From Rickettsiales bacterium (GTDB lineage: Bacteria > Pseudomonadota > Alphaproteobacteria > UBA8366), in contig PBOZ01000043.1 of NCBI GenBank assembly GCA_002724555.1, positions 1-35,573 on the forward strand: DNA of 35,573 nucleotides. Reading direction: 5' to 3'. The notes beneath the pieces were generated by a model, which saw only the letters and a program-made list of their open reading frames with translations, was not told where the DNA came from and did not search any database. Shown here one piece after another: positions 1 to 35,573 of the stretch. The translations under genes and the position numbers were made by a program. The stretch's first letter is position 1, and each line of letters begins with the position of its first letter.

Positions 1-1056
1 CCATTCCGCCATCCACTCCGCACGAACCGCTGCGACGTCCGCCTCAATCTTAGACCTATCCCCCGCACCACCACCATCGCTCTTTTCCTTGATACAAGCG
101 ATCAAGGCTTCAATGGTCAGGCCCGTATCGCCAATCAGACCTATATCCGCAGCCTCATCCTTATTCAGTTCGTCGGGGTTATTTGTATTGTGAATGATCG
201 TCTTTCCCGAACTTACCTTTTGAGCATAAGGCGAGCGCGTCAGGCTACTGCCAAGCGCTAAAAGAACGTCGCTATTCCTGAGCCAGTGATGTGCAGGGCC
301 CGTGGTGGTACCACTGCCGGCGCCCAAAGCCAGAGGGTGGCGTTCATCAAAGGCTGATTTGCCCGGCATCGTGCAAAAAACCGGTGACGCTGTTAATTCG
401 GCAAGCTCGCGTAAGGCCACGGTTGCACCAGCGAACAACACTCCAGACCCGGCCCAAATAACCCTTTGTTTTGCGTTTAAAAATGCCGTCGCCGCGTCTT
501 CGATCGCGCTTGGTTCCGGCAACTGGCGGTAAATTTTCGGAGATTTATAATTCTGCATAGCCTCAGGTACGTTCTGAGCACACACATCGGCCGTGAGTTC
601 GACGACGACCGGGCCAGGTGTGCCGTTTCGCAATGCGTGAAAAGCGCGACGCATAACGTCACCCACCTGATTGGGCGTATAAATAGCCTCAACTTGTTTG
701 ACCCAGCCTTTATAATTTTGGGTCGCGGTAAAATTCGGCTTGACCGAAAGGCGGTCCAAGTTATTGCCACCCAGGAACACGAGGATTGGAACATTATCGG
801 CAAAAGCTTGGGCGATGCCACCCATGGCATTCTCCGCACCCGCTTGCGATTGAACGGCAACAACGCCGAACTTCTGCCTATCGCTGACACGGCTATAGCC
901 GTCAGCGGCCATCACGGCACCACGCTCATGGCGGAAGGCTATGGGCCGGATGCCCACCCGGGCAACGGCGGAGATAAGTGGATTGCTCGGGAAACAGGAT
1001 ATCCAATCCACGCCTTCTTGTTTCAATATCTGCGCAATGTAGTCAATGCCATTCAT
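1..1056 (-). CDS. Thiamine pyrophosphate-dependent enzyme, acetolactate synthase-like (C-terminus outside window)
   Basis: The minus frame is open from 1056 to the window edge, giving 352 residues of the N-terminal part of a TPP enzyme of the acetolactate synthase/benzoylformate decarboxylase superfamily. The PYR domain is recognisable: the likely cofactor-activating glutamate is Glu44 in FRHERGAVMAADGYSR, followed by SQAGAENAMGGIAQAFADN and a central domain (RVIWAGSGVLFAGA). The TPP/Mg-binding C-terminal domain (GDG motif) would lie beyond position 1, so the reaction cannot be specified. Two ATGs lie in tandem (1059 and 1056); a GGGAGG ribosome site at 1063-1068 suits 1056 better. It runs in the same direction as the three LLM genes upstream, 162 bp away. 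Decarboxylase, carboligase or oxalyl-CoA-type activity are all possible. Confidence 0.85.
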   Translation of the reverse strand, partial: MNGIDYIAQILKQEGVDWISCFPSNPLISAVARVGIRPIAFRHERGAVMAADGYSRVSDRQKFGVVAVQSQAGAENAMGGIAQAFADNVPILVFLGGNNLDRLSVKPNFTATQNYKGWVKQVEAIYTPNQVGDVMRRAFHALRNGTPGPVVVELTADVCAQNVPEAMQNYKSPKIYRQLPEPSAIEDAATAFLNAKQRVIWAGSGVLFAGATVALRELAELTASPVFCTMPGKSAFDERHPLALGAGSGTTTGPAHHWLRNSDVLLALGSSLTRSPYAQKVSSGKTIIHNTNNPDELNKDEAADIGLIGDTGLTIEALIACIKEKSDGGGAGDRSKIEADVAAVRAEWMAEW

Positions 1057-1197
1057 CATGGGCCTCCCAAGTCGAAATCTGCAGTCACGGAAATTTATTG
1101 GCCATTCCCAATCCTGCCGGGAACACCTTCACGATAATTAACGTGCGCGCTAGCGCGGGCAATAGAGTTTTCAAAATCTTGTATGGATCGAGAAACA

Positions 1198-1213
1198 GCC
1201 CTAGCTACAGGGC
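1198..1213 (-). terminator. Short GC hairpin after the LLM gene, possible weak terminator
   Basis: GCCCT and AGGGC arms (1198-1202 and 1209-1213) enclose a 6-nt loop, starting six bases past the stop codon of the minus-strand LLM gene. On the transcribed strand it is followed by TGTTTCTC, only a weak U tract, so termination is uncertain. A separate perfect 12-bp palindrome, CGCGCTAGCGCG, lies at 1146-1157 in the same 162-bp gap before the TPP enzyme gene. Confidence 0.3.
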
Positions 1214-1218
1214 GGCAC

Positions 1219-2091
1219 CTATAAATTCGCGTATCGCTCAATCGTTTCACGCCACTTCAGTAAGTCTTCAGGGCCTTCGATCCCACGATCTTTGACACCG
1301 GCTAATCCAACGACCGGCACCATCATGCGGGTGACTCCGGCTTGGGCGAGTGGCACCATTTCTGCCTCGTCCTCCGGCATATTTGTGACAATCTCAATGT
1401 TATTCGGGTCGCGGCCCGCTTCCTCTGCTGTCTCGCGGACCAGGTAACCCAACTCGTGCACGAACTCCCGAGCTGGGAAAAATCCGTCGCCGAGGCGTCC
1501 CGCACGCCTCGCTGCCGCCTTCGAATGTCCGCCAATGATGATCGGCACGGCACCATTTGCGGGACGAGGGCGGCAATGCACCCTCTCGAACGCAACGAAT
1601 TCGCCATGATAGGTCGGCAGATCGGATGTCCAAAGTTCACGCATCGCTTCGATATACTCGTCTGTGCGTTTACCACGTCGTTCGAACGGCACGCCCAGCG
1701 CCTCGAATTCCTCCGGCATCCAACCAACGCCCACTCCCAGTAACACACGTCCACCTGACATTTGATCCAAAGTCGCTATCTGCTTAGCAGTCGTGATCAG
1801 TTGGCGTTGTGGCAAGACAAGCACACCGGTACCAAGCTTTAAATTCTTTGTCGCCGCGGCGACATAGGTCATCCAAACGATAGCGTCCGGGCGTGAGTTG
1901 CTCGGCACGCCCGAACTCATCCGGCCGTCTTCGGAGTAAGGATAGTTCGGGGCGTAATTTTCCGGAACCACGACGTGGTCGATCGTCCACATTGATTCAA
2001 ACCCCGCCTCCTCAGCCGCTTGCGCCAGCTCCACGGCTTTCGATGCATCGACGTATTGATTTGTGTTGCAGTATCTGAGACCGAATTGCAT
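1219..2091 (-). CDS. LLM-class oxidoreductase, Rv2161c-like (predicted F420-dependent)
   Basis: A 290-residue TIM-barrel protein of the luciferase-like monooxygenase superfamily. Diagnostic patterns are the first strand MQFGLRYCNT, WTIDHVVVPENY (35-46), LGTGVLVLPQR (86-96), SGGRVLLGVGVGWMPEEFE (112-130) and PIIIGGHSKAAARRAGR (183-199). The GVGVGW..EEFEALG..FERRG.R.DE pattern is that of predicted F420-dependent oxidoreductases like Mycobacterium Rv2161c, which usually transfer hydride between F420 and an alcohol, aldehyde or activated alkene. Its start lies 4 bp past the stop of the closely similar upstream gene, so the two are probably co-transcribed and translationally coupled. Cofactor choice (F420 or FMN) is inferred from subfamily pattern and from the F420 operon nearby; the substrate is unknown. 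Confidence 0.88.
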   Translation of the reverse strand: MQFGLRYCNTNQYVDASKAVELAQAAEEAGFESMWTIDHVVVPENYAPNYPYSEDGRMSSGVPSNSRPDAIVWMTYVAAATKNLKLGTGVLVLPQRQLITTAKQIATLDQMSGGRVLLGVGVGWMPEEFEALGVPFERRGKRTDEYIEAMRELWTSDLPTYHGEFVAFERVHCRPRPANGAVPIIIGGHSKAAARRAGRLGDGFFPAREFVHELGYLVRETAEEAGRDPNNIEIVTNMPEDEAEMVPLAQAGVTRMMVPVVGLAGVKDRGIEGPEDLLKWRETIERYANL

Positions 2092-2095
2092 AGAT

Positions 2096-2968
2096 TTATG
2101 CGTCTCGGTATTGGTCGATAATATCGGTCCAACGGGCTAGGTCGTCTGGTCCGCTGGCCGCCGAGCCCTTAAGCCCGATCATCGGCACGATGGGCAGCAA
2201 GACGCGATCCACACCTGCTTTGACCAGTTCAGGCAAGTCTTCAACCCGCTCCGGCATGCTAACGGTAAACTCAATCGCGTTCGGATCGCGGTCGTGTTCT
2301 TCCGCTGTCCTTTTCGCCAGATCGAACAAATCGGTCGGGACGCCGCGCGCCGGGAAAAACCCGTCACCAAGACGCCCGGCACGTCGCGCCGCCGCTTTGG
2401 AGTGGCCACCAACGATAATCGGCACCGAACCGTTGACCGGCTTCGGTTGCATGTGCGCCCCTTTGAAACTAAAGAACTCACCCTCATAGGTCGGGAGGTC
2501 CGACGACCAGAGTTCGCGCATCACACCTATATATTCATCGGTCGCGCGGCCGCGCGCCTCAAACGGTGCTTTGATGGCGGCGAACTCCTCTTCCATCCAG
2601 CCCACACCAATGCCAAGCAGCACACGGCCGCCGCTCATGAAATCTAAGGTCGCGACCTGTTTTGCCGCCACAATCGGATTTCGCTGCGGGACGATCAGGA
2701 TACCGGTGCCAAAATTGATCTTTTCCGTCCGGGCAGCGACATAACTCATCCAAATGAGCGGGTCGGGCAACGGGATATCGTTCTTGCCGCCGGCCATCTT
2801 GCCATCGTCGGTATAGGGATAAGCGGACTGGTAACCTTCTGGGACAACAACGTGATCAACTGTCCAGGCAGATTCAAAACCGGCAGCTTCCGCCGCCTGC
2901 ACCAACTCGACCGCGTTCTCCGGCTTCGTGTAACGCGCCGTGTTACAGTATCGGACCCCAAACTTCAT
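2096..2968 (-). CDS. LLM-class oxidoreductase, tandem paralogue of the next gene
   Basis: A 290-residue LLM-family protein starting MKFGVRYCNT. By hand alignment 39 of its first 61 residues match the neighbouring protein at 1219-2091, so the pair looks like a tandem duplication. The same landmarks occur: WTVDHVVVPEGY, FGTGILIVPQR, SGGRVLLGIGVGWMEEEF and PIIVGGHSKAAARRAGR. I chose the ATG at 2968, which overlaps the upstream LLM stop as ATGA and follows a GAGG ribosome site; the longer reading from 2983 adds only five residues (MCEAE). Predicted F420-dependent by subfamily resemblance to Rv2161c-type enzymes. Differences between the copies are concentrated in the active-site loop region around residues 45-70, which would fit divergence in substrate. 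Confidence 0.88.
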   Translation of the reverse strand: MKFGVRYCNTARYTKPENAVELVQAAEAAGFESAWTVDHVVVPEGYQSAYPYTDDGKMAGGKNDIPLPDPLIWMSYVAARTEKINFGTGILIVPQRNPIVAAKQVATLDFMSGGRVLLGIGVGWMEEEFAAIKAPFEARGRATDEYIGVMRELWSSDLPTYEGEFFSFKGAHMQPKPVNGSVPIIVGGHSKAAARRAGRLGDGFFPARGVPTDLFDLAKRTAEEHDRDPNAIEFTVSMPERVEDLPELVKAGVDRVLLPIVPMIGLKGSAASGPDDLARWTDIIDQYRDA

Positions 2969-3885
2969 TTCAGCCTCGCACAAAGTTCAAATAGTTCTTC
3001 AATTGCTTTGAATTGATTACCTTGGGCTGAAGACGGCACCAGGATCGGCGTCTTGATACCAGCGTCATACCAAGCCTCGAGCCCTTCCAGAACTTTGGAC
3101 GGCGGCCCAAAAAGTGTGTTGTCGGAGAGCCAACGTTCACTCAAGCACTTGCCGATTTCTTCCGGGTCATTGCCGTTTGCAATCGCTTTCTCGACACTAG
3201 CCATCTCTTCTTCGTAGCCCGCTTCCTTCCAATAATTCCGATAGTTCGACAACTGCGCATAATGGGTCAGCGTCTTACGGTTAACCGCCGCCGCCGTCGC
3301 CTCGTTCTCATAGATGCAGGTCGGGATCATGTCGCCGATAAAGAAGTTTGTGTCGTTCCGCTTTTCCACCGGTACTTCTGCCAACGAAATGGCCATGTGA
3401 GAGCGGGCGCCGTTTGCGAACACCATGCCCTCGGCAATCTCAGCTGCCAGTCCAATCATTTTCTTGCGGAGCGTCGCCAGCACGATCGGCGGCAACTCGC
3501 CGATCATCTTGGCGCTACGAACTGTCGAAACGAAATCGCGAATATCAGACAGGGGCTTGCCGACTGTCACACCGTAGCGCGAGTGCGAAGGCGCATGCGC
3601 TACGCCAATGCCAAACTTGAACCGGCCATTCGAAAGCTCGTGAATAAAGGCCGCATGCTGCGCCAAGTCAAGTGGCGCCCGGAAGTAGATTGGGCAAATC
3701 GACGTGCCAAACTCGATCTTATCCGTCGCCATCGCCAACGCGGTCGCAAGCGCCATGTTGTCGCCGAGTGAAGGCATGTAGATACCCGAAAAGCCGCGCT
3801 CCTCTGCCTCCTTTGCAAATTCAATAATCCGATGGCGGCGGCTTGGAACTGCGGCCAATGATATAGCGGGCATCTCGATGGGCAT
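2965..3885 (-). CDS. LLM-class oxidoreductase (divergent)
   Basis: A 306-residue LLM-superfamily protein, first gene of a three-LLM run read on the minus strand. It shows AKEAEERGFSGIYMPS, a short second segment ATDKIEFGTSICPIYFRAPLDLAQ, ELSNGRFKFGIGVAHAPSHSRYG (the GxG strand and the following loop) and a C-terminal FGPPSKVLEGLEAWYDAGI, a segment common in LLM oxidoreductases. It lacks the long insertion between strands 2 and 3 seen in its two downstream neighbours and the final PIIxGG strand is replaced by PIVLATLRKKM. It overlaps the next gene by four bases (ATGA). The family fits either F420 or FMN; no closer assignment is made. Confidence 0.8.
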   Translation of the reverse strand: MPIEMPAISLAAVPSRRHRIIEFAKEAEERGFSGIYMPSLGDNMALATALAMATDKIEFGTSICPIYFRAPLDLAQHAAFIHELSNGRFKFGIGVAHAPSHSRYGVTVGKPLSDIRDFVSTVRSAKMIGELPPIVLATLRKKMIGLAAEIAEGMVFANGARSHMAISLAEVPVEKRNDTNFFIGDMIPTCIYENEATAAAVNRKTLTHYAQLSNYRNYWKEAGYEEEMASVEKAIANGNDPEEIGKCLSERWLSDNTLFGPPSKVLEGLEAWYDAGIKTPILVPSSAQGNQFKAIEELFELCARLK

Positions 3886-3910
3886 CTACTTTCCTCTCAC
3901 ACAAAACCAT

Positions 3911-3977
3911 CCTTCCCGCGCAGGCGGGAAACCAATTCGGCGCCCGGTGTTTCTCGATTCCCGCCTGCGCGGGAAGG
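3911..3977. repeat. Perfect 20-bp inverted repeat, REP/MITE-like intergenic element
   Basis: The 20-bp arms at 3911-3930 and 3958-3977 are exact reverse complements, separated by 27 bp. Each arm is itself imperfectly palindromic around TTCCCGC...GCGGGAA. The element lies between two divergently transcribed LLM genes. Such GC-rich palindromic units are commonly dispersed in proteobacterial genomes; only one copy of this form is visible here. It could form a strong hairpin in the leader of the downstream + strand LLM gene. Confidence 0.75.
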
Positions 3978-4060
3978 ACGGAAGGTTGTCTGTATTCATT
4001 AGACGCCAATTTAAGTATGAACTTAGACGTTCAAACGCCTCGGGACAGGGAGCATTCACG

Positions 4061-4909
4061 GTGCATATCGGATTTTTTAGCTACAACACGGAATACGGCA
4101 TTCGGGCGGACGACCTAGCGCAAGAGCTTGAGGACCGCGGTTTTGAGTCGCTCTGGGTGGGCGAGCATACGCATATTCCAGCGAGCCGAGAAACCTCCTT
4201 CCCTGGCGGCGGCGATCTGCCGAAGCCCTACTATCACATGAGCGACCCTTTTGTGACCCTTGGGATGGCCGCCGCGGTCACCAAGAAACTCCTACTCGGC
4301 ACAGGTATCAGCCTCGTGGTCGAACATCACCCGATATCGTTAGCAAAACAGGTGGCAACACTCGACCACTATTCGGGCGGCCGGTTTCTCTTTGGCATTG
4401 GTGGCGGTTGGAATAAGGAAGAGATGGAAAACCACGGCTTTCCCTTCGATCGACGCTGGAAGCTGTTACGCGAACGCGTCGAAGCGATGAAAGAGATCTG
4501 GACCGAGGACGAAGCTAGTTACGATGGGGAGTTCGTGAATTTTGAGCGTATTGTCTCTAACCCCAAACCATCACAACACCCACACCCGCCGGTTTTCATG
4601 GGGGGCGCCACCGACATGTCACTCAAACGAGTCGCACGTTATTGCGAAGGATGGATGCCAATCGACGTCTTGCTCCGCGACCCCAGCGCCATGGTTGCGA
4701 AAATGCGCCAGGTCGTCAGCGAAGAAGGTCGAGACCCGGACGAAATTGAACTTTCCGCCTTCTGCCAACGCTCCCGCGACGGCGACGCACTCAAAAAATT
4801 CCGCGCGGCAGGCTTCACCCGCGCCATTGTCGGCTTACCCAATCGCGACCGCGACGAGGTTCTAAAATTTATCGATGGTTATGTAGGATTGGGCGAAGAG
4901 ATCGGGTAG
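4061..4909 (+). CDS. LLM-class oxidoreductase, Rv2161c-like (predicted F420-dependent)
   Basis: A 282-residue LLM-family protein. The start is taken as GTG at 4061, ten bases after an AGGGAG ribosome site, because the protein then begins on the first barrel strand (HIGFFSYNTEYG). The open frame runs back to 3878, but that stretch reads through the palindromic repeat at 3911-3977 and is unlikely to be translated. Motifs: RGFESLWVGEHTHIP, LLGTGISLVVEHHPISLAKQ, SGGRFLFGIGGGWNKEEMENHG, RWKLLRERVEAMKEIWT and PPVFMGGATDMSLKR. GGGWN.EE..NHG is characteristic of predicted F420-dependent LLMs of this group. It is divergent from the three LLMs to its left. The substrate is unknown. Confidence 0.87.
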   Translation: MHIGFFSYNTEYGIRADDLAQELEDRGFESLWVGEHTHIPASRETSFPGGGDLPKPYYHMSDPFVTLGMAAAVTKKLLLGTGISLVVEHHPISLAKQVATLDHYSGGRFLFGIGGGWNKEEMENHGFPFDRRWKLLRERVEAMKEIWTEDEASYDGEFVNFERIVSNPKPSQHPHPPVFMGGATDMSLKRVARYCEGWMPIDVLLRDPSAMVAKMRQVVSEEGRDPDEIELSAFCQRSRDGDALKKFRAAGFTRAIVGLPNRDRDEVLKFIDGYVGLGEEIG

Positions 4910-4934
4910 ATACCTGCACCGTCACACCGCTTTC

Positions 4935-4985
4935 TCACGGGCCCCGCCCTCGCCCGACTGGGGGAGAGGGAGCGAAGCGAGGAAA
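4935..4985. repeat. GC-rich decayed palindromic repeat between convergent genes
   Basis: The short gap between two convergent genes holds CCCTC (4947-4951) and GAGGG (4966-4970) arms around a GC-rich centre, followed by a purine run. It resembles the CCCTCTCCC/GGGAGAGGG palindromes widespread in proteobacterial intergenic DNA, and is similar in type to the element at 7797-7845. It may help terminate transcription from either side. Confidence 0.35.
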
Positions 4986-4986
4986 A

Positions 4987-5481
4987 CTACTTCCGCGTTA
5001 TCTTAATCTGGCGGCCTAAGTTCTTCGGCAACGGCAAGTCTTTCTGAGCTTCAAAGATAGCTCGGATACGTTCATAAATTTCCCGCGGAAAGGGCGACAC
5101 CTTCCGAACCGACATATCGATGTGGAGCGTAATCGCTTCCGCCTCGGCGGCGAGATAGCCTTTATCAGCGTGATACATTTCTTGCCAATAATGAAAGCGT
5201 TTCTCGTCACAATCGATGATGCGGTATGTAAACCGCAAGAGATCGCCTTCCATCACCTCTTGCACATAACGAATATGATAGTCGCCGACGAAGGTCCCAA
5301 TATTGTTCGCCTTCCGATATTCGTTGGTAAAGCCAATGGATCTTGCGACCGCACCCGCGGCCTCATCGAATGCCGTTAAATAGAACGCCACGTTCATGTG
5401 ACCATTATGATCGATCCACTCGGGACGAACGCGTTCAGTATGAATTTCTAAAGGGTCAGCAACTTCGAGAGTATCAGGCAT
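4987..5481 (-). CDS. Hotdog-fold acyl-CoA thioesterase (4HBT-like)
   Basis: A 164-residue protein of the 4-hydroxybenzoyl-CoA thioesterase-like hotdog family. The signature is WIDHNGHMNVAFYLTAFDEA (residues about 22-41), where the aspartate and the G-H-x-N turn match the catalytic segment of the family; RYVQEVMEGDLLRFTYRI and HYWQEMYH follow on the central strands. Such proteins hydrolyse acyl-CoA thioesters in the cytoplasm. The length is slightly above the usual 130-150 residues, from a charged C-terminal tail. It is divergent from the CoA-transferase gene at 5597, 115 bp away, which suggests shared regulation and a role in releasing CoA in the same pathway. No strong ribosome site precedes the ATG. 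Acyl specificity is unknown. Confidence 0.85.
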   Translation of the reverse strand: MPDTLEVADPLEIHTERVRPEWIDHNGHMNVAFYLTAFDEAAGAVARSIGFTNEYRKANNIGTFVGDYHIRYVQEVMEGDLLRFTYRIIDCDEKRFHYWQEMYHADKGYLAAEAEAITLHIDMSVRKVSPFPREIYERIRAIFEAQKDLPLPKNLGRQIKITRK

Positions 5482-5596
5482 TTTTTGACTCTATATCTGG
5501 ATTAGATTGGCGGTGAATTTACTCAGGAATTCGAAAATGAAAAGCCGTCGCCGACCGAAATTTCCGGGCCATGTTGTTTTCTGGAGGCAATAGACC

Positions 5597-6802
5597 ATGG
5601 GATACAGCGCACCTTTCGCAGGATTAACCGTATTGGATTTGAGCCAAGGGATCGCGGGGCCCTATTGCGGGATGCTCCTCGCGCAGCAGGGGGCTAACGT
5701 CATAAAAGTCGAACCGGTCAACGGCGGCGATTGGGCACGAGCCCTCGGCATCTCCTATGAAGGGCAAACAGCCTACTCGATCACCGGCAATATCGGCAAA
5801 CGCAGCCTCGCCCTCGACCTCAAGAGCAATGACGGTATTGAAATTTTGTGGCGGTTGGCGAAACAAACAGATGTCTTCATGGAAGGGTACCGACCCGGCG
5901 TGATCTCGCGGCTCGGCTTTGGTTACAAAAGTCTTTCGCAACGAAATCCGGGGGTTATCTATCTTTCGGTCTCCGGTTTCGGGCAAATGGGACCGCTGGC
6001 AGAGCGTCCGGCACTCGACCCGGCCCTCCAAGCGCTTACCGGCATGATGAATTCGAACAGAGGCGAGGATGGCGTCCCACACCGCGTCATGTTCATCCCC
6101 GTCGACATGGCAACCGGCCTATATTCGTTTCAAGCTCTCTCCTCTGCACTTTACGCCCGACGCGACGAAGAGAAGGGATGTTATATCGACAACTCGCTTA
6201 TGCGGTCAGGCTTGGCATTGCAAAGCGTCCGGTTAATCGCCAACACACTCGAGGGTGGTGAGATGACACCGGGCGCTTCACCACATGGGGTTTTCTCAAC
6301 ACAGGACGGCTGGATTACCCTGGTCGTTCTCCGCAATTCGGAGTTTGCACCGTTTTGCAAAGCAATAGAGCGCCCCGAATTCGCGGATGACGAAAGATTT
6401 TCGAACGCAGTCAAACGCCACCAACATGCTGCAATATTAACCCCCGCAATAAACGAAGCAATGTCCACGCAACCCTCCCTCTATTGGTCCGACCGTCTGA
6501 AAGAAGTCGGTATCGTGCATGAAATTCTGTATGAGTATCAGGAATTCCTTGAGCATCCTCAGGCTAAGGCAGATAACGCCGTTAGCTGGCTGAACCAGCC
6601 GGGCCTATCGGGGCCGGCACCGGTCCCCAACCTCGCAGGTATCATACCGCCTGTGAATGGATCGGCGCGTGGTACCGCGCCCCTCCTCGGACAGCATTCA
6701 CGGGAAATCCTCGAAGAACTCGATTTCGCTGCAGAGCACATCGAGAGCCTCGCCCAGGACGGAGTGATTGCCGGACCGGATTTACCGACGGTAAACGCTT
6801 GA
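5597..6802 (+). CDS. Class III (CaiB/BaiF) CoA-transferase
   Basis: A 401-residue family III CoA-transferase. It opens with GLTVLDLSQGIAGPYCGMLLAQQGANVIKVEP (family N-terminus, about 9-40), continues with KRSLALDLKSNDG, ENF-like VFMEGYRPGVISRLGFGY and SVSGFGQMGP, and has the expected catalytic aspartate at Asp170 in PVDMATG. The family moves CoA between carboxylic acids (for example succinyl-CoA or formyl-CoA donors) through an aspartyl-CoA thioester. It is preceded by a CTGGAGG ribosome site and followed at close spacing by two MaoC-type proteins and an LLM, so it probably activates the substrate for that set. The substrate acid cannot be told from sequence. Confidence 0.9.
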   Translation: MGYSAPFAGLTVLDLSQGIAGPYCGMLLAQQGANVIKVEPVNGGDWARALGISYEGQTAYSITGNIGKRSLALDLKSNDGIEILWRLAKQTDVFMEGYRPGVISRLGFGYKSLSQRNPGVIYLSVSGFGQMGPLAERPALDPALQALTGMMNSNRGEDGVPHRVMFIPVDMATGLYSFQALSSALYARRDEEKGCYIDNSLMRSGLALQSVRLIANTLEGGEMTPGASPHGVFSTQDGWITLVVLRNSEFAPFCKAIERPEFADDERFSNAVKRHQHAAILTPAINEAMSTQPSLYWSDRLKEVGIVHEILYEYQEFLEHPQAKADNAVSWLNQPGLSGPAPVPNLAGIIPPVNGSARGTAPLLGQHSREILEELDFAAEHIESLAQDGVIAGPDLPTVNA

Positions 6803-6866
6803 CCGAAGCCCGCGGAACCACATCCTTTCTACCTGCCCTAGGAGCACAAGACGAAGGAGAAAACCC

Positions 6867-7352
6867 GTGGCCGACGAAGTAAAAATGCCAGTTGAGGGAT
6901 CGCACATCATGATGTTTGCGCGCTCGTTACTGGACGAGAACCCCATCTACAGCGACGCGGATTATGCAGCAGGAACCGAAACGGGAAGTGTTATCGCCCC
7001 GCCGACTTTCGGTCGATCCGTTGCCCAATTCGATCCAAACTACCACCTCCGTTTGAAATCCGGTGAGAAATGGTTCGGCTCAGGCAAGAACCCGACAGGC
7101 CTCGATGGCCCCGCGCCTTCAACCGGCGGCCTGCATGCGGAACAGCATTACGAATATCACCGTCATTTGAAGCCCGGGGACCAACTGACGATGACGTCGG
7201 CGCCCGGTAAGACATGGGAGAAACAAAGCAAACGTGCCGGTCTCCTAAAATTTACAGAGACCGTTTTCGAGTTCCGCGATCAAGACGGCGAACTGGTCCT
7301 CACCATGCGCTCGGTCGGTGTGAAGACCGAAAAGCCGGTCGAACAGAGCTAA
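6867..7352 (+). CDS. MaoC/FAS1-like dehydratase domain protein
   Basis: A 161-residue single-hotdog protein resembling the N-terminal, FAS1-like MaoC dehydratase half of two-domain enoyl-CoA hydratases. Visible landmarks are APPTFGRSVAQFDP, GGLHAEQHYEYHRHLKPGDQL (residues about 90-110, where HAEQ.YEYHR..KPGD is common in this branch), and a final strand RAGLLKFTETVFEFRDQDGELV. A GTG start at 6867 follows AAGGAGA. It lies nine bases upstream of a second MaoC protein carrying the canonical hydratase motif, so the two are probably a heterodimer hydrating or dehydrating an enoyl-CoA/3-hydroxyacyl-CoA, as in split actinobacterial hydratases. This subunit alone may not be catalytic. Confidence 0.82.
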   Translation: MADEVKMPVEGSHIMMFARSLLDENPIYSDADYAAGTETGSVIAPPTFGRSVAQFDPNYHLRLKSGEKWFGSGKNPTGLDGPAPSTGGLHAEQHYEYHRHLKPGDQLTMTSAPGKTWEKQSKRAGLLKFTETVFEFRDQDGELVLTMRSVGVKTEKPVEQS

Positions 7353-7361
7353 GGGAGAGAA

Positions 7362-7787
7362 ATGATGGCACTTAACGCAAAAGATTTGAACCCCGGCGAC
7401 GAGCATAGCGAAATCGTTGTCGAGGATTTGAGCCGTACCCAATTAGTCATGTATTCAGGTGCATCGGGCGACTACAACCCGCTGCACACCGACGAAGTCT
7501 ACACGACGGAAGTAGCGGGTTATCCCAGTGTGTTCGCCCATGGCATGCTAACGATGGGCCTGACCGGCAAAATGCTGACAAACTATGTTGGCGACGGTCG
7601 GCTGACCAAATTCGGTGTCCGCTTCACCAATCAAGTTTGGCCAGGTGACACCTTGACTGCGACTGCGGTGGTCACTGAGATCCGCCAAGAAGGTGACGAA
7701 AGACTTGTCGACCTGGACGTCAAAACGACGAACCAAGACGGCACGGCCGTTGTCAGCGGCTACGCAACCGCTAAAGTCGACGGTTAG
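7362..7787 (+). CDS. MaoC-type (R)-specific enoyl-CoA hydratase subunit
   Basis: A 141-residue MaoC-like hydratase. The hydratase-2 active-site pattern is clear in SGASGDYNPLHTDEVYTTEVAGYPSVFAHGML: the Asp and His of D-x4-H (GDYNPLH) and the following HGM loop at about residues 36-64. A C-terminal overhang GVRFTNQVWPGDTLTATAVV is typical. The start could be either of two adjacent ATGs (7362, 7365), behind GGGAGAG. It forms an operon with the CoA-transferase at 5597 and the FAS1-like MaoC protein just upstream, and is probably the catalytic half of a heterodimeric hydratase acting on CoA thioesters. Substrate chain or ring is not determinable. Confidence 0.88.
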   Translation: MMALNAKDLNPGDEHSEIVVEDLSRTQLVMYSGASGDYNPLHTDEVYTTEVAGYPSVFAHGMLTMGLTGKMLTNYVGDGRLTKFGVRFTNQVWPGDTLTATAVVTEIRQEGDERLVDLDVKTTNQDGTAVVSGYATAKVDG

Positions 7788-7796
7788 TTAATTTAA

Positions 7797-7845
7797 CCCC
7801 TCACTCCATCTCTCTCCCATTATGGGAGCGGGTTGGGGTGTGGGG
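7797..7845 (+). terminator. Imperfect inverted repeat with following T run, possible terminator or repeat element
   Basis: Arms 7797-7819 and 7823-7845 pair at 18 of 23 positions with a three-base loop, and the innermost CTCCCA/TGGGAG stem (7814-7819, 7823-7828) is perfect. The right arm runs into ATTTTTATTG. It sits between the MaoC gene stop (7787) and the next LLM start (7872), so it may partly terminate the upstream operon; it also looks like a member of the dispersed CCCTCTCCC palindrome class. Confidence 0.45.
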
Positions 7846-7871
7846 ATTTTTATTGAAGAGGGATTCGCCCC

Positions 7872-8921
7872 ATGAAACTCGGACTATCGGTCGGCTATTC
7901 CGGCGCACAAATGGAGTTGCCCGTCGAGCGAATACTGCGGGCGGAGAAACTTGGCTACGACAGCGTCTGGACAGCCGAAGCTTACGGTTCCGACGCCATC
8001 ACGCCGTTGGCCTATCTTGCAGCCATCACCAAGCGGATCAAGCTCGGCACCGGCATTATTCAGGTTTCCGCCCGCACACCGGCCAACTGCGCCATGAGCA
8101 TGGGAACGGTAGACGCACTCGCGGGCGGCGGTCGCTGTATTGCGGGGCTCGGCGTCTCGGGTCCACAGATCGTCGAAGGCTGGTACGGCCAACCTTGGGG
8201 CCGGCCTTATTATTGGCTGAAAGACTACGCCACCATCATGCGCAAAATATGGAAGCGCAAGGAAGGCCTAACCCACGACGGTAAACAATTACAGCTTCCT
8301 TATTCGGGCGATGACGGGCTTGGCGTCGGTAAACCACTGAAATCGATCTTGCACATGAACCCGGATATTCCGATTTATATCGGGTCCGGCAACGAGGCGA
8401 CGGTGCGCCTCACGGGCGAGATCGCCGACGGTTGGCTGCCACTCGGCTTCTATCCCGGCACGATGGACGAGTATAAACCGTGGCTCGAAGAAGGGTTCAA
8501 GCGCGCCGGAAACGGCAAAGGGTGGAACAATTTCGAAATCCAGGCCCGTGTCTTCGTTGATGTCGATGAGGACGTCAAAGCCTCCATCGACCGGCTCAAA
8601 CCGCGTGAGGCACTTTATATCGGCGGAATGGGCCACAAAGATAAAAATTTTCATAAGGACATTTTCGTCCGGCGCGGATTTCAGGCTGAAGCCGACCGCA
8701 TCCAGGAACTTTATCTTGCCGGACATAAGGAGGAGGCCATCGCGACGGTGCCTGACGAGTGGATCGACTCGCGCGGATTAATGGGACCGCCCAACCGGAT
8801 CAAACAACGCTTCAAAGCCTGGGAAGATTCAGGTGCGAACAGCCTGACTGTCGCCCCAGCACAAGAGGCTGCCGTCGACCTTATGGCGGAACTCGCGCGC
8901 CTTAATCCGCCGCGGGATTAG
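7872..8921 (+). CDS. LLM-class oxidoreductase, Rv3520c-like (predicted F420-dependent)
   Basis: A 349-residue LLM-family protein. SVWTAEAYGSDAITPLAYLAAITKRIKLGTGI, the GLGVSGPQIVEGWYGQPWGRP segment and IPIYIGSGNEATVRLTGEIADGWLP match the subfamily of mycobacterial Rv3520c, predicted to use F420. The stretch GPQ.VEGWYG.P.GRP is nearly diagnostic. The ATG lies behind an AGAGGGA ribosome site. Its 3' end overlaps by 20 bp the 3' end of the convergent MFS gene. A second member of the same subfamily lies at 11896-12942. Placement after CoA-transferase and MaoC genes suggests a CoA-thioester substrate, which is an inference only. Confidence 0.9.
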   Translation: MKLGLSVGYSGAQMELPVERILRAEKLGYDSVWTAEAYGSDAITPLAYLAAITKRIKLGTGIIQVSARTPANCAMSMGTVDALAGGGRCIAGLGVSGPQIVEGWYGQPWGRPYYWLKDYATIMRKIWKRKEGLTHDGKQLQLPYSGDDGLGVGKPLKSILHMNPDIPIYIGSGNEATVRLTGEIADGWLPLGFYPGTMDEYKPWLEEGFKRAGNGKGWNNFEIQARVFVDVDEDVKASIDRLKPREALYIGGMGHKDKNFHKDIFVRRGFQAEADRIQELYLAGHKEEAIATVPDEWIDSRGLMGPPNRIKQRFKAWEDSGANSLTVAPAQEAAVDLMAELARLNPPRD

Positions 8922-10200
8922 AGTCCAACCCGCGCCACAAACGATGCATATAAAAAACAACAAGCAGGTTGGCGGCCGCGACGGTTAAAAACAGGTCCGG
9001 CACGGTGTATCCCGCATCTAATATAATCCCGGCCAAAAGCGAACCGGCAACCATAAACACCGCGTTCAAAATGTTGTTGCTCGCGACGATCTGAGAGCGC
9101 TCCTGTTCGTCGCTTAGCGTTTGCATCATGGCGTAGAGCGGCACGGCAAATATGCCGCCGCAAATGCAGACACCCAGCAAGTCCGCGATAACACGCCAAT
9201 TCGCCGACGTCTCCAAAAACATACCGAACGTGACCGCCGTTGAACTGAGGCCATCTGGGCTGGAGAACCAAATGTCTGCCAAAAACACGGACATACCAAA
9301 TGCGGCAACCGGCACGTATTTCGCCGTGATCTCGCCTTTCAATAGACTGTTGCACAACATGGAACCGATTGCGATCCCCACTGTCGCAACCACCATGAGA
9401 AAGGTGATGACCTCATGGTCGGCATTGAAGTTCGATTTGGCCAAGTTCGGAACTTGAGTCAGCAGCATTATACCGACCAACCAAAACCACGATATCCCGA
9501 GTATGGAACGAAAGACGGGACGGTCCTTACGGATCCGATCCACGATGCGGAAAGTTTGCGTTGCAATGTTGTAGTTCACCTTCAATGAAGGCTGCGGTGC
9601 CGATGCCTGAGGGATACCATAACTGCAAATCCAGCCGATGACCGCGAGACCGAACACAATGGCTGCGACGCCGTTCACGCCGTACTCCCAGCCAGCCATC
9701 AACCCGCCGATGATCGTTCCCACTAAAATGGCAAGAAACGTCCCTGCTTCCAAAAACGCATTGCCGCCGATCAACTCATCCTTGCGCAGCAAGGTCGGCA
9801 GGATACTGTACTTTAAGGGGCCAAAAAAAGCCGACTGAACCCCCATCAGGAATAGGACGCCCAACAACCAATAAACGTCGCCAAATTGCAAAGCCGCAAC
9901 GCCTGCTCCCATGATCAAGACTTCGGCAAACTTAATCCAACGGATGATGCCAGATTTTTCGTATTTATCCGCAAGCTGTCCAGCGGTCGCCGAAAAAATA
10001 AAGAAAGGGAGAATAAAAATGGCGGACGCCACGGTCACCAAGACAGTTTCTTCCATCGGGGATTCTCGACCGACGGAAAATAGGATTAGGATCAGTAAAG
10101 CGTTCTTGAATACATTGTCGTTGGCGGCACCCAACAACACCGTAACGAAGAGCGGTAAAAACCGCCGCGTCTTCAAAAGATGATACTGCGATCCATTCAT
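8902..10200 (-). CDS. Major facilitator superfamily transporter, LplT-like
   Basis: A 432-residue membrane protein with about 12 hydrophobic segments. The N-terminus FLPLFVTVLLGAANDNVFKNALLILILFS matches the LplT/Aas branch of the MFS, where the DN pair of the first helix is conserved; FFGPLKYSILPTLLRKDELIGGNAFLEAGTFLAILVGT is the typical motif in the cytosolic loop and fifth helix. LplT flips lysophospholipids across the inner membrane; in many alphaproteobacteria the domain is fused to acyltransferase and acyl-ACP synthetase domains, which are absent here. It is the last gene of the minus-strand run from 12942. Transport of something other than a lysophospholipid is possible. Confidence 0.85.
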   Translation of the reverse strand: MNGSQYHLLKTRRFLPLFVTVLLGAANDNVFKNALLILILFSVGRESPMEETVLVTVASAIFILPFFIFSATAGQLADKYEKSGIIRWIKFAEVLIMGAGVAALQFGDVYWLLGVLFLMGVQSAFFGPLKYSILPTLLRKDELIGGNAFLEAGTFLAILVGTIIGGLMAGWEYGVNGVAAIVFGLAVIGWICSYGIPQASAPQPSLKVNYNIATQTFRIVDRIRKDRPVFRSILGISWFWLVGIMLLTQVPNLAKSNFNADHEVITFLMVVATVGIAIGSMLCNSLLKGEITAKYVPVAAFGMSVFLADIWFSSPDGLSSTAVTFGMFLETSANWRVIADLLGVCICGGIFAVPLYAMMQTLSDEQERSQIVASNNILNAVFMVAGSLLAGIILDAGYTVPDLFLTVAAANLLVVFYMHRLWRGLDSNPAAD

Positions 10201-10243
10201 TTTGCCGCCCCCGCCGCCTTGGCATCGGTCAAAACGATTCTAA

Positions 10244-10951
10244 TCACCATTTTTCATTGTGTGGCCGGAGTTCGACGCTGAAAGACCAGGTCGATTTCGG
10301 TTGATGGGCCACATGAAAACATTCTCCTGCAATATCCGCCGGCTTAGCGTATTGATCATCAGGATAGTCGGGACCACGTCTCTCCCGCACCCACCAAATA
10401 TCAATGGCAGCGTCGATCGTGACATAGGCAACGTGACCCCCTTGCGGGCCGAGTTCGCGGGCCAGTGATTCCGCCAATATGCGTTGTGCGGCCTTGGAAT
10501 GCGCAAATCCGGTGAAATGCGGTTTGCCCCGCCATGCGCCGGTGTTCCCGGTGACGATCAACGCACCGCCGCCCATCTCGGCCATATCCGGCGCGACTTC
10601 CTGCGCCAATACCAACAAGGCCGTCGTGTTGACACGGAACGTACTCTCGAACTCTAACGGGTCGATTTTTGTATAATGTTCCCGTATCGCCCGCGCCGCA
10701 TTATGGATCGCGATCTTGATCGGACCCAATTCTTGTTTGATCCGTCCTACAGTTTGCCGGAACCTGGCAATATCTGACACATCACACGGATACCCAACCG
10801 CCTCGGAGACATCGGCGGCAATGCGCCCAAGGCGCTCCGCCTTGCGCGCGATCATCGCGACCCGATAGCCTCCCTCAGCAAACCGCCGGACCAACGCCTC
10901 TCCGGTTCCACTGCCAACACCGGCGATGAGTGCGACCGGTTTATCACTCAC
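10244..10951 (-). CDS. Atypical short-chain dehydrogenase/reductase family protein
   Basis: A 235-residue Rossmann-fold SDR-like protein. The GTG at 10951 is preferred over an in-frame TTG at 10990, because the protein then begins at DKPVALIAGVGSGTGEALVRRF, whose GxGSGTG nucleotide loop is at the N-terminus. The usual NNAG is HNAA, and the catalytic Tyr of YxxxK is replaced by Phe (GFAHSKAAQ, Lys retained); the usual Ser is also not obvious in IVTGNTGAWRG. Such Y-to-F proteins exist as a branch of SDRs in proteobacteria, with Ala-His-Val-x-Ile-Asp following (GGHVAYVTIDAAID). The start overlaps the small upstream ORF by eight bases. Catalysis by the standard mechanism is doubtful. Confidence 0.83.
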   Translation of the reverse strand: MSDKPVALIAGVGSGTGEALVRRFAEGGYRVAMIARKAERLGRIAADVSEAVGYPCDVSDIARFRQTVGRIKQELGPIKIAIHNAARAIREHYTKIDPLEFESTFRVNTTALLVLAQEVAPDMAEMGGGALIVTGNTGAWRGKPHFTGFAHSKAAQRILAESLARELGPQGGHVAYVTIDAAIDIWWVRERRGPDYPDDQYAKPADIAGECFHVAHQPKSTWSFSVELRPHNEKW

Positions 10952-11105
10952 TTTGAGTGCCCTTACGCCACCGAAAATCAAAATGAGCAACCCCTTCCAT
11001 CCGGGATTGTGTACGCTCTTTCACAATTTCCTTTTCAAACTCCCTAACAATCGAAATAACGGCCTTCAATTGAATTTTGATCGCCTTGAGAACTGGGTTG
11101 GACAT
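10944..11105 (-). CDS. Small conserved-looking protein of unknown function, 53 residues
   Basis: A 53-residue basic and amphipathic protein beginning MSNPVLKAIKIQLKAVISIV. The ATG at 11105 follows an AAAGGAGAACGAGG ribosome site, as strong as any in the window. It begins 13 bp past the stop of one SDR gene and overlaps the next SDR start by eight bases, exactly the spacing expected of an operon member. A helical N-terminal half (AIKIQLKAVISIVREFEKEIVKE) precedes a short basic tail. No known family is recognised, and no signal peptide or true membrane helix is seen. It could be a partner of the adjacent dehydrogenase or a coupling leader; evidence is positional only. Confidence 0.6.
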   Translation of the reverse strand: MSNPVLKAIKIQLKAVISIVREFEKEIVKERTQSRMEGVAHFDFRWRKGTQSE

Positions 11106-11118
11106 GCCTCGTTCTCCT

Positions 11119-11886
11119 TTAGATGATGGGGTCCGAGCCACCGCAAACACGCAGCAGCGCGCCAGTTGTATAGCTCGATGCATCACTCGCGAAGTAAAGC
11201 GCCGCACCGACAATCTCATTCGGTTGGCCAACGCGTTTCAGCGCCATACGGTCCCAGCGGGCATTAAACTCTGGCGTATCCGGCCATGCCTTCGAAATAT
11301 CGGTTGCAAACGGACCGGGCGCGATGGTGTTAACCCTGACTTTCGGTCCGTACTCGTAGGCCAGATTGATCGACATCTGGTTGAGACCGGCCTTCGCCAT
11401 TCCATAGGTCGCCGCCCGCCGCGACGGCTGCAGCGATCCCGTGCTAGAAATATTGATGATCGAGCCGCCGCCCCCTTCCAACATCCGGGTTCCGACCTGC
11501 GTCGCAAGCCGGAATGGACCTTTGACATTGATATCGAAAACCTTGTCGTACAATTCCTCGCTAATCTCCGCCAAGGAAGGATAAAGCGGCGACAGACCCG
11601 CATTGTTTACCAGGACGTCGACGCGACCAAACCGATCGTAGACGGCCCTAACCAACGCATCACATTGATCCCAATAGCCAACATGACAGGCGAACGGCAT
11701 CGCGGTCCGCCCGGTCGTGTCTTCGACTTCCTTTGCCAATTCATTACAGGAACCGATCTTACGGCTCGTAATCACGACATCGGCCCCCGCATCTGCAAAC
11801 GCAAGCACCATCTCCCGGCCCAGCCCCCGGCTGCCGCCGGTGATGACGGCGATCTTACCGCTCAGATCAAAATGGTTGGTCGGCAT
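11119..11886 (-). CDS. Short-chain dehydrogenase/reductase (classical SDR)
   Basis: A 255-residue classical SDR. The cofactor loop is TGGSRGLG (about 16-23), NNAG is near residue 93, and the catalytic Ser (IINISSTGS) with Tyr-x-x-x-Lys (TYGMAK, about 160-165) is complete. The TSRK after the second strand suggests NADP(H) preference. SDRs of this group reduce or oxidise 3-oxo/3-hydroxyacyl or cyclic alcohol substrates. The ATG follows GGAGGGCGAA, nine bases after the stop of the LLM gene upstream, so the two are co-transcribed. Substrate unassigned; the acyl-CoA context suggests 3-hydroxyacyl-CoA or 2-keto-type substrates. Confidence 0.9.
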   Translation of the reverse strand: MPTNHFDLSGKIAVITGGSRGLGREMVLAFADAGADVVITSRKIGSCNELAKEVEDTTGRTAMPFACHVGYWDQCDALVRAVYDRFGRVDVLVNNAGLSPLYPSLAEISEELYDKVFDINVKGPFRLATQVGTRMLEGGGGSIINISSTGSLQPSRRAATYGMAKAGLNQMSINLAYEYGPKVRVNTIAPGPFATDISKAWPDTPEFNARWDRMALKRVGQPNEIVGAALYFASDASSYTTGALLRVCGGSDPII

Positions 11887-11895
11887 TTCGCCCTC

Positions 11896-12942
11896 CTAAA
11901 GTGCGTTTTCAGCAAGAACGCGAAGCGCATCAACACTGGCACCACGCGTCACAATCGTGTGTACCTGTCCTTTATCGCCAGCCTTTTTCCAATCTTGAAG
12001 GCGTTCAATAATACGCTCCTTCGGACCGACAAGGGCCGTCCGATCAACCAATTCATCCGGCACGGCATCGACCGCCTCTTTTCGGCGTCCGGCCAGGAAG
12101 TGGTCCTGAATTTCAACAGCGGCGTCGACGTAACCGATACGTTTGGCAAAATCGTTATAAAAATTCTTATCGCGGGCCCCCATGCCTCCAATGTAGAAAG
12201 CCAGGTTCTCGCGTACCGGCTGGCGGGCTTCCTCTAGGTCGTCGTTCATGCGGACCTGGCAGTAAGCCAGCACCATGAAATCCGACATCGATTTACCACC
12301 GCCCGCTTTCTCCAACCCGGCATTGATATCCGGCTCGAAGACTTCAAAGCGGTCCGGGTCCATGTAAATCGGGATGAAACCATCAACGATTTCCGCGGCC
12401 GCTTTGACGCCGGAAGGCGAAATTGCAGCGGAGACGATCTTCAAGTTCGGATCACCGTGCAAAACGCTTTTTAAAGGCTTGCCGAGACCCGTCGTCCCAT
12501 CGCCCGTCATCGGTATTTGATAATGGAACCCTTCATGGCGAAGCGGCTCTCTCCGCGCCAACACCTTGCGAATAATCTCCACATATTCACGCAGGCGCGT
12601 CAGCGGCCGTCCATATGGCACACCATACCAACCTTCGATCACCTGCGGACCGGACGGGCCAAGCCCTAGGATAAAGCGTCCACCGGAGAGATGATCAAGG
12701 GTCATACAAGCCATTGCCACACTCGAGGGCGTTCGTGCAGGCATCTGAACGATCCCAGTACCCACCTTTATTTTACTTGTCTGCGCCAAAACCCATGCAG
12801 CGGGTGTAAGCGCGTCCGATCCCCACGCTTCTGCCGTCCAAACTGAGTCATATTCGAGGTTTTCGGCCTCACGAATGTAATCCATATCGACGGCCGCCTT
12901 ATTCCCGCCGGTTCCAAGGGTAAGGCCTAATTTTACTGCCAT
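11896..12942 (-). CDS. LLM-class oxidoreductase, Rv3520c-like (predicted F420-dependent)
   Basis: A 348-residue LLM-family protein, closely patterned on the gene at 7872-8921: SVWTAEAWGSDALTPAAWVLAQ, KVGTGIVQMPARTPSSVAM, GLGPSGPQVIEGWYGVPYGRP and FYIGGMGARDKNFYNDFAKRIGY. These match the Rv3520c subfamily predicted to use F420. The ATG at 12942 (MAVKLGLTLG) is chosen because a GGAAGGA ribosome site sits just upstream; the frame is open to 12981. It is the first gene of the minus-strand operon reaching to the MFS gene and is divergent from the F420 biosynthesis operon across 176 bp, so both may be switched together. Substrate unknown. Confidence 0.88.
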   Translation of the reverse strand: MAVKLGLTLGTGGNKAAVDMDYIREAENLEYDSVWTAEAWGSDALTPAAWVLAQTSKIKVGTGIVQMPARTPSSVAMACMTLDHLSGGRFILGLGPSGPQVIEGWYGVPYGRPLTRLREYVEIIRKVLARREPLRHEGFHYQIPMTGDGTTGLGKPLKSVLHGDPNLKIVSAAISPSGVKAAAEIVDGFIPIYMDPDRFEVFEPDINAGLEKAGGGKSMSDFMVLAYCQVRMNDDLEEARQPVRENLAFYIGGMGARDKNFYNDFAKRIGYVDAAVEIQDHFLAGRRKEAVDAVPDELVDRTALVGPKERIIERLQDWKKAGDKGQVHTIVTRGASVDALRVLAENAL

Positions 12943-13118
12943 TTTTCGATCCTTCCGATATATCATGACCCTCTTTAACAAAGACGGCCCTTGAGAGCTT
13001 ATTCGAATTTAGCCTAGATAACCGCGAAAGCTAGATTACGTAGGTCTTGCAGCCACCTAAAACACATCAAATACTGGCGGCAACCTATCCTCGAAACAAT
13101 CAATTGGAAAACGTACGA
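12943..13118. promoter_or_regulatory. Divergent intergenic region between an LLM operon and the F420 operon
   Basis: This 176-bp gap must hold promoters for both the minus-strand LLM/SDR operon and the + strand npdG-cof operon. A weak candidate for the + direction is TTGAGA at 12991-12996 with TAGATA at 13015-13020 (18-bp spacing), but only three bases of the -10 match consensus. No convincing operator palindrome was recognised. Confidence 0.3.
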
Positions 13119-13799
13119 ATGACAGATACTTATAAAATCGCCATTGTCGGTGGCACGGGAGATTTAGGTTCGGGACTTGCAAAGCGCTGGTCTCGCGCTG
13201 GTCATCAGATCATCATAGGGTCCCGAGATGCAGGGCGCGCAGCGGATACAGCGGTAAAATTTAATGATGATGCAGGAACCACTTCAATTTCCGGTTTAGA
13301 AAATACCGACGCCGCAGAAGCTGGCGATATTGTTGTATTAACCGTGCCTTACGAAAATCATGCGTCAACACTCGATGCCATTCGAAATAAGGTGCAAGGT
13401 AAGATCGTTATCGATGTCACAGTCCCCCTAATGCCACCTAAAGTCCGGACCGTGCAATTGCCAGAAGGCGGCAGCTGCGCCAAGGCCGCACAATCCCAAC
13501 TTGGCGAAAGTGTGCGTGTCGTCTCGGCATTTCAAAATGTCGCAGCTGCCCACCTGGCTGATTTGGAACACGATATTGATTGCGACGTGCTCGTTTGTGG
13601 CAATGATCCGGAAGCCAGAGAAGTTGTCGTCAAACTGTCCAAAGATGCCAGCATGAAGGCATGGCATGCCGGCGTCATAGCCAACTCGGCGATCGCTGAA
13701 GCCTTGACCTCAGCGCTGATCTTTATGAATGGCCGATATAAAATTGACGGTGCGGGCATTCGCATCACAGGCACGCCGGGATCGGCCGTAAAGCCGTAG
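13119..13799 (+). CDS. npdG: NADPH-dependent F420 reductase (F420H2:NADP oxidoreductase)
   Basis: A 226-residue protein with the canonical N-terminus of the F420-dependent NADP reductase family: IAIVGGTGDLGSGLAKRW (GGTGDLG at 11-17), then IIIGSRDAGRAADTA, where SR binds the NADPH 2'-phosphate. Further landmarks are VVLTVPYENH, KIVIDVTVPL and RVVSAFQNVAAAHL. The enzyme transfers hydride between NADPH and F420; in bacteria it is thought to charge F420 for reductases, replacing F420-dependent glucose-6-phosphate dehydrogenase, none of which is seen here. ATG at 13119 is chosen because the frame open from 13047 adds an unconserved tail. The ribosome site is weak. It heads the F420 operon, with cofE 10 bp downstream. 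Confidence 0.93.
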   Translation: MTDTYKIAIVGGTGDLGSGLAKRWSRAGHQIIIGSRDAGRAADTAVKFNDDAGTTSISGLENTDAAEAGDIVVLTVPYENHASTLDAIRNKVQGKIVIDVTVPLMPPKVRTVQLPEGGSCAKAAQSQLGESVRVVSAFQNVAAAHLADLEHDIDCDVLVCGNDPEAREVVVKLSKDASMKAWHAGVIANSAIAEALTSALIFMNGRYKIDGAGIRITGTPGSAVKP

Positions 13800-13809
13800 A
13801 ATTGGCCAG

Positions 13810-14577
13810 ATGCCAGACCGCTTAACCCTCACCGCCCTTAAGGGCATTCCCCTCGTCAAGCCGGGGGATGACCTCATCCAACTGGTTGCCAACGCGATCG
13901 CAGAAAGTGGCGAACAATTGATGAATGGCGACATTCTAGTGGTTGCGCAAAAGATCATCTCAAAGTCGGAGAATTGCCTCGTCAACATCACGGATATTGA
14001 ACCGAGCGATCGTGCGAGAGAACTCGCTCTTGAAGTTGATAAGGACCCCCGCGTCGTCGAAATAATATTGAGTGAAAGTCGGTCGATCATCCGCAAAAAA
14101 CCAGGAGTTTTAATCGTTGAGAATAAGCTTGGGCTCATTATGGCGAATGCCGGTATTGACCACTCCAACGTGGAAAGTGAAATACCGGAACAAACGCTTC
14201 TTTTGCTTCCAGATAACCCAGACGCGAGCGCCAAGCGATTGCGCAACGATATCCGATCCCAATTCGGTGTCGACGTTGGTATCATTATCAATGACAGTGT
14301 CGGGCGCCCATGGCGCATCGGAACAATGGGCCTTGCCATCGGCATTTCAGGACTTCCCGCGGTAACCGATTTACGAGGTGACAGAGATCTCTTTGGGCGC
14401 GAACTTCGCGTGAGTGAAGAGGCTGTTGGTGACGAGTTGGCAGCAGCAGCCTCGTTGCTACAGGGCCAAGGGGCGGAGGGTAAGCCAATCATCCTTGTGC
14501 GCGGTTACCAAAGCCCTGCGCCATCACAAACTGCTACAGCAGCATTGCGCGCACCGAGTGAGGATATGTTCCGATGA
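13810..14577 (+). CDS. cofE: Coenzyme F420-0:L-glutamate ligase
   Basis: A 255-residue protein with CofE/FbiB N-terminal domain features: GDILVVAQKIISKSEN (about 40-55), ANAGIDHSNVE (112-122), and NDSVGRPWRIGTMGLAIG (161-178), the segment that binds GTP and metal in archaeal CofE. It adds L-glutamate residues to F420-0 with GTP hydrolysis. Mycobacterial FbiB is about 450 residues, having a second FMN-binding nitroreductase-like domain; here that domain is wholly absent, as in archaeal CofE. The stop overlaps the cofD start by four bases (ATGA), so the two are translationally coupled. How many glutamates it adds (two, as in archaea, or more) cannot be told. Confidence 0.94.
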   Translation: MPDRLTLTALKGIPLVKPGDDLIQLVANAIAESGEQLMNGDILVVAQKIISKSENCLVNITDIEPSDRARELALEVDKDPRVVEIILSESRSIIRKKPGVLIVENKLGLIMANAGIDHSNVESEIPEQTLLLLPDNPDASAKRLRNDIRSQFGVDVGIIINDSVGRPWRIGTMGLAIGISGLPAVTDLRGDRDLFGRELRVSEEAVGDELAAAASLLQGQGAEGKPIILVRGYQSPAPSQTATAALRAPSEDMFR

Positions 14578-15527
14578 CTACGGCAAATATCCTAGCTCTT
14601 TCAGGTGGCGTTGGCGGTGCGAAATTAGCGCTCGGCCTTATGCATACGCTGCCCTCGGAAAGTCTCACAATCGTCGCTAATACAGGTGATGATTTTACAC
14701 ATCTCGGCCTTCGCATTTGTCCTGATATAGATACACTAGTCTACACGCTCTCGGATTTGGCCGATAAGGAGAGAGGATGGGGGCGGGCCTCTGAGAGTTG
14801 GAATTTTATGTCGGCGCTTAAGAGACTAGGTGGCGAAGATTGGTTCAATCTCGGCGATAGTGATATGGCAATGCATGTCTATCGAACACAAGAATTGATT
14901 GAAGGAAAAACACTTTCAGAAGTGACAGCCAAAATCGCGAATGCCCTTGGCATAGGCACCCGTATTCTGCCAATGACCAACGATACGGTCGCAACTGTCG
15001 TGGAAAGTGAAAATGGCCCGCTTCCATTCCAGCATTACTTCGTTAGAGATCGATGCAAACCCGCCGTTAGAGGCTTCCGGTTTACTGGCATAGACGATGC
15101 AACGGCCAATCCAGACGCGATGGCATTGATTAAAAATGCCCAACTAGATTGCATTATCATTACGCCATCAAACCCGTTCGTCAGTATCGACCCAATCCTC
15201 TCGTTACCAGACATGCGCGAAGTGTTAATCGAACAAACCGCCCCTATTGTTGCGGTATCGCCCATTGTTGGCGGTTTGGCAATTAAAGGTCCAACAGCCA
15301 AAATGATGGCTGAACTTGGCTTGCCATCTTCAGCGCTGGCGGTCTCGGAGCATTACTGCGACCTCTTGGATGGCATGATTATTGATGAGGTTGACCATCA
15401 ACAAGCAGCAGATATAGCCGCACTTGGCATGAAAGTTCGTGTCGCCCAAACAGTCATGCGAACCCTGGAAGACCGTAAAAAATTAGCACAAATTTGTTGC
15501 GATTTTGCTAAGGATATCGCTTCGTGA
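14574..15527 (+). CDS. cofD: 2-phospho-L-lactate (or phosphoenolpyruvate) transferase of F420 synthesis
   Basis: A 317-residue CofD/FbiA protein. GGVGGAK (11-17), NTGDDF (36-41), CPDIDTLVYTL (49-59) and the LGDSDMAMHVYRT stretch near residue 95 are all family signatures. The enzyme transfers the phosphoester moiety of a guanosine-diphosphate-activated C3 acid onto the hydroxyl of Fo, giving F420-0 or its dehydro form. Overlaps cofE upstream and cofC downstream by four bases each, a compact coupled set. Length is normal for the family (about 310-330). It acts in the cytoplasm with CofC, which makes its short-lived GDP-linked donor. Confidence 0.95.
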   Translation: MTTANILALSGGVGGAKLALGLMHTLPSESLTIVANTGDDFTHLGLRICPDIDTLVYTLSDLADKERGWGRASESWNFMSALKRLGGEDWFNLGDSDMAMHVYRTQELIEGKTLSEVTAKIANALGIGTRILPMTNDTVATVVESENGPLPFQHYFVRDRCKPAVRGFRFTGIDDATANPDAMALIKNAQLDCIIITPSNPFVSIDPILSLPDMREVLIEQTAPIVAVSPIVGGLAIKGPTAKMMAELGLPSSALAVSEHYCDLLDGMIIDEVDHQQAADIAALGMKVRVAQTVMRTLEDRKKLAQICCDFAKDIAS

Positions 15528-16171
15528 CAGTCGCCCTTGTACCCATGAAAGACCTCCCCAACGCTAAACAACGTCTTTCATCAATCTTATCCAAAGAAGA
15601 ACGCATAGGCCTCGTAAATGCAATGTTAGGGGACGTACTTGCCGCCCTCGCCAAAGCAGAAACTATAGAAGCAGTAAACATAATAGCGCATGATCAAAAT
15701 TTCTCAGAGTTTAATGTCGGCTTTATCCAGGAAGCCAAAAATGCCGGCTACAACGAAGCCGTAGGTTTTGCGCTTGAATGCGCGGAAATTGCCGATGCCT
15801 CAGCGGTCTTGGTGGTGCCCGGAGACATCCCTTTAGTGAAGGCTTCAGAAATTAATGCACTGGCTGCCAAAACTAAAGAACCCACGGTCCGAATTGCTGG
15901 CGCACGAGACGGTGACGGGACAAACGGCCTGTTGATATCCCCTCCAAGGCAGATGAATACCAACTTTGGAATTGGCAGCTTTGCACGCCATCAGAAAATT
16001 GCAAGAAACACTGGTGCGCACCTAGAGACCATAAAGGGAGAGGGAATTTCCTTCGATATCGATACACCAGACGATTTAATCGCCTATTGCGCTGTTGACG
16101 CGCAAAGCGAAACTCACACATTCCTTGACTTGAGTGGAATCCGCAGGCGACTGTTAGACGAGAACTCATAA
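15524..16171 (+). CDS. cofC: Phospholactate/3-phosphoglycerate/PEP guanylyltransferase of F420 synthesis
   Basis: A 215-residue CofC/FbiD nucleotidyltransferase. The start is GTG, overlapping the cofD stop as GTGA. Motifs are VALVPMKDLPNAKQRL (3-18, nucleotide loop), VPGDIPL (98-104, metal-binding Asp), RDGDGTNGLL (128-137), NFGIGSFARH (147-156) and FDIDTPDDL (177-185). It condenses GTP with a phosphorylated C3 acid for use by CofD. Which acid (2-phospholactate, phosphoenolpyruvate or 3-phosphoglycerate) is known to vary between lineages and is not determined here. The gene is markedly AT-richer than cofD by eye (one 60-base line near 15661 is about a third G+C). Confidence 0.93.
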   Translation: MTVALVPMKDLPNAKQRLSSILSKEERIGLVNAMLGDVLAALAKAETIEAVNIIAHDQNFSEFNVGFIQEAKNAGYNEAVGFALECAEIADASAVLVVPGDIPLVKASEINALAAKTKEPTVRIAGARDGDGTNGLLISPPRQMNTNFGIGSFARHQKIARNTGAHLETIKGEGISFDIDTPDDLIAYCAVDAQSETHTFLDLSGIRRRLLDENS

Positions 16172-16205
16172 ACAATGGCCAAAAACGGCGAAGATTAACC
16201 AAAGT

Positions 16206-18653
16206 ATGTCCAAACCCACAGAATATAAGCGTCCAGAAAGAAACGCAGCTCGTTTGCTCGCCAAACGGACCGATCTCTCCCAAATGATGGTGGAAGCATC
16301 CGAATTGCGTGACCTGCATTTTGGCAGAACGATCACTTATTCGCGTAAAGTTTTCATCCCACTCACCAAATTATGCCGCGATGTCTGCCATTATTGCACC
16401 TTCGCACAACCACCCCGAAATCTTGAGGAGGCGTTCCTCTCACCAGAACAAGTTTTAGAAATCGCCCGTGATGGGGCGGCAGCTGGATGTAAAGAAGCGT
16501 TATTCACGCTCGGCGATAAACCAGAACTGCGCTATCAAGCGGCGCGAGATGCGCTGGCCTCCTTCGGGCACGAAACGACATTGTCATATCTTCGCGAAAT
16601 GGCTCTTTTAGTTTTTGAAGAAACTGGGCTTCTGCCACATTTGAACCCAGGCGTGTTGGAGGCAAACGATTACGCTGCACTACGCGAAGTTTCCGCCAGT
16701 ATGGGGGCGATGCTAGAGAGTACATCAGCCCGCCTATTACAAAAAGGTCACTGTCACTACGGATCGCCAGATAAAGATCCTGAAGTTCGTATCGCTTCCA
16801 TGGCAGAAGCGGGGCAGCAAGGAGTGCCTTTCACAAGCGGAATCTTAATTGGGATCGGTGAAACACGTCTGGAACGTATTGAATCCCTACTAGCGCTTCG
16901 GGACCTGAACGACCTTTATGGTCACATTCAAGAAATCATCATACAGAACTTCCGGGCCAAGCCAGATACGTTAATGGCCAAGGCGCCAGAACCCTCGCTT
17001 GAGGATCTACAATGGACGATTGCGGCTGCACGCCTGCTGTTTGGCCCGAAGATGTCGATACAGGCCCCACCGAACCTAAGTGGCGAGAATGCAGCTGACC
17101 TTATTCCGGCTGGCATTAATGACTGGGGCGGCGTCTCGCCAGTCACGCCCGATCACGTCAATCCGGAAGCACCCTGGCCGCACCTGGCTGCTTTATCGCA
17201 AGCGACCGCCCGGCAGGACAAAATTTTAGTTGAGCGGCTGGCTGTATATCCCGAATATATTTTTGATGGTGAAACTTGGCTTGACGTTGCCTTCCGCTCA
17301 GAGATCCTAAGGCGGATCGATAGCGATGGCCTAGCGCGAACGGACAATTGGTCTCCAGGGATAGGCGAGGGCAATCCGATACCAATGCCAATGATTGCAC
17401 CAGACCTTGGCGCAAGCTCTGAGCTTAATGATATTCTTGCGCGCGGGGATGAGGGTGACGACCTCACAGAACGCGAAATAATTCGTCTCTTCGCCGCGCG
17501 CTCTGGCGAAGTCGACGAAATCGCAAGTGTAGCGAACAATATCCGCCAACGGGTCAACGGCGATGCGGTTAGCTACGTTGTTAATCGGAATATCAACTAC
17601 ACCAACGTCTGCTACTTTGGCTGTAAGTTCTGCGCATTTTCAAAGGGCAAAACCCATGAGGCCCTGCGTGGCAAACCTTACGATTTAGCGATGGGTGAGA
17701 TTATCCGACGGGCCGAAGAAGCCTGGGACCGCGGAGCAACTGAAGTATGCCTACAGGGAGGCATTCACCCAGATTATACCGGTGAGACCTATTTAGAGAT
17801 TCTGCGGGCTATTAAATCAGCATTACCCGAGATGCACGTTCACGCCTTTACACCGCTAGAAGTTTTTCAAGGCGCTAAGACGCTTGATCTAACGCTAGAC
17901 ACCTATCTCGGAATGTTGCGCGACGAAGGCCTGGGTACCTTGCCTGGGACCGCTGCGGAAATTCTAGATGACGAAGTCCGCGCAACGCTTTGCCCTGACA
18001 AAATCAACACGAACCAGTGGCTTGAAGTAATGGAAACGGCGCACGGCCTTGGCCTTCGCAGTACCGCCACCATCATGTTCGGCCATATCGAGCGTCCAGT
18101 TAATTGGGCGCGTCACCTTTTGCGCCTTCGTGATCTACAGAGGCGAACCAATGGCTTCTCAGAACTCGTCCCACTGCCCTTTGTTCATATGGAGGCCCCT
18201 ATTTATTTGAAAGGTGCCGCGCGCAAGGGACCCAGCTGGCGCGAAACTTTGTTGATGCACGCCATCTCGCGCATCGCATTACATCCGTATTTTACGAACA
18301 TACAAACTTCTTGGGTGAAGCTCGGCGCTGATGGTCTTGCAGCTTGCCTCGATGCTGGCTGTAATGACGTTGGCGGAACTCTTATGAACGAGACGATCAC
18401 ACGTGCAGCCGGTGCTGCACACGGCCAGGAGATGCCACCGATACAAATGGAAGTGATCATCCGCGGTGCGGGCCGCAAACCACGACAGCGCACAACGCTT
18501 TACGGAGACGCGCCCGAAATACAACGCACACGTTCTTTCGACGCAGCACCAGTCACACCGATTGTGGAGACCCCCCTCCGGCGAAATGGCAGAAATCAGG
18601 GACGCGGTACGCTCGTGCGCCCTGGCCTTAACGTGCCAAGCGCTGCCGAATAA
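16206..18653 (+). CDS. fbiC: Fused Fo synthase (CofG-CofH), radical SAM
   Basis: An 815-residue fused 7,8-didemethyl-8-hydroxy-5-deazariboflavin (Fo) synthase. The N-terminal CofG half carries CRDVCHYC (Cys57, Cys61, Cys64), and the C-terminal CofH half carries CYFGCKFC (Cys469, Cys473, Cys476); both are CxxxCxxC [4Fe-4S]/SAM clusters. Other marks are NLSGENAADLIPAGINDWGGVSPVTPDHVNPE in the first half and VCLQGGIHPDYTGETYLEIL in the second. It joins tyrosine and 5-amino-6-ribitylaminouracil to form Fo, the deazaflavin of F420. The fused form is the actinobacterial arrangement; methanogens use separate proteins. A 34-bp gap follows cofC, without a strong ribosome site, and an LLM gene follows after 47 bp. 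Confidence 0.95.
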   Translation: MSKPTEYKRPERNAARLLAKRTDLSQMMVEASELRDLHFGRTITYSRKVFIPLTKLCRDVCHYCTFAQPPRNLEEAFLSPEQVLEIARDGAAAGCKEALFTLGDKPELRYQAARDALASFGHETTLSYLREMALLVFEETGLLPHLNPGVLEANDYAALREVSASMGAMLESTSARLLQKGHCHYGSPDKDPEVRIASMAEAGQQGVPFTSGILIGIGETRLERIESLLALRDLNDLYGHIQEIIIQNFRAKPDTLMAKAPEPSLEDLQWTIAAARLLFGPKMSIQAPPNLSGENAADLIPAGINDWGGVSPVTPDHVNPEAPWPHLAALSQATARQDKILVERLAVYPEYIFDGETWLDVAFRSEILRRIDSDGLARTDNWSPGIGEGNPIPMPMIAPDLGASSELNDILARGDEGDDLTEREIIRLFAARSGEVDEIASVANNIRQRVNGDAVSYVVNRNINYTNVCYFGCKFCAFSKGKTHEALRGKPYDLAMGEIIRRAEEAWDRGATEVCLQGGIHPDYTGETYLEILRAIKSALPEMHVHAFTPLEVFQGAKTLDLTLDTYLGMLRDEGLGTLPGTAAEILDDEVRATLCPDKINTNQWLEVMETAHGLGLRSTATIMFGHIERPVNWARHLLRLRDLQRRTNGFSELVPLPFVHMEAPIYLKGAARKGPSWRETLLMHAISRIALHPYFTNIQTSWVKLGADGLAACLDAGCNDVGGTLMNETITRAAGAAHGQEMPPIQMEVIIRGAGRKPRQRTTLYGDAPEIQRTRSFDAAPVTPIVETPLRRNGRNQGRGTLVRPGLNVPSAAE

Positions 18654-18700
18654 ACAGGTTTACACCGGCGGCGTGCCGGATTTGAGCATGGGAGATTGTC

Positions 18701-19645
18701 ATGACGGTAGGTATCGGCTTGGGCCTTTCAAATTATACCTTTTCATCCGCTGGTGGTTATTGGGACTGGGTGCATATGTGCGACGACGAAGGCGTCGACT
18801 CCATCTGGCAGACAGACCGCCTCGTCTCTCGTGAGCCATTTCTTGAATGCATGAGCGCCATGGCTGCCCTGGCGGGTGCCACAAAAAAATTAAAGTTTGG
18901 CATGAACGTCGCATCTTTGGGCATTCGCGACCCACTTATCACGGCTAAGGAATGTGCAACCATCGACTACCTGTCTAACGGTCGTCTGCTTCCTGCCTTT
19001 GGCCTTGGCAGCAACCGATCGCGCGACTGGATTGCTAGCGGTCGAGCAACCAAAGCCCGCGGCCAGCGAATGAACGAGGCACTGGAAATCATAACACGCC
19101 TCTGGAAAGAGGAAAAAGTGACCTTTGAGGGAAAACATTTTCAATACACAGAGGCAACGATCTCTCCTCGCCCGGCCCAGGATCCGCTTCCCTGCTGGAT
19201 CGGTGGCAGCGCTCGAGCTGCGGTTGAGCGAACCGTCAACTATGGCACAGGATGGCAGGCATCTTTCCAAACTCCTGAAGAAGCAGGCAAAGTTGTAGCC
19301 GACATAATGCAGTACGCCAAGGAGAAGGGTAAACACATGGACCCAGATCACATGGGCATGGGTTTCGGTGTCCGCTTCGGCTCCTGGGATGATCCCATCG
19401 TGCAGCAAGCCGCATCTGCTTTTGAGAAACGCAGTGGCCGGGATCCAAAAACCGGCATGGCGGTCGGCGACGCAGAAGATATTCTTGAGATGATCTGGAG
19501 CTATATTCCACACGGACTTTCCAAGTTCATCCTTCGCCCCCTCGGCGATGGCGATGAGGAAATGATGGCGCAATCTCGCCGAATAATCGACGAAGTTCTG
19601 CCTCACGCCAAAGTTTTCACGGAACGTCGCAAGATGGCAAGCTGA
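18701..19645 (+). CDS. LLM-class oxidoreductase in the F420 operon
   Basis: A 314-residue LLM-family protein starting MTVGIGLGLSNYTFSS, behind GGGAGA. Barrel landmarks: DEGVDSIWQTDRLVSREP, LKFGMNVASLGIRDPLITAKECATIDYLSNGRLLPAFGLGSNRSRDW, EALEIITRLWKEEKVTFEGKHFQY and PLPCWIGGSARAAVERT. The segment NGRLLPAFGLGS corresponds to the SGGR..xGxG strand. It differs from the Rv2161c- and Rv3520c-like proteins here and is not given a subfamily. Because it lies just after fbiC (47 bp) and before the NUDIX gene (19 bp), it belongs to the biosynthesis transcript, so it is the strongest candidate for an F420-dependent enzyme with a housekeeping role, or one acting on the cofactor itself. Confidence 0.88.
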   Translation: MTVGIGLGLSNYTFSSAGGYWDWVHMCDDEGVDSIWQTDRLVSREPFLECMSAMAALAGATKKLKFGMNVASLGIRDPLITAKECATIDYLSNGRLLPAFGLGSNRSRDWIASGRATKARGQRMNEALEIITRLWKEEKVTFEGKHFQYTEATISPRPAQDPLPCWIGGSARAAVERTVNYGTGWQASFQTPEEAGKVVADIMQYAKEKGKHMDPDHMGMGFGVRFGSWDDPIVQQAASAFEKRSGRDPKTGMAVGDAEDILEMIWSYIPHGLSKFILRPLGDGDEEMMAQSRRIIDEVLPHAKVFTERRKMAS

Positions 19646-19664
19646 GGCGATTTCGTCAAAACAT

Positions 19665-20093
19665 ATGGCGTCTCAAGAGACATTTGTAGCCCAATCAGGG
19701 ATTATCCCATATAGGAACAAGGGCAAGGACCTCGAGGTTTTACTTATAACTTCTGTCGGCAGCAGTCGCTGGATACTCCCAAAAGGTCATATCGAAGATG
19801 GAATGTCGCCTAGAGAATCTGCCACCAAGGAAGCTCTCGAAGAAGCTGGCGTCAACGGCACGGTTTCAACTAAAAAAATTGGTGATTACACATATAGTAA
19901 AAAGGAAAAGAAAAACGGACCAATTTATAAAGTCGATATTTACGCAATGCATGTAAATTTTGAACTCGAAATTTGGCCGGAAGAAGGCGAACGGCGACGT
20001 AAATGGATGCCGATACAAGAGGCCATAAAATCAGTCAATGAGAAGGGACTGCGGAGTGTCATCCGTCACTTCTCTGAGTTAATGGGAAAGTAA
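19665..20093 (+). CDS. NUDIX hydrolase, DIPP-like
   Basis: A 142-residue NUDIX protein. SRWILPKGHIEDGMSPRESATKEALEEAGV holds the NUDIX box at residues 41-63: Gly41, Glu56, Glu59, Glu60 and Gly62 are kept, while position 7 of the box is Met instead of Glu and position 15 is Lys instead of Arg. Departures at position 7 also occur in the RWxxPKG branch, which includes diadenosine and diphosphoinositol polyphosphate hydrolases. It lacks a signal peptide. As last gene of the F420 operon, 19 bp after the LLM, it may remove toxic nucleotide by-products (for example of CofC chemistry), but this is positional inference; the true substrate could be any nucleoside diphosphate derivative. Confidence 0.88.
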   Translation: MASQETFVAQSGIIPYRNKGKDLEVLLITSVGSSRWILPKGHIEDGMSPRESATKEALEEAGVNGTVSTKKIGDYTYSKKEKKNGPIYKVDIYAMHVNFELEIWPEEGERRRKWMPIQEAIKSVNEKGLRSVIRHFSELMGK

Positions 20094-20171
20094 GCTTTGC
20101 TGCATTCTCAGGAGTAACTTGCATCTCTGGCTAAATATTCTCCGAACTCTCAGAACCTAAACACGGCAAGC

Positions 20172-21047
20172 TTACTCATTCAATTTTCTATCCACTGCAG
20201 GATCGAGCATCTCGCTGACATAGTGGTTGCCGAAACCGGCGTCGTTGACGCGTTTTAGTGAATCCAATACACCGTCTACAAGCATTGTCTTCCGCCCCAG
20301 ACTCTCAGCAAACTCGGCAAAGTATCGGATGTCTTTCCAGGAATTCGAAAGTGAAAATTCATGCCCTCGATAGTTGCCTTGCATCGCCGGCGTGATCATT
20401 TTTTCAAAAGTACCGGATTTAGCAGCTCCGCCGGACATGGCCATGTGTAGTTTTGTCCAATCGACACCTGCCTGTCGCGCGATGCTGTAGGACAAAGCTA
20501 AGAGCTGGCCCGTTGACTGGGTGACGAAATTGTTCATCAATTTTGCGGTGTGTCCCATACCCGTTGACCCGAAATGGAGTATAGTTGTGCTGTAGGATTG
20601 AATTAATGGTTTAACCCGATTAAACACTCCTTCCTCTGCACCAACTAGGCTTGTCAACTCACCGAGCGCTGCCTTTTCTGGATTGGCTGTTACCGGCGCG
20701 TCAACGAAATCAACACCAATAACTCTTAGTTCCTGATCAACCCGCATAGTCGATTGCGGGCATGCCGTCGTCGCATCAACGATGGTTTGTCCTGCGCGCA
20801 GATCAGGTTTTAACTGAGCGATAACGTTTTCGACAACTTCCGAGTCGCTGAGACATAAAAATATTACTTCACTCGCATGCGACAGGCTCGACAAGGTCTC
20901 AACTTCCAGCGCGCCCTTTCCTACCAAGTCATCTACTGGTGCACGATTGCGATGGGCGATGATCGTCAAATTATTTCCTGACTTCATCAGGTTTTCCGCC
21001 ATGCCGTGTCCCATTAAACCAACGCCAATAAATCCGACCTTAGTCAT
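20172..21047 (-). CDS. 3-hydroxyisobutyrate dehydrogenase-family oxidoreductase
   Basis: A 291-residue beta-hydroxyacid dehydrogenase. The N-terminal GFIGVGLMGHGMAENLMKSG gives the GxGxxG dinucleotide loop (8-13), DAPVTANPEKAALGELTSLVG corresponds to the substrate loop (usual form DAPVSGG.xGA..GTL), and GHTAKLMNNF carries the catalytic lysine. It oxidises or reduces 2- or 3-hydroxy acids with NAD(P). The substrate loop departs from the common form, which may point to an unusual hydroxyacid. The ATG follows GAGGG, and the gene is divergent from an LLM (21118). The convergent gap to the NUDIX gene is 78 bp without an obvious terminator. 6-phosphogluconate-type or tartronate-semialdehyde reductase activity cannot be excluded. 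Confidence 0.88.
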   Translation of the reverse strand: MTKVGFIGVGLMGHGMAENLMKSGNNLTIIAHRNRAPVDDLVGKGALEVETLSSLSHASEVIFLCLSDSEVVENVIAQLKPDLRAGQTIVDATTACPQSTMRVDQELRVIGVDFVDAPVTANPEKAALGELTSLVGAEEGVFNRVKPLIQSYSTTILHFGSTGMGHTAKLMNNFVTQSTGQLLALSYSIARQAGVDWTKLHMAMSGGAAKSGTFEKMITPAMQGNYRGHEFSLSNSWKDIRYFAEFAESLGRKTMLVDGVLDSLKRVNDAGFGNHYVSEMLDPAVDRKLNE

Positions 21048-21117
21048 TCACCCTCATCCTTTTCAGTTCTCGACCTATTATAGATCTAGCGATCAAACGA
21101 CTGGAGGCGAAAACTAT

Positions 21118-21972
21118 ATGGACATCGGAATCGTAATGCCTTGTTCAGCAATTACCCCGCCCGACTTAATTGCCGAAACCGCTAGGGCAATTGAAGAACG
21201 GGGCTTCGCATCGATCTGGGCACCAGAGCACGTCATCTTCTTCGAGGAATACCAGTCTCAATACCCTTATGCGGACCACGGTAAGCTTCACGGCTTTGAC
21301 CACGGTATGATGGAACCATGGACAACCTTGAGTTTCATCGCGTCGAATACCAGTCATGTAAAACTGGGTTCAAGTATCTGCCTCGTGCCGCAACGCAATC
21401 CGGTATATACCGCCAAACAAGTTGCCGACGTCGATTTTCTCTCAAATGGGCGCGTAATCTTTGGTGTTGGTGCCGGCTGGCTTAAAGAAGAGTTTGACGC
21501 ACTGCAGGTTCCATTCGAACGTCGGGGTGCCCGCACTCGTGACTATATAAAAGTCATGCAAGCGCTCTGGACAATGGAGCAGCCATCTTACACAGGTGAG
21601 TTCTATAAACTCCCCAACTGCACCCAAAGTCCAAAGCCGGTTCAAAATCCGCATCCCCCGATATTTTTTGGCGGAGAAAGTCGGCCCGCACTCCGGCGTG
21701 TTGCCGAACTCGGACAAGGTTGGATGGGCGCAAGCCTGATGCCGGAAGATTTACCCGAGAAGATTGCGCTTCTAGATGAACTCCTTGCCGAAGCAGGACG
21801 AAACCGAGGCGACATAGACATCTACACATTGCCAAACCAAGCGCCAAAAGCGGAACTCTTTCCTCGATACGAAGACTTGGGCGTAAAGCAAGTCATACAT
21901 CTGGTGCCTATGAAGAATATCGACGACGTCCGCCAACGACTCGATACATTAGTAAAAATATCTATGAGATAG
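21118..21972 (+). CDS. LLM-class oxidoreductase, Rv2161c-like (predicted F420-dependent)
   Basis: A 284-residue LLM-family protein. The frame is open from 20947, but ATG at 21118 follows a TGGAGG ribosome site and starts the barrel (MDIGIVMPCSAIT), so it is chosen. Motifs: RGFASIWAPEHVIFFEEY, KLGSSICLVPQRNPVYTAKQVADVDFLSNGRVIFGVGAGWLKEEFDAL (GVGAGW..EEF), FERRGARTRDYIKVMQALWT and PPIFFGGESRPALRR. It belongs with the 1219, 2096 and 4061 proteins in the Rv2161c-like group. A divergent start with the hydroxyacid dehydrogenase at 20172-21047 (70 bp apart) suggests a shared promoter region. An AT-rich hairpin follows the stop codon directly. Confidence 0.88.
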   Translation: MDIGIVMPCSAITPPDLIAETARAIEERGFASIWAPEHVIFFEEYQSQYPYADHGKLHGFDHGMMEPWTTLSFIASNTSHVKLGSSICLVPQRNPVYTAKQVADVDFLSNGRVIFGVGAGWLKEEFDALQVPFERRGARTRDYIKVMQALWTMEQPSYTGEFYKLPNCTQSPKPVQNPHPPIFFGGESRPALRRVAELGQGWMGASLMPEDLPEKIALLDELLAEAGRNRGDIDIYTLPNQAPKAELFPRYEDLGVKQVIHLVPMKNIDDVRQRLDTLVKISMR

Positions 21973-22085
21973 TATATATTAAATATTTTTATTTAATTAT
22001 TATTATAATATCATTATTTATTATAAATTCATTGTTTATTATTAATATTTAATTTTATATTCAAATGATGATATTTTAAAAAATT
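21973..22085. other. Very AT-rich intergenic segment
   Basis: A stretch of about 113 bp with almost no G or C, made of TATTA, TTATTA and AATATT runs, in a window that is otherwise balanced. No ORF, RNA gene or known element is seen. A near-inverted pair occurs at AATATCATTA (about 22007) and TGATGATATT (about 22066). Together with the following 22086-22215 stretch, which is ordinary in composition, it forms a 243-bp gap between two LLM genes that converge. Confidence 0.6.
21978..21997 (+). terminator. AT-only stem-loop just after the LLM stop codon
   Basis: ATTAAATA at 21978-21985 and TATTTAAT at 21990-21997 are perfect 8-bp complements around a TTTT loop, five bases past the stop of the LLM gene. 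The stem lacks G-C pairs, so it would be weak as an intrinsic terminator and the call is tentative. Confidence 0.3.
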
Positions 22086-22215
22086 ATGCAGCCCCAAGAA
22101 AGAAGTCTGACTCACAAAAACATAAACTCCGCATTAAAGAGATACCGGTTTGAGACCGACATTCGGAACCACTCAGCAATTGATAAAAATTGCCTGATCA
22201 CTATTTAGGGTCGCA

Positions 22216-23244
22216 TTACAAACCATTCCTAACTTTGGGCGCTACCTCGGCAGCGAACAAACGCATACAATCCAAAGTCACTTCCTGCGGCATACCCGCC
22301 CAATCCATGCTCATAATGAGGTGATTCGTTCCAACTTTTCGGTGCAAATCAATGATCTGCTCCGCGACCTCATCAGGTGAGCCAAGCAAAAACCGGTCTC
22401 CAATTAAATCATCAAAGGCTTGATCAAATTTGCTGTCATCATCTGGCAGCTCATCGCTCTGTCCCCAATCAATATAATTTTCGTATTTGCCCGCGAGGTA
22501 CGGACCGCACAACCGAAGTGCTTCAGCCTTCGACGGTGCCACGAAAACTTCACGCCGCATAGGAAGCTCGTCGGGGAAGGGTTTGCCTGCCGCATCAAGG
22601 GCTTTTTTATATATTTCCATCTGACGAACGATTGTCGATATCTCACTATGAGGGTTGATATACCAGCAATCTCCCATACGGGCCGCACGTTCGATTGCCG
22701 GATCCGCATTCGCGCCTATCCAAATTGGTGGATATGGATTTTGTAATGGCTTCGGTAGACATGTCGCACCGTCAAGTTCAAAATGAGAACCGCACATGTC
22801 GACTACTTCCTCGGTCCAAAGGCGTTTTATTGCGATCAAATTCTCTTCAAACCGCCTCGCGCGTTCGCTTCGGTTGGTACCAAACGCCTTCAACTCAACT
22901 TCACGATACCCAAGCGCTGCCCCGACGATCAATTTGCCACCGCACATTACGTCGATCGTAGCGAGTTGCTCTGCAATATCTAAAGGCTTCTGCAAAGATA
23001 GTAGAATGATACCGGCATTCAGACGCATGTTCGGTGCCTCGGCCGATAACCGCGCTAGAATTGGGAACTGTTGAAATGCCTGATACGGGGCAGTGCTATA
23101 ATGCGACGTCTTAGTCAGAGAGTCATAGCCAAGCTCATCGGATAAACGCACCACTTCGAGCAAGTCCTCAAATTTTTGGGTTATATCCGCTTCCATCGGA
23201 TATTGTGTGCGCAAAGCTAATCCAAATTGAAATTTCTTAGCCAT
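22216..23244 (-). CDS. LLM-class flavin- or F420-dependent oxidoreductase
   Basis: A 342-residue LLM-family protein. The second ATG (23244, MAKKFQFG) is preferred to 23250, since AGGG then lies eight bases upstream. Segments: ELGYDSLTKTSHYST, NMRLNAGIILLSLQKPLDIAEQLATIDVMCGGKLIVGAALGYREVELKAFG, RARRFEENLIAIKRLWTEEVVDMCGSHFEL and PPIWIGANADPAIERAARMGDCWYI. GGKLIVGAALGYR.VE is typical of LLMs often annotated flavin-dependent, and F420 is less certain than for the other LLMs here. It starts 18 bp downstream of an exported metallophosphoesterase, both on the minus strand. A flavodoxin-like reductase divergent from that gene could supply reduced FMN if this is a two-component enzyme. Confidence 0.87.
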   Translation of the reverse strand: MAKKFQFGLALRTQYPMEADITQKFEDLLEVVRLSDELGYDSLTKTSHYSTAPYQAFQQFPILARLSAEAPNMRLNAGIILLSLQKPLDIAEQLATIDVMCGGKLIVGAALGYREVELKAFGTNRSERARRFEENLIAIKRLWTEEVVDMCGSHFELDGATCLPKPLQNPYPPIWIGANADPAIERAARMGDCWYINPHSEISTIVRQMEIYKKALDAAGKPFPDELPMRREVFVAPSKAEALRLCGPYLAGKYENYIDWGQSDELPDDDSKFDQAFDDLIGDRFLLGSPDEVAEQIIDLHRKVGTNHLIMSMDWAGMPQEVTLDCMRLFAAEVAPKVRNGL

Positions 23245-23262
23245 CAGCATTTCCCTAAATCG

Positions 23263-24252
23263 CTAACACTCATTATTCAGAACATCGTTATTCAACAACC
23301 GACGGAACCGAAATGGTCTATCCACCTCATCTGATCGAAATTCGATAACCGTGGCATCAAACGTATAATCCCCAGCTCCATTTAATCGCCAAAGGTACGG
23401 TGCCGTACTTCCCCCGAACGCCCGGTCGACGCAATAGTCCCCTGTGTCACCGTGAATGACGAGCATGGGTTTCTCAAGCTTGGCACTCCAGGATATTAGC
23501 AAATTTCGCAGTGCCATAAATCCATCACAGGCATGAGGATTATCCATGGTGCAAGGTTCATCCCAGTTAATCTTTGTGAGATCGGCCTGCATAGCAACAA
23601 TAACAGCTTCAATAGATTGGTCGCCTTCAACTCCCTCTATTGCACGCCTTAACCAGTCCGCATTAGCAGTATCGCGGGCCCAAACTGCCGCTATAGCAGT
23701 CGTCACATCATCTTGTTTCACTTCAATACGGCCATTGTTCGTTCCAACAACATGCAACGTTAGAAACTGAATGCCACCGAAGCGCCACATTGCATTTTCG
23801 GGGTAACTCCTCTGCCTCCGCACTTGCATGCTCTCGGCAATAGATAATGGCTCACCAAAAAAAACCTTCCGAAGTTCCGCCAAACGTTTGAGTTCCGAAA
23901 TTGGTCGAGCCAATCTATTGCGGTCGCAATCCGTCCAATCATTATCACCGGGCGTAAAAAATACGCGACCGGGCAGCAAATCCATGACCTGTTTATAAGA
24001 TGCCCGTAACTCAGTGTCGTTGCAGTCGTCACCCCCACTTTTAAAATCGCCGTAATGAATGGCAAAGGGAAAACCACCGGCGCGAATTTTCGGTTTGATT
24101 TCGATTTCCAGGTCCATCGCTTGCGCGTCTGTGTACGGCATATCGCCAATAGCCACAAAACGTACAACGTCGGCTGCGATAGTCGGTAACGATATAAACA
24201 AAAAAATGAAAGCAATTCCGCCTACTATCACACCTCTGTCTATTCGTCCCAC
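23263..24252 (-). CDS. Exported calcineurin-like metallophosphoesterase
   Basis: A 329-residue protein with a signal peptide: hydrophobic VIVGGIAFIFLFISLPTIAA, cleavage likely after Ala27. The mature part has the metal-binding motifs of calcineurin-like phosphoesterases: Asp37 in AIGDMPY, HYGDFKSGG (66-74), TPGDNDW (100-106), and a final VIHGDTGDY. Three motifs and their order fit the family; the usual GNH[E/D] is GDND here. It is therefore periplasmic or secreted, and may cleave phosphoesters outside the cell. The gene is upstream of and 18 bp from the LLM at 22216, and divergent from a flavodoxin-like reductase 63 bp away. The substrate is unknown. Confidence 0.85.
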   Translation of the reverse strand: MGRIDRGVIVGGIAFIFLFISLPTIAADVVRFVAIGDMPYTDAQAMDLEIEIKPKIRAGGFPFAIHYGDFKSGGDDCNDTELRASYKQVMDLLPGRVFFTPGDNDWTDCDRNRLARPISELKRLAELRKVFFGEPLSIAESMQVRRQRSYPENAMWRFGGIQFLTLHVVGTNNGRIEVKQDDVTTAIAAVWARDTANADWLRRAIEGVEGDQSIEAVIVAMQADLTKINWDEPCTMDNPHACDGFMALRNLLISWSAKLEKPMLVIHGDTGDYCVDRAFGGSTAPYLWRLNGAGDYTFDATVIEFRSDEVDRPFRFRRLLNNDVLNNEC

Positions 24253-24315
24253 AATAAATCCTTTATTACTCCGGCTTGCCTTTACGTGAAGCTTGGCCGA
24301 CCTTATTCCCTAACA

Positions 24316-24783
24316 ATGACCCAAAAAAGACTTCTTATTGTCGCGCACTCCCCATCCTTAAACACGCAGCGACTCTTTGATGCCGTGATCACCGGCGCCT
24401 CCAGTGCTAATTTATCTGGGGTCGACGTGGTAGCCAAACGTCCTTTTGACGCGGATGCTAACGATGTTATGCAGGCGCATGCGATTATACTCGGAACGAC
24501 AGAGAACTTGGGCTACATGAGCGGCGCCTTAAAAGATTTTTTCGATCGCATTTATTATCCCTGCCTAGAAAAGAAGCAAGGCACACCTTACGCTCTATAC
24601 ATACGTGCCGGTCATGATGGGACTGGAACGCGCCGGGGTGTCGAGTCAATCGTCACAGGATTGCGTTGGAAGAACGTGCAGGAGCCTCTGGTCATGCGCG
24701 GTGACTGGCAAGAAGCTTTCGTCGGACCATGCGAAGAACTTGGAATGGCGATGGCTGCCGGACTTGAAGCAGGAATTATCTAG
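24316..24783 (+). CDS. Flavodoxin-like NAD(P)H-dependent FMN reductase
   Basis: A 155-residue flavodoxin-fold protein. RLLIVAHSPSLNTQRLFDAV is the phosphate-binding loop of FMN reductases (HSPSLNT), and ILGTTENLGYMSGALKDFFDRIYY is the second flavin loop, where GxLKxFFDR is common in WrbA/NQO-like reductases; GHDGTG binds the isoalloxazine edge. ATG at 24316 is preferred to the frame opening at 24286. The gene probably supplies FMNH2 or reduces a quinone in the cytoplasm and forms an operon with the acyl-CoA ligase 13 bp downstream. Whether it serves the LLM proteins is inference. Confidence 0.82.
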   Translation: MTQKRLLIVAHSPSLNTQRLFDAVITGASSANLSGVDVVAKRPFDADANDVMQAHAIILGTTENLGYMSGALKDFFDRIYYPCLEKKQGTPYALYIRAGHDGTGTRRGVESIVTGLRWKNVQEPLVMRGDWQEAFVGPCEELGMAMAAGLEAGII

Positions 24784-24796
24784 AGGGTAAACCGTA

Positions 24797-26401
24797 ATGG
24801 AAATACCAAGAGAATCCTGGACGTTTCATGAACTCGTCAAACGCCGGGCAGAACAATATGGTGATCGTAACTTTTGCACGTTTGTTGAAGGAGACACCCT
24901 CAGTTTTTTGGAACTAGAAAGCGCAACAAATAGGCTTGCCTCCGCACTGGCCAAGCTTGGTGTTGTTCCGGGCGATCGCGTTATCTGCCTTATGCATAAC
25001 AGCAAAGCCTTCTTGCTTACGATGATCGCCGTGCAAAAACGGGGGGCAATTTTCGTTCCCATTAACACAGAACTTAAAGGCGCCTTTCTGGAGCATCAGG
25101 TTCGCAATATTGAGCCCAGAATGGTGGTTGTCGGTCACGAATTAAGAGCTGCCTTTGATACAATCTCAATTGATGGCCTTGAAATAGAAACAACAGTCAC
25201 CGTTGAGGGGTCTAGTGCCCCGCTGCCCGGCACGCAAAGTGTTCAATTTGAAGACCTTTTAGCAACGGACCCCAATCCTGCCGATATCGTGCCGGCGAAA
25301 GCACGCGACATATGCGCAATTATGTTCACCTCTGGGACAACGGGCCCATCGAAAGGGGTTATGATGCCCCACGCACATTGCATCTTGTTTGGCTTTGCAT
25401 CTGGACGCAATTTAGAGATGACACCGGCAGATCGGATGTTTATCTGCATGCCATTCTTCCACGCGATGGGGCTGTTATTACAATTAACATCGTGCTTGGT
25501 ATACGGCTCTAGCGCTTACATCATCCGCCGTTTTTCTGCTACGAGCTGGCTTGACGACATTCGGCGAAGCGAAGCAACACTGACATACGGTCTAGGCGTC
25601 ATTCCAGAGTTTATTTTCCGTCAGCCACCAACTCCTCATGACCGGGAGCATAAATTGCGGACCATGCTCGCTGTTCCGATCGGTGAGGACTGGGGTGCCG
25701 CCTTTGAGGAGAGGTTTGGGCTTGAGCTGCGCCAAGGCTTCGGCATGACCGAATGTAACCTCCCAGCCTACGGCACTCCAGGTGACCCTATCATGGCAGG
25801 TTGTGCCGGCCCTATTATTGAGGATTTTTTCGAAGTCCGCATTGTCGACCATGAAACCGACGAAGAGATGCCAACCGGCGAGGTTGGTGAAATTGTCGTT
25901 CGTCCAAAGCATCCCGCCTGTTTTATGGCTGGCTACTATAGGATGCCGGAACGGACTATCGAGGCTTGGCGGAATTTATGGTTCCATACCGGCGATGCAG
26001 GCAGGTTCGACAAACAAAGTCGCCTCTTTTACATCGACCGTATCAAAGATTGTATTCGACGACGTGGCGAAAACATTTCCGCCTTTGAGGTTGAACAAGT
26101 GATCAACGGCCATCCGGAAGTTGCTGAGAGCTGCGTTATTGGCGTACATGACCAAGACGCTGGCGGCGAGGACGAGGTAAAGGCCTGCATCGTTGCGACT
26201 GGCAACGCACCCGAGTACACCTCAATCTTAGATTGGTGCGTTGAACGTATGCCCAGGTATGCGGTACCGCGGTACATAGAATTTGTCCATACTTTGGACA
26301 AAACACCAACAGGGAAACTTCAAAAACAATACCTGCGTGACGCCGGCATCACAAACAATACCTGGGACCGCAACAGCATCGACTATGTAGTGCCACGCTA
26401 A
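24797..26401 (+). CDS. AMP-forming acyl-CoA ligase
   Basis: A 534-residue ANL-superfamily ligase. The phosphate loop MFTSGTTGPSKGVMM is at about 176-190, the A5 motif GFGMTECN at 314-321, the hinge DRIKDCIRRRGENIS at about 414-428, and the C-terminal catalytic lysine in TPTGK (Lys507). It activates a carboxylic acid with ATP to an adenylate and then a CoA thioester. The N-terminal ESWTFHELVKRRAEQYGDR and the length resemble crotonobetaine/carnitine-CoA ligases, but substrate cannot be inferred. The ribosome site is AGAGGGT, 13 bp past the reductase stop. Probably the entry step for acids handled by the CoA enzymes nearby. Confidence 0.92.
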   Translation: MEIPRESWTFHELVKRRAEQYGDRNFCTFVEGDTLSFLELESATNRLASALAKLGVVPGDRVICLMHNSKAFLLTMIAVQKRGAIFVPINTELKGAFLEHQVRNIEPRMVVVGHELRAAFDTISIDGLEIETTVTVEGSSAPLPGTQSVQFEDLLATDPNPADIVPAKARDICAIMFTSGTTGPSKGVMMPHAHCILFGFASGRNLEMTPADRMFICMPFFHAMGLLLQLTSCLVYGSSAYIIRRFSATSWLDDIRRSEATLTYGLGVIPEFIFRQPPTPHDREHKLRTMLAVPIGEDWGAAFEERFGLELRQGFGMTECNLPAYGTPGDPIMAGCAGPIIEDFFEVRIVDHETDEEMPTGEVGEIVVRPKHPACFMAGYYRMPERTIEAWRNLWFHTGDAGRFDKQSRLFYIDRIKDCIRRRGENISAFEVEQVINGHPEVAESCVIGVHDQDAGGEDEVKACIVATGNAPEYTSILDWCVERMPRYAVPRYIEFVHTLDKTPTGKLQKQYLRDAGITNNTWDRNSIDYVVPR

Positions 26402-26418
26402 ACTAAATTTGACAGCTA

Positions 26419-27588
26419 CTAGCCCTTACCTTCAATCCCAACCTGATAGGTGGATGGCATCATATTAGTTATTGAAGTCGCGCGTTTTTCGAGCCAATAG
26501 GCTTGTTGCGGCGGCACACTGCCAAAATCTCTCTCAACACCTAGCTTGCGAGCTGCATCCATCGGCCAATTTGGATTATAGAGAATTTCACGTGCCAGCG
26601 CGACAAGGTCTGCCTGACCTTTTTGAAGTATCTCCTCGGCCTGATCCGCATGAACGATCATCCCGACCGCCATACTCATAACACCGCTCTCTGCTTTCAA
26701 TTTTTCTGCGTAGGGTACCTGATAATTATAGCCCGGGCGCATATCCGCACCGACAACGGGACTTCCCTTCATACCACCCGAACTGCAGTCAATGACATCA
26801 ACACCCATTGTCCCAACTTGCTTTGCAAGTCTAACGCTCTCCTCTGGGCCCCAACCTGCGTTATCCTCAACCGACAACCGCATAAATAATGGCTTGCGGT
26901 CTGGCCAGTTCGCCCTAACGGCCTCCACGACTTCAATTGCAAAGCGAAAGCGGTTCTCTTCAGACCCTCCGTACTCATCGTTCCTGACATTCGAATATGG
27001 CGAGAGAAATTGATGAATCAGGTAACCATGGGCAGCGTGTATCTCAAGAACGTCAAACCCAGCTTCATTTACACGCCGGGCTGCCTCGCCCCACATGCTG
27101 ACCAGGTTTTTGACCTCAGCATTTGAAAGTGCACGCGGTTCCGGGTCATCCCGACCACCTGGCAAAGCGCTCGGCGCGACCAACTCCCATTTTTCCCAAT
27201 CGACGCACCCCTCTGGCGCTTCCATCAGCGGCGCACCCCCCTCCCATGGGCGAAAACGCCGTGCCTTTCGTCCTGAATGTCCGAGCTGAATTGCAGGCAC
27301 AGCGTTGTGCGCTCGGATAAAGTCTGACAAGCGTTTAAAAAAAGGGATGAATTTATCATCCCAAAGTCCAGTATCACCGACGGTACCACACCCGCGCCGG
27401 TCTACCTTGGTGGATTCGACAAAAACAAGCCCCGCACCACCCGCCGCGAAACGGCCGATATTCATCAGGTGCCAGTCCGTTGGAAATCCATTTTCCGCTG
27501 CATACTGATGCATTGGGGCTACAACAACACGATTTTTCATTTCTATTTCGCGTATCGTCATCGGGGTGAATAATAAGGGATTTGCCAT
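26419..27588 (-). CDS. Old Yellow Enzyme-family NADH:flavin oxidoreductase
   Basis: A 389-residue OYE-family FMN barrel. LLFTPMTIREIEMKNRVVVAPMHQYAAENG is the N-terminal segment of YqjM-like members, in which the redox cysteine of VMSPMC is replaced by His (APMHQ); EIHAAHGYLIHQFLSPYSNVRNDEYGGS holds the HxxH substrate-binding pair; VALAREILYNPNWPMDAA ends the FMN phosphate site. It reduces activated C=C bonds with NAD(P)H. A ribosome site AGAAGG precedes the ATG. It converges on the acyl-CoA ligase (17 bp between stops), so it is a separate transcription unit. A trimethylamine dehydrogenase-type role is unlikely without the Fe-S domain. Confidence 0.91.
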   Translation of the reverse strand: MANPLLFTPMTIREIEMKNRVVVAPMHQYAAENGFPTDWHLMNIGRFAAGGAGLVFVESTKVDRRGCGTVGDTGLWDDKFIPFFKRLSDFIRAHNAVPAIQLGHSGRKARRFRPWEGGAPLMEAPEGCVDWEKWELVAPSALPGGRDDPEPRALSNAEVKNLVSMWGEAARRVNEAGFDVLEIHAAHGYLIHQFLSPYSNVRNDEYGGSEENRFRFAIEVVEAVRANWPDRKPLFMRLSVEDNAGWGPEESVRLAKQVGTMGVDVIDCSSGGMKGSPVVGADMRPGYNYQVPYAEKLKAESGVMSMAVGMIVHADQAEEILQKGQADLVALAREILYNPNWPMDAARKLGVERDFGSVPPQQAYWLEKRATSITNMMPSTYQVGIEGKG

Positions 27589-27852
27589 CGAAGAGCCTTC
27601 TTTTGTGATCTGGTTAATACCAATTTAGTTTCCAGCAGTTTAGGCCGCCATCCAGCAAAATGCATAGCTACGATTTGCCTTGCCCTCTATCGTAAGCGTC
27701 GTGCGCACCTACGATAAAAAAGCAAAGAGCTTCTTGGCTTAGTTGAAGCGTGCAAACACACGGCAATCCAGTTTATTTTGAAAAATTAACATGGAAAAAG
27801 ACTATTATTTTACTTTAATGTGTATCTTCACAGGTTAGTTCTAAAAAAATCT
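27589..27852. other. Divergent intergenic region, AT-rich toward the right
   Basis: This 264-bp gap separates an OYE gene (minus) and a phosphoesterase gene (plus). It must hold both promoters. No tRNA, repeat or clear operator was seen; the right third (about 27770-27850) is AT-rich, with ATTATTTTACTTTAATG ending near 27820. A GTG start at 27820 for the phosphoesterase is possible but less likely than ATG 27853. Confidence 0.3.
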
Positions 27853-28692
27853 ATGCCAAAAAAAATCGTTCAGGTTTCGGATTCTCATCTTTGTAAGGTC
27901 CACCCGTATTTTGCTGATAACTGGCAGATATTTTCTGAGGAAATGGCTTCTTTGCAACCAGACTTATTGATCCATACGGGTGATATTTCTCTCAACGGCA
28001 CGATGGATGATCGAGCAATGAAGCACATTAGAGACGCAATCGATGATCTCAGAATTCCATGGATAGCAATACCCGGCAATCACGACATTGGCACTACAGG
28101 CGGTCGCTTAAAACCAATCTCTGAGGCCAGGATCACACATTGGCATACACATTTTGGCGATGATCGTTTTGTTCACGACATCGAAGATTGGCGTCTTATT
28201 GGATTGAATACGGAAGTTCTGGGAAGCGGGTTGCAATCGGAAGAACTACAATGGGCTCATTTGGAAGATGCTTGTGCTACAGCAAGTGGTCGGGAAATCG
28301 GCGTTTTTCTTCACAGACCACTTTTTGCGGAAATGCCAGACGAACCGAGTAGCCCTTGGAGCCTGATCGCGGAGCCGCGCGCCCGCCTAATCGAACGTCT
28401 TTGTGCATACCGGGTGCGCTTCGTCGCCTCGGGACATCTCCATCGTTATCGGTATATAAATTTCTCTGGAATTGATTTGATTTGGTGCCCGACAACCGCA
28501 TTCGTCATGGCTAGTAACAAAAACGATGGCTGCATCCGCCGTGTGGGCTATCTGAAATGGACTTTTAAGGAACGCCATGTTCATCACGAATTCGTTGAAC
28601 CCAATGGCTTCATCAATCATGACATGAGCTGGAAGAAAAAACGAGCAGCTAAAAAAGCAGCCATCGCTGCTGGTCAGATCGCAGCAGAATAG
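27853..28692 (+). CDS. Calcineurin-like phosphodiesterase (CpdA-like)
   Basis: A 279-residue cytoplasmic metallophosphoesterase. MPKKIVQVSDSHLCKVHPYF opens on the first metal motif (D10-x-H12), followed by HTGDISLNG (GD at 43-44), IPGNHDIG (GNHD 75-78) and two later histidines in FLHRPLF and ASGHLHRYR, the order of cyclic-3',5'-AMP phosphodiesterase-type enzymes. The reading frame opens at 27820 (GTG), but ATG 27853 starts directly at the family N-terminus. It has no signal peptide, unlike the other metallophosphoesterase in this window. It could hydrolyse cAMP, another cyclic nucleotide or a small phosphoester. Confidence 0.86.
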   Translation: MPKKIVQVSDSHLCKVHPYFADNWQIFSEEMASLQPDLLIHTGDISLNGTMDDRAMKHIRDAIDDLRIPWIAIPGNHDIGTTGGRLKPISEARITHWHTHFGDDRFVHDIEDWRLIGLNTEVLGSGLQSEELQWAHLEDACATASGREIGVFLHRPLFAEMPDEPSSPWSLIAEPRARLIERLCAYRVRFVASGHLHRYRYINFSGIDLIWCPTTAFVMASNKNDGCIRRVGYLKWTFKERHVHHEFVEPNGFINHDMSWKKKRAAKKAAIAAGQIAAE

Positions 28693-28697
28693 GGTGC

Positions 28698-28712
28698 CTT
28701 TAAAGTTTAAAG
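28698..28712. repeat. Short perfect odd palindrome between convergent genes
   Basis: CTTTAAA and TTTAAAG, seven-base arms around a single G, lie in the 34-bp gap between the convergent phosphodiesterase and unknown-protein genes. It might act as a bidirectional attenuator, but the arms are too AT-rich and too close for a firm call. Confidence 0.25.
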
Positions 28713-28726
28713 CCCGAATATAACCG

Positions 28727-29734
28727 CTAAAATTCTCTTACCTTACGTGTTACCATTCTCGAGCCGCCGGCCCAGAGCGGGGTGTGCGTCATCTTAATAC
28801 CGACGCCGCCGGTGATAATTGGATGAATATCATCTGGTGCAGGTGCTAACGGTCGTTCATCCAGATCGGTCTCTCCCATATATCCGTAAGCCCGCCGAGA
28901 ACCTTGCAGATAGGCCTGAACTCGCGACAAATCCCAGTCATGATTGGCAAGAATATCTGCCATCTCAGGTGGCATCAAAAAGACCTGCTCATTGCGTTGC
29001 GGTTTGCGGGTCAGACTGGTTACATCGATGTTAGAGTTCATTGCAACAGCAATCGGCTCCAAGACGCATTCCGGGCTGTCACTAGTCCCAGTCGGCAAAA
29101 CTTCGGCGGTACCAGAAACACCAAGCACTGTGACGCAACTATCGGTTGCTATGAAGCCCCTTCGCTCCGGCAAGGATGGGAAAGCGTCATGCCGTCCTTC
29201 TCCAAAACAGAACGTATATTTACCCGGCTGTCCCATAGTCGCCATATCTGCCACACCCGGACGTGCCCCCGCAACATTTCGCATAATGAGGCTGACGGCA
29301 CGCCCAATGCAGGCATTTGCCCGGTTGCCTGGACCCAGAATATTGCCGTAGGCATTGATACCAAGGACATCCACAATGGGGCCATGGATACAGACAGCGA
29401 CTGTCGGCGTCCCCGTCGTGCTCAGCAAGCCGAGTAAATTGAATTCGTCAGCCATACATGCCTCAGCGGCCGTCAATACCACCGGCAGCTCTTCCGGCCT
29501 GCATCCTGCCAGGACACAGTTATAAGCCGCCGTTCCGAGCGTTAAATTCCCCATAAGCGGCATTAAGTAACCAAATGTCTCCTCGGGTGACCCGCGCCCG
29601 GCAACCATTGATTCGTAACGCGTCATGGTCGGGGGTACGAGTGGCAATCCGTCGCTAAGGTTGAGTTCTTCCAACTGAGCCTGCGCCGCTTCCCAGGAAA
29701 CATCTTCAGGTAGGAGCGGCAACTCTTCACTCAT
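28727..29734 (-). CDS. Conserved-looking protein of unknown function, paired with a CoA-transferase
   Basis: A 335-residue soluble protein of no family I can name with confidence. It opens MSEELPLLPEDVSWEAAQAQ and shows DGLPLVPPT near residue 30, a motif I associate with uncharacterised proteobacterial proteins of thioredoxin-neighbourhood/UGSC type. Gly/Pro-rich segments follow: GTPTVAVCIHGPIVDVLGINAYGNILGPGNRANACIGRAV (several Cys) and TDSCVTVLGVSGTAEVLPTG. There is no signal peptide or transmembrane helix. The ATG at 29734 follows GGAGGG and starts one base after the stop of the CoA-transferase, so the two are tightly coupled. An enzyme or a metal/redox protein linked to the CoA-transferase reaction is plausible but unproved. 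Confidence 0.75.
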   Translation of the reverse strand: MSEELPLLPEDVSWEAAQAQLEELNLSDGLPLVPPTMTRYESMVAGRGSPEETFGYLMPLMGNLTLGTAAYNCVLAGCRPEELPVVLTAAEACMADEFNLLGLLSTTGTPTVAVCIHGPIVDVLGINAYGNILGPGNRANACIGRAVSLIMRNVAGARPGVADMATMGQPGKYTFCFGEGRHDAFPSLPERRGFIATDSCVTVLGVSGTAEVLPTGTSDSPECVLEPIAVAMNSNIDVTSLTRKPQRNEQVFLMPPEMADILANHDWDLSRVQAYLQGSRRAYGYMGETDLDERPLAPAPDDIHPIITGGVGIKMTHTPLWAGGSRMVTRKVREF

Positions 29735-29735
29735 T

Positions 29736-30869
29736 CTAGCTATTCCCTCCGAGTATCTCATCTTTCCGCTGATCAATGCCATCTACAAACAGCTTCGGCC
29801 CAACATCGGAATTGCGGTAGCGCATAGGATTATTCACGATCAAAAACTTTTCACTGCCGTCATTAATCTCCACGAGACCGCCCGTCGCCTTCAATCCTTC
29901 ATCCTTCACAACATCTGAGACTGTTTGATAACGGGTAGCTGGGCATCCCGCGTCGAGCAACATTCTCTCTGCCTCTTCAGCCGTATAGCCGAGCGCCCAT
30001 TCCTCTAGCTCGCCCATCAAATCATTCCAATATTTCCAGCGCTCTCCGACAGAGTTATAACGCGGATCCTCCACCCATTCGTTCCGTCCCGTCGCCTTTG
30101 CCATTGCCCTTAGATTTGGATCACTAACCGGAACAACCATAAGGAAGCCATCTTTGGCGCGAACGGGCGAGTAGACAAGCGGTGGAATGTCGCTTTCCAC
30201 CTGCGCTTGCTGCACCTCATAGTACAGCAAGTTATGCATACCACCCTCAAGCGTAACATCGATGCGTTCGCCACTGCCAGATTTCTCACGGCCATAAAGC
30301 GCCGCCGAAACAGCACCAAAGGCGTGTGCAGACGCAAGAATGTCACCGGCAGTACTACGATTACTGATTGGCCGATCGCTAACATTGGCATATTCAAAAA
30401 TCGTCATGTCGTAGCCGGCATGCGCATGTACGATCGGCGCGAATGCTGGCCGGTCCGAGTTAGGCCCGATTGGGCCATATCCAGAAATCGCACAGTAGAT
30501 AATCTGTGAATTGATCTCATTGAGTAAATCATAACCCAGACCCAGGCGGTCGAGAACACCGGGGCGGAAGTTCTCCAGCACTACGTCGCAGTCTGCGACG
30601 AGATTGCGGACCGCCGTTTTACCTTCCTCGGATTTTAGATCGAGTGTAATACATTTTTTGCCCGCATTAAGCTGTTCAAAATACCGGCTCTTCCCATCAA
30701 CCATCGGATGTGCACTACGTATAGTCTCACCACCTGGCGGCTCAATCTTAATCACTTCTGCGCCGTGGTCAGCTAGAAGTCGGCCTGCATAAGGGCCGGC
30801 CAAGAACATTGAAAAATCTAGCACCCGAATGCCGTCTAGCGGGCCAGGTCGTTTCTTCGGATCGGACAT
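29736..30869 (-). CDS. Class III (CaiB/BaiF) CoA-transferase
   Basis: A 377-residue family III CoA-transferase, the second in the window. GPLDGIRVLDFSMFLAGPYAGRLLADHGAEVIKIEPPGGE is the family N-terminus, KKCITLDLKSEEGK and LENFRPGVLDRLGLGYD follow, and the expected catalytic Asp is in TAGDILAS before the GAVSAALYGREKSGSGERIDVTL helix and strand. The C-terminal DAGCPATRYQTVSDVVKDEG matches the small domain. ATG at 30869 follows GGAGGG; an upstream TTG at 30872 is less likely. It is upstream of and tightly linked to the unknown protein at 28727-29734 and downstream of a DMT exporter. Donor and acceptor CoA esters are unknown. Confidence 0.9.
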   Translation of the reverse strand: MSDPKKRPGPLDGIRVLDFSMFLAGPYAGRLLADHGAEVIKIEPPGGETIRSAHPMVDGKSRYFEQLNAGKKCITLDLKSEEGKTAVRNLVADCDVVLENFRPGVLDRLGLGYDLLNEINSQIIYCAISGYGPIGPNSDRPAFAPIVHAHAGYDMTIFEYANVSDRPISNRSTAGDILASAHAFGAVSAALYGREKSGSGERIDVTLEGGMHNLLYYEVQQAQVESDIPPLVYSPVRAKDGFLMVVPVSDPNLRAMAKATGRNEWVEDPRYNSVGERWKYWNDLMGELEEWALGYTAEEAERMLLDAGCPATRYQTVSDVVKDEGLKATGGLVEINDGSEKFLIVNNPMRYRNSDVGPKLFVDGIDQRKDEILGGNS

Positions 30870-30907
30870 CAATAACGCCCTCCATCAATTTTTCGATAGC
30901 GAAAATA

Positions 30908-31807
30908 TTAATCCGCTTCAGTTGTTTGACTATGGCGGCGGCGTATAAATTCTCGATGTAAAATATAAATGCCACTCGCAATAATGATCCCTGTACCCAC
31001 CACGCTCCACATGTCCGGCACGTCATCCCATATTAGATATCCAAGCAGTGCTGCCCACACGATGGCGGAATAACGGAACGGTGAAGCCACCGCAGCTTCC
31101 GCATAACGGAAGGCTTCGATCATTGTATAATGGCCGACAAACACCAAGGGAACACAGGCGACAATAAGCCAAAACGAGCGCACATCAGGCACCTCCCAGC
31201 CGAATGGAAGCGAGCCCAGGCCGAAAACGACTTGGAAGACATTGGCGGTCAGTAGTATAGCGAGTGATGTTTCACCCGCCGTCATCTTACGCGTCATAAG
31301 ATCCCGCCCGGCACTGGCGACAGCACAAAGAAGAGGCAGAAGTGCCACGACCTGAAATACGTCAGAACCTGGACGAGTGATGACAACCACTCCGAAAAAA
31401 CCAACCCCAACCGCTGTCCAGCGGCGCCATCCCACAGCTTCATTCAACATGGGTCCCGCCATTGCCGTTATGAGCAGGGGTGCTGCAAAAGTCAGGGCCA
31501 CAGTTATTCCTAAGGGAAGGTACTTTACACTCAGAAGGAAGAAATAAGCGCTAAACCCCAAGAAAAGCCCCCGTGCTATATGGCCGCGCCAGCTAAAAAT
31601 TTTAAGTTCGGACCAGCCACCCCGGAACATCGCTACGACAACAATGAGTGGCAAAATCATGGCCGCTCGCAAAAACATGATCTCGCCCAACGGCAATCCT
31701 TCGGTTAGCAGCTTGAGGATTGCATTATTTAGATTCATGAATAGGGCACTGATCACCATCAGCGCGATCCCCCTCACGGGTGCAGAATGTTGGATATTAT
31801 TGGACAT
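30908..31807 (-). CDS. DMT-superfamily (EamA) membrane transporter
   Basis: A 299-residue integral membrane protein with about ten hydrophobic segments and two EamA repeats. Marks are LNNAILKLLTEGLPLGEIMFLRAAMILP in the first repeat, VKYLPLGITVALTFAAPLLITAMAGPMLNE (the Pro-rich end of TM4 and GExxxxR-type turn), and APFRYS-like ASPFRYSAIVWAALLGYLIW in the second. It is probably an inner-membrane exporter of a metabolite or amino acid, perhaps connected with the CoA-transferase unit downstream (38 bp away). The charged C-terminus (HREFIRRRHSQ) is cytoplasmic by the positive-inside rule. It is divergent from the glyoxalase gene across 74 bp. Confidence 0.88.
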   Translation of the reverse strand: MSNNIQHSAPVRGIALMVISALFMNLNNAILKLLTEGLPLGEIMFLRAAMILPLIVVVAMFRGGWSELKIFSWRGHIARGLFLGFSAYFFLLSVKYLPLGITVALTFAAPLLITAMAGPMLNEAVGWRRWTAVGVGFFGVVVITRPGSDVFQVVALLPLLCAVASAGRDLMTRKMTAGETSLAILLTANVFQVVFGLGSLPFGWEVPDVRSFWLIVACVPLVFVGHYTMIEAFRYAEAAVASPFRYSAIVWAALLGYLIWDDVPDMWSVVGTGIIIASGIYILHREFIRRRHSQTTEAD

Positions 31808-31881
31808 TGGGGGTGATTTCCCTTCTGAACGGCGTACCCTATATCACCAGTGCATTTGCGGCCAGCTGGGAGGGAGTGGAG

Positions 31882-32295
31882 ATGAAGCTAAAACGTGTCG
31901 AACACGTTGCCATCGCGGTTAACGACATGGCGGAATCCATGAAAATGCTTGAGAATACGCTCGGTATTGAGATGGAATACGAAGAACAGATTGGCTCAAC
32001 AAGGCTTGCAATGTATCCGGTGGGTGAGACTTATCTGGAACTCTTAAGCTCAAACGCGAGCGCACATGATTCCCGTGTCACCGAATGGATCGAACAGAAT
32101 GGCCAAAGTCTTTTTCACCTTTGCTTTGAGGTCGAGGATATTGACGCCGCATTGGACGAATTGAAGGAGAAGAAGGTAAAACTCCTCGACGAAGAACCGC
32201 GGACCGGTCATGGAGGTAGCCGGATTGCCTTTATCAATCCAGAATCAACAGGCAATATTCTTATTGAACTGGCGGAGATCCCCGAAGGTCATTAA
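31882..32295 (+). CDS. Glyoxalase-family protein, methylmalonyl-CoA epimerase-like
   Basis: A 137-residue VOC-fold protein. The paired metal-binding patterns are KRVEHVAIAVNDM (His7) and METYLELLS-type VGETYLELLSS in the first repeat, and LFHLCFEVEDIDAAL and NILIELAEI in the second, corresponding to the His/Gln-Glu/His/Glu quartet of methylmalonyl-CoA epimerase. The sequence and length resemble MCE most. ATG 31882 is chosen behind GGGAGTGGAG; the frame from 31780 overlaps the divergent transporter. Its stop and the next start overlap as TAATG, so translation is coupled to the maleate isomerase-like gene. It may epimerise a CoA thioester or act in a glyoxalase-like way on a different substrate. 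Confidence 0.85.
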   Translation: MKLKRVEHVAIAVNDMAESMKMLENTLGIEMEYEEQIGSTRLAMYPVGETYLELLSSNASAHDSRVTEWIEQNGQSLFHLCFEVEDIDAALDELKEKKVKLLDEEPRTGHGGSRIAFINPESTGNILIELAEIPEGH

Positions 32296-33053
32296 TGGCA
32301 CCGGAATACCGAACGCCCAATAAATCAGAGCGGCCCTATGGTTGGCGCGCCCGGATTGGATTAATTGTCCCATCACCGAATACAGTTACAGAGACGGAAT
32401 TCTGGCGAATGGCGCCTGAAGGCGTCTCAGTGCACACCACTCGCCTTCTCTACCGGGCGGACAAAGTCGACGACCCATTAACGGATATGGAGCAGTTTCT
32501 GCCCCAAGCACTCGAAGAATTAAACAGTCTCGAAGTCGACGTGGTTGCTTATGCTTGCACGGCGAGTGCTCTTAAAACCCCACATGAGGAAACCCAAGTT
32601 CACGTTGCCAAAGGCTTGGATCGACCCGCCGTTACAACAATGGGTAGCGTGCTCAAAGCCTTCCAAGCGCTTGGCGTCACCAAGATCGCAGTCGGGTCGC
32701 CTTATCCCGATGACGTCAACGAGGCAGAACGCAAATACTTTGAAAGTCAGGGTCTGACGGTCACAGCAGATCAGGGCGTGATCTTATTCGAAGCCCAGAA
32801 ACGTCTTCAGTATATGAACCTTGTGACTGAGGAAGATGTAGAAAATTTAGTAGATCGCATCGACAGCCCAGAAGCAGAGGCAATCTTTCTCTCCTGCGGT
32901 GACATGGCTACCCTCGGCATCGTCGACAAGCTCGAGAAACGCCATGGTAAACCTGTTGTAACAAGCGTTCAGGCTACATTTTGGGGCACTTTGCGAGCCA
33001 CTGGTATTGACGATAGAATTGATGGGTGCGGCCGGTTACTGGCCGAACATTAA
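32295..33053 (+). CDS. Maleate cis-trans isomerase/Asp-Glu racemase superfamily protein
   Basis: A 252-residue protein of the arylmalonate decarboxylase/maleate isomerase branch of the Asp/Glu racemase superfamily. IGLIVPSPNTVTETEFWRMAPEGVSVHTTRLLY is the conserved N-terminus with PS.N; VVAYACTASALKT carries the first catalytic cysteine (about residue 85) and EAIFLSCGDMATL the second. The pair of cysteines fits isomerases that use a cysteine nucleophile and acid. Maleate isomerases turn maleate to fumarate at the end of nicotinate and some aromatic degradations; the related decarboxylases and racemases act on other diacids. It is translationally coupled to the glyoxalase gene. It may process a diacid produced by this locus. 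Confidence 0.87.
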   Translation: MAPEYRTPNKSERPYGWRARIGLIVPSPNTVTETEFWRMAPEGVSVHTTRLLYRADKVDDPLTDMEQFLPQALEELNSLEVDVVAYACTASALKTPHEETQVHVAKGLDRPAVTTMGSVLKAFQALGVTKIAVGSPYPDDVNEAERKYFESQGLTVTADQGVILFEAQKRLQYMNLVTEEDVENLVDRIDSPEAEAIFLSCGDMATLGIVDKLEKRHGKPVVTSVQATFWGTLRATGIDDRIDGCGRLLAEH

Positions 33054-33284
33054 AATGCTCAAAATTCAAAATAAAGATAAAGCTATTCACACCGTCAATC
33101 GAAGTGCCGTTAACAAGCAGGTTCAAGAGTGAGTGAGTGAGTGAGTGAGTGAGTAAGTGATTGATTGGACCAAGCAGACTAACCATGCAACTTTATTCAT
33201 TCAGTCACAATATAAGTACGCGATGTATTTCCTATCGACTTCGCAATAACGCACAAAAATAACGTTTTAAATATTTGGTCGATT
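33054..33284. other. Intergenic region with a short tandem repeat
   Basis: A 231-bp gap between convergent genes. It contains the GAGT array (given separately) and, around it, sequence with no ORF or RNA gene that I can recognise. The right half (33180-33284) is AT-rich. No clear terminator hairpin is visible. Confidence 0.4.
33127..33154. repeat. Tetranucleotide microsatellite, (GAGT)7
   Basis: Seven perfect copies of GAGT in tandem, then AAGT and two imperfect GATT units. It lies 74 bp past the stop of the maleate isomerase-like gene and 131 bp before the stop of the convergent YrdC gene, in noncoding sequence. Such arrays are prone to slipped-strand length change, though no gene would be shifted in frame here. 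Confidence 0.9.
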
Positions 33285-33953
33285 TTACTTGAGGGTGATG
33301 TCGAAATTTTCTCTTAGGATGTTCTCAATTTCAGCAAAACAAACGCCTTCGCGAACCAACGTCATGTCGCGAAAATCAATCTGAGTGCTGGAGTAGGCAT
33401 AGCCTTCCTGCAAATATTTTGACGGGCCATAGTCGATAATCACATCGGCCACAGCCCGAACCTCGGGCTCGATATCCTCTACACGATATTTTGTGCCGTG
33501 CTGAGATCGATTGGCTGAAGAGGCCATCAAAGGAAAATTGGCCTTAAGGCTCAGTTCCGCAATTTGGTCGCGGAGTGGGCTGGCGTTCAACAAGAAATTC
33601 ACGGTGCCAGCTTTTGTTGACATACCTCTCAAGAAGGGCGTTATCTGCTGCATAAGCGGATGGTCAATGCGATAAGGCGCGATTATCGAAAGCGGCAGAT
33701 TGTGTACCTTTGTAATTGAGTTGATTATTTCGCGGGCTGTTTCATCGACAATCTGAATTTCGGAATGAGTACTATGATTCGCAACGACGCCGCTTGGCCG
33801 ATCAAAGCTTCGCTTTTTTGCAGCATATACACGCCGTAACGCGTCTTCCGTCCCACTCATAATGGCGTAGGCAACGTCCATATGAACGATCGCAATTCCA
33901 CTCGATTTCAAGCAATCAAAGACGCGCGCTGCGTCCGCTTCATAATCCGGCAT
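33285..33953 (-). CDS. YrdC/Sua5-domain protein (threonylcarbamoyl-AMP synthase-like)
   Basis: A 222-residue YrdC-domain protein. ATG 33953 (MPDYEADAA) is preferred over a TTG at 33968. Landmarks are GIAIVHMDVAYAIMSG in the ATP-binding strand area, ALRRVYAAKKRSFDRP (KR followed three residues later by RP, where the family has KRxxxKP), VNFLLNASPLRDQ, and FPLMASSANRSQHG with the conserved SxN. The family makes threonylcarbamoyl-AMP for t6A tRNA modification. Substitution of Lys by Arg in the KRxxxKP pattern and a divergent loop GVVANHSTHSEI suggest a paralogue rather than the housekeeping TsaC. It stands alone, with a 343-bp upstream gap. Confidence 0.8.
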   Translation of the reverse strand: MPDYEADAARVFDCLKSSGIAIVHMDVAYAIMSGTEDALRRVYAAKKRSFDRPSGVVANHSTHSEIQIVDETAREIINSITKVHNLPLSIIAPYRIDHPLMQQITPFLRGMSTKAGTVNFLLNASPLRDQIAELSLKANFPLMASSANRSQHGTKYRVEDIEPEVRAVADVIIDYGPSKYLQEGYAYSSTQIDFRDMTLVREGVCFAEIENILRENFDITLK

Positions 33954-34296
33954 GGTTATTGGCCCCAAGCCCAGTGACTATGAACATGCACGCAGTAATT
34001 CAATGGAGTTTCGAGCATTGATTAATTCCCAACTTAGCAGAATTCACACAGAGGGTTTCGCTATACTAACCAGGTAGTGCGGTTATCGTCACAGCCGCTT
34101 ATATCCGTTCAAACTACAGAAATAGGACGGCTCAAATCGTTCAAAAGACCGTCACTGTTGCCACTTCTCTAATTTTCGTTACCAAACGTTAATAGGCTAT
34201 CAATTTAACAATTTACTGATTTCGAGGCAGGCCAAAGATAAAATCAGGGTTAAGCCTCTTTTATGAATGATCCCCTTGGAATTTATATTCTCTTAC
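33954..34296. other. 343-bp intergenic region, no recognised gene
   Basis: The gap between the YrdC gene (start) and the M20 hydrolase (stop), both on the minus strand. No ORF of reasonable length, RNA gene or strong palindrome is seen. AGGC (about 34224) and AAGCCT (about 34252) could form a loose stem downstream of the hydrolase. It should contain a promoter for the YrdC gene, as the intergenic distance is long, but no good -10/-35 pair was found. Confidence 0.4.
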
Positions 34297-35547
34297 TTAG
34301 CGATCCGCCCTAGCCACTACCGCATCAAAAAGAACGTTGACTGCATCATTCGTCGCGTCCCGAGGTACGTCTTCTGCTTCGTTATGCGTAATGCCATCAA
34401 CGCAAGGACTAAACACCAAAGCAGTTGGCGCAATACGCGAAATGTAGTAGGCATCGTGTCCTGCGATGCTCTTGATATCCATCTGGCTGACACCCCGCGC
34501 CGTCGCAGCGTCACGCACTAATTGCGCACAATCAGGGTCGAAGACTTCGTCTCCGAAAGTCCATTCCGCAGTGATTTCATAATCTACGTTGGCCTTCTTT
34601 GCCGCCTCGTCGAGTGCTAAACGGGTCCGCATGACCATCTCATTTGTGACCTCACGCTCTAAATGACGCATATCAACTGTAACTTCGGCATATTCTGGCA
34701 GAATGCCAAACTTGTTTGGCCAAATTTGCATACGCGACGCAGACGTTCGGCCAACTGGTTCATACTCCCAGCCAATGTCGTTAACTGCTGCGAGGAAATA
34801 AGAGGCCCCGATCATCGCATTGCGACGCTTCTTCATCTCGGTCGGCCCCGTATGGGCGCATTCGCCATGAAACACGCAAGTCAGCGCATGTGACATATAT
34901 CCGCCAGTGACAATACCAACCGATTTCTCTTCCTTCTCCATCAAGTCGTCCTGCTCGATGTGCAATTCAAAATAGGCATCAAGCTCTCGTCCCCCAACGG
35001 ACGCTTTTCCCAAATAGCCTATACGCTCCAACTCATCACCAAACCGGATGCCATCATCATCCCGAAGGTCGTGAAGCCATTCAATAGGTTGGATACCAGA
35101 AAAGACACAAGACGCTGCCATAGGCGGCGCGAAGCGGGCTCCTTCCTCATTGGTCCAGTTGACTATTTCAATCGGCCTCCGGGTTATAATTTCATTATCC
35201 TTCAGCGTGCGAAGGATCTCGAGACCCGCCAGAACACCGAGAATACCATCAAAGCGTCCCCCAGAAGCCTGTGTATCAAGATGTGAGCCAACTAGGACCG
35301 GCGCCAGATCGTTTTCTCGCCCGGCACGCCGTGCAAATATATTACCCGCTGCGTCAACCGTAACTTTACATTCGGACGCCTCGCACCACTCGATAAATTG
35401 ATCCCGCATCTCCTTATCATCATCCGACAAAGCCAAATCTAGAAGCACTTCAATAGATGGGCCACCTTTCATATGAGACAGCAGTTCAAATGCAAATTCA
35501 GGAGTGATTTCAGCAACGGTTTCTTGACCAAGGATAATCTCTTTCAA
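34297..35547 (-). CDS. M20-family Zn-dependent hydrolase (allantoate/N-carbamoyl amino acid amidohydrolase type), start uncertain
   Basis: A 416-residue protein from a TTG at 35547; the frame stays open to the window edge at 35573, so the true start may lie outside. GSHLDTQASGGRFDGILGV (His89, Asp100), WTNEEGARF (Glu134-135), ELHIEQ (His196) and SIAGHDAYYI near the C-terminus give the metal and catalytic residues of the hydantoinase/carbamoylase (HyuC, AllC) family, which hydrolyse N-carbamoyl or ureido groups. The length matches the usual 410-420 residues. A weak AAGG lies eight bases before the TTG. Allantoate, beta-ureidopropionate and carbamoyl amino acids are all possible. It runs with the YrdC gene but is separated by 343 bp. 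Confidence 0.9.
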   Translation of the reverse strand: MKEIILGQETVAEITPEFAFELLSHMKGGPSIEVLLDLALSDDDKEMRDQFIEWCEASECKVTVDAAGNIFARRAGRENDLAPVLVGSHLDTQASGGRFDGILGVLAGLEILRTLKDNEIITRRPIEIVNWTNEEGARFAPPMAASCVFSGIQPIEWLHDLRDDDGIRFGDELERIGYLGKASVGGRELDAYFELHIEQDDLMEKEEKSVGIVTGGYMSHALTCVFHGECAHTGPTEMKKRRNAMIGASYFLAAVNDIGWEYEPVGRTSASRMQIWPNKFGILPEYAEVTVDMRHLEREVTNEMVMRTRLALDEAAKKANVDYEITAEWTFGDEVFDPDCAQLVRDAATARGVSQMDIKSIAGHDAYYISRIAPTALVFSPCVDGITHNEAEDVPRDATNDAVNVLFDAVVARADR

Positions 35548-35573
35548 GAACTTCGCCTTAACACCTGCAGCAG

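Follow-up and report, generated by a model that had tools for sequence, protein, structure and literature searches.

We interpret the F420 region of the window (the whole stretch of DNA that was analysed, 35,573 nucleotides) as a composite F420 island in three layers, carried by a marine alphaproteobacterial genus with an expanded set of luciferase-like monooxygenase (LLM) genes, most of whose products here would depend on F420. We put this reading at slightly better than even. Its genes came together inside a single genus, and they do not correspond to any one known pathway. The first layer would be a portable core, LLM6/npdG-cofE-cofD-cofC-fbiC-LLM7, which displaced the family's own operon; the second would be LLM9, left over from a tandem array beside the operon in related genera; and the third would comprise genus-level additions, namely LLM1 to LLM5, LLM8 and the CaiB1, FAS1-DH, MaoC and 4HBT genes. 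The operon would make F420, NpdG would couple it to NADPH, and most of the nine LLMs would act as F420- or F420H2-dependent hydride-transfer enzymes of differing specificity, not as one enzyme copied.

Gene content of the window

An earlier note on this DNA described nine LLM genes in 22 kb around the F420 operon, falling into at least three subfamily patterns, and both statements stand. Nine open reading frames in 1219-23250 match PF00296 at 124-246 bits, all above the Pfam gathering cut-off of 27.9. LLM1 (1219-2091, minus strand; PF00296 210 bits, TIGR03619 264 bits), LLM2 (2096-2983, minus; 194 and 244 bits), LLM4 (3878-4909, plus; PF00296 188 bits) and LLM8 (20947-21972, plus; 185 and 250 bits) exceed the TIGR03619 cut-off, and LLM5 (7872-8921, plus; 363 bits against a cut-off of 335) and LLM6 (11896-12981, minus; 382 bits) exceed that of TIGR03559, the Rv3520c type. 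LLM3 (2965-3885, minus; PF00296 124 bits), LLM7 (18701-19645, plus; PF00296 140 bits) and LLM9 (22216-23250, minus) score below every NCBIfam subfamily cut-off. Two of the genes probably start later than their longest reading frames: the Pfam match of LLM4 begins at residue 77 and its relatives align from about residue 54-64, where the true start would lie, and the match of LLM8 begins at residue 70, with a likely start near 21118.

The source assembly (2.56 Mb, 65% complete) holds 48 LLM matches. When 48 genes were placed at random on 2.56 Mb 20,000 times, the maximum per 22 kb never exceeded seven, against nine observed; the second-densest stretch of the real genome has three. A single tandem-duplication cluster was ruled out by phylogeny, in which the nine LLMs take nine separate positions in lineages mostly unrelated to each other, and only LLM1 and LLM2, sisters with a support of 99, resemble tandem duplicates.

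No gene of the F420 operon is missing, and each scores above an NCBIfam equivalog cut-off: npdG/fno, encoding an NADPH:F420 reductase (13047-13799; TIGR01915, 219 bits), cofE, F420-0:L-glutamate ligase (13810-14577; TIGR01916, 279 bits), the cofD transferase (14574-15527; TIGR01819, 310 bits), the cofC guanylyltransferase (15524-16171; TIGR03552, 153 bits) and fbiC, a cofG-cofH fusion encoding FO synthase (16206-18653; NF006687, 1138 bits), all on the plus strand. The bacterial F420 biosynthesis set is thus present in full. LLM6 is divergent from npdG, and LLM7 follows fbiC after 47 bp. The host, an uncultured marine bacterium, belongs to the Alphaproteobacteria, not to the SAR202 Chloroflexota; its nearest genome records are alphaproteobacterial metagenome-assembled genomes (MAGs), as are the nearest FbiC relatives, which rules out a SAR202 origin of the window.

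Around these genes lie a 4HBT-type thioesterase (4987-5481, minus; PF13279, 111 bits), the family III CoA-transferase CaiB1 of the CaiB/BaiF type (5597-6802, plus; PF02515, 324 bits), a FAS1-DH/HadA-like hydratase subunit (6867-7352, plus; PF13452, 71 bits) and a MaoC/HadB-like one (7362-7787, plus; PF01575, 78 bits). Further genes encode an MFS transporter (8902-10200, minus; PF07690, 62 bits), short-chain dehydrogenases 1 (10244-10990, minus; PF00106, 106 bits) and 2 (11119-11886, minus; PF13561, 191 bits), a NUDIX hydrolase 19 bp after LLM7 (19665-20093, plus; PF00293, 49 bits) and a dehydrogenase resembling 3-hydroxyisobutyrate or tartronate semialdehyde reductases (20172-21047, minus; PF03446, 121 bits, below NCBIfam equivalog cut-offs). 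The CoA-related genes that the earlier note saw mixed into the 22 kb are there in the case of CaiB1 and MaoC, but the acyl-CoA ligase (24797-26401, plus; PF00501, 232 bits) and CaiB2 (29736-30872, minus; PF02515, 312 bits) lie outside it. Near the cluster there is also an OYE gene, together with an FMN_red-like gene (24286-24783) that scores below the Pfam cut-off.

Cofactor use by the LLM proteins

Co-occurrence with F420 biosynthesis was profiled for LLM4, LLM6 and LLM9 in Alphaproteobacteria, sampled as 385 genomes, 57 with a true cofE (over the cut-off) and 328 without. LLM9 relatives occur in 19 of the 385, all F420 makers, and in none of the 328; those of LLM6 are present in 25/40 F420 makers versus 0/40 non-makers, and those of LLM4 in 24/40 versus 0/40. 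When only genomes of at least 3.4 Mb are counted, the figures are 18/24 versus 0/15 for LLM6 and 17/24 versus 0/15 for LLM4. Two control genes are not exclusive at family depth (makers versus non-makers: CaiB2 39/40 and 18/40; OYE 22/40 and 15/40). The predicted structure of LLM6, a model of medium quality (pLDDT 80.5), has as its eight best PDB matches only F420-dependent Mer proteins. These data suggest, indirectly, that most of the nine LLMs use F420, in line with the F420-dependent locus supposed in the earlier note. The predicted structure and the sequence of LLM9, however, are closest to flavin monooxygenase-type proteins (RslO1, 2i7g and luciferases).

Alternatively, most of the LLMs could be monooxygenases that depend on FMNH2 (class C, of the type II Baeyer-Villiger or the alkanal type) and whose place by the F420 operon is incidental. 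The closest structures of LLM9 agree with this, as do the best sequence match of LLM1, a luciferase, the FMN_red-like and OYE genes nearby and the reading of SAR202 LLM paralogues as monooxygenases in PMC5395668 and PMC6946804. Nevertheless, we consider it unlikely: relatives of LLM4, LLM6 and LLM9 are absent from every non-F420 genome tested, though LLM candidates of other kinds do occur there, the LLM6 model falls in with Mer, and six of the nine proteins exceed the cut-offs of NCBIfam models named F420-dependent.

Proposed assembly of the three layers

The layers proposed for the F420 island differ in how far they extend beyond the genus. The complete layout is seen within the genus only; G007 shares the gene order from LLM1 through fbiC, with identities of 77-97% (LLM1 89%, LLM2 91%). 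The family's four other genera lack the layout; all keep F420 genes, and three of them also an LLM9-type array beside these. Comparison with these genera ruled out co-conservation of the whole neighbourhood beyond the genus. By contrast, the LLM6/operon/LLM7 arrangement recurs in other Alphaproteobacteria (L034, L036 and L038), and the LLM7 type lies downstream of fbiC in these and in G006 (61-86%). In Gammaproteobacteria, orthologues of LLM3 and LLM6 flank the F420 operon, an LLM3 match of 61-64% precedes npdG by about 5-6 kb in five cases (L060, L062, L063, L085 and L090), and in some a match of 49-53% to short-chain dehydrogenase 1 follows downstream of the locus. With the family taken as assigned by GTDB, against which incongruence was judged, the genus' operon is the sister of those in L034, L036 and L038, apart from the family's other genera, and a tree constrained to unite the family's operons is worse by 423 log-likelihood units (p-AU 8e-45). 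As the operon does not group with those of the other genera, the family's own was probably replaced in this genus by horizontal transfer.

LLM9 is 51-65% identical to members of arrays of three to five genes after fbiC in seven genomes (G001-G004, G008-G010) from three other genera of the family, and of two genes in genus g15 of the sister family f3 (G033-G036). The arrays are convergent with fbiC, and in trees the array positions form orthologous groups across genera. LLM9 is a probable relict of this array. Outside the order, arrays beside cofE are mostly absent, with just weaker LLM9-like genes (35-36%) in G054.

What might the third layer do? CaiB1, FAS1-DH, MaoC and LLM5 follow each other with short gaps and form an apparent, presumably co-transcribed operon. 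The closest solved structures are formyl-CoA transferase and YfdE for CaiB1, and MaoC proteins and HadB for the MaoC subunit; a sequence search for solved relatives of FAS1-DH gave none. CaiB1, FAS1-DH and MaoC score below every NCBIfam equivalog cut-off (21 and 71 bits against 180 and 203 for HadA and HadB), which rules out the hydratase pair as a mesaconyl-CoA or HadAB module. In the order of reactions that we infer, CaiB1 would put a carboxylic acid on CoA, the FAS1-DH/MaoC heteromer would hydrate or dehydrate an enoyl- or 3-hydroxyacyl-CoA, LLM5 and perhaps LLM4 would carry out an F420-linked oxidation or reduction, according to the presumed direction of electron flow, and the thioesterase would free the product. 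FAS1-DH relatives occur in 16/385 Alphaproteobacteria, 16/16 of them F420 makers, and each of the 15 genomes besides our own also has the MaoC partner paired with it. Since the closest relatives of both controls, CaiB2 and OYE, are likewise confined to F420 makers, the exclusivity of FAS1-DH in particular may be non-functional; the makers sampled may resemble this organism in lifestyle and draw on a common gene pool. The order LLM4-4HBT-FAS1DH-MaoC, thioesterase included, recurs identically once, in the distant alphaproteobacterium G270, where the LLM fragment matches LLM4 alone among the LLM set of our genome; FAS1-DH/MaoC pairs in other genomes mostly have no LLM beside them. The CoA-ester link of the earlier note is partly supported, by the company of LLM5, the exclusivity of the pair and the synteny in G270, but no substrate is indicated. 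Tentatively, and well below even confidence, we suggest jointly that the LLM9-type genes, which two families keep next to the F420 operon as orthologous tandem arrays of two to five, represent a so far undescribed subfamily that depends on F420 but has a monooxygenase-like fold, and that the FAS1-DH/MaoC pair belongs to an undescribed F420-linked CoA-thioester pathway gathered in this island.

A stricter form of the earlier idea makes the nine LLMs a single dedicated F420-dependent pathway for one CoA-activated compound. The apparent operon and the collinearity in G007 would fit, but we regard it as quite improbable, given a layout absent from the family's other four genera, the mostly unrelated lineages of the LLMs, a division into several transcription units spread over both strands and an F420 operon whose history differs from the rest of the family; a co-conserved single locus was not recovered in the synteny comparison. 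Neutral clustering, an accident without function in a genus that gathers its roughly 75 LLMs anywhere, draws on the genus-level expansion and on small LLM groups on other contigs of the source genome, and is already disfavoured as very improbable by a peak density far above random placement and by the recurrence of LLM3, LLM6, LLM7 and LLM9 types by F420 genes in other lineages.

Relation to known systems

The combination, which the earlier note did not recognise as described, is no one known pathway, but it has precedents in the LLM expansions of SAR202 and of F420 makers. Our literature search returned nothing specific on alphaproteobacterial LLM expansions or UBA6544. The LLHT family is treated in PMC8498797, which lists the reason why Proteobacteria make F420 as an open question; to this the island contributes a short list of enzymes that track F420 in Proteobacteria (the LLM4, LLM6 and LLM9 types and the FAS1-DH/MaoC pair) and a testable CoA-ester context. 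Mer, the F420-dependent methylenetetrahydromethanopterin reductase (PDB 8qpl, 1z69), is the closest solved fold of modelled LLM6, yet identity is about 23% and LLM6, a TIGR03559 member, falls far below the Mer equivalog cut-off. As in the heteromeric (3R)-hydroxyacyl dehydratase HadAB, HadA-like and HadB-like subunit genes lie side by side, although both are far below the respective cut-offs. LLM expansion in F420-producing Actinobacteria, including mycobacteria, is a long-standing observation of Selengut and Haft (cited in PMC5300114), with F420 inferred over FMN; F420 biosynthesis together with many LLM paralogues is shared with them, whereas the subfamilies here are proteobacterial, including the LLM9 type without an NCBIfam subfamily, and are physically linked to the operon. 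In SAR202, the relevant passages of PMC5395668 and PMC6946804 describe parallel LLM and CaiB/BaiF expansions, with up to 114 LLM paralogues per genome, proposed to serve the oxidation of recalcitrant organic matter, and in those passages no such LLM/F420 cluster appears. Both groups are marine and carry dozens of LLM paralogues in each genome (48, 46 and 74 in the three genomes of our genus, versus 11-39 in the family's other genera). Unlike SAR202, this alphaproteobacterium concentrates its LLMs around a complete F420 operon, and relatives of three of them co-occur strictly with F420 biosynthesis. The island and its relatives suggest that some marine LLM expansions, so far read as oxygen-using monooxygenases, may in part be explained by F420.

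LLM genes and their neighbourhood

An earlier note, made from the sequence alone, described nine genes of the luciferase-like monooxygenase (LLM) superfamily within 22 kb around the F420 operon (npdG-cofE-cofD-cofC-fbiC) and proposed an F420-dependent locus for a CoA-ester substrate. The count is borne out by PF00296 matches in nine ORFs between 1219 and 23250, numbered LLM1 to LLM9 by position. The genome, that of an uncultured alphaproteobacterium, holds 48 LLM genes in 2.56 Mb; 20,000 random placements yielded at most 7 per 22 kb versus the 9 of the real locus, and the second-densest stretch has 3. LLM genes are abundant throughout the genus: its three genomes carry 48, 46 and 74 (those with 48 and 46 are only ~65% complete), compared with 11-39 in genomes from four further genera of the family.

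At least three subfamily patterns are indeed present: LLM1, 2, 4 and 8 pass the TIGR03619 cut-off, LLM5 and 6 pass that of TIGR03559, and LLM3, 7 and 9 pass none of the curated LLM subfamily cut-offs. In a tree that also includes the genome's other LLMs and those from related F420 loci, the nine take nine separate positions, with LLM1 and LLM2 as sisters, LLM5 and LLM6 in one small group and the others apart; a single recent tandem expansion is therefore ruled out. The longest ORF of LLM4 has an extra N-terminus (3878-4040, ...PVFLDSRLRGKDGR...) that looks more like a translated intergenic repeat than part of an enzyme, and LLM4 probably starts further in.

Co-conservation of the neighbourhood in related genomes stands within the genus but fails beyond it. 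In a second genome, G007, the gene order from LLM1 to fbiC matches that of the window (77-97% identity) as far as the contig end, and a third, G006, keeps the end of the short-chain dehydrogenase SDR2 and LLM6 to the NUDIX gene on the single 8-kb contig compared. In the family's four other genera, neither LLM1-LLM6 nor the CoA genes lie beside F420 genes. In one of the four, g4 (G005), other LLMs lie close to the F420 operon.

The F420 operon and the LLM9-type array

The operon is complete, each of its five genes exceeding its equivalog cut-off, and probably includes LLM7 and the NUDIX gene, because the gaps computed from coordinates are 47 bp (fbiC to LLM7) and 19 bp (LLM7 to NUDIX). FbiC shares 88% identity with its counterpart in 'Rhodospirillaceae bacterium' SP8 and 81% with the one in Alphaproteobacteria bacterium UBA6544. 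The F420 proteins are closer to alphaproteobacterial loci L033-L038 than to those of their own family, and a tree built from all five, concatenated, places the genus as sister to L033-L036 and L038. A tree constrained to keep the family as one group is worse by 423 log-likelihood units (p-AU 8e-45); the group was defined by GTDB kinship, but the test followed inspection of the tree. In L034, L036 and L038, LLM6 lies divergently upstream of the operon and LLM7 downstream. The simplest reading of these sequences is that LLM6, operon and LLM7 moved as a block, replacing a resident operon. Gammaproteobacterial F420 operons are also flanked by orthologues of LLM3 (61-64%) and LLM6 (51-56%); in both classes, then, these two types either move with F420 loci or accumulate beside them.

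In genera g2, g3 and g5 of the same family, fbiC is followed by a convergent tandem array of 3-5 LLM9-type genes, 51-65% identical to LLM9, and genus g15 (family f3, same order) has two at the same place. Array genes group in the tree as orthologues by position across genera, which argues that the array is old and has been kept. Window LLM9, convergent and 3.6 kb past fbiC beyond LLM7, the NUDIX gene, a dehydrogenase and LLM8, looks like a relict of it. Directly upstream of LLM9 (12-bp gap, same strand) lies a 329-aa ORF (23263-24252) with no Pfam or NCBIfam match. Two genomes of g5 have one array member in short frame-shifted matches (L137, G009:C4:234171-234608; L138, G008:C59:1899-2922), reflecting either loss of a member or assembly errors. 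At L168 (G036:C25:18795-21179) fbiC is broken up over different frames into three matches, which suggests a broken or mis-assembled FO synthase; a pair of LLM9-type genes is still present downstream. A further LLM group adjoins F420 genes in another family, where three LLM9-like genes (35-36%; G054:C52:179-3227) lie ~2 kb from cofE.

Proposed F420 use and CoA link

Among 385 Alphaproteobacteria genomes, 57 are F420 makers (cofE over cut-off), and all 19 genomes with LLM9 relatives (E<=1e-50) are among them. At E<=1e-40, relatives of LLM6 occur in 25/40 F420 makers vs 0/40 others and those of LLM4 in 24/40 vs 0/40; in genomes >=3.4 Mb only, the figures are 18/24 vs 0/15 and 17/24 vs 0/15. Two window controls differ from this pattern at family depth: the CoA-transferase CaiB2 (39/40 vs 18/40) and the nearby OYE gene (22/40 vs 15/40, the F420-negative set having been picked for larger genomes). 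The nearest relatives of both are likewise found in F420 makers only, so some of the co-occurrence is due to a shared gene pool. The AlphaFold model of LLM6 (pLDDT 80.5) is nearest to F420-dependent Mer. For LLM9, distribution and predicted fold point in different directions, since its relatives are all in F420 makers but its model (pLDDT 88.4) has RslO1, 2i7g and luciferases as closest matches.

The CoA-transferase CaiB1, the hydratase subunits FAS1-DH and MaoC, and LLM5 are co-directional and separated by 64, 9 and 84 bp. FAS1-DH occurs in 16/385 genomes from ten families, all 16 F420 makers (7e-15 on the assumption, which does not hold, that the genomes are independent), and MaoC always follows it. 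Elsewhere the pair usually does not adjoin LLMs. An exception is G270, from another family, which has LLM4, the thioesterase 4HBT, FAS1-DH and MaoC in the window's order and orientation, with only CaiB1 absent; its LLM is a fragment with 63% identity to LLM4 over 76 residues before the contig end, and among the LLMs of the window's genome it matches LLM4 only. This gene order links LLM4 with the hydratase pair in a genome beyond the genus.

What might such a locus do? The operon, known here as gene content, would make F420, and NpdG would reduce it from NADPH. The LLMs may then use F420(H2) for hydride transfer to or from acids, free or bound to CoA, at their carbonyl or enoyl groups, with CaiB1 as the putative activation step, FAS1-DH/MaoC hydrating or dehydrating, and the thioesterase as a candidate release step. 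Near CaiB2, directly after a glyoxalase-family gene, lies an arylmalonate decarboxylase / maleate isomerase family gene (PF17645, 32295-33053), possibly a second CoA-acid module apart from the main finding.

Comparison with described systems

For three features, the array of LLM9-type genes, the apparent replacement of the operon and the FAS1-DH/MaoC pair restricted to F420 makers, we found no description in the open-licence papers searched. The combination that the earlier note did not recognise as described has precedents. Expanded LLM families in F420 makers have long been taken to indicate F420 use (cited in PMC5300114) and are reviewed under the name LLHT (PMC8498797), and SAR202 bacteria pair an LLM expansion with a CaiB expansion (PMC5395668, PMC6946804). 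The kind of locus is thus already known, and the SAR202 pairing is the same as the one here.

What the first reader, a model, noticed from the sequence alone, without database searches (positions are those of the whole stretch)
13810..16171. No FbiB reductase domain: which C3 donor makes this F420?
CofE has no C-terminal FMN domain, which in mycobacteria reduces dehydro-F420-0 formed from phosphoenolpyruvate. None of the other genes here is an obvious replacement. Either CofC uses phospholactate or 3-phosphoglycerate (known in methanogens and Mycetohabitans), or an unlinked or new reductase works, possibly the LLM at 18701 or the flavodoxin-like protein at 24316.
Basis: partly seen in the sequence, partly recalled or inferred. 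Interest (0 to 1): 0.6.

Follow-up and report, generated by a model that had tools for sequence, protein, structure and literature searches.

The report
Bacterial F420 operon lacking its reductase
This alphaproteobacterium carries a complete gene set for the redox cofactor F420 except for the reductase domain that mycobacteria need to finish the molecule, and the same gap turns out to be the rule in proteobacteria, so which starting metabolite they use and whether the cofactor is ever reduced at that bond is an open, easily tested question.

Summary
CofE (13810-14577, 255 aa) is a whole CofE domain with no FMN domain; the operon is fno-cofE-cofD-cofC-fbiC. The assembly (64.9% complete) has five nitroreductases; none resembles FbiB-C/FbiE (best 25 bits; the cof-linked Thermomicrobium roseum nitroreductase scores 163). 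This is not an accident of one bin: among 38 other CofC-positive alphaproteobacterial genomes (completeness 90% or more), 37 have no FbiE, and the one that does (G251) carries it inside the operon between cofE and cofD. None of 50 CofD-positive proteobacterial genomes has one. Weaker hits, where checked, are BluB.

3-PG is unlikely: the diagnostic residue (Mycetohabitans S162) is Gly, as in PEP-type enzymes, and no Ser/Thr occurs in about 110 proteobacterial CofCs.

Most likely CofC/CofD take PEP and make dehydro-F420-0, which is reduced by an enzyme outside the FbiE family or used unreduced. 2-phospholactate is nearly as likely. Sequence alone cannot decide; LC-MS of a cultured relative (Paracoccus, Ancylobacter, Microbulbifer) would.

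The parts
13047..13799 (+). npdG/fno, NADPH-dependent F420 reductase
   Evidence: TIGR01915 218.7 bits, cut-off 149.8
13810..14577 (+). cofE, stand-alone F420-0:L-glutamate ligase, 255 aa, no C-terminal nitroreductase domain
   Evidence: TIGR01916 278.9 bits over 7-255; only PF01996 in Pfam
14574..15527 (+). cofD, transferase that joins the activated C3 acid to FO
   Evidence: TIGR01819 309.5 bits, cut-off 257.45; groups with bacterial CofDs
15524..16171 (+). cofC, guanylyltransferase that selects the C3 donor; Gly at the 3-PG diagnostic position, Tyr at the Mtb FbiD L92 position, Asp at the Msmeg T152 position
   Evidence: TIGR03552 153.4 bits; aligned to 7p97, 2i5e, 6bwg and about 110 relatives
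16206..18653 (+). fbiC, fused CofG/CofH FO synthase
   Evidence: NF006687 1138 bits, cut-off 1018
18701..19645 (+).
   Evidence: PF00296 139.6 bits; relative of 50% identity or more at only 10 cof loci
   Evidence: PF03358 22.9 bits, below cut-off 24; no relative at any cof locus

Best explanation
This is an ordinary proteobacterial F420 operon that most likely starts from phosphoenolpyruvate. CofC would join PEP to GTP, CofD would pass enolpyruvyl phosphate to FO giving dehydro-F420-0, CofE would add glutamates and Fno would charge the deazaflavin with NADPH. No FbiB-C/FbiE-family reductase is present, so the enol bond is either reduced by an unlinked enzyme of another family or left as it is, the dehydro form serving as the cofactor. 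Shown here: the gene set, the absence of FbiE, the Gly at the 3-PG diagnostic position, and that the absence is general in proteobacteria. Inferred: PEP as donor and the fate of dehydro-F420.
For: CofC has Gly at the position that is Ser in the 3-PG enzyme and Gly in PEP-using Mtb FbiD and in T. roseum CofC. CofD falls in the bacterial group with T. roseum and actinobacterial FbiA rather than with M. mazei CofD (identity 44.4, 40.1 and 38.6%), and the bacterial CofDs assayed with their own CofC favour the PEP or 3-PG product (PMC8764529). PEP is abundant and 2-phospholactate is not thought to be significant in most organisms (PMC7253369). Dehydro-F420 has the same deazaflavin redox properties (same paper). 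No FbiE: own genome, family, class, 50 further cof-positive genomes. The one alphaproteobacterium with FbiE (G251) has it inside the operon next to a CofC with the mycobacterial-type GTGT motif, showing that the search finds FbiE when it is there.
Against: All CofCs assayed with the M. jannaschii CofD other than the Mycetohabitans type, including Paracoccus and Oligotropha, preferred 2-phospholactate (PMC8764529), although the authors suspect an artefact of that partner. The three CofCs that sit with an FbiE (Mtb, T. roseum, G251) share Thr at the Msmeg T152 position, but only 4 of 109 FbiE-less ones do, and the window has Asp, which could mean a different donor. PEP use without FbiE demands an unknown reductase or a less stable cofactor. 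No biochemistry was possible.
Confidence: 0.45

Rival explanations
1. 2-phospho-L-lactate is the donor, as proposed for methanogens, and no reduction step is needed. The 2-phospholactate could come from pyruvate kinase acting on lactate as a side reaction.
For: Explains at once why an otherwise complete and horizontally mobile operon (chromosomal and plasmid copies) almost never carries a reductase. Proteobacterial CofCs assayed so far turn over 2-phospholactate best (PMC8764529). Pocket positions differ from the FbiE-linked enzymes: Thr at the Msmeg T152 position in 3 of 3 FbiE-linked but 4 of 109 FbiE-less CofCs. Papers on 2-phospholactate as a metabolic side product exist (titles and abstracts only; the pyruvate kinase side reaction is from my own knowledge).
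Against: No dedicated source of 2-phospholactate is known in bacteria; CofD is of the bacterial type, whose assayed members favour EPPG or GPPG; the comparison of pocket positions rests on three sequences and was partly post hoc.
Confidence: 0.35
2. 3-phosphoglycerate is the donor and the product is 3PG-F420, as in Mycetohabitans.
For: That route also needs no reductase, and an unidentified producer exists in biogas sludge (PMC8764529).
Against: The diagnostic Ser/Thr is Gly here and in most relatives, with no Ser/Thr among about 110 proteobacterial CofCs. The L92/M91 position is a bulky Tyr. Mutation of that Ser to residues other than Thr removed 3-PG preference, and Paracoccus and Oligotropha CofC did not take 3-PG (PMC8764529).
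Confidence: 0.05
3. A separate FbiE exists in the 35% of this genome that is missing from the assembly.
For: Completeness is only 64.9%, and a stand-alone FbiE is known in T. roseum.
Against: Near-complete CofC-positive family members G003, G004, G005, G007 and G009 (94-100%) have no TIGR03553 hit at E<=1e-9; the hits in G008 and G001 are BluB. In G251 and T. roseum the FbiE gene is next to cof genes, and here it is not.
Confidence: 0.05
4. One of the generic nitroreductases of the genome (for example the C54:107482 type) has taken over dehydro-F420 reduction.
For: The C54 type is in 17 of 25 CofC-positive and 8 of 35 CofC-negative relatives. The C24 type is confined to two families in which CofC is the rule and is near the operon in two genomes. 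Five cof loci of one clade carry another linked nitroreductase.
Against: Both patterns follow family borders and so may reflect kinship only; C24 neighbours look catabolic (dioxygenase, hydrolase, transporter); C24 is absent from near-complete CofC-positive genera of the same family; none scores like FbiE.
Confidence: 0.1

Closest known systems
Proteobacterial fno-cofE-cofD-cofC-fbiC operons (Paraburkholderia PGU19, Paracoccus alcaliphilus, Croceicoccus, Aromatoleum plasmids; Paracoccus and Oligotropha are reported F420 makers)
   Same: Same genes, stand-alone CofE, no linked nitroreductase
   Different: Gene order varies; CofC pocket residues differ (Leu at the L92 position in several, Tyr here)
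Mycobacterial FbiA/FbiB/FbiC/FbiD pathway
   Same: Homologous CofD, CofC, FbiC and the CofE half of FbiB; Gly at FbiD G163
   Different: No FbiB C-terminal reductase; L92 is Tyr, the Msmeg T152 position is Asp
Thermomicrobium roseum pathway with stand-alone FbiE
   Same: Bacterial CofD/CofC, CofD 44% identical
   Different: T. roseum has a nitroreductase with 163 bits to TIGR03553 next to cofD-cofC; nothing alike here
Mycetohabitans 3PG-F420 pathway
   Same: Proteobacterial, stand-alone CofE, no reductase
   Different: CofC diagnostic Ser162 is Gly here; M91 is Tyr

Membership tests
FbiB (bifunctional ligase/reductase) | C-terminal nitroreductase-fold FMN domain (TIGR03553) | tested here: not met
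   CofE ends at residue 255 with the ligase domain; no PF00881/TIGR03553 hit
CofE, stand-alone F420-0:glutamate ligase | TIGR01916 above cut-off, single domain | tested here: met
   278.9 bits, cut-off 180.65
FbiE / stand-alone dehydro-F420 reductase pathway | FbiE-type nitroreductase in the genome, about 150 bits to TIGR03553 | tested here: not met
   Own best 25 bits in a 65% assembly; none in near-complete family members; yardsticks T. roseum 163 and G251 148 bits
CofC, 3-PG-activating type (Mycetohabitans) | Ser or Thr at Mrhiz CofC position 162 | tested here: not met
   Gly, motif NFGIGSF
CofC/FbiD, PEP- or 2-PL-type | Conserved metal Asps, carboxylate-binding Ser166 and no Ser/Thr at position 163 | tested here: met
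   Ser166 equivalent and Gly163 equivalent present; Asp motifs GD and DIDTP present in the alignment
FbiD, PEP-specific | Product with cognate CofD is dehydro-F420-0 | not testable with these tools
   Needs an enzyme assay
Archaeal 2-phospholactate pathway | Cognate CofC/CofD pair specific for 2-PL | not testable with these tools
   CofD is of bacterial type by tree, which is indirect

The most novel reading that the evidence does not exclude
Proteobacterial F420 producers as a group make dehydro-F420 from PEP and either use it unreduced as their working cofactor or reduce it with an enzyme of an undescribed family; FbiE is the exception (one alphaproteobacterium, G251), not the rule.
Probability: 0.45. 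Interest if true: 0.65.

Novelty: new member of a known kind. Interest (0 to 1): 0.45.

Why it matters
F420 is drawn as one molecule made by one of three entry routes, but the route has been established in only a few organisms. If most proteobacterial operons lack the one known dehydro-F420 reductase, then either their cofactor is a different molecule or a second reductase or a bacterial source of 2-phospholactate is waiting to be found. This affects how F420 is detected (mass, fluorescence peak), how F420-dependent enzymes are assayed, and how the cofactor is made in E. coli. G251 and its FbiE-less neighbours G222 and G235, which have the same gene order apart from the extra gene, give a ready natural comparison.

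Tried and rejected
TIGR03553 hits of 48-79 bits in relatives looked like FbiE at first; nine of them were scanned and all nine are BluB (252-285 bits against a cut-off of 150); the single 68.7-bit hit in G296 was not checked. The nitroreductases linked to cof loci in L048, L056, L058, L069, L071 score 51 bits to TIGR03553 and 72 to BluB (representative L056), so I did not count them as FbiE. The C24-type nitroreductase near the operon in G023 and G040 was followed and set aside because its usual neighbours are catabolic and it is absent from other CofC-positive genera. The C54 type was set aside because its distribution follows family borders. A search for any other recurrent oxidoreductase near cof loci found only diverse LLM proteins (84 loci) and SDRs (25). 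CofD positions that separate FbiE-linked from FbiE-less enzymes: only one weak column. The AEM 2020 paper on Thermomicrobia and the ISME J 2017 survey are not held, so their content is cited from PMC8498797 and PMC8764529 or from memory; that the T. roseum nitroreductase at L123 is the very protein assayed there is inferred from its place in the cof cluster.

Full report
What is there. The window is contig G000:C36 of a metagenome-assembled genome, 2.56 Mb, 64.9% complete; the closest named records are Rhodospirillaceae and other alphaproteobacterial bins. The reported genes are real: npdG/fno 13047-13799, cofE 13810-14577, cofD 14574-15527, cofC 15524-16171 and fbiC 16206-18653, all above at least one curated cut-off. 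CofE ends with the ligase domain, and its stop overlaps the cofD start, so the FbiB reductase domain is truly missing.

Is there an FbiB-C homologue elsewhere in the genome? Five nitroreductases (PF00881) were found. Against the FbiB-C model TIGR03553 the best score is 25 bits. As a yardstick, the nitroreductase next to cofD-cofC on the T. roseum megaplasmid scores 163 bits. A direct search with that protein finds only weak matches, 31 bits at best. Because a third of the genome is missing, the family was searched too: CofC is in all eleven family genomes held, and near-complete ones (G003, G004, G005, G007, G009; 94-100%) have no TIGR03553 match at E<=1e-9. The hits of 48-79 bits in relatives that I scanned are BluB.

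How general is it? In a sample of 241 alphaproteobacterial genomes (drawn at 90% completeness or more, plus the window's own), 39 have CofC. Only one genome, G251, has an FbiE-like protein at E<=1e-24 (148 bits), and there it lies in the operon, fbiC-fno-cofE-NTR-cofD-cofC. Its tree neighbours G222 (L232) and G235 (L240) have the same order without it. In 50 further genomes chosen only because they encode CofD (alpha- and gammaproteobacteria, among them isolates of Microbulbifer, Ancylobacter and Bradyrhizobium), none reaches E<=1e-18 except one BluB-level hit of 68.7 bits; these sets may overlap in part. Plasmid copies in Paraburkholderia, Sinorhizobium, Paracoccus, Agrobacterium, Croceicoccus, Aromatoleum, Leisingera and Variovorax show no annotated linked nitroreductase either (the plasmid gene tables are incomplete). 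So the gap is the rule in proteobacteria and FbiE the exception.

Which donor? Hasan et al. (PMC8764529) showed that Ser or Thr at Mrhiz CofC position 162 (Gly163 in Mtb FbiD) marks tolerance of or preference for 3-PG, and that the cognate CofD filters the product. The window CofC has Gly there. Among about 110 proteobacterial CofCs the position is Gly in most, Asp in 20 (mostly gammaproteobacterial bins), Asn in one and Ala in two, never Ser or Thr. Thus 3-PG is unlikely. The L92 position of FbiD (M91 in Mycetohabitans) is Tyr in the window and mostly Leu, Gln, Tyr or His elsewhere. At the position of Msmeg T152, a published specificity site, the three CofCs that go with FbiE all have Thr (GTGT motif) but only 4 of 109 FbiE-less ones do; G251 has it while its closest FbiE-less relatives do not. 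This is a small, partly post hoc comparison, but it hints that FbiE-less CofCs may not handle the donor in the mycobacterial way. CofD belongs with bacterial CofDs (tree rooted on M. mazei).

Replacement reductases. The LLM at 18701 has a relative of at least 50% identity at only 10 cof loci and the flavodoxin-like gene at none; CofD is found at 122 of the loci searched. Apart from the F420 genes themselves the only oxidoreductases that recur often near cof loci are diverse LLMs and SDRs. Two nitroreductase types of the own genome were profiled: C54 (17 of 25 CofC-positive, 8 of 35 CofC-negative relatives) and C24 (confined to two families, with catabolic neighbours); neither pattern separates function from kinship.

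Judgement. I put PEP as the entry at 0.45 with a non-FbiE fate of dehydro-F420-0, because PEP is abundant and bacterial CofDs assayed with their own CofC do not favour the lactyl intermediate; 2-phospholactate at 0.35, because it explains the missing reductase most simply; 3-PG at 0.05. The literature states that Alphaproteobacteria such as Paracoccus and Oligotropha make trace F420 (PMC8498797); I found no paper in the held library that determines the C3 donor in an FbiE-less alphaproteobacterium, but key papers are not held.

Noticed in passing
L222:8088-14206 (G251:C10): The only alphaproteobacterial F420 operon found with an FbiE-like nitroreductase, placed between cofE and cofD; its CofC has the GTGT motif of the Mtb and T. 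roseum enzymes.
   Followed up: partly
L061, L072, L076, L077, L085, L086, L090, L093, L094, L099, L101, L102, L104, L107, L109-L112, L114, L122: About 20 CofCs, mostly from gammaproteobacterial bins, carry Asp (Asn in L092) at the C3-specificity position that is Gly in PEP enzymes and Ser in the 3-PG enzyme; no characterised enzyme with Asp there was met. A possible further donor class.
   Followed up: partly
window 15524-16171 and all cof loci: CofC is by far the least conserved pathway protein: 5 of 112 loci reach 40% identity to the window CofC, against 120 of 122 for CofD and 97 of 97 for FbiC.
   Followed up: no
L048:5088-5792, L056:9744-10445, L058:20546-20923, L069:8151-8942, L071:8268-8909, L225:17011-17766, L256:1484-2125: A group of cof loci carries a conserved nitroreductase (about 60-70% identical to each other where compared) near the operon that is no closer to FbiE than BluB is; function unknown.
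   Followed up: partly
window 1219-4909, 7872-8921, 11896-12981, 18701-19645, 20947-23250: Nine luciferase-like (LLM) oxidoreductases surround the F420 operon, together with CoA transferases, an acyl-CoA ligase, an arylmalonate decarboxylase-like protein and an OYE-family protein: looks like an F420-dependent catabolic island.
   Followed up: no
L165:6735-8177: An actinobacterial Miltoncostaea plasmid F420 cluster has stand-alone CofE and no annotated nitroreductase, but an FAD-dependent oxidoreductase (ferredoxin-NADP reductase-like by eye) right after cofE.
   Followed up: no
L119, L069, L071: Bins labelled Klebsiella pneumoniae and Rhizobium sp. Q54 carry proteobacterial F420 genes that look misassigned (binning or naming errors).
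   Followed up: no
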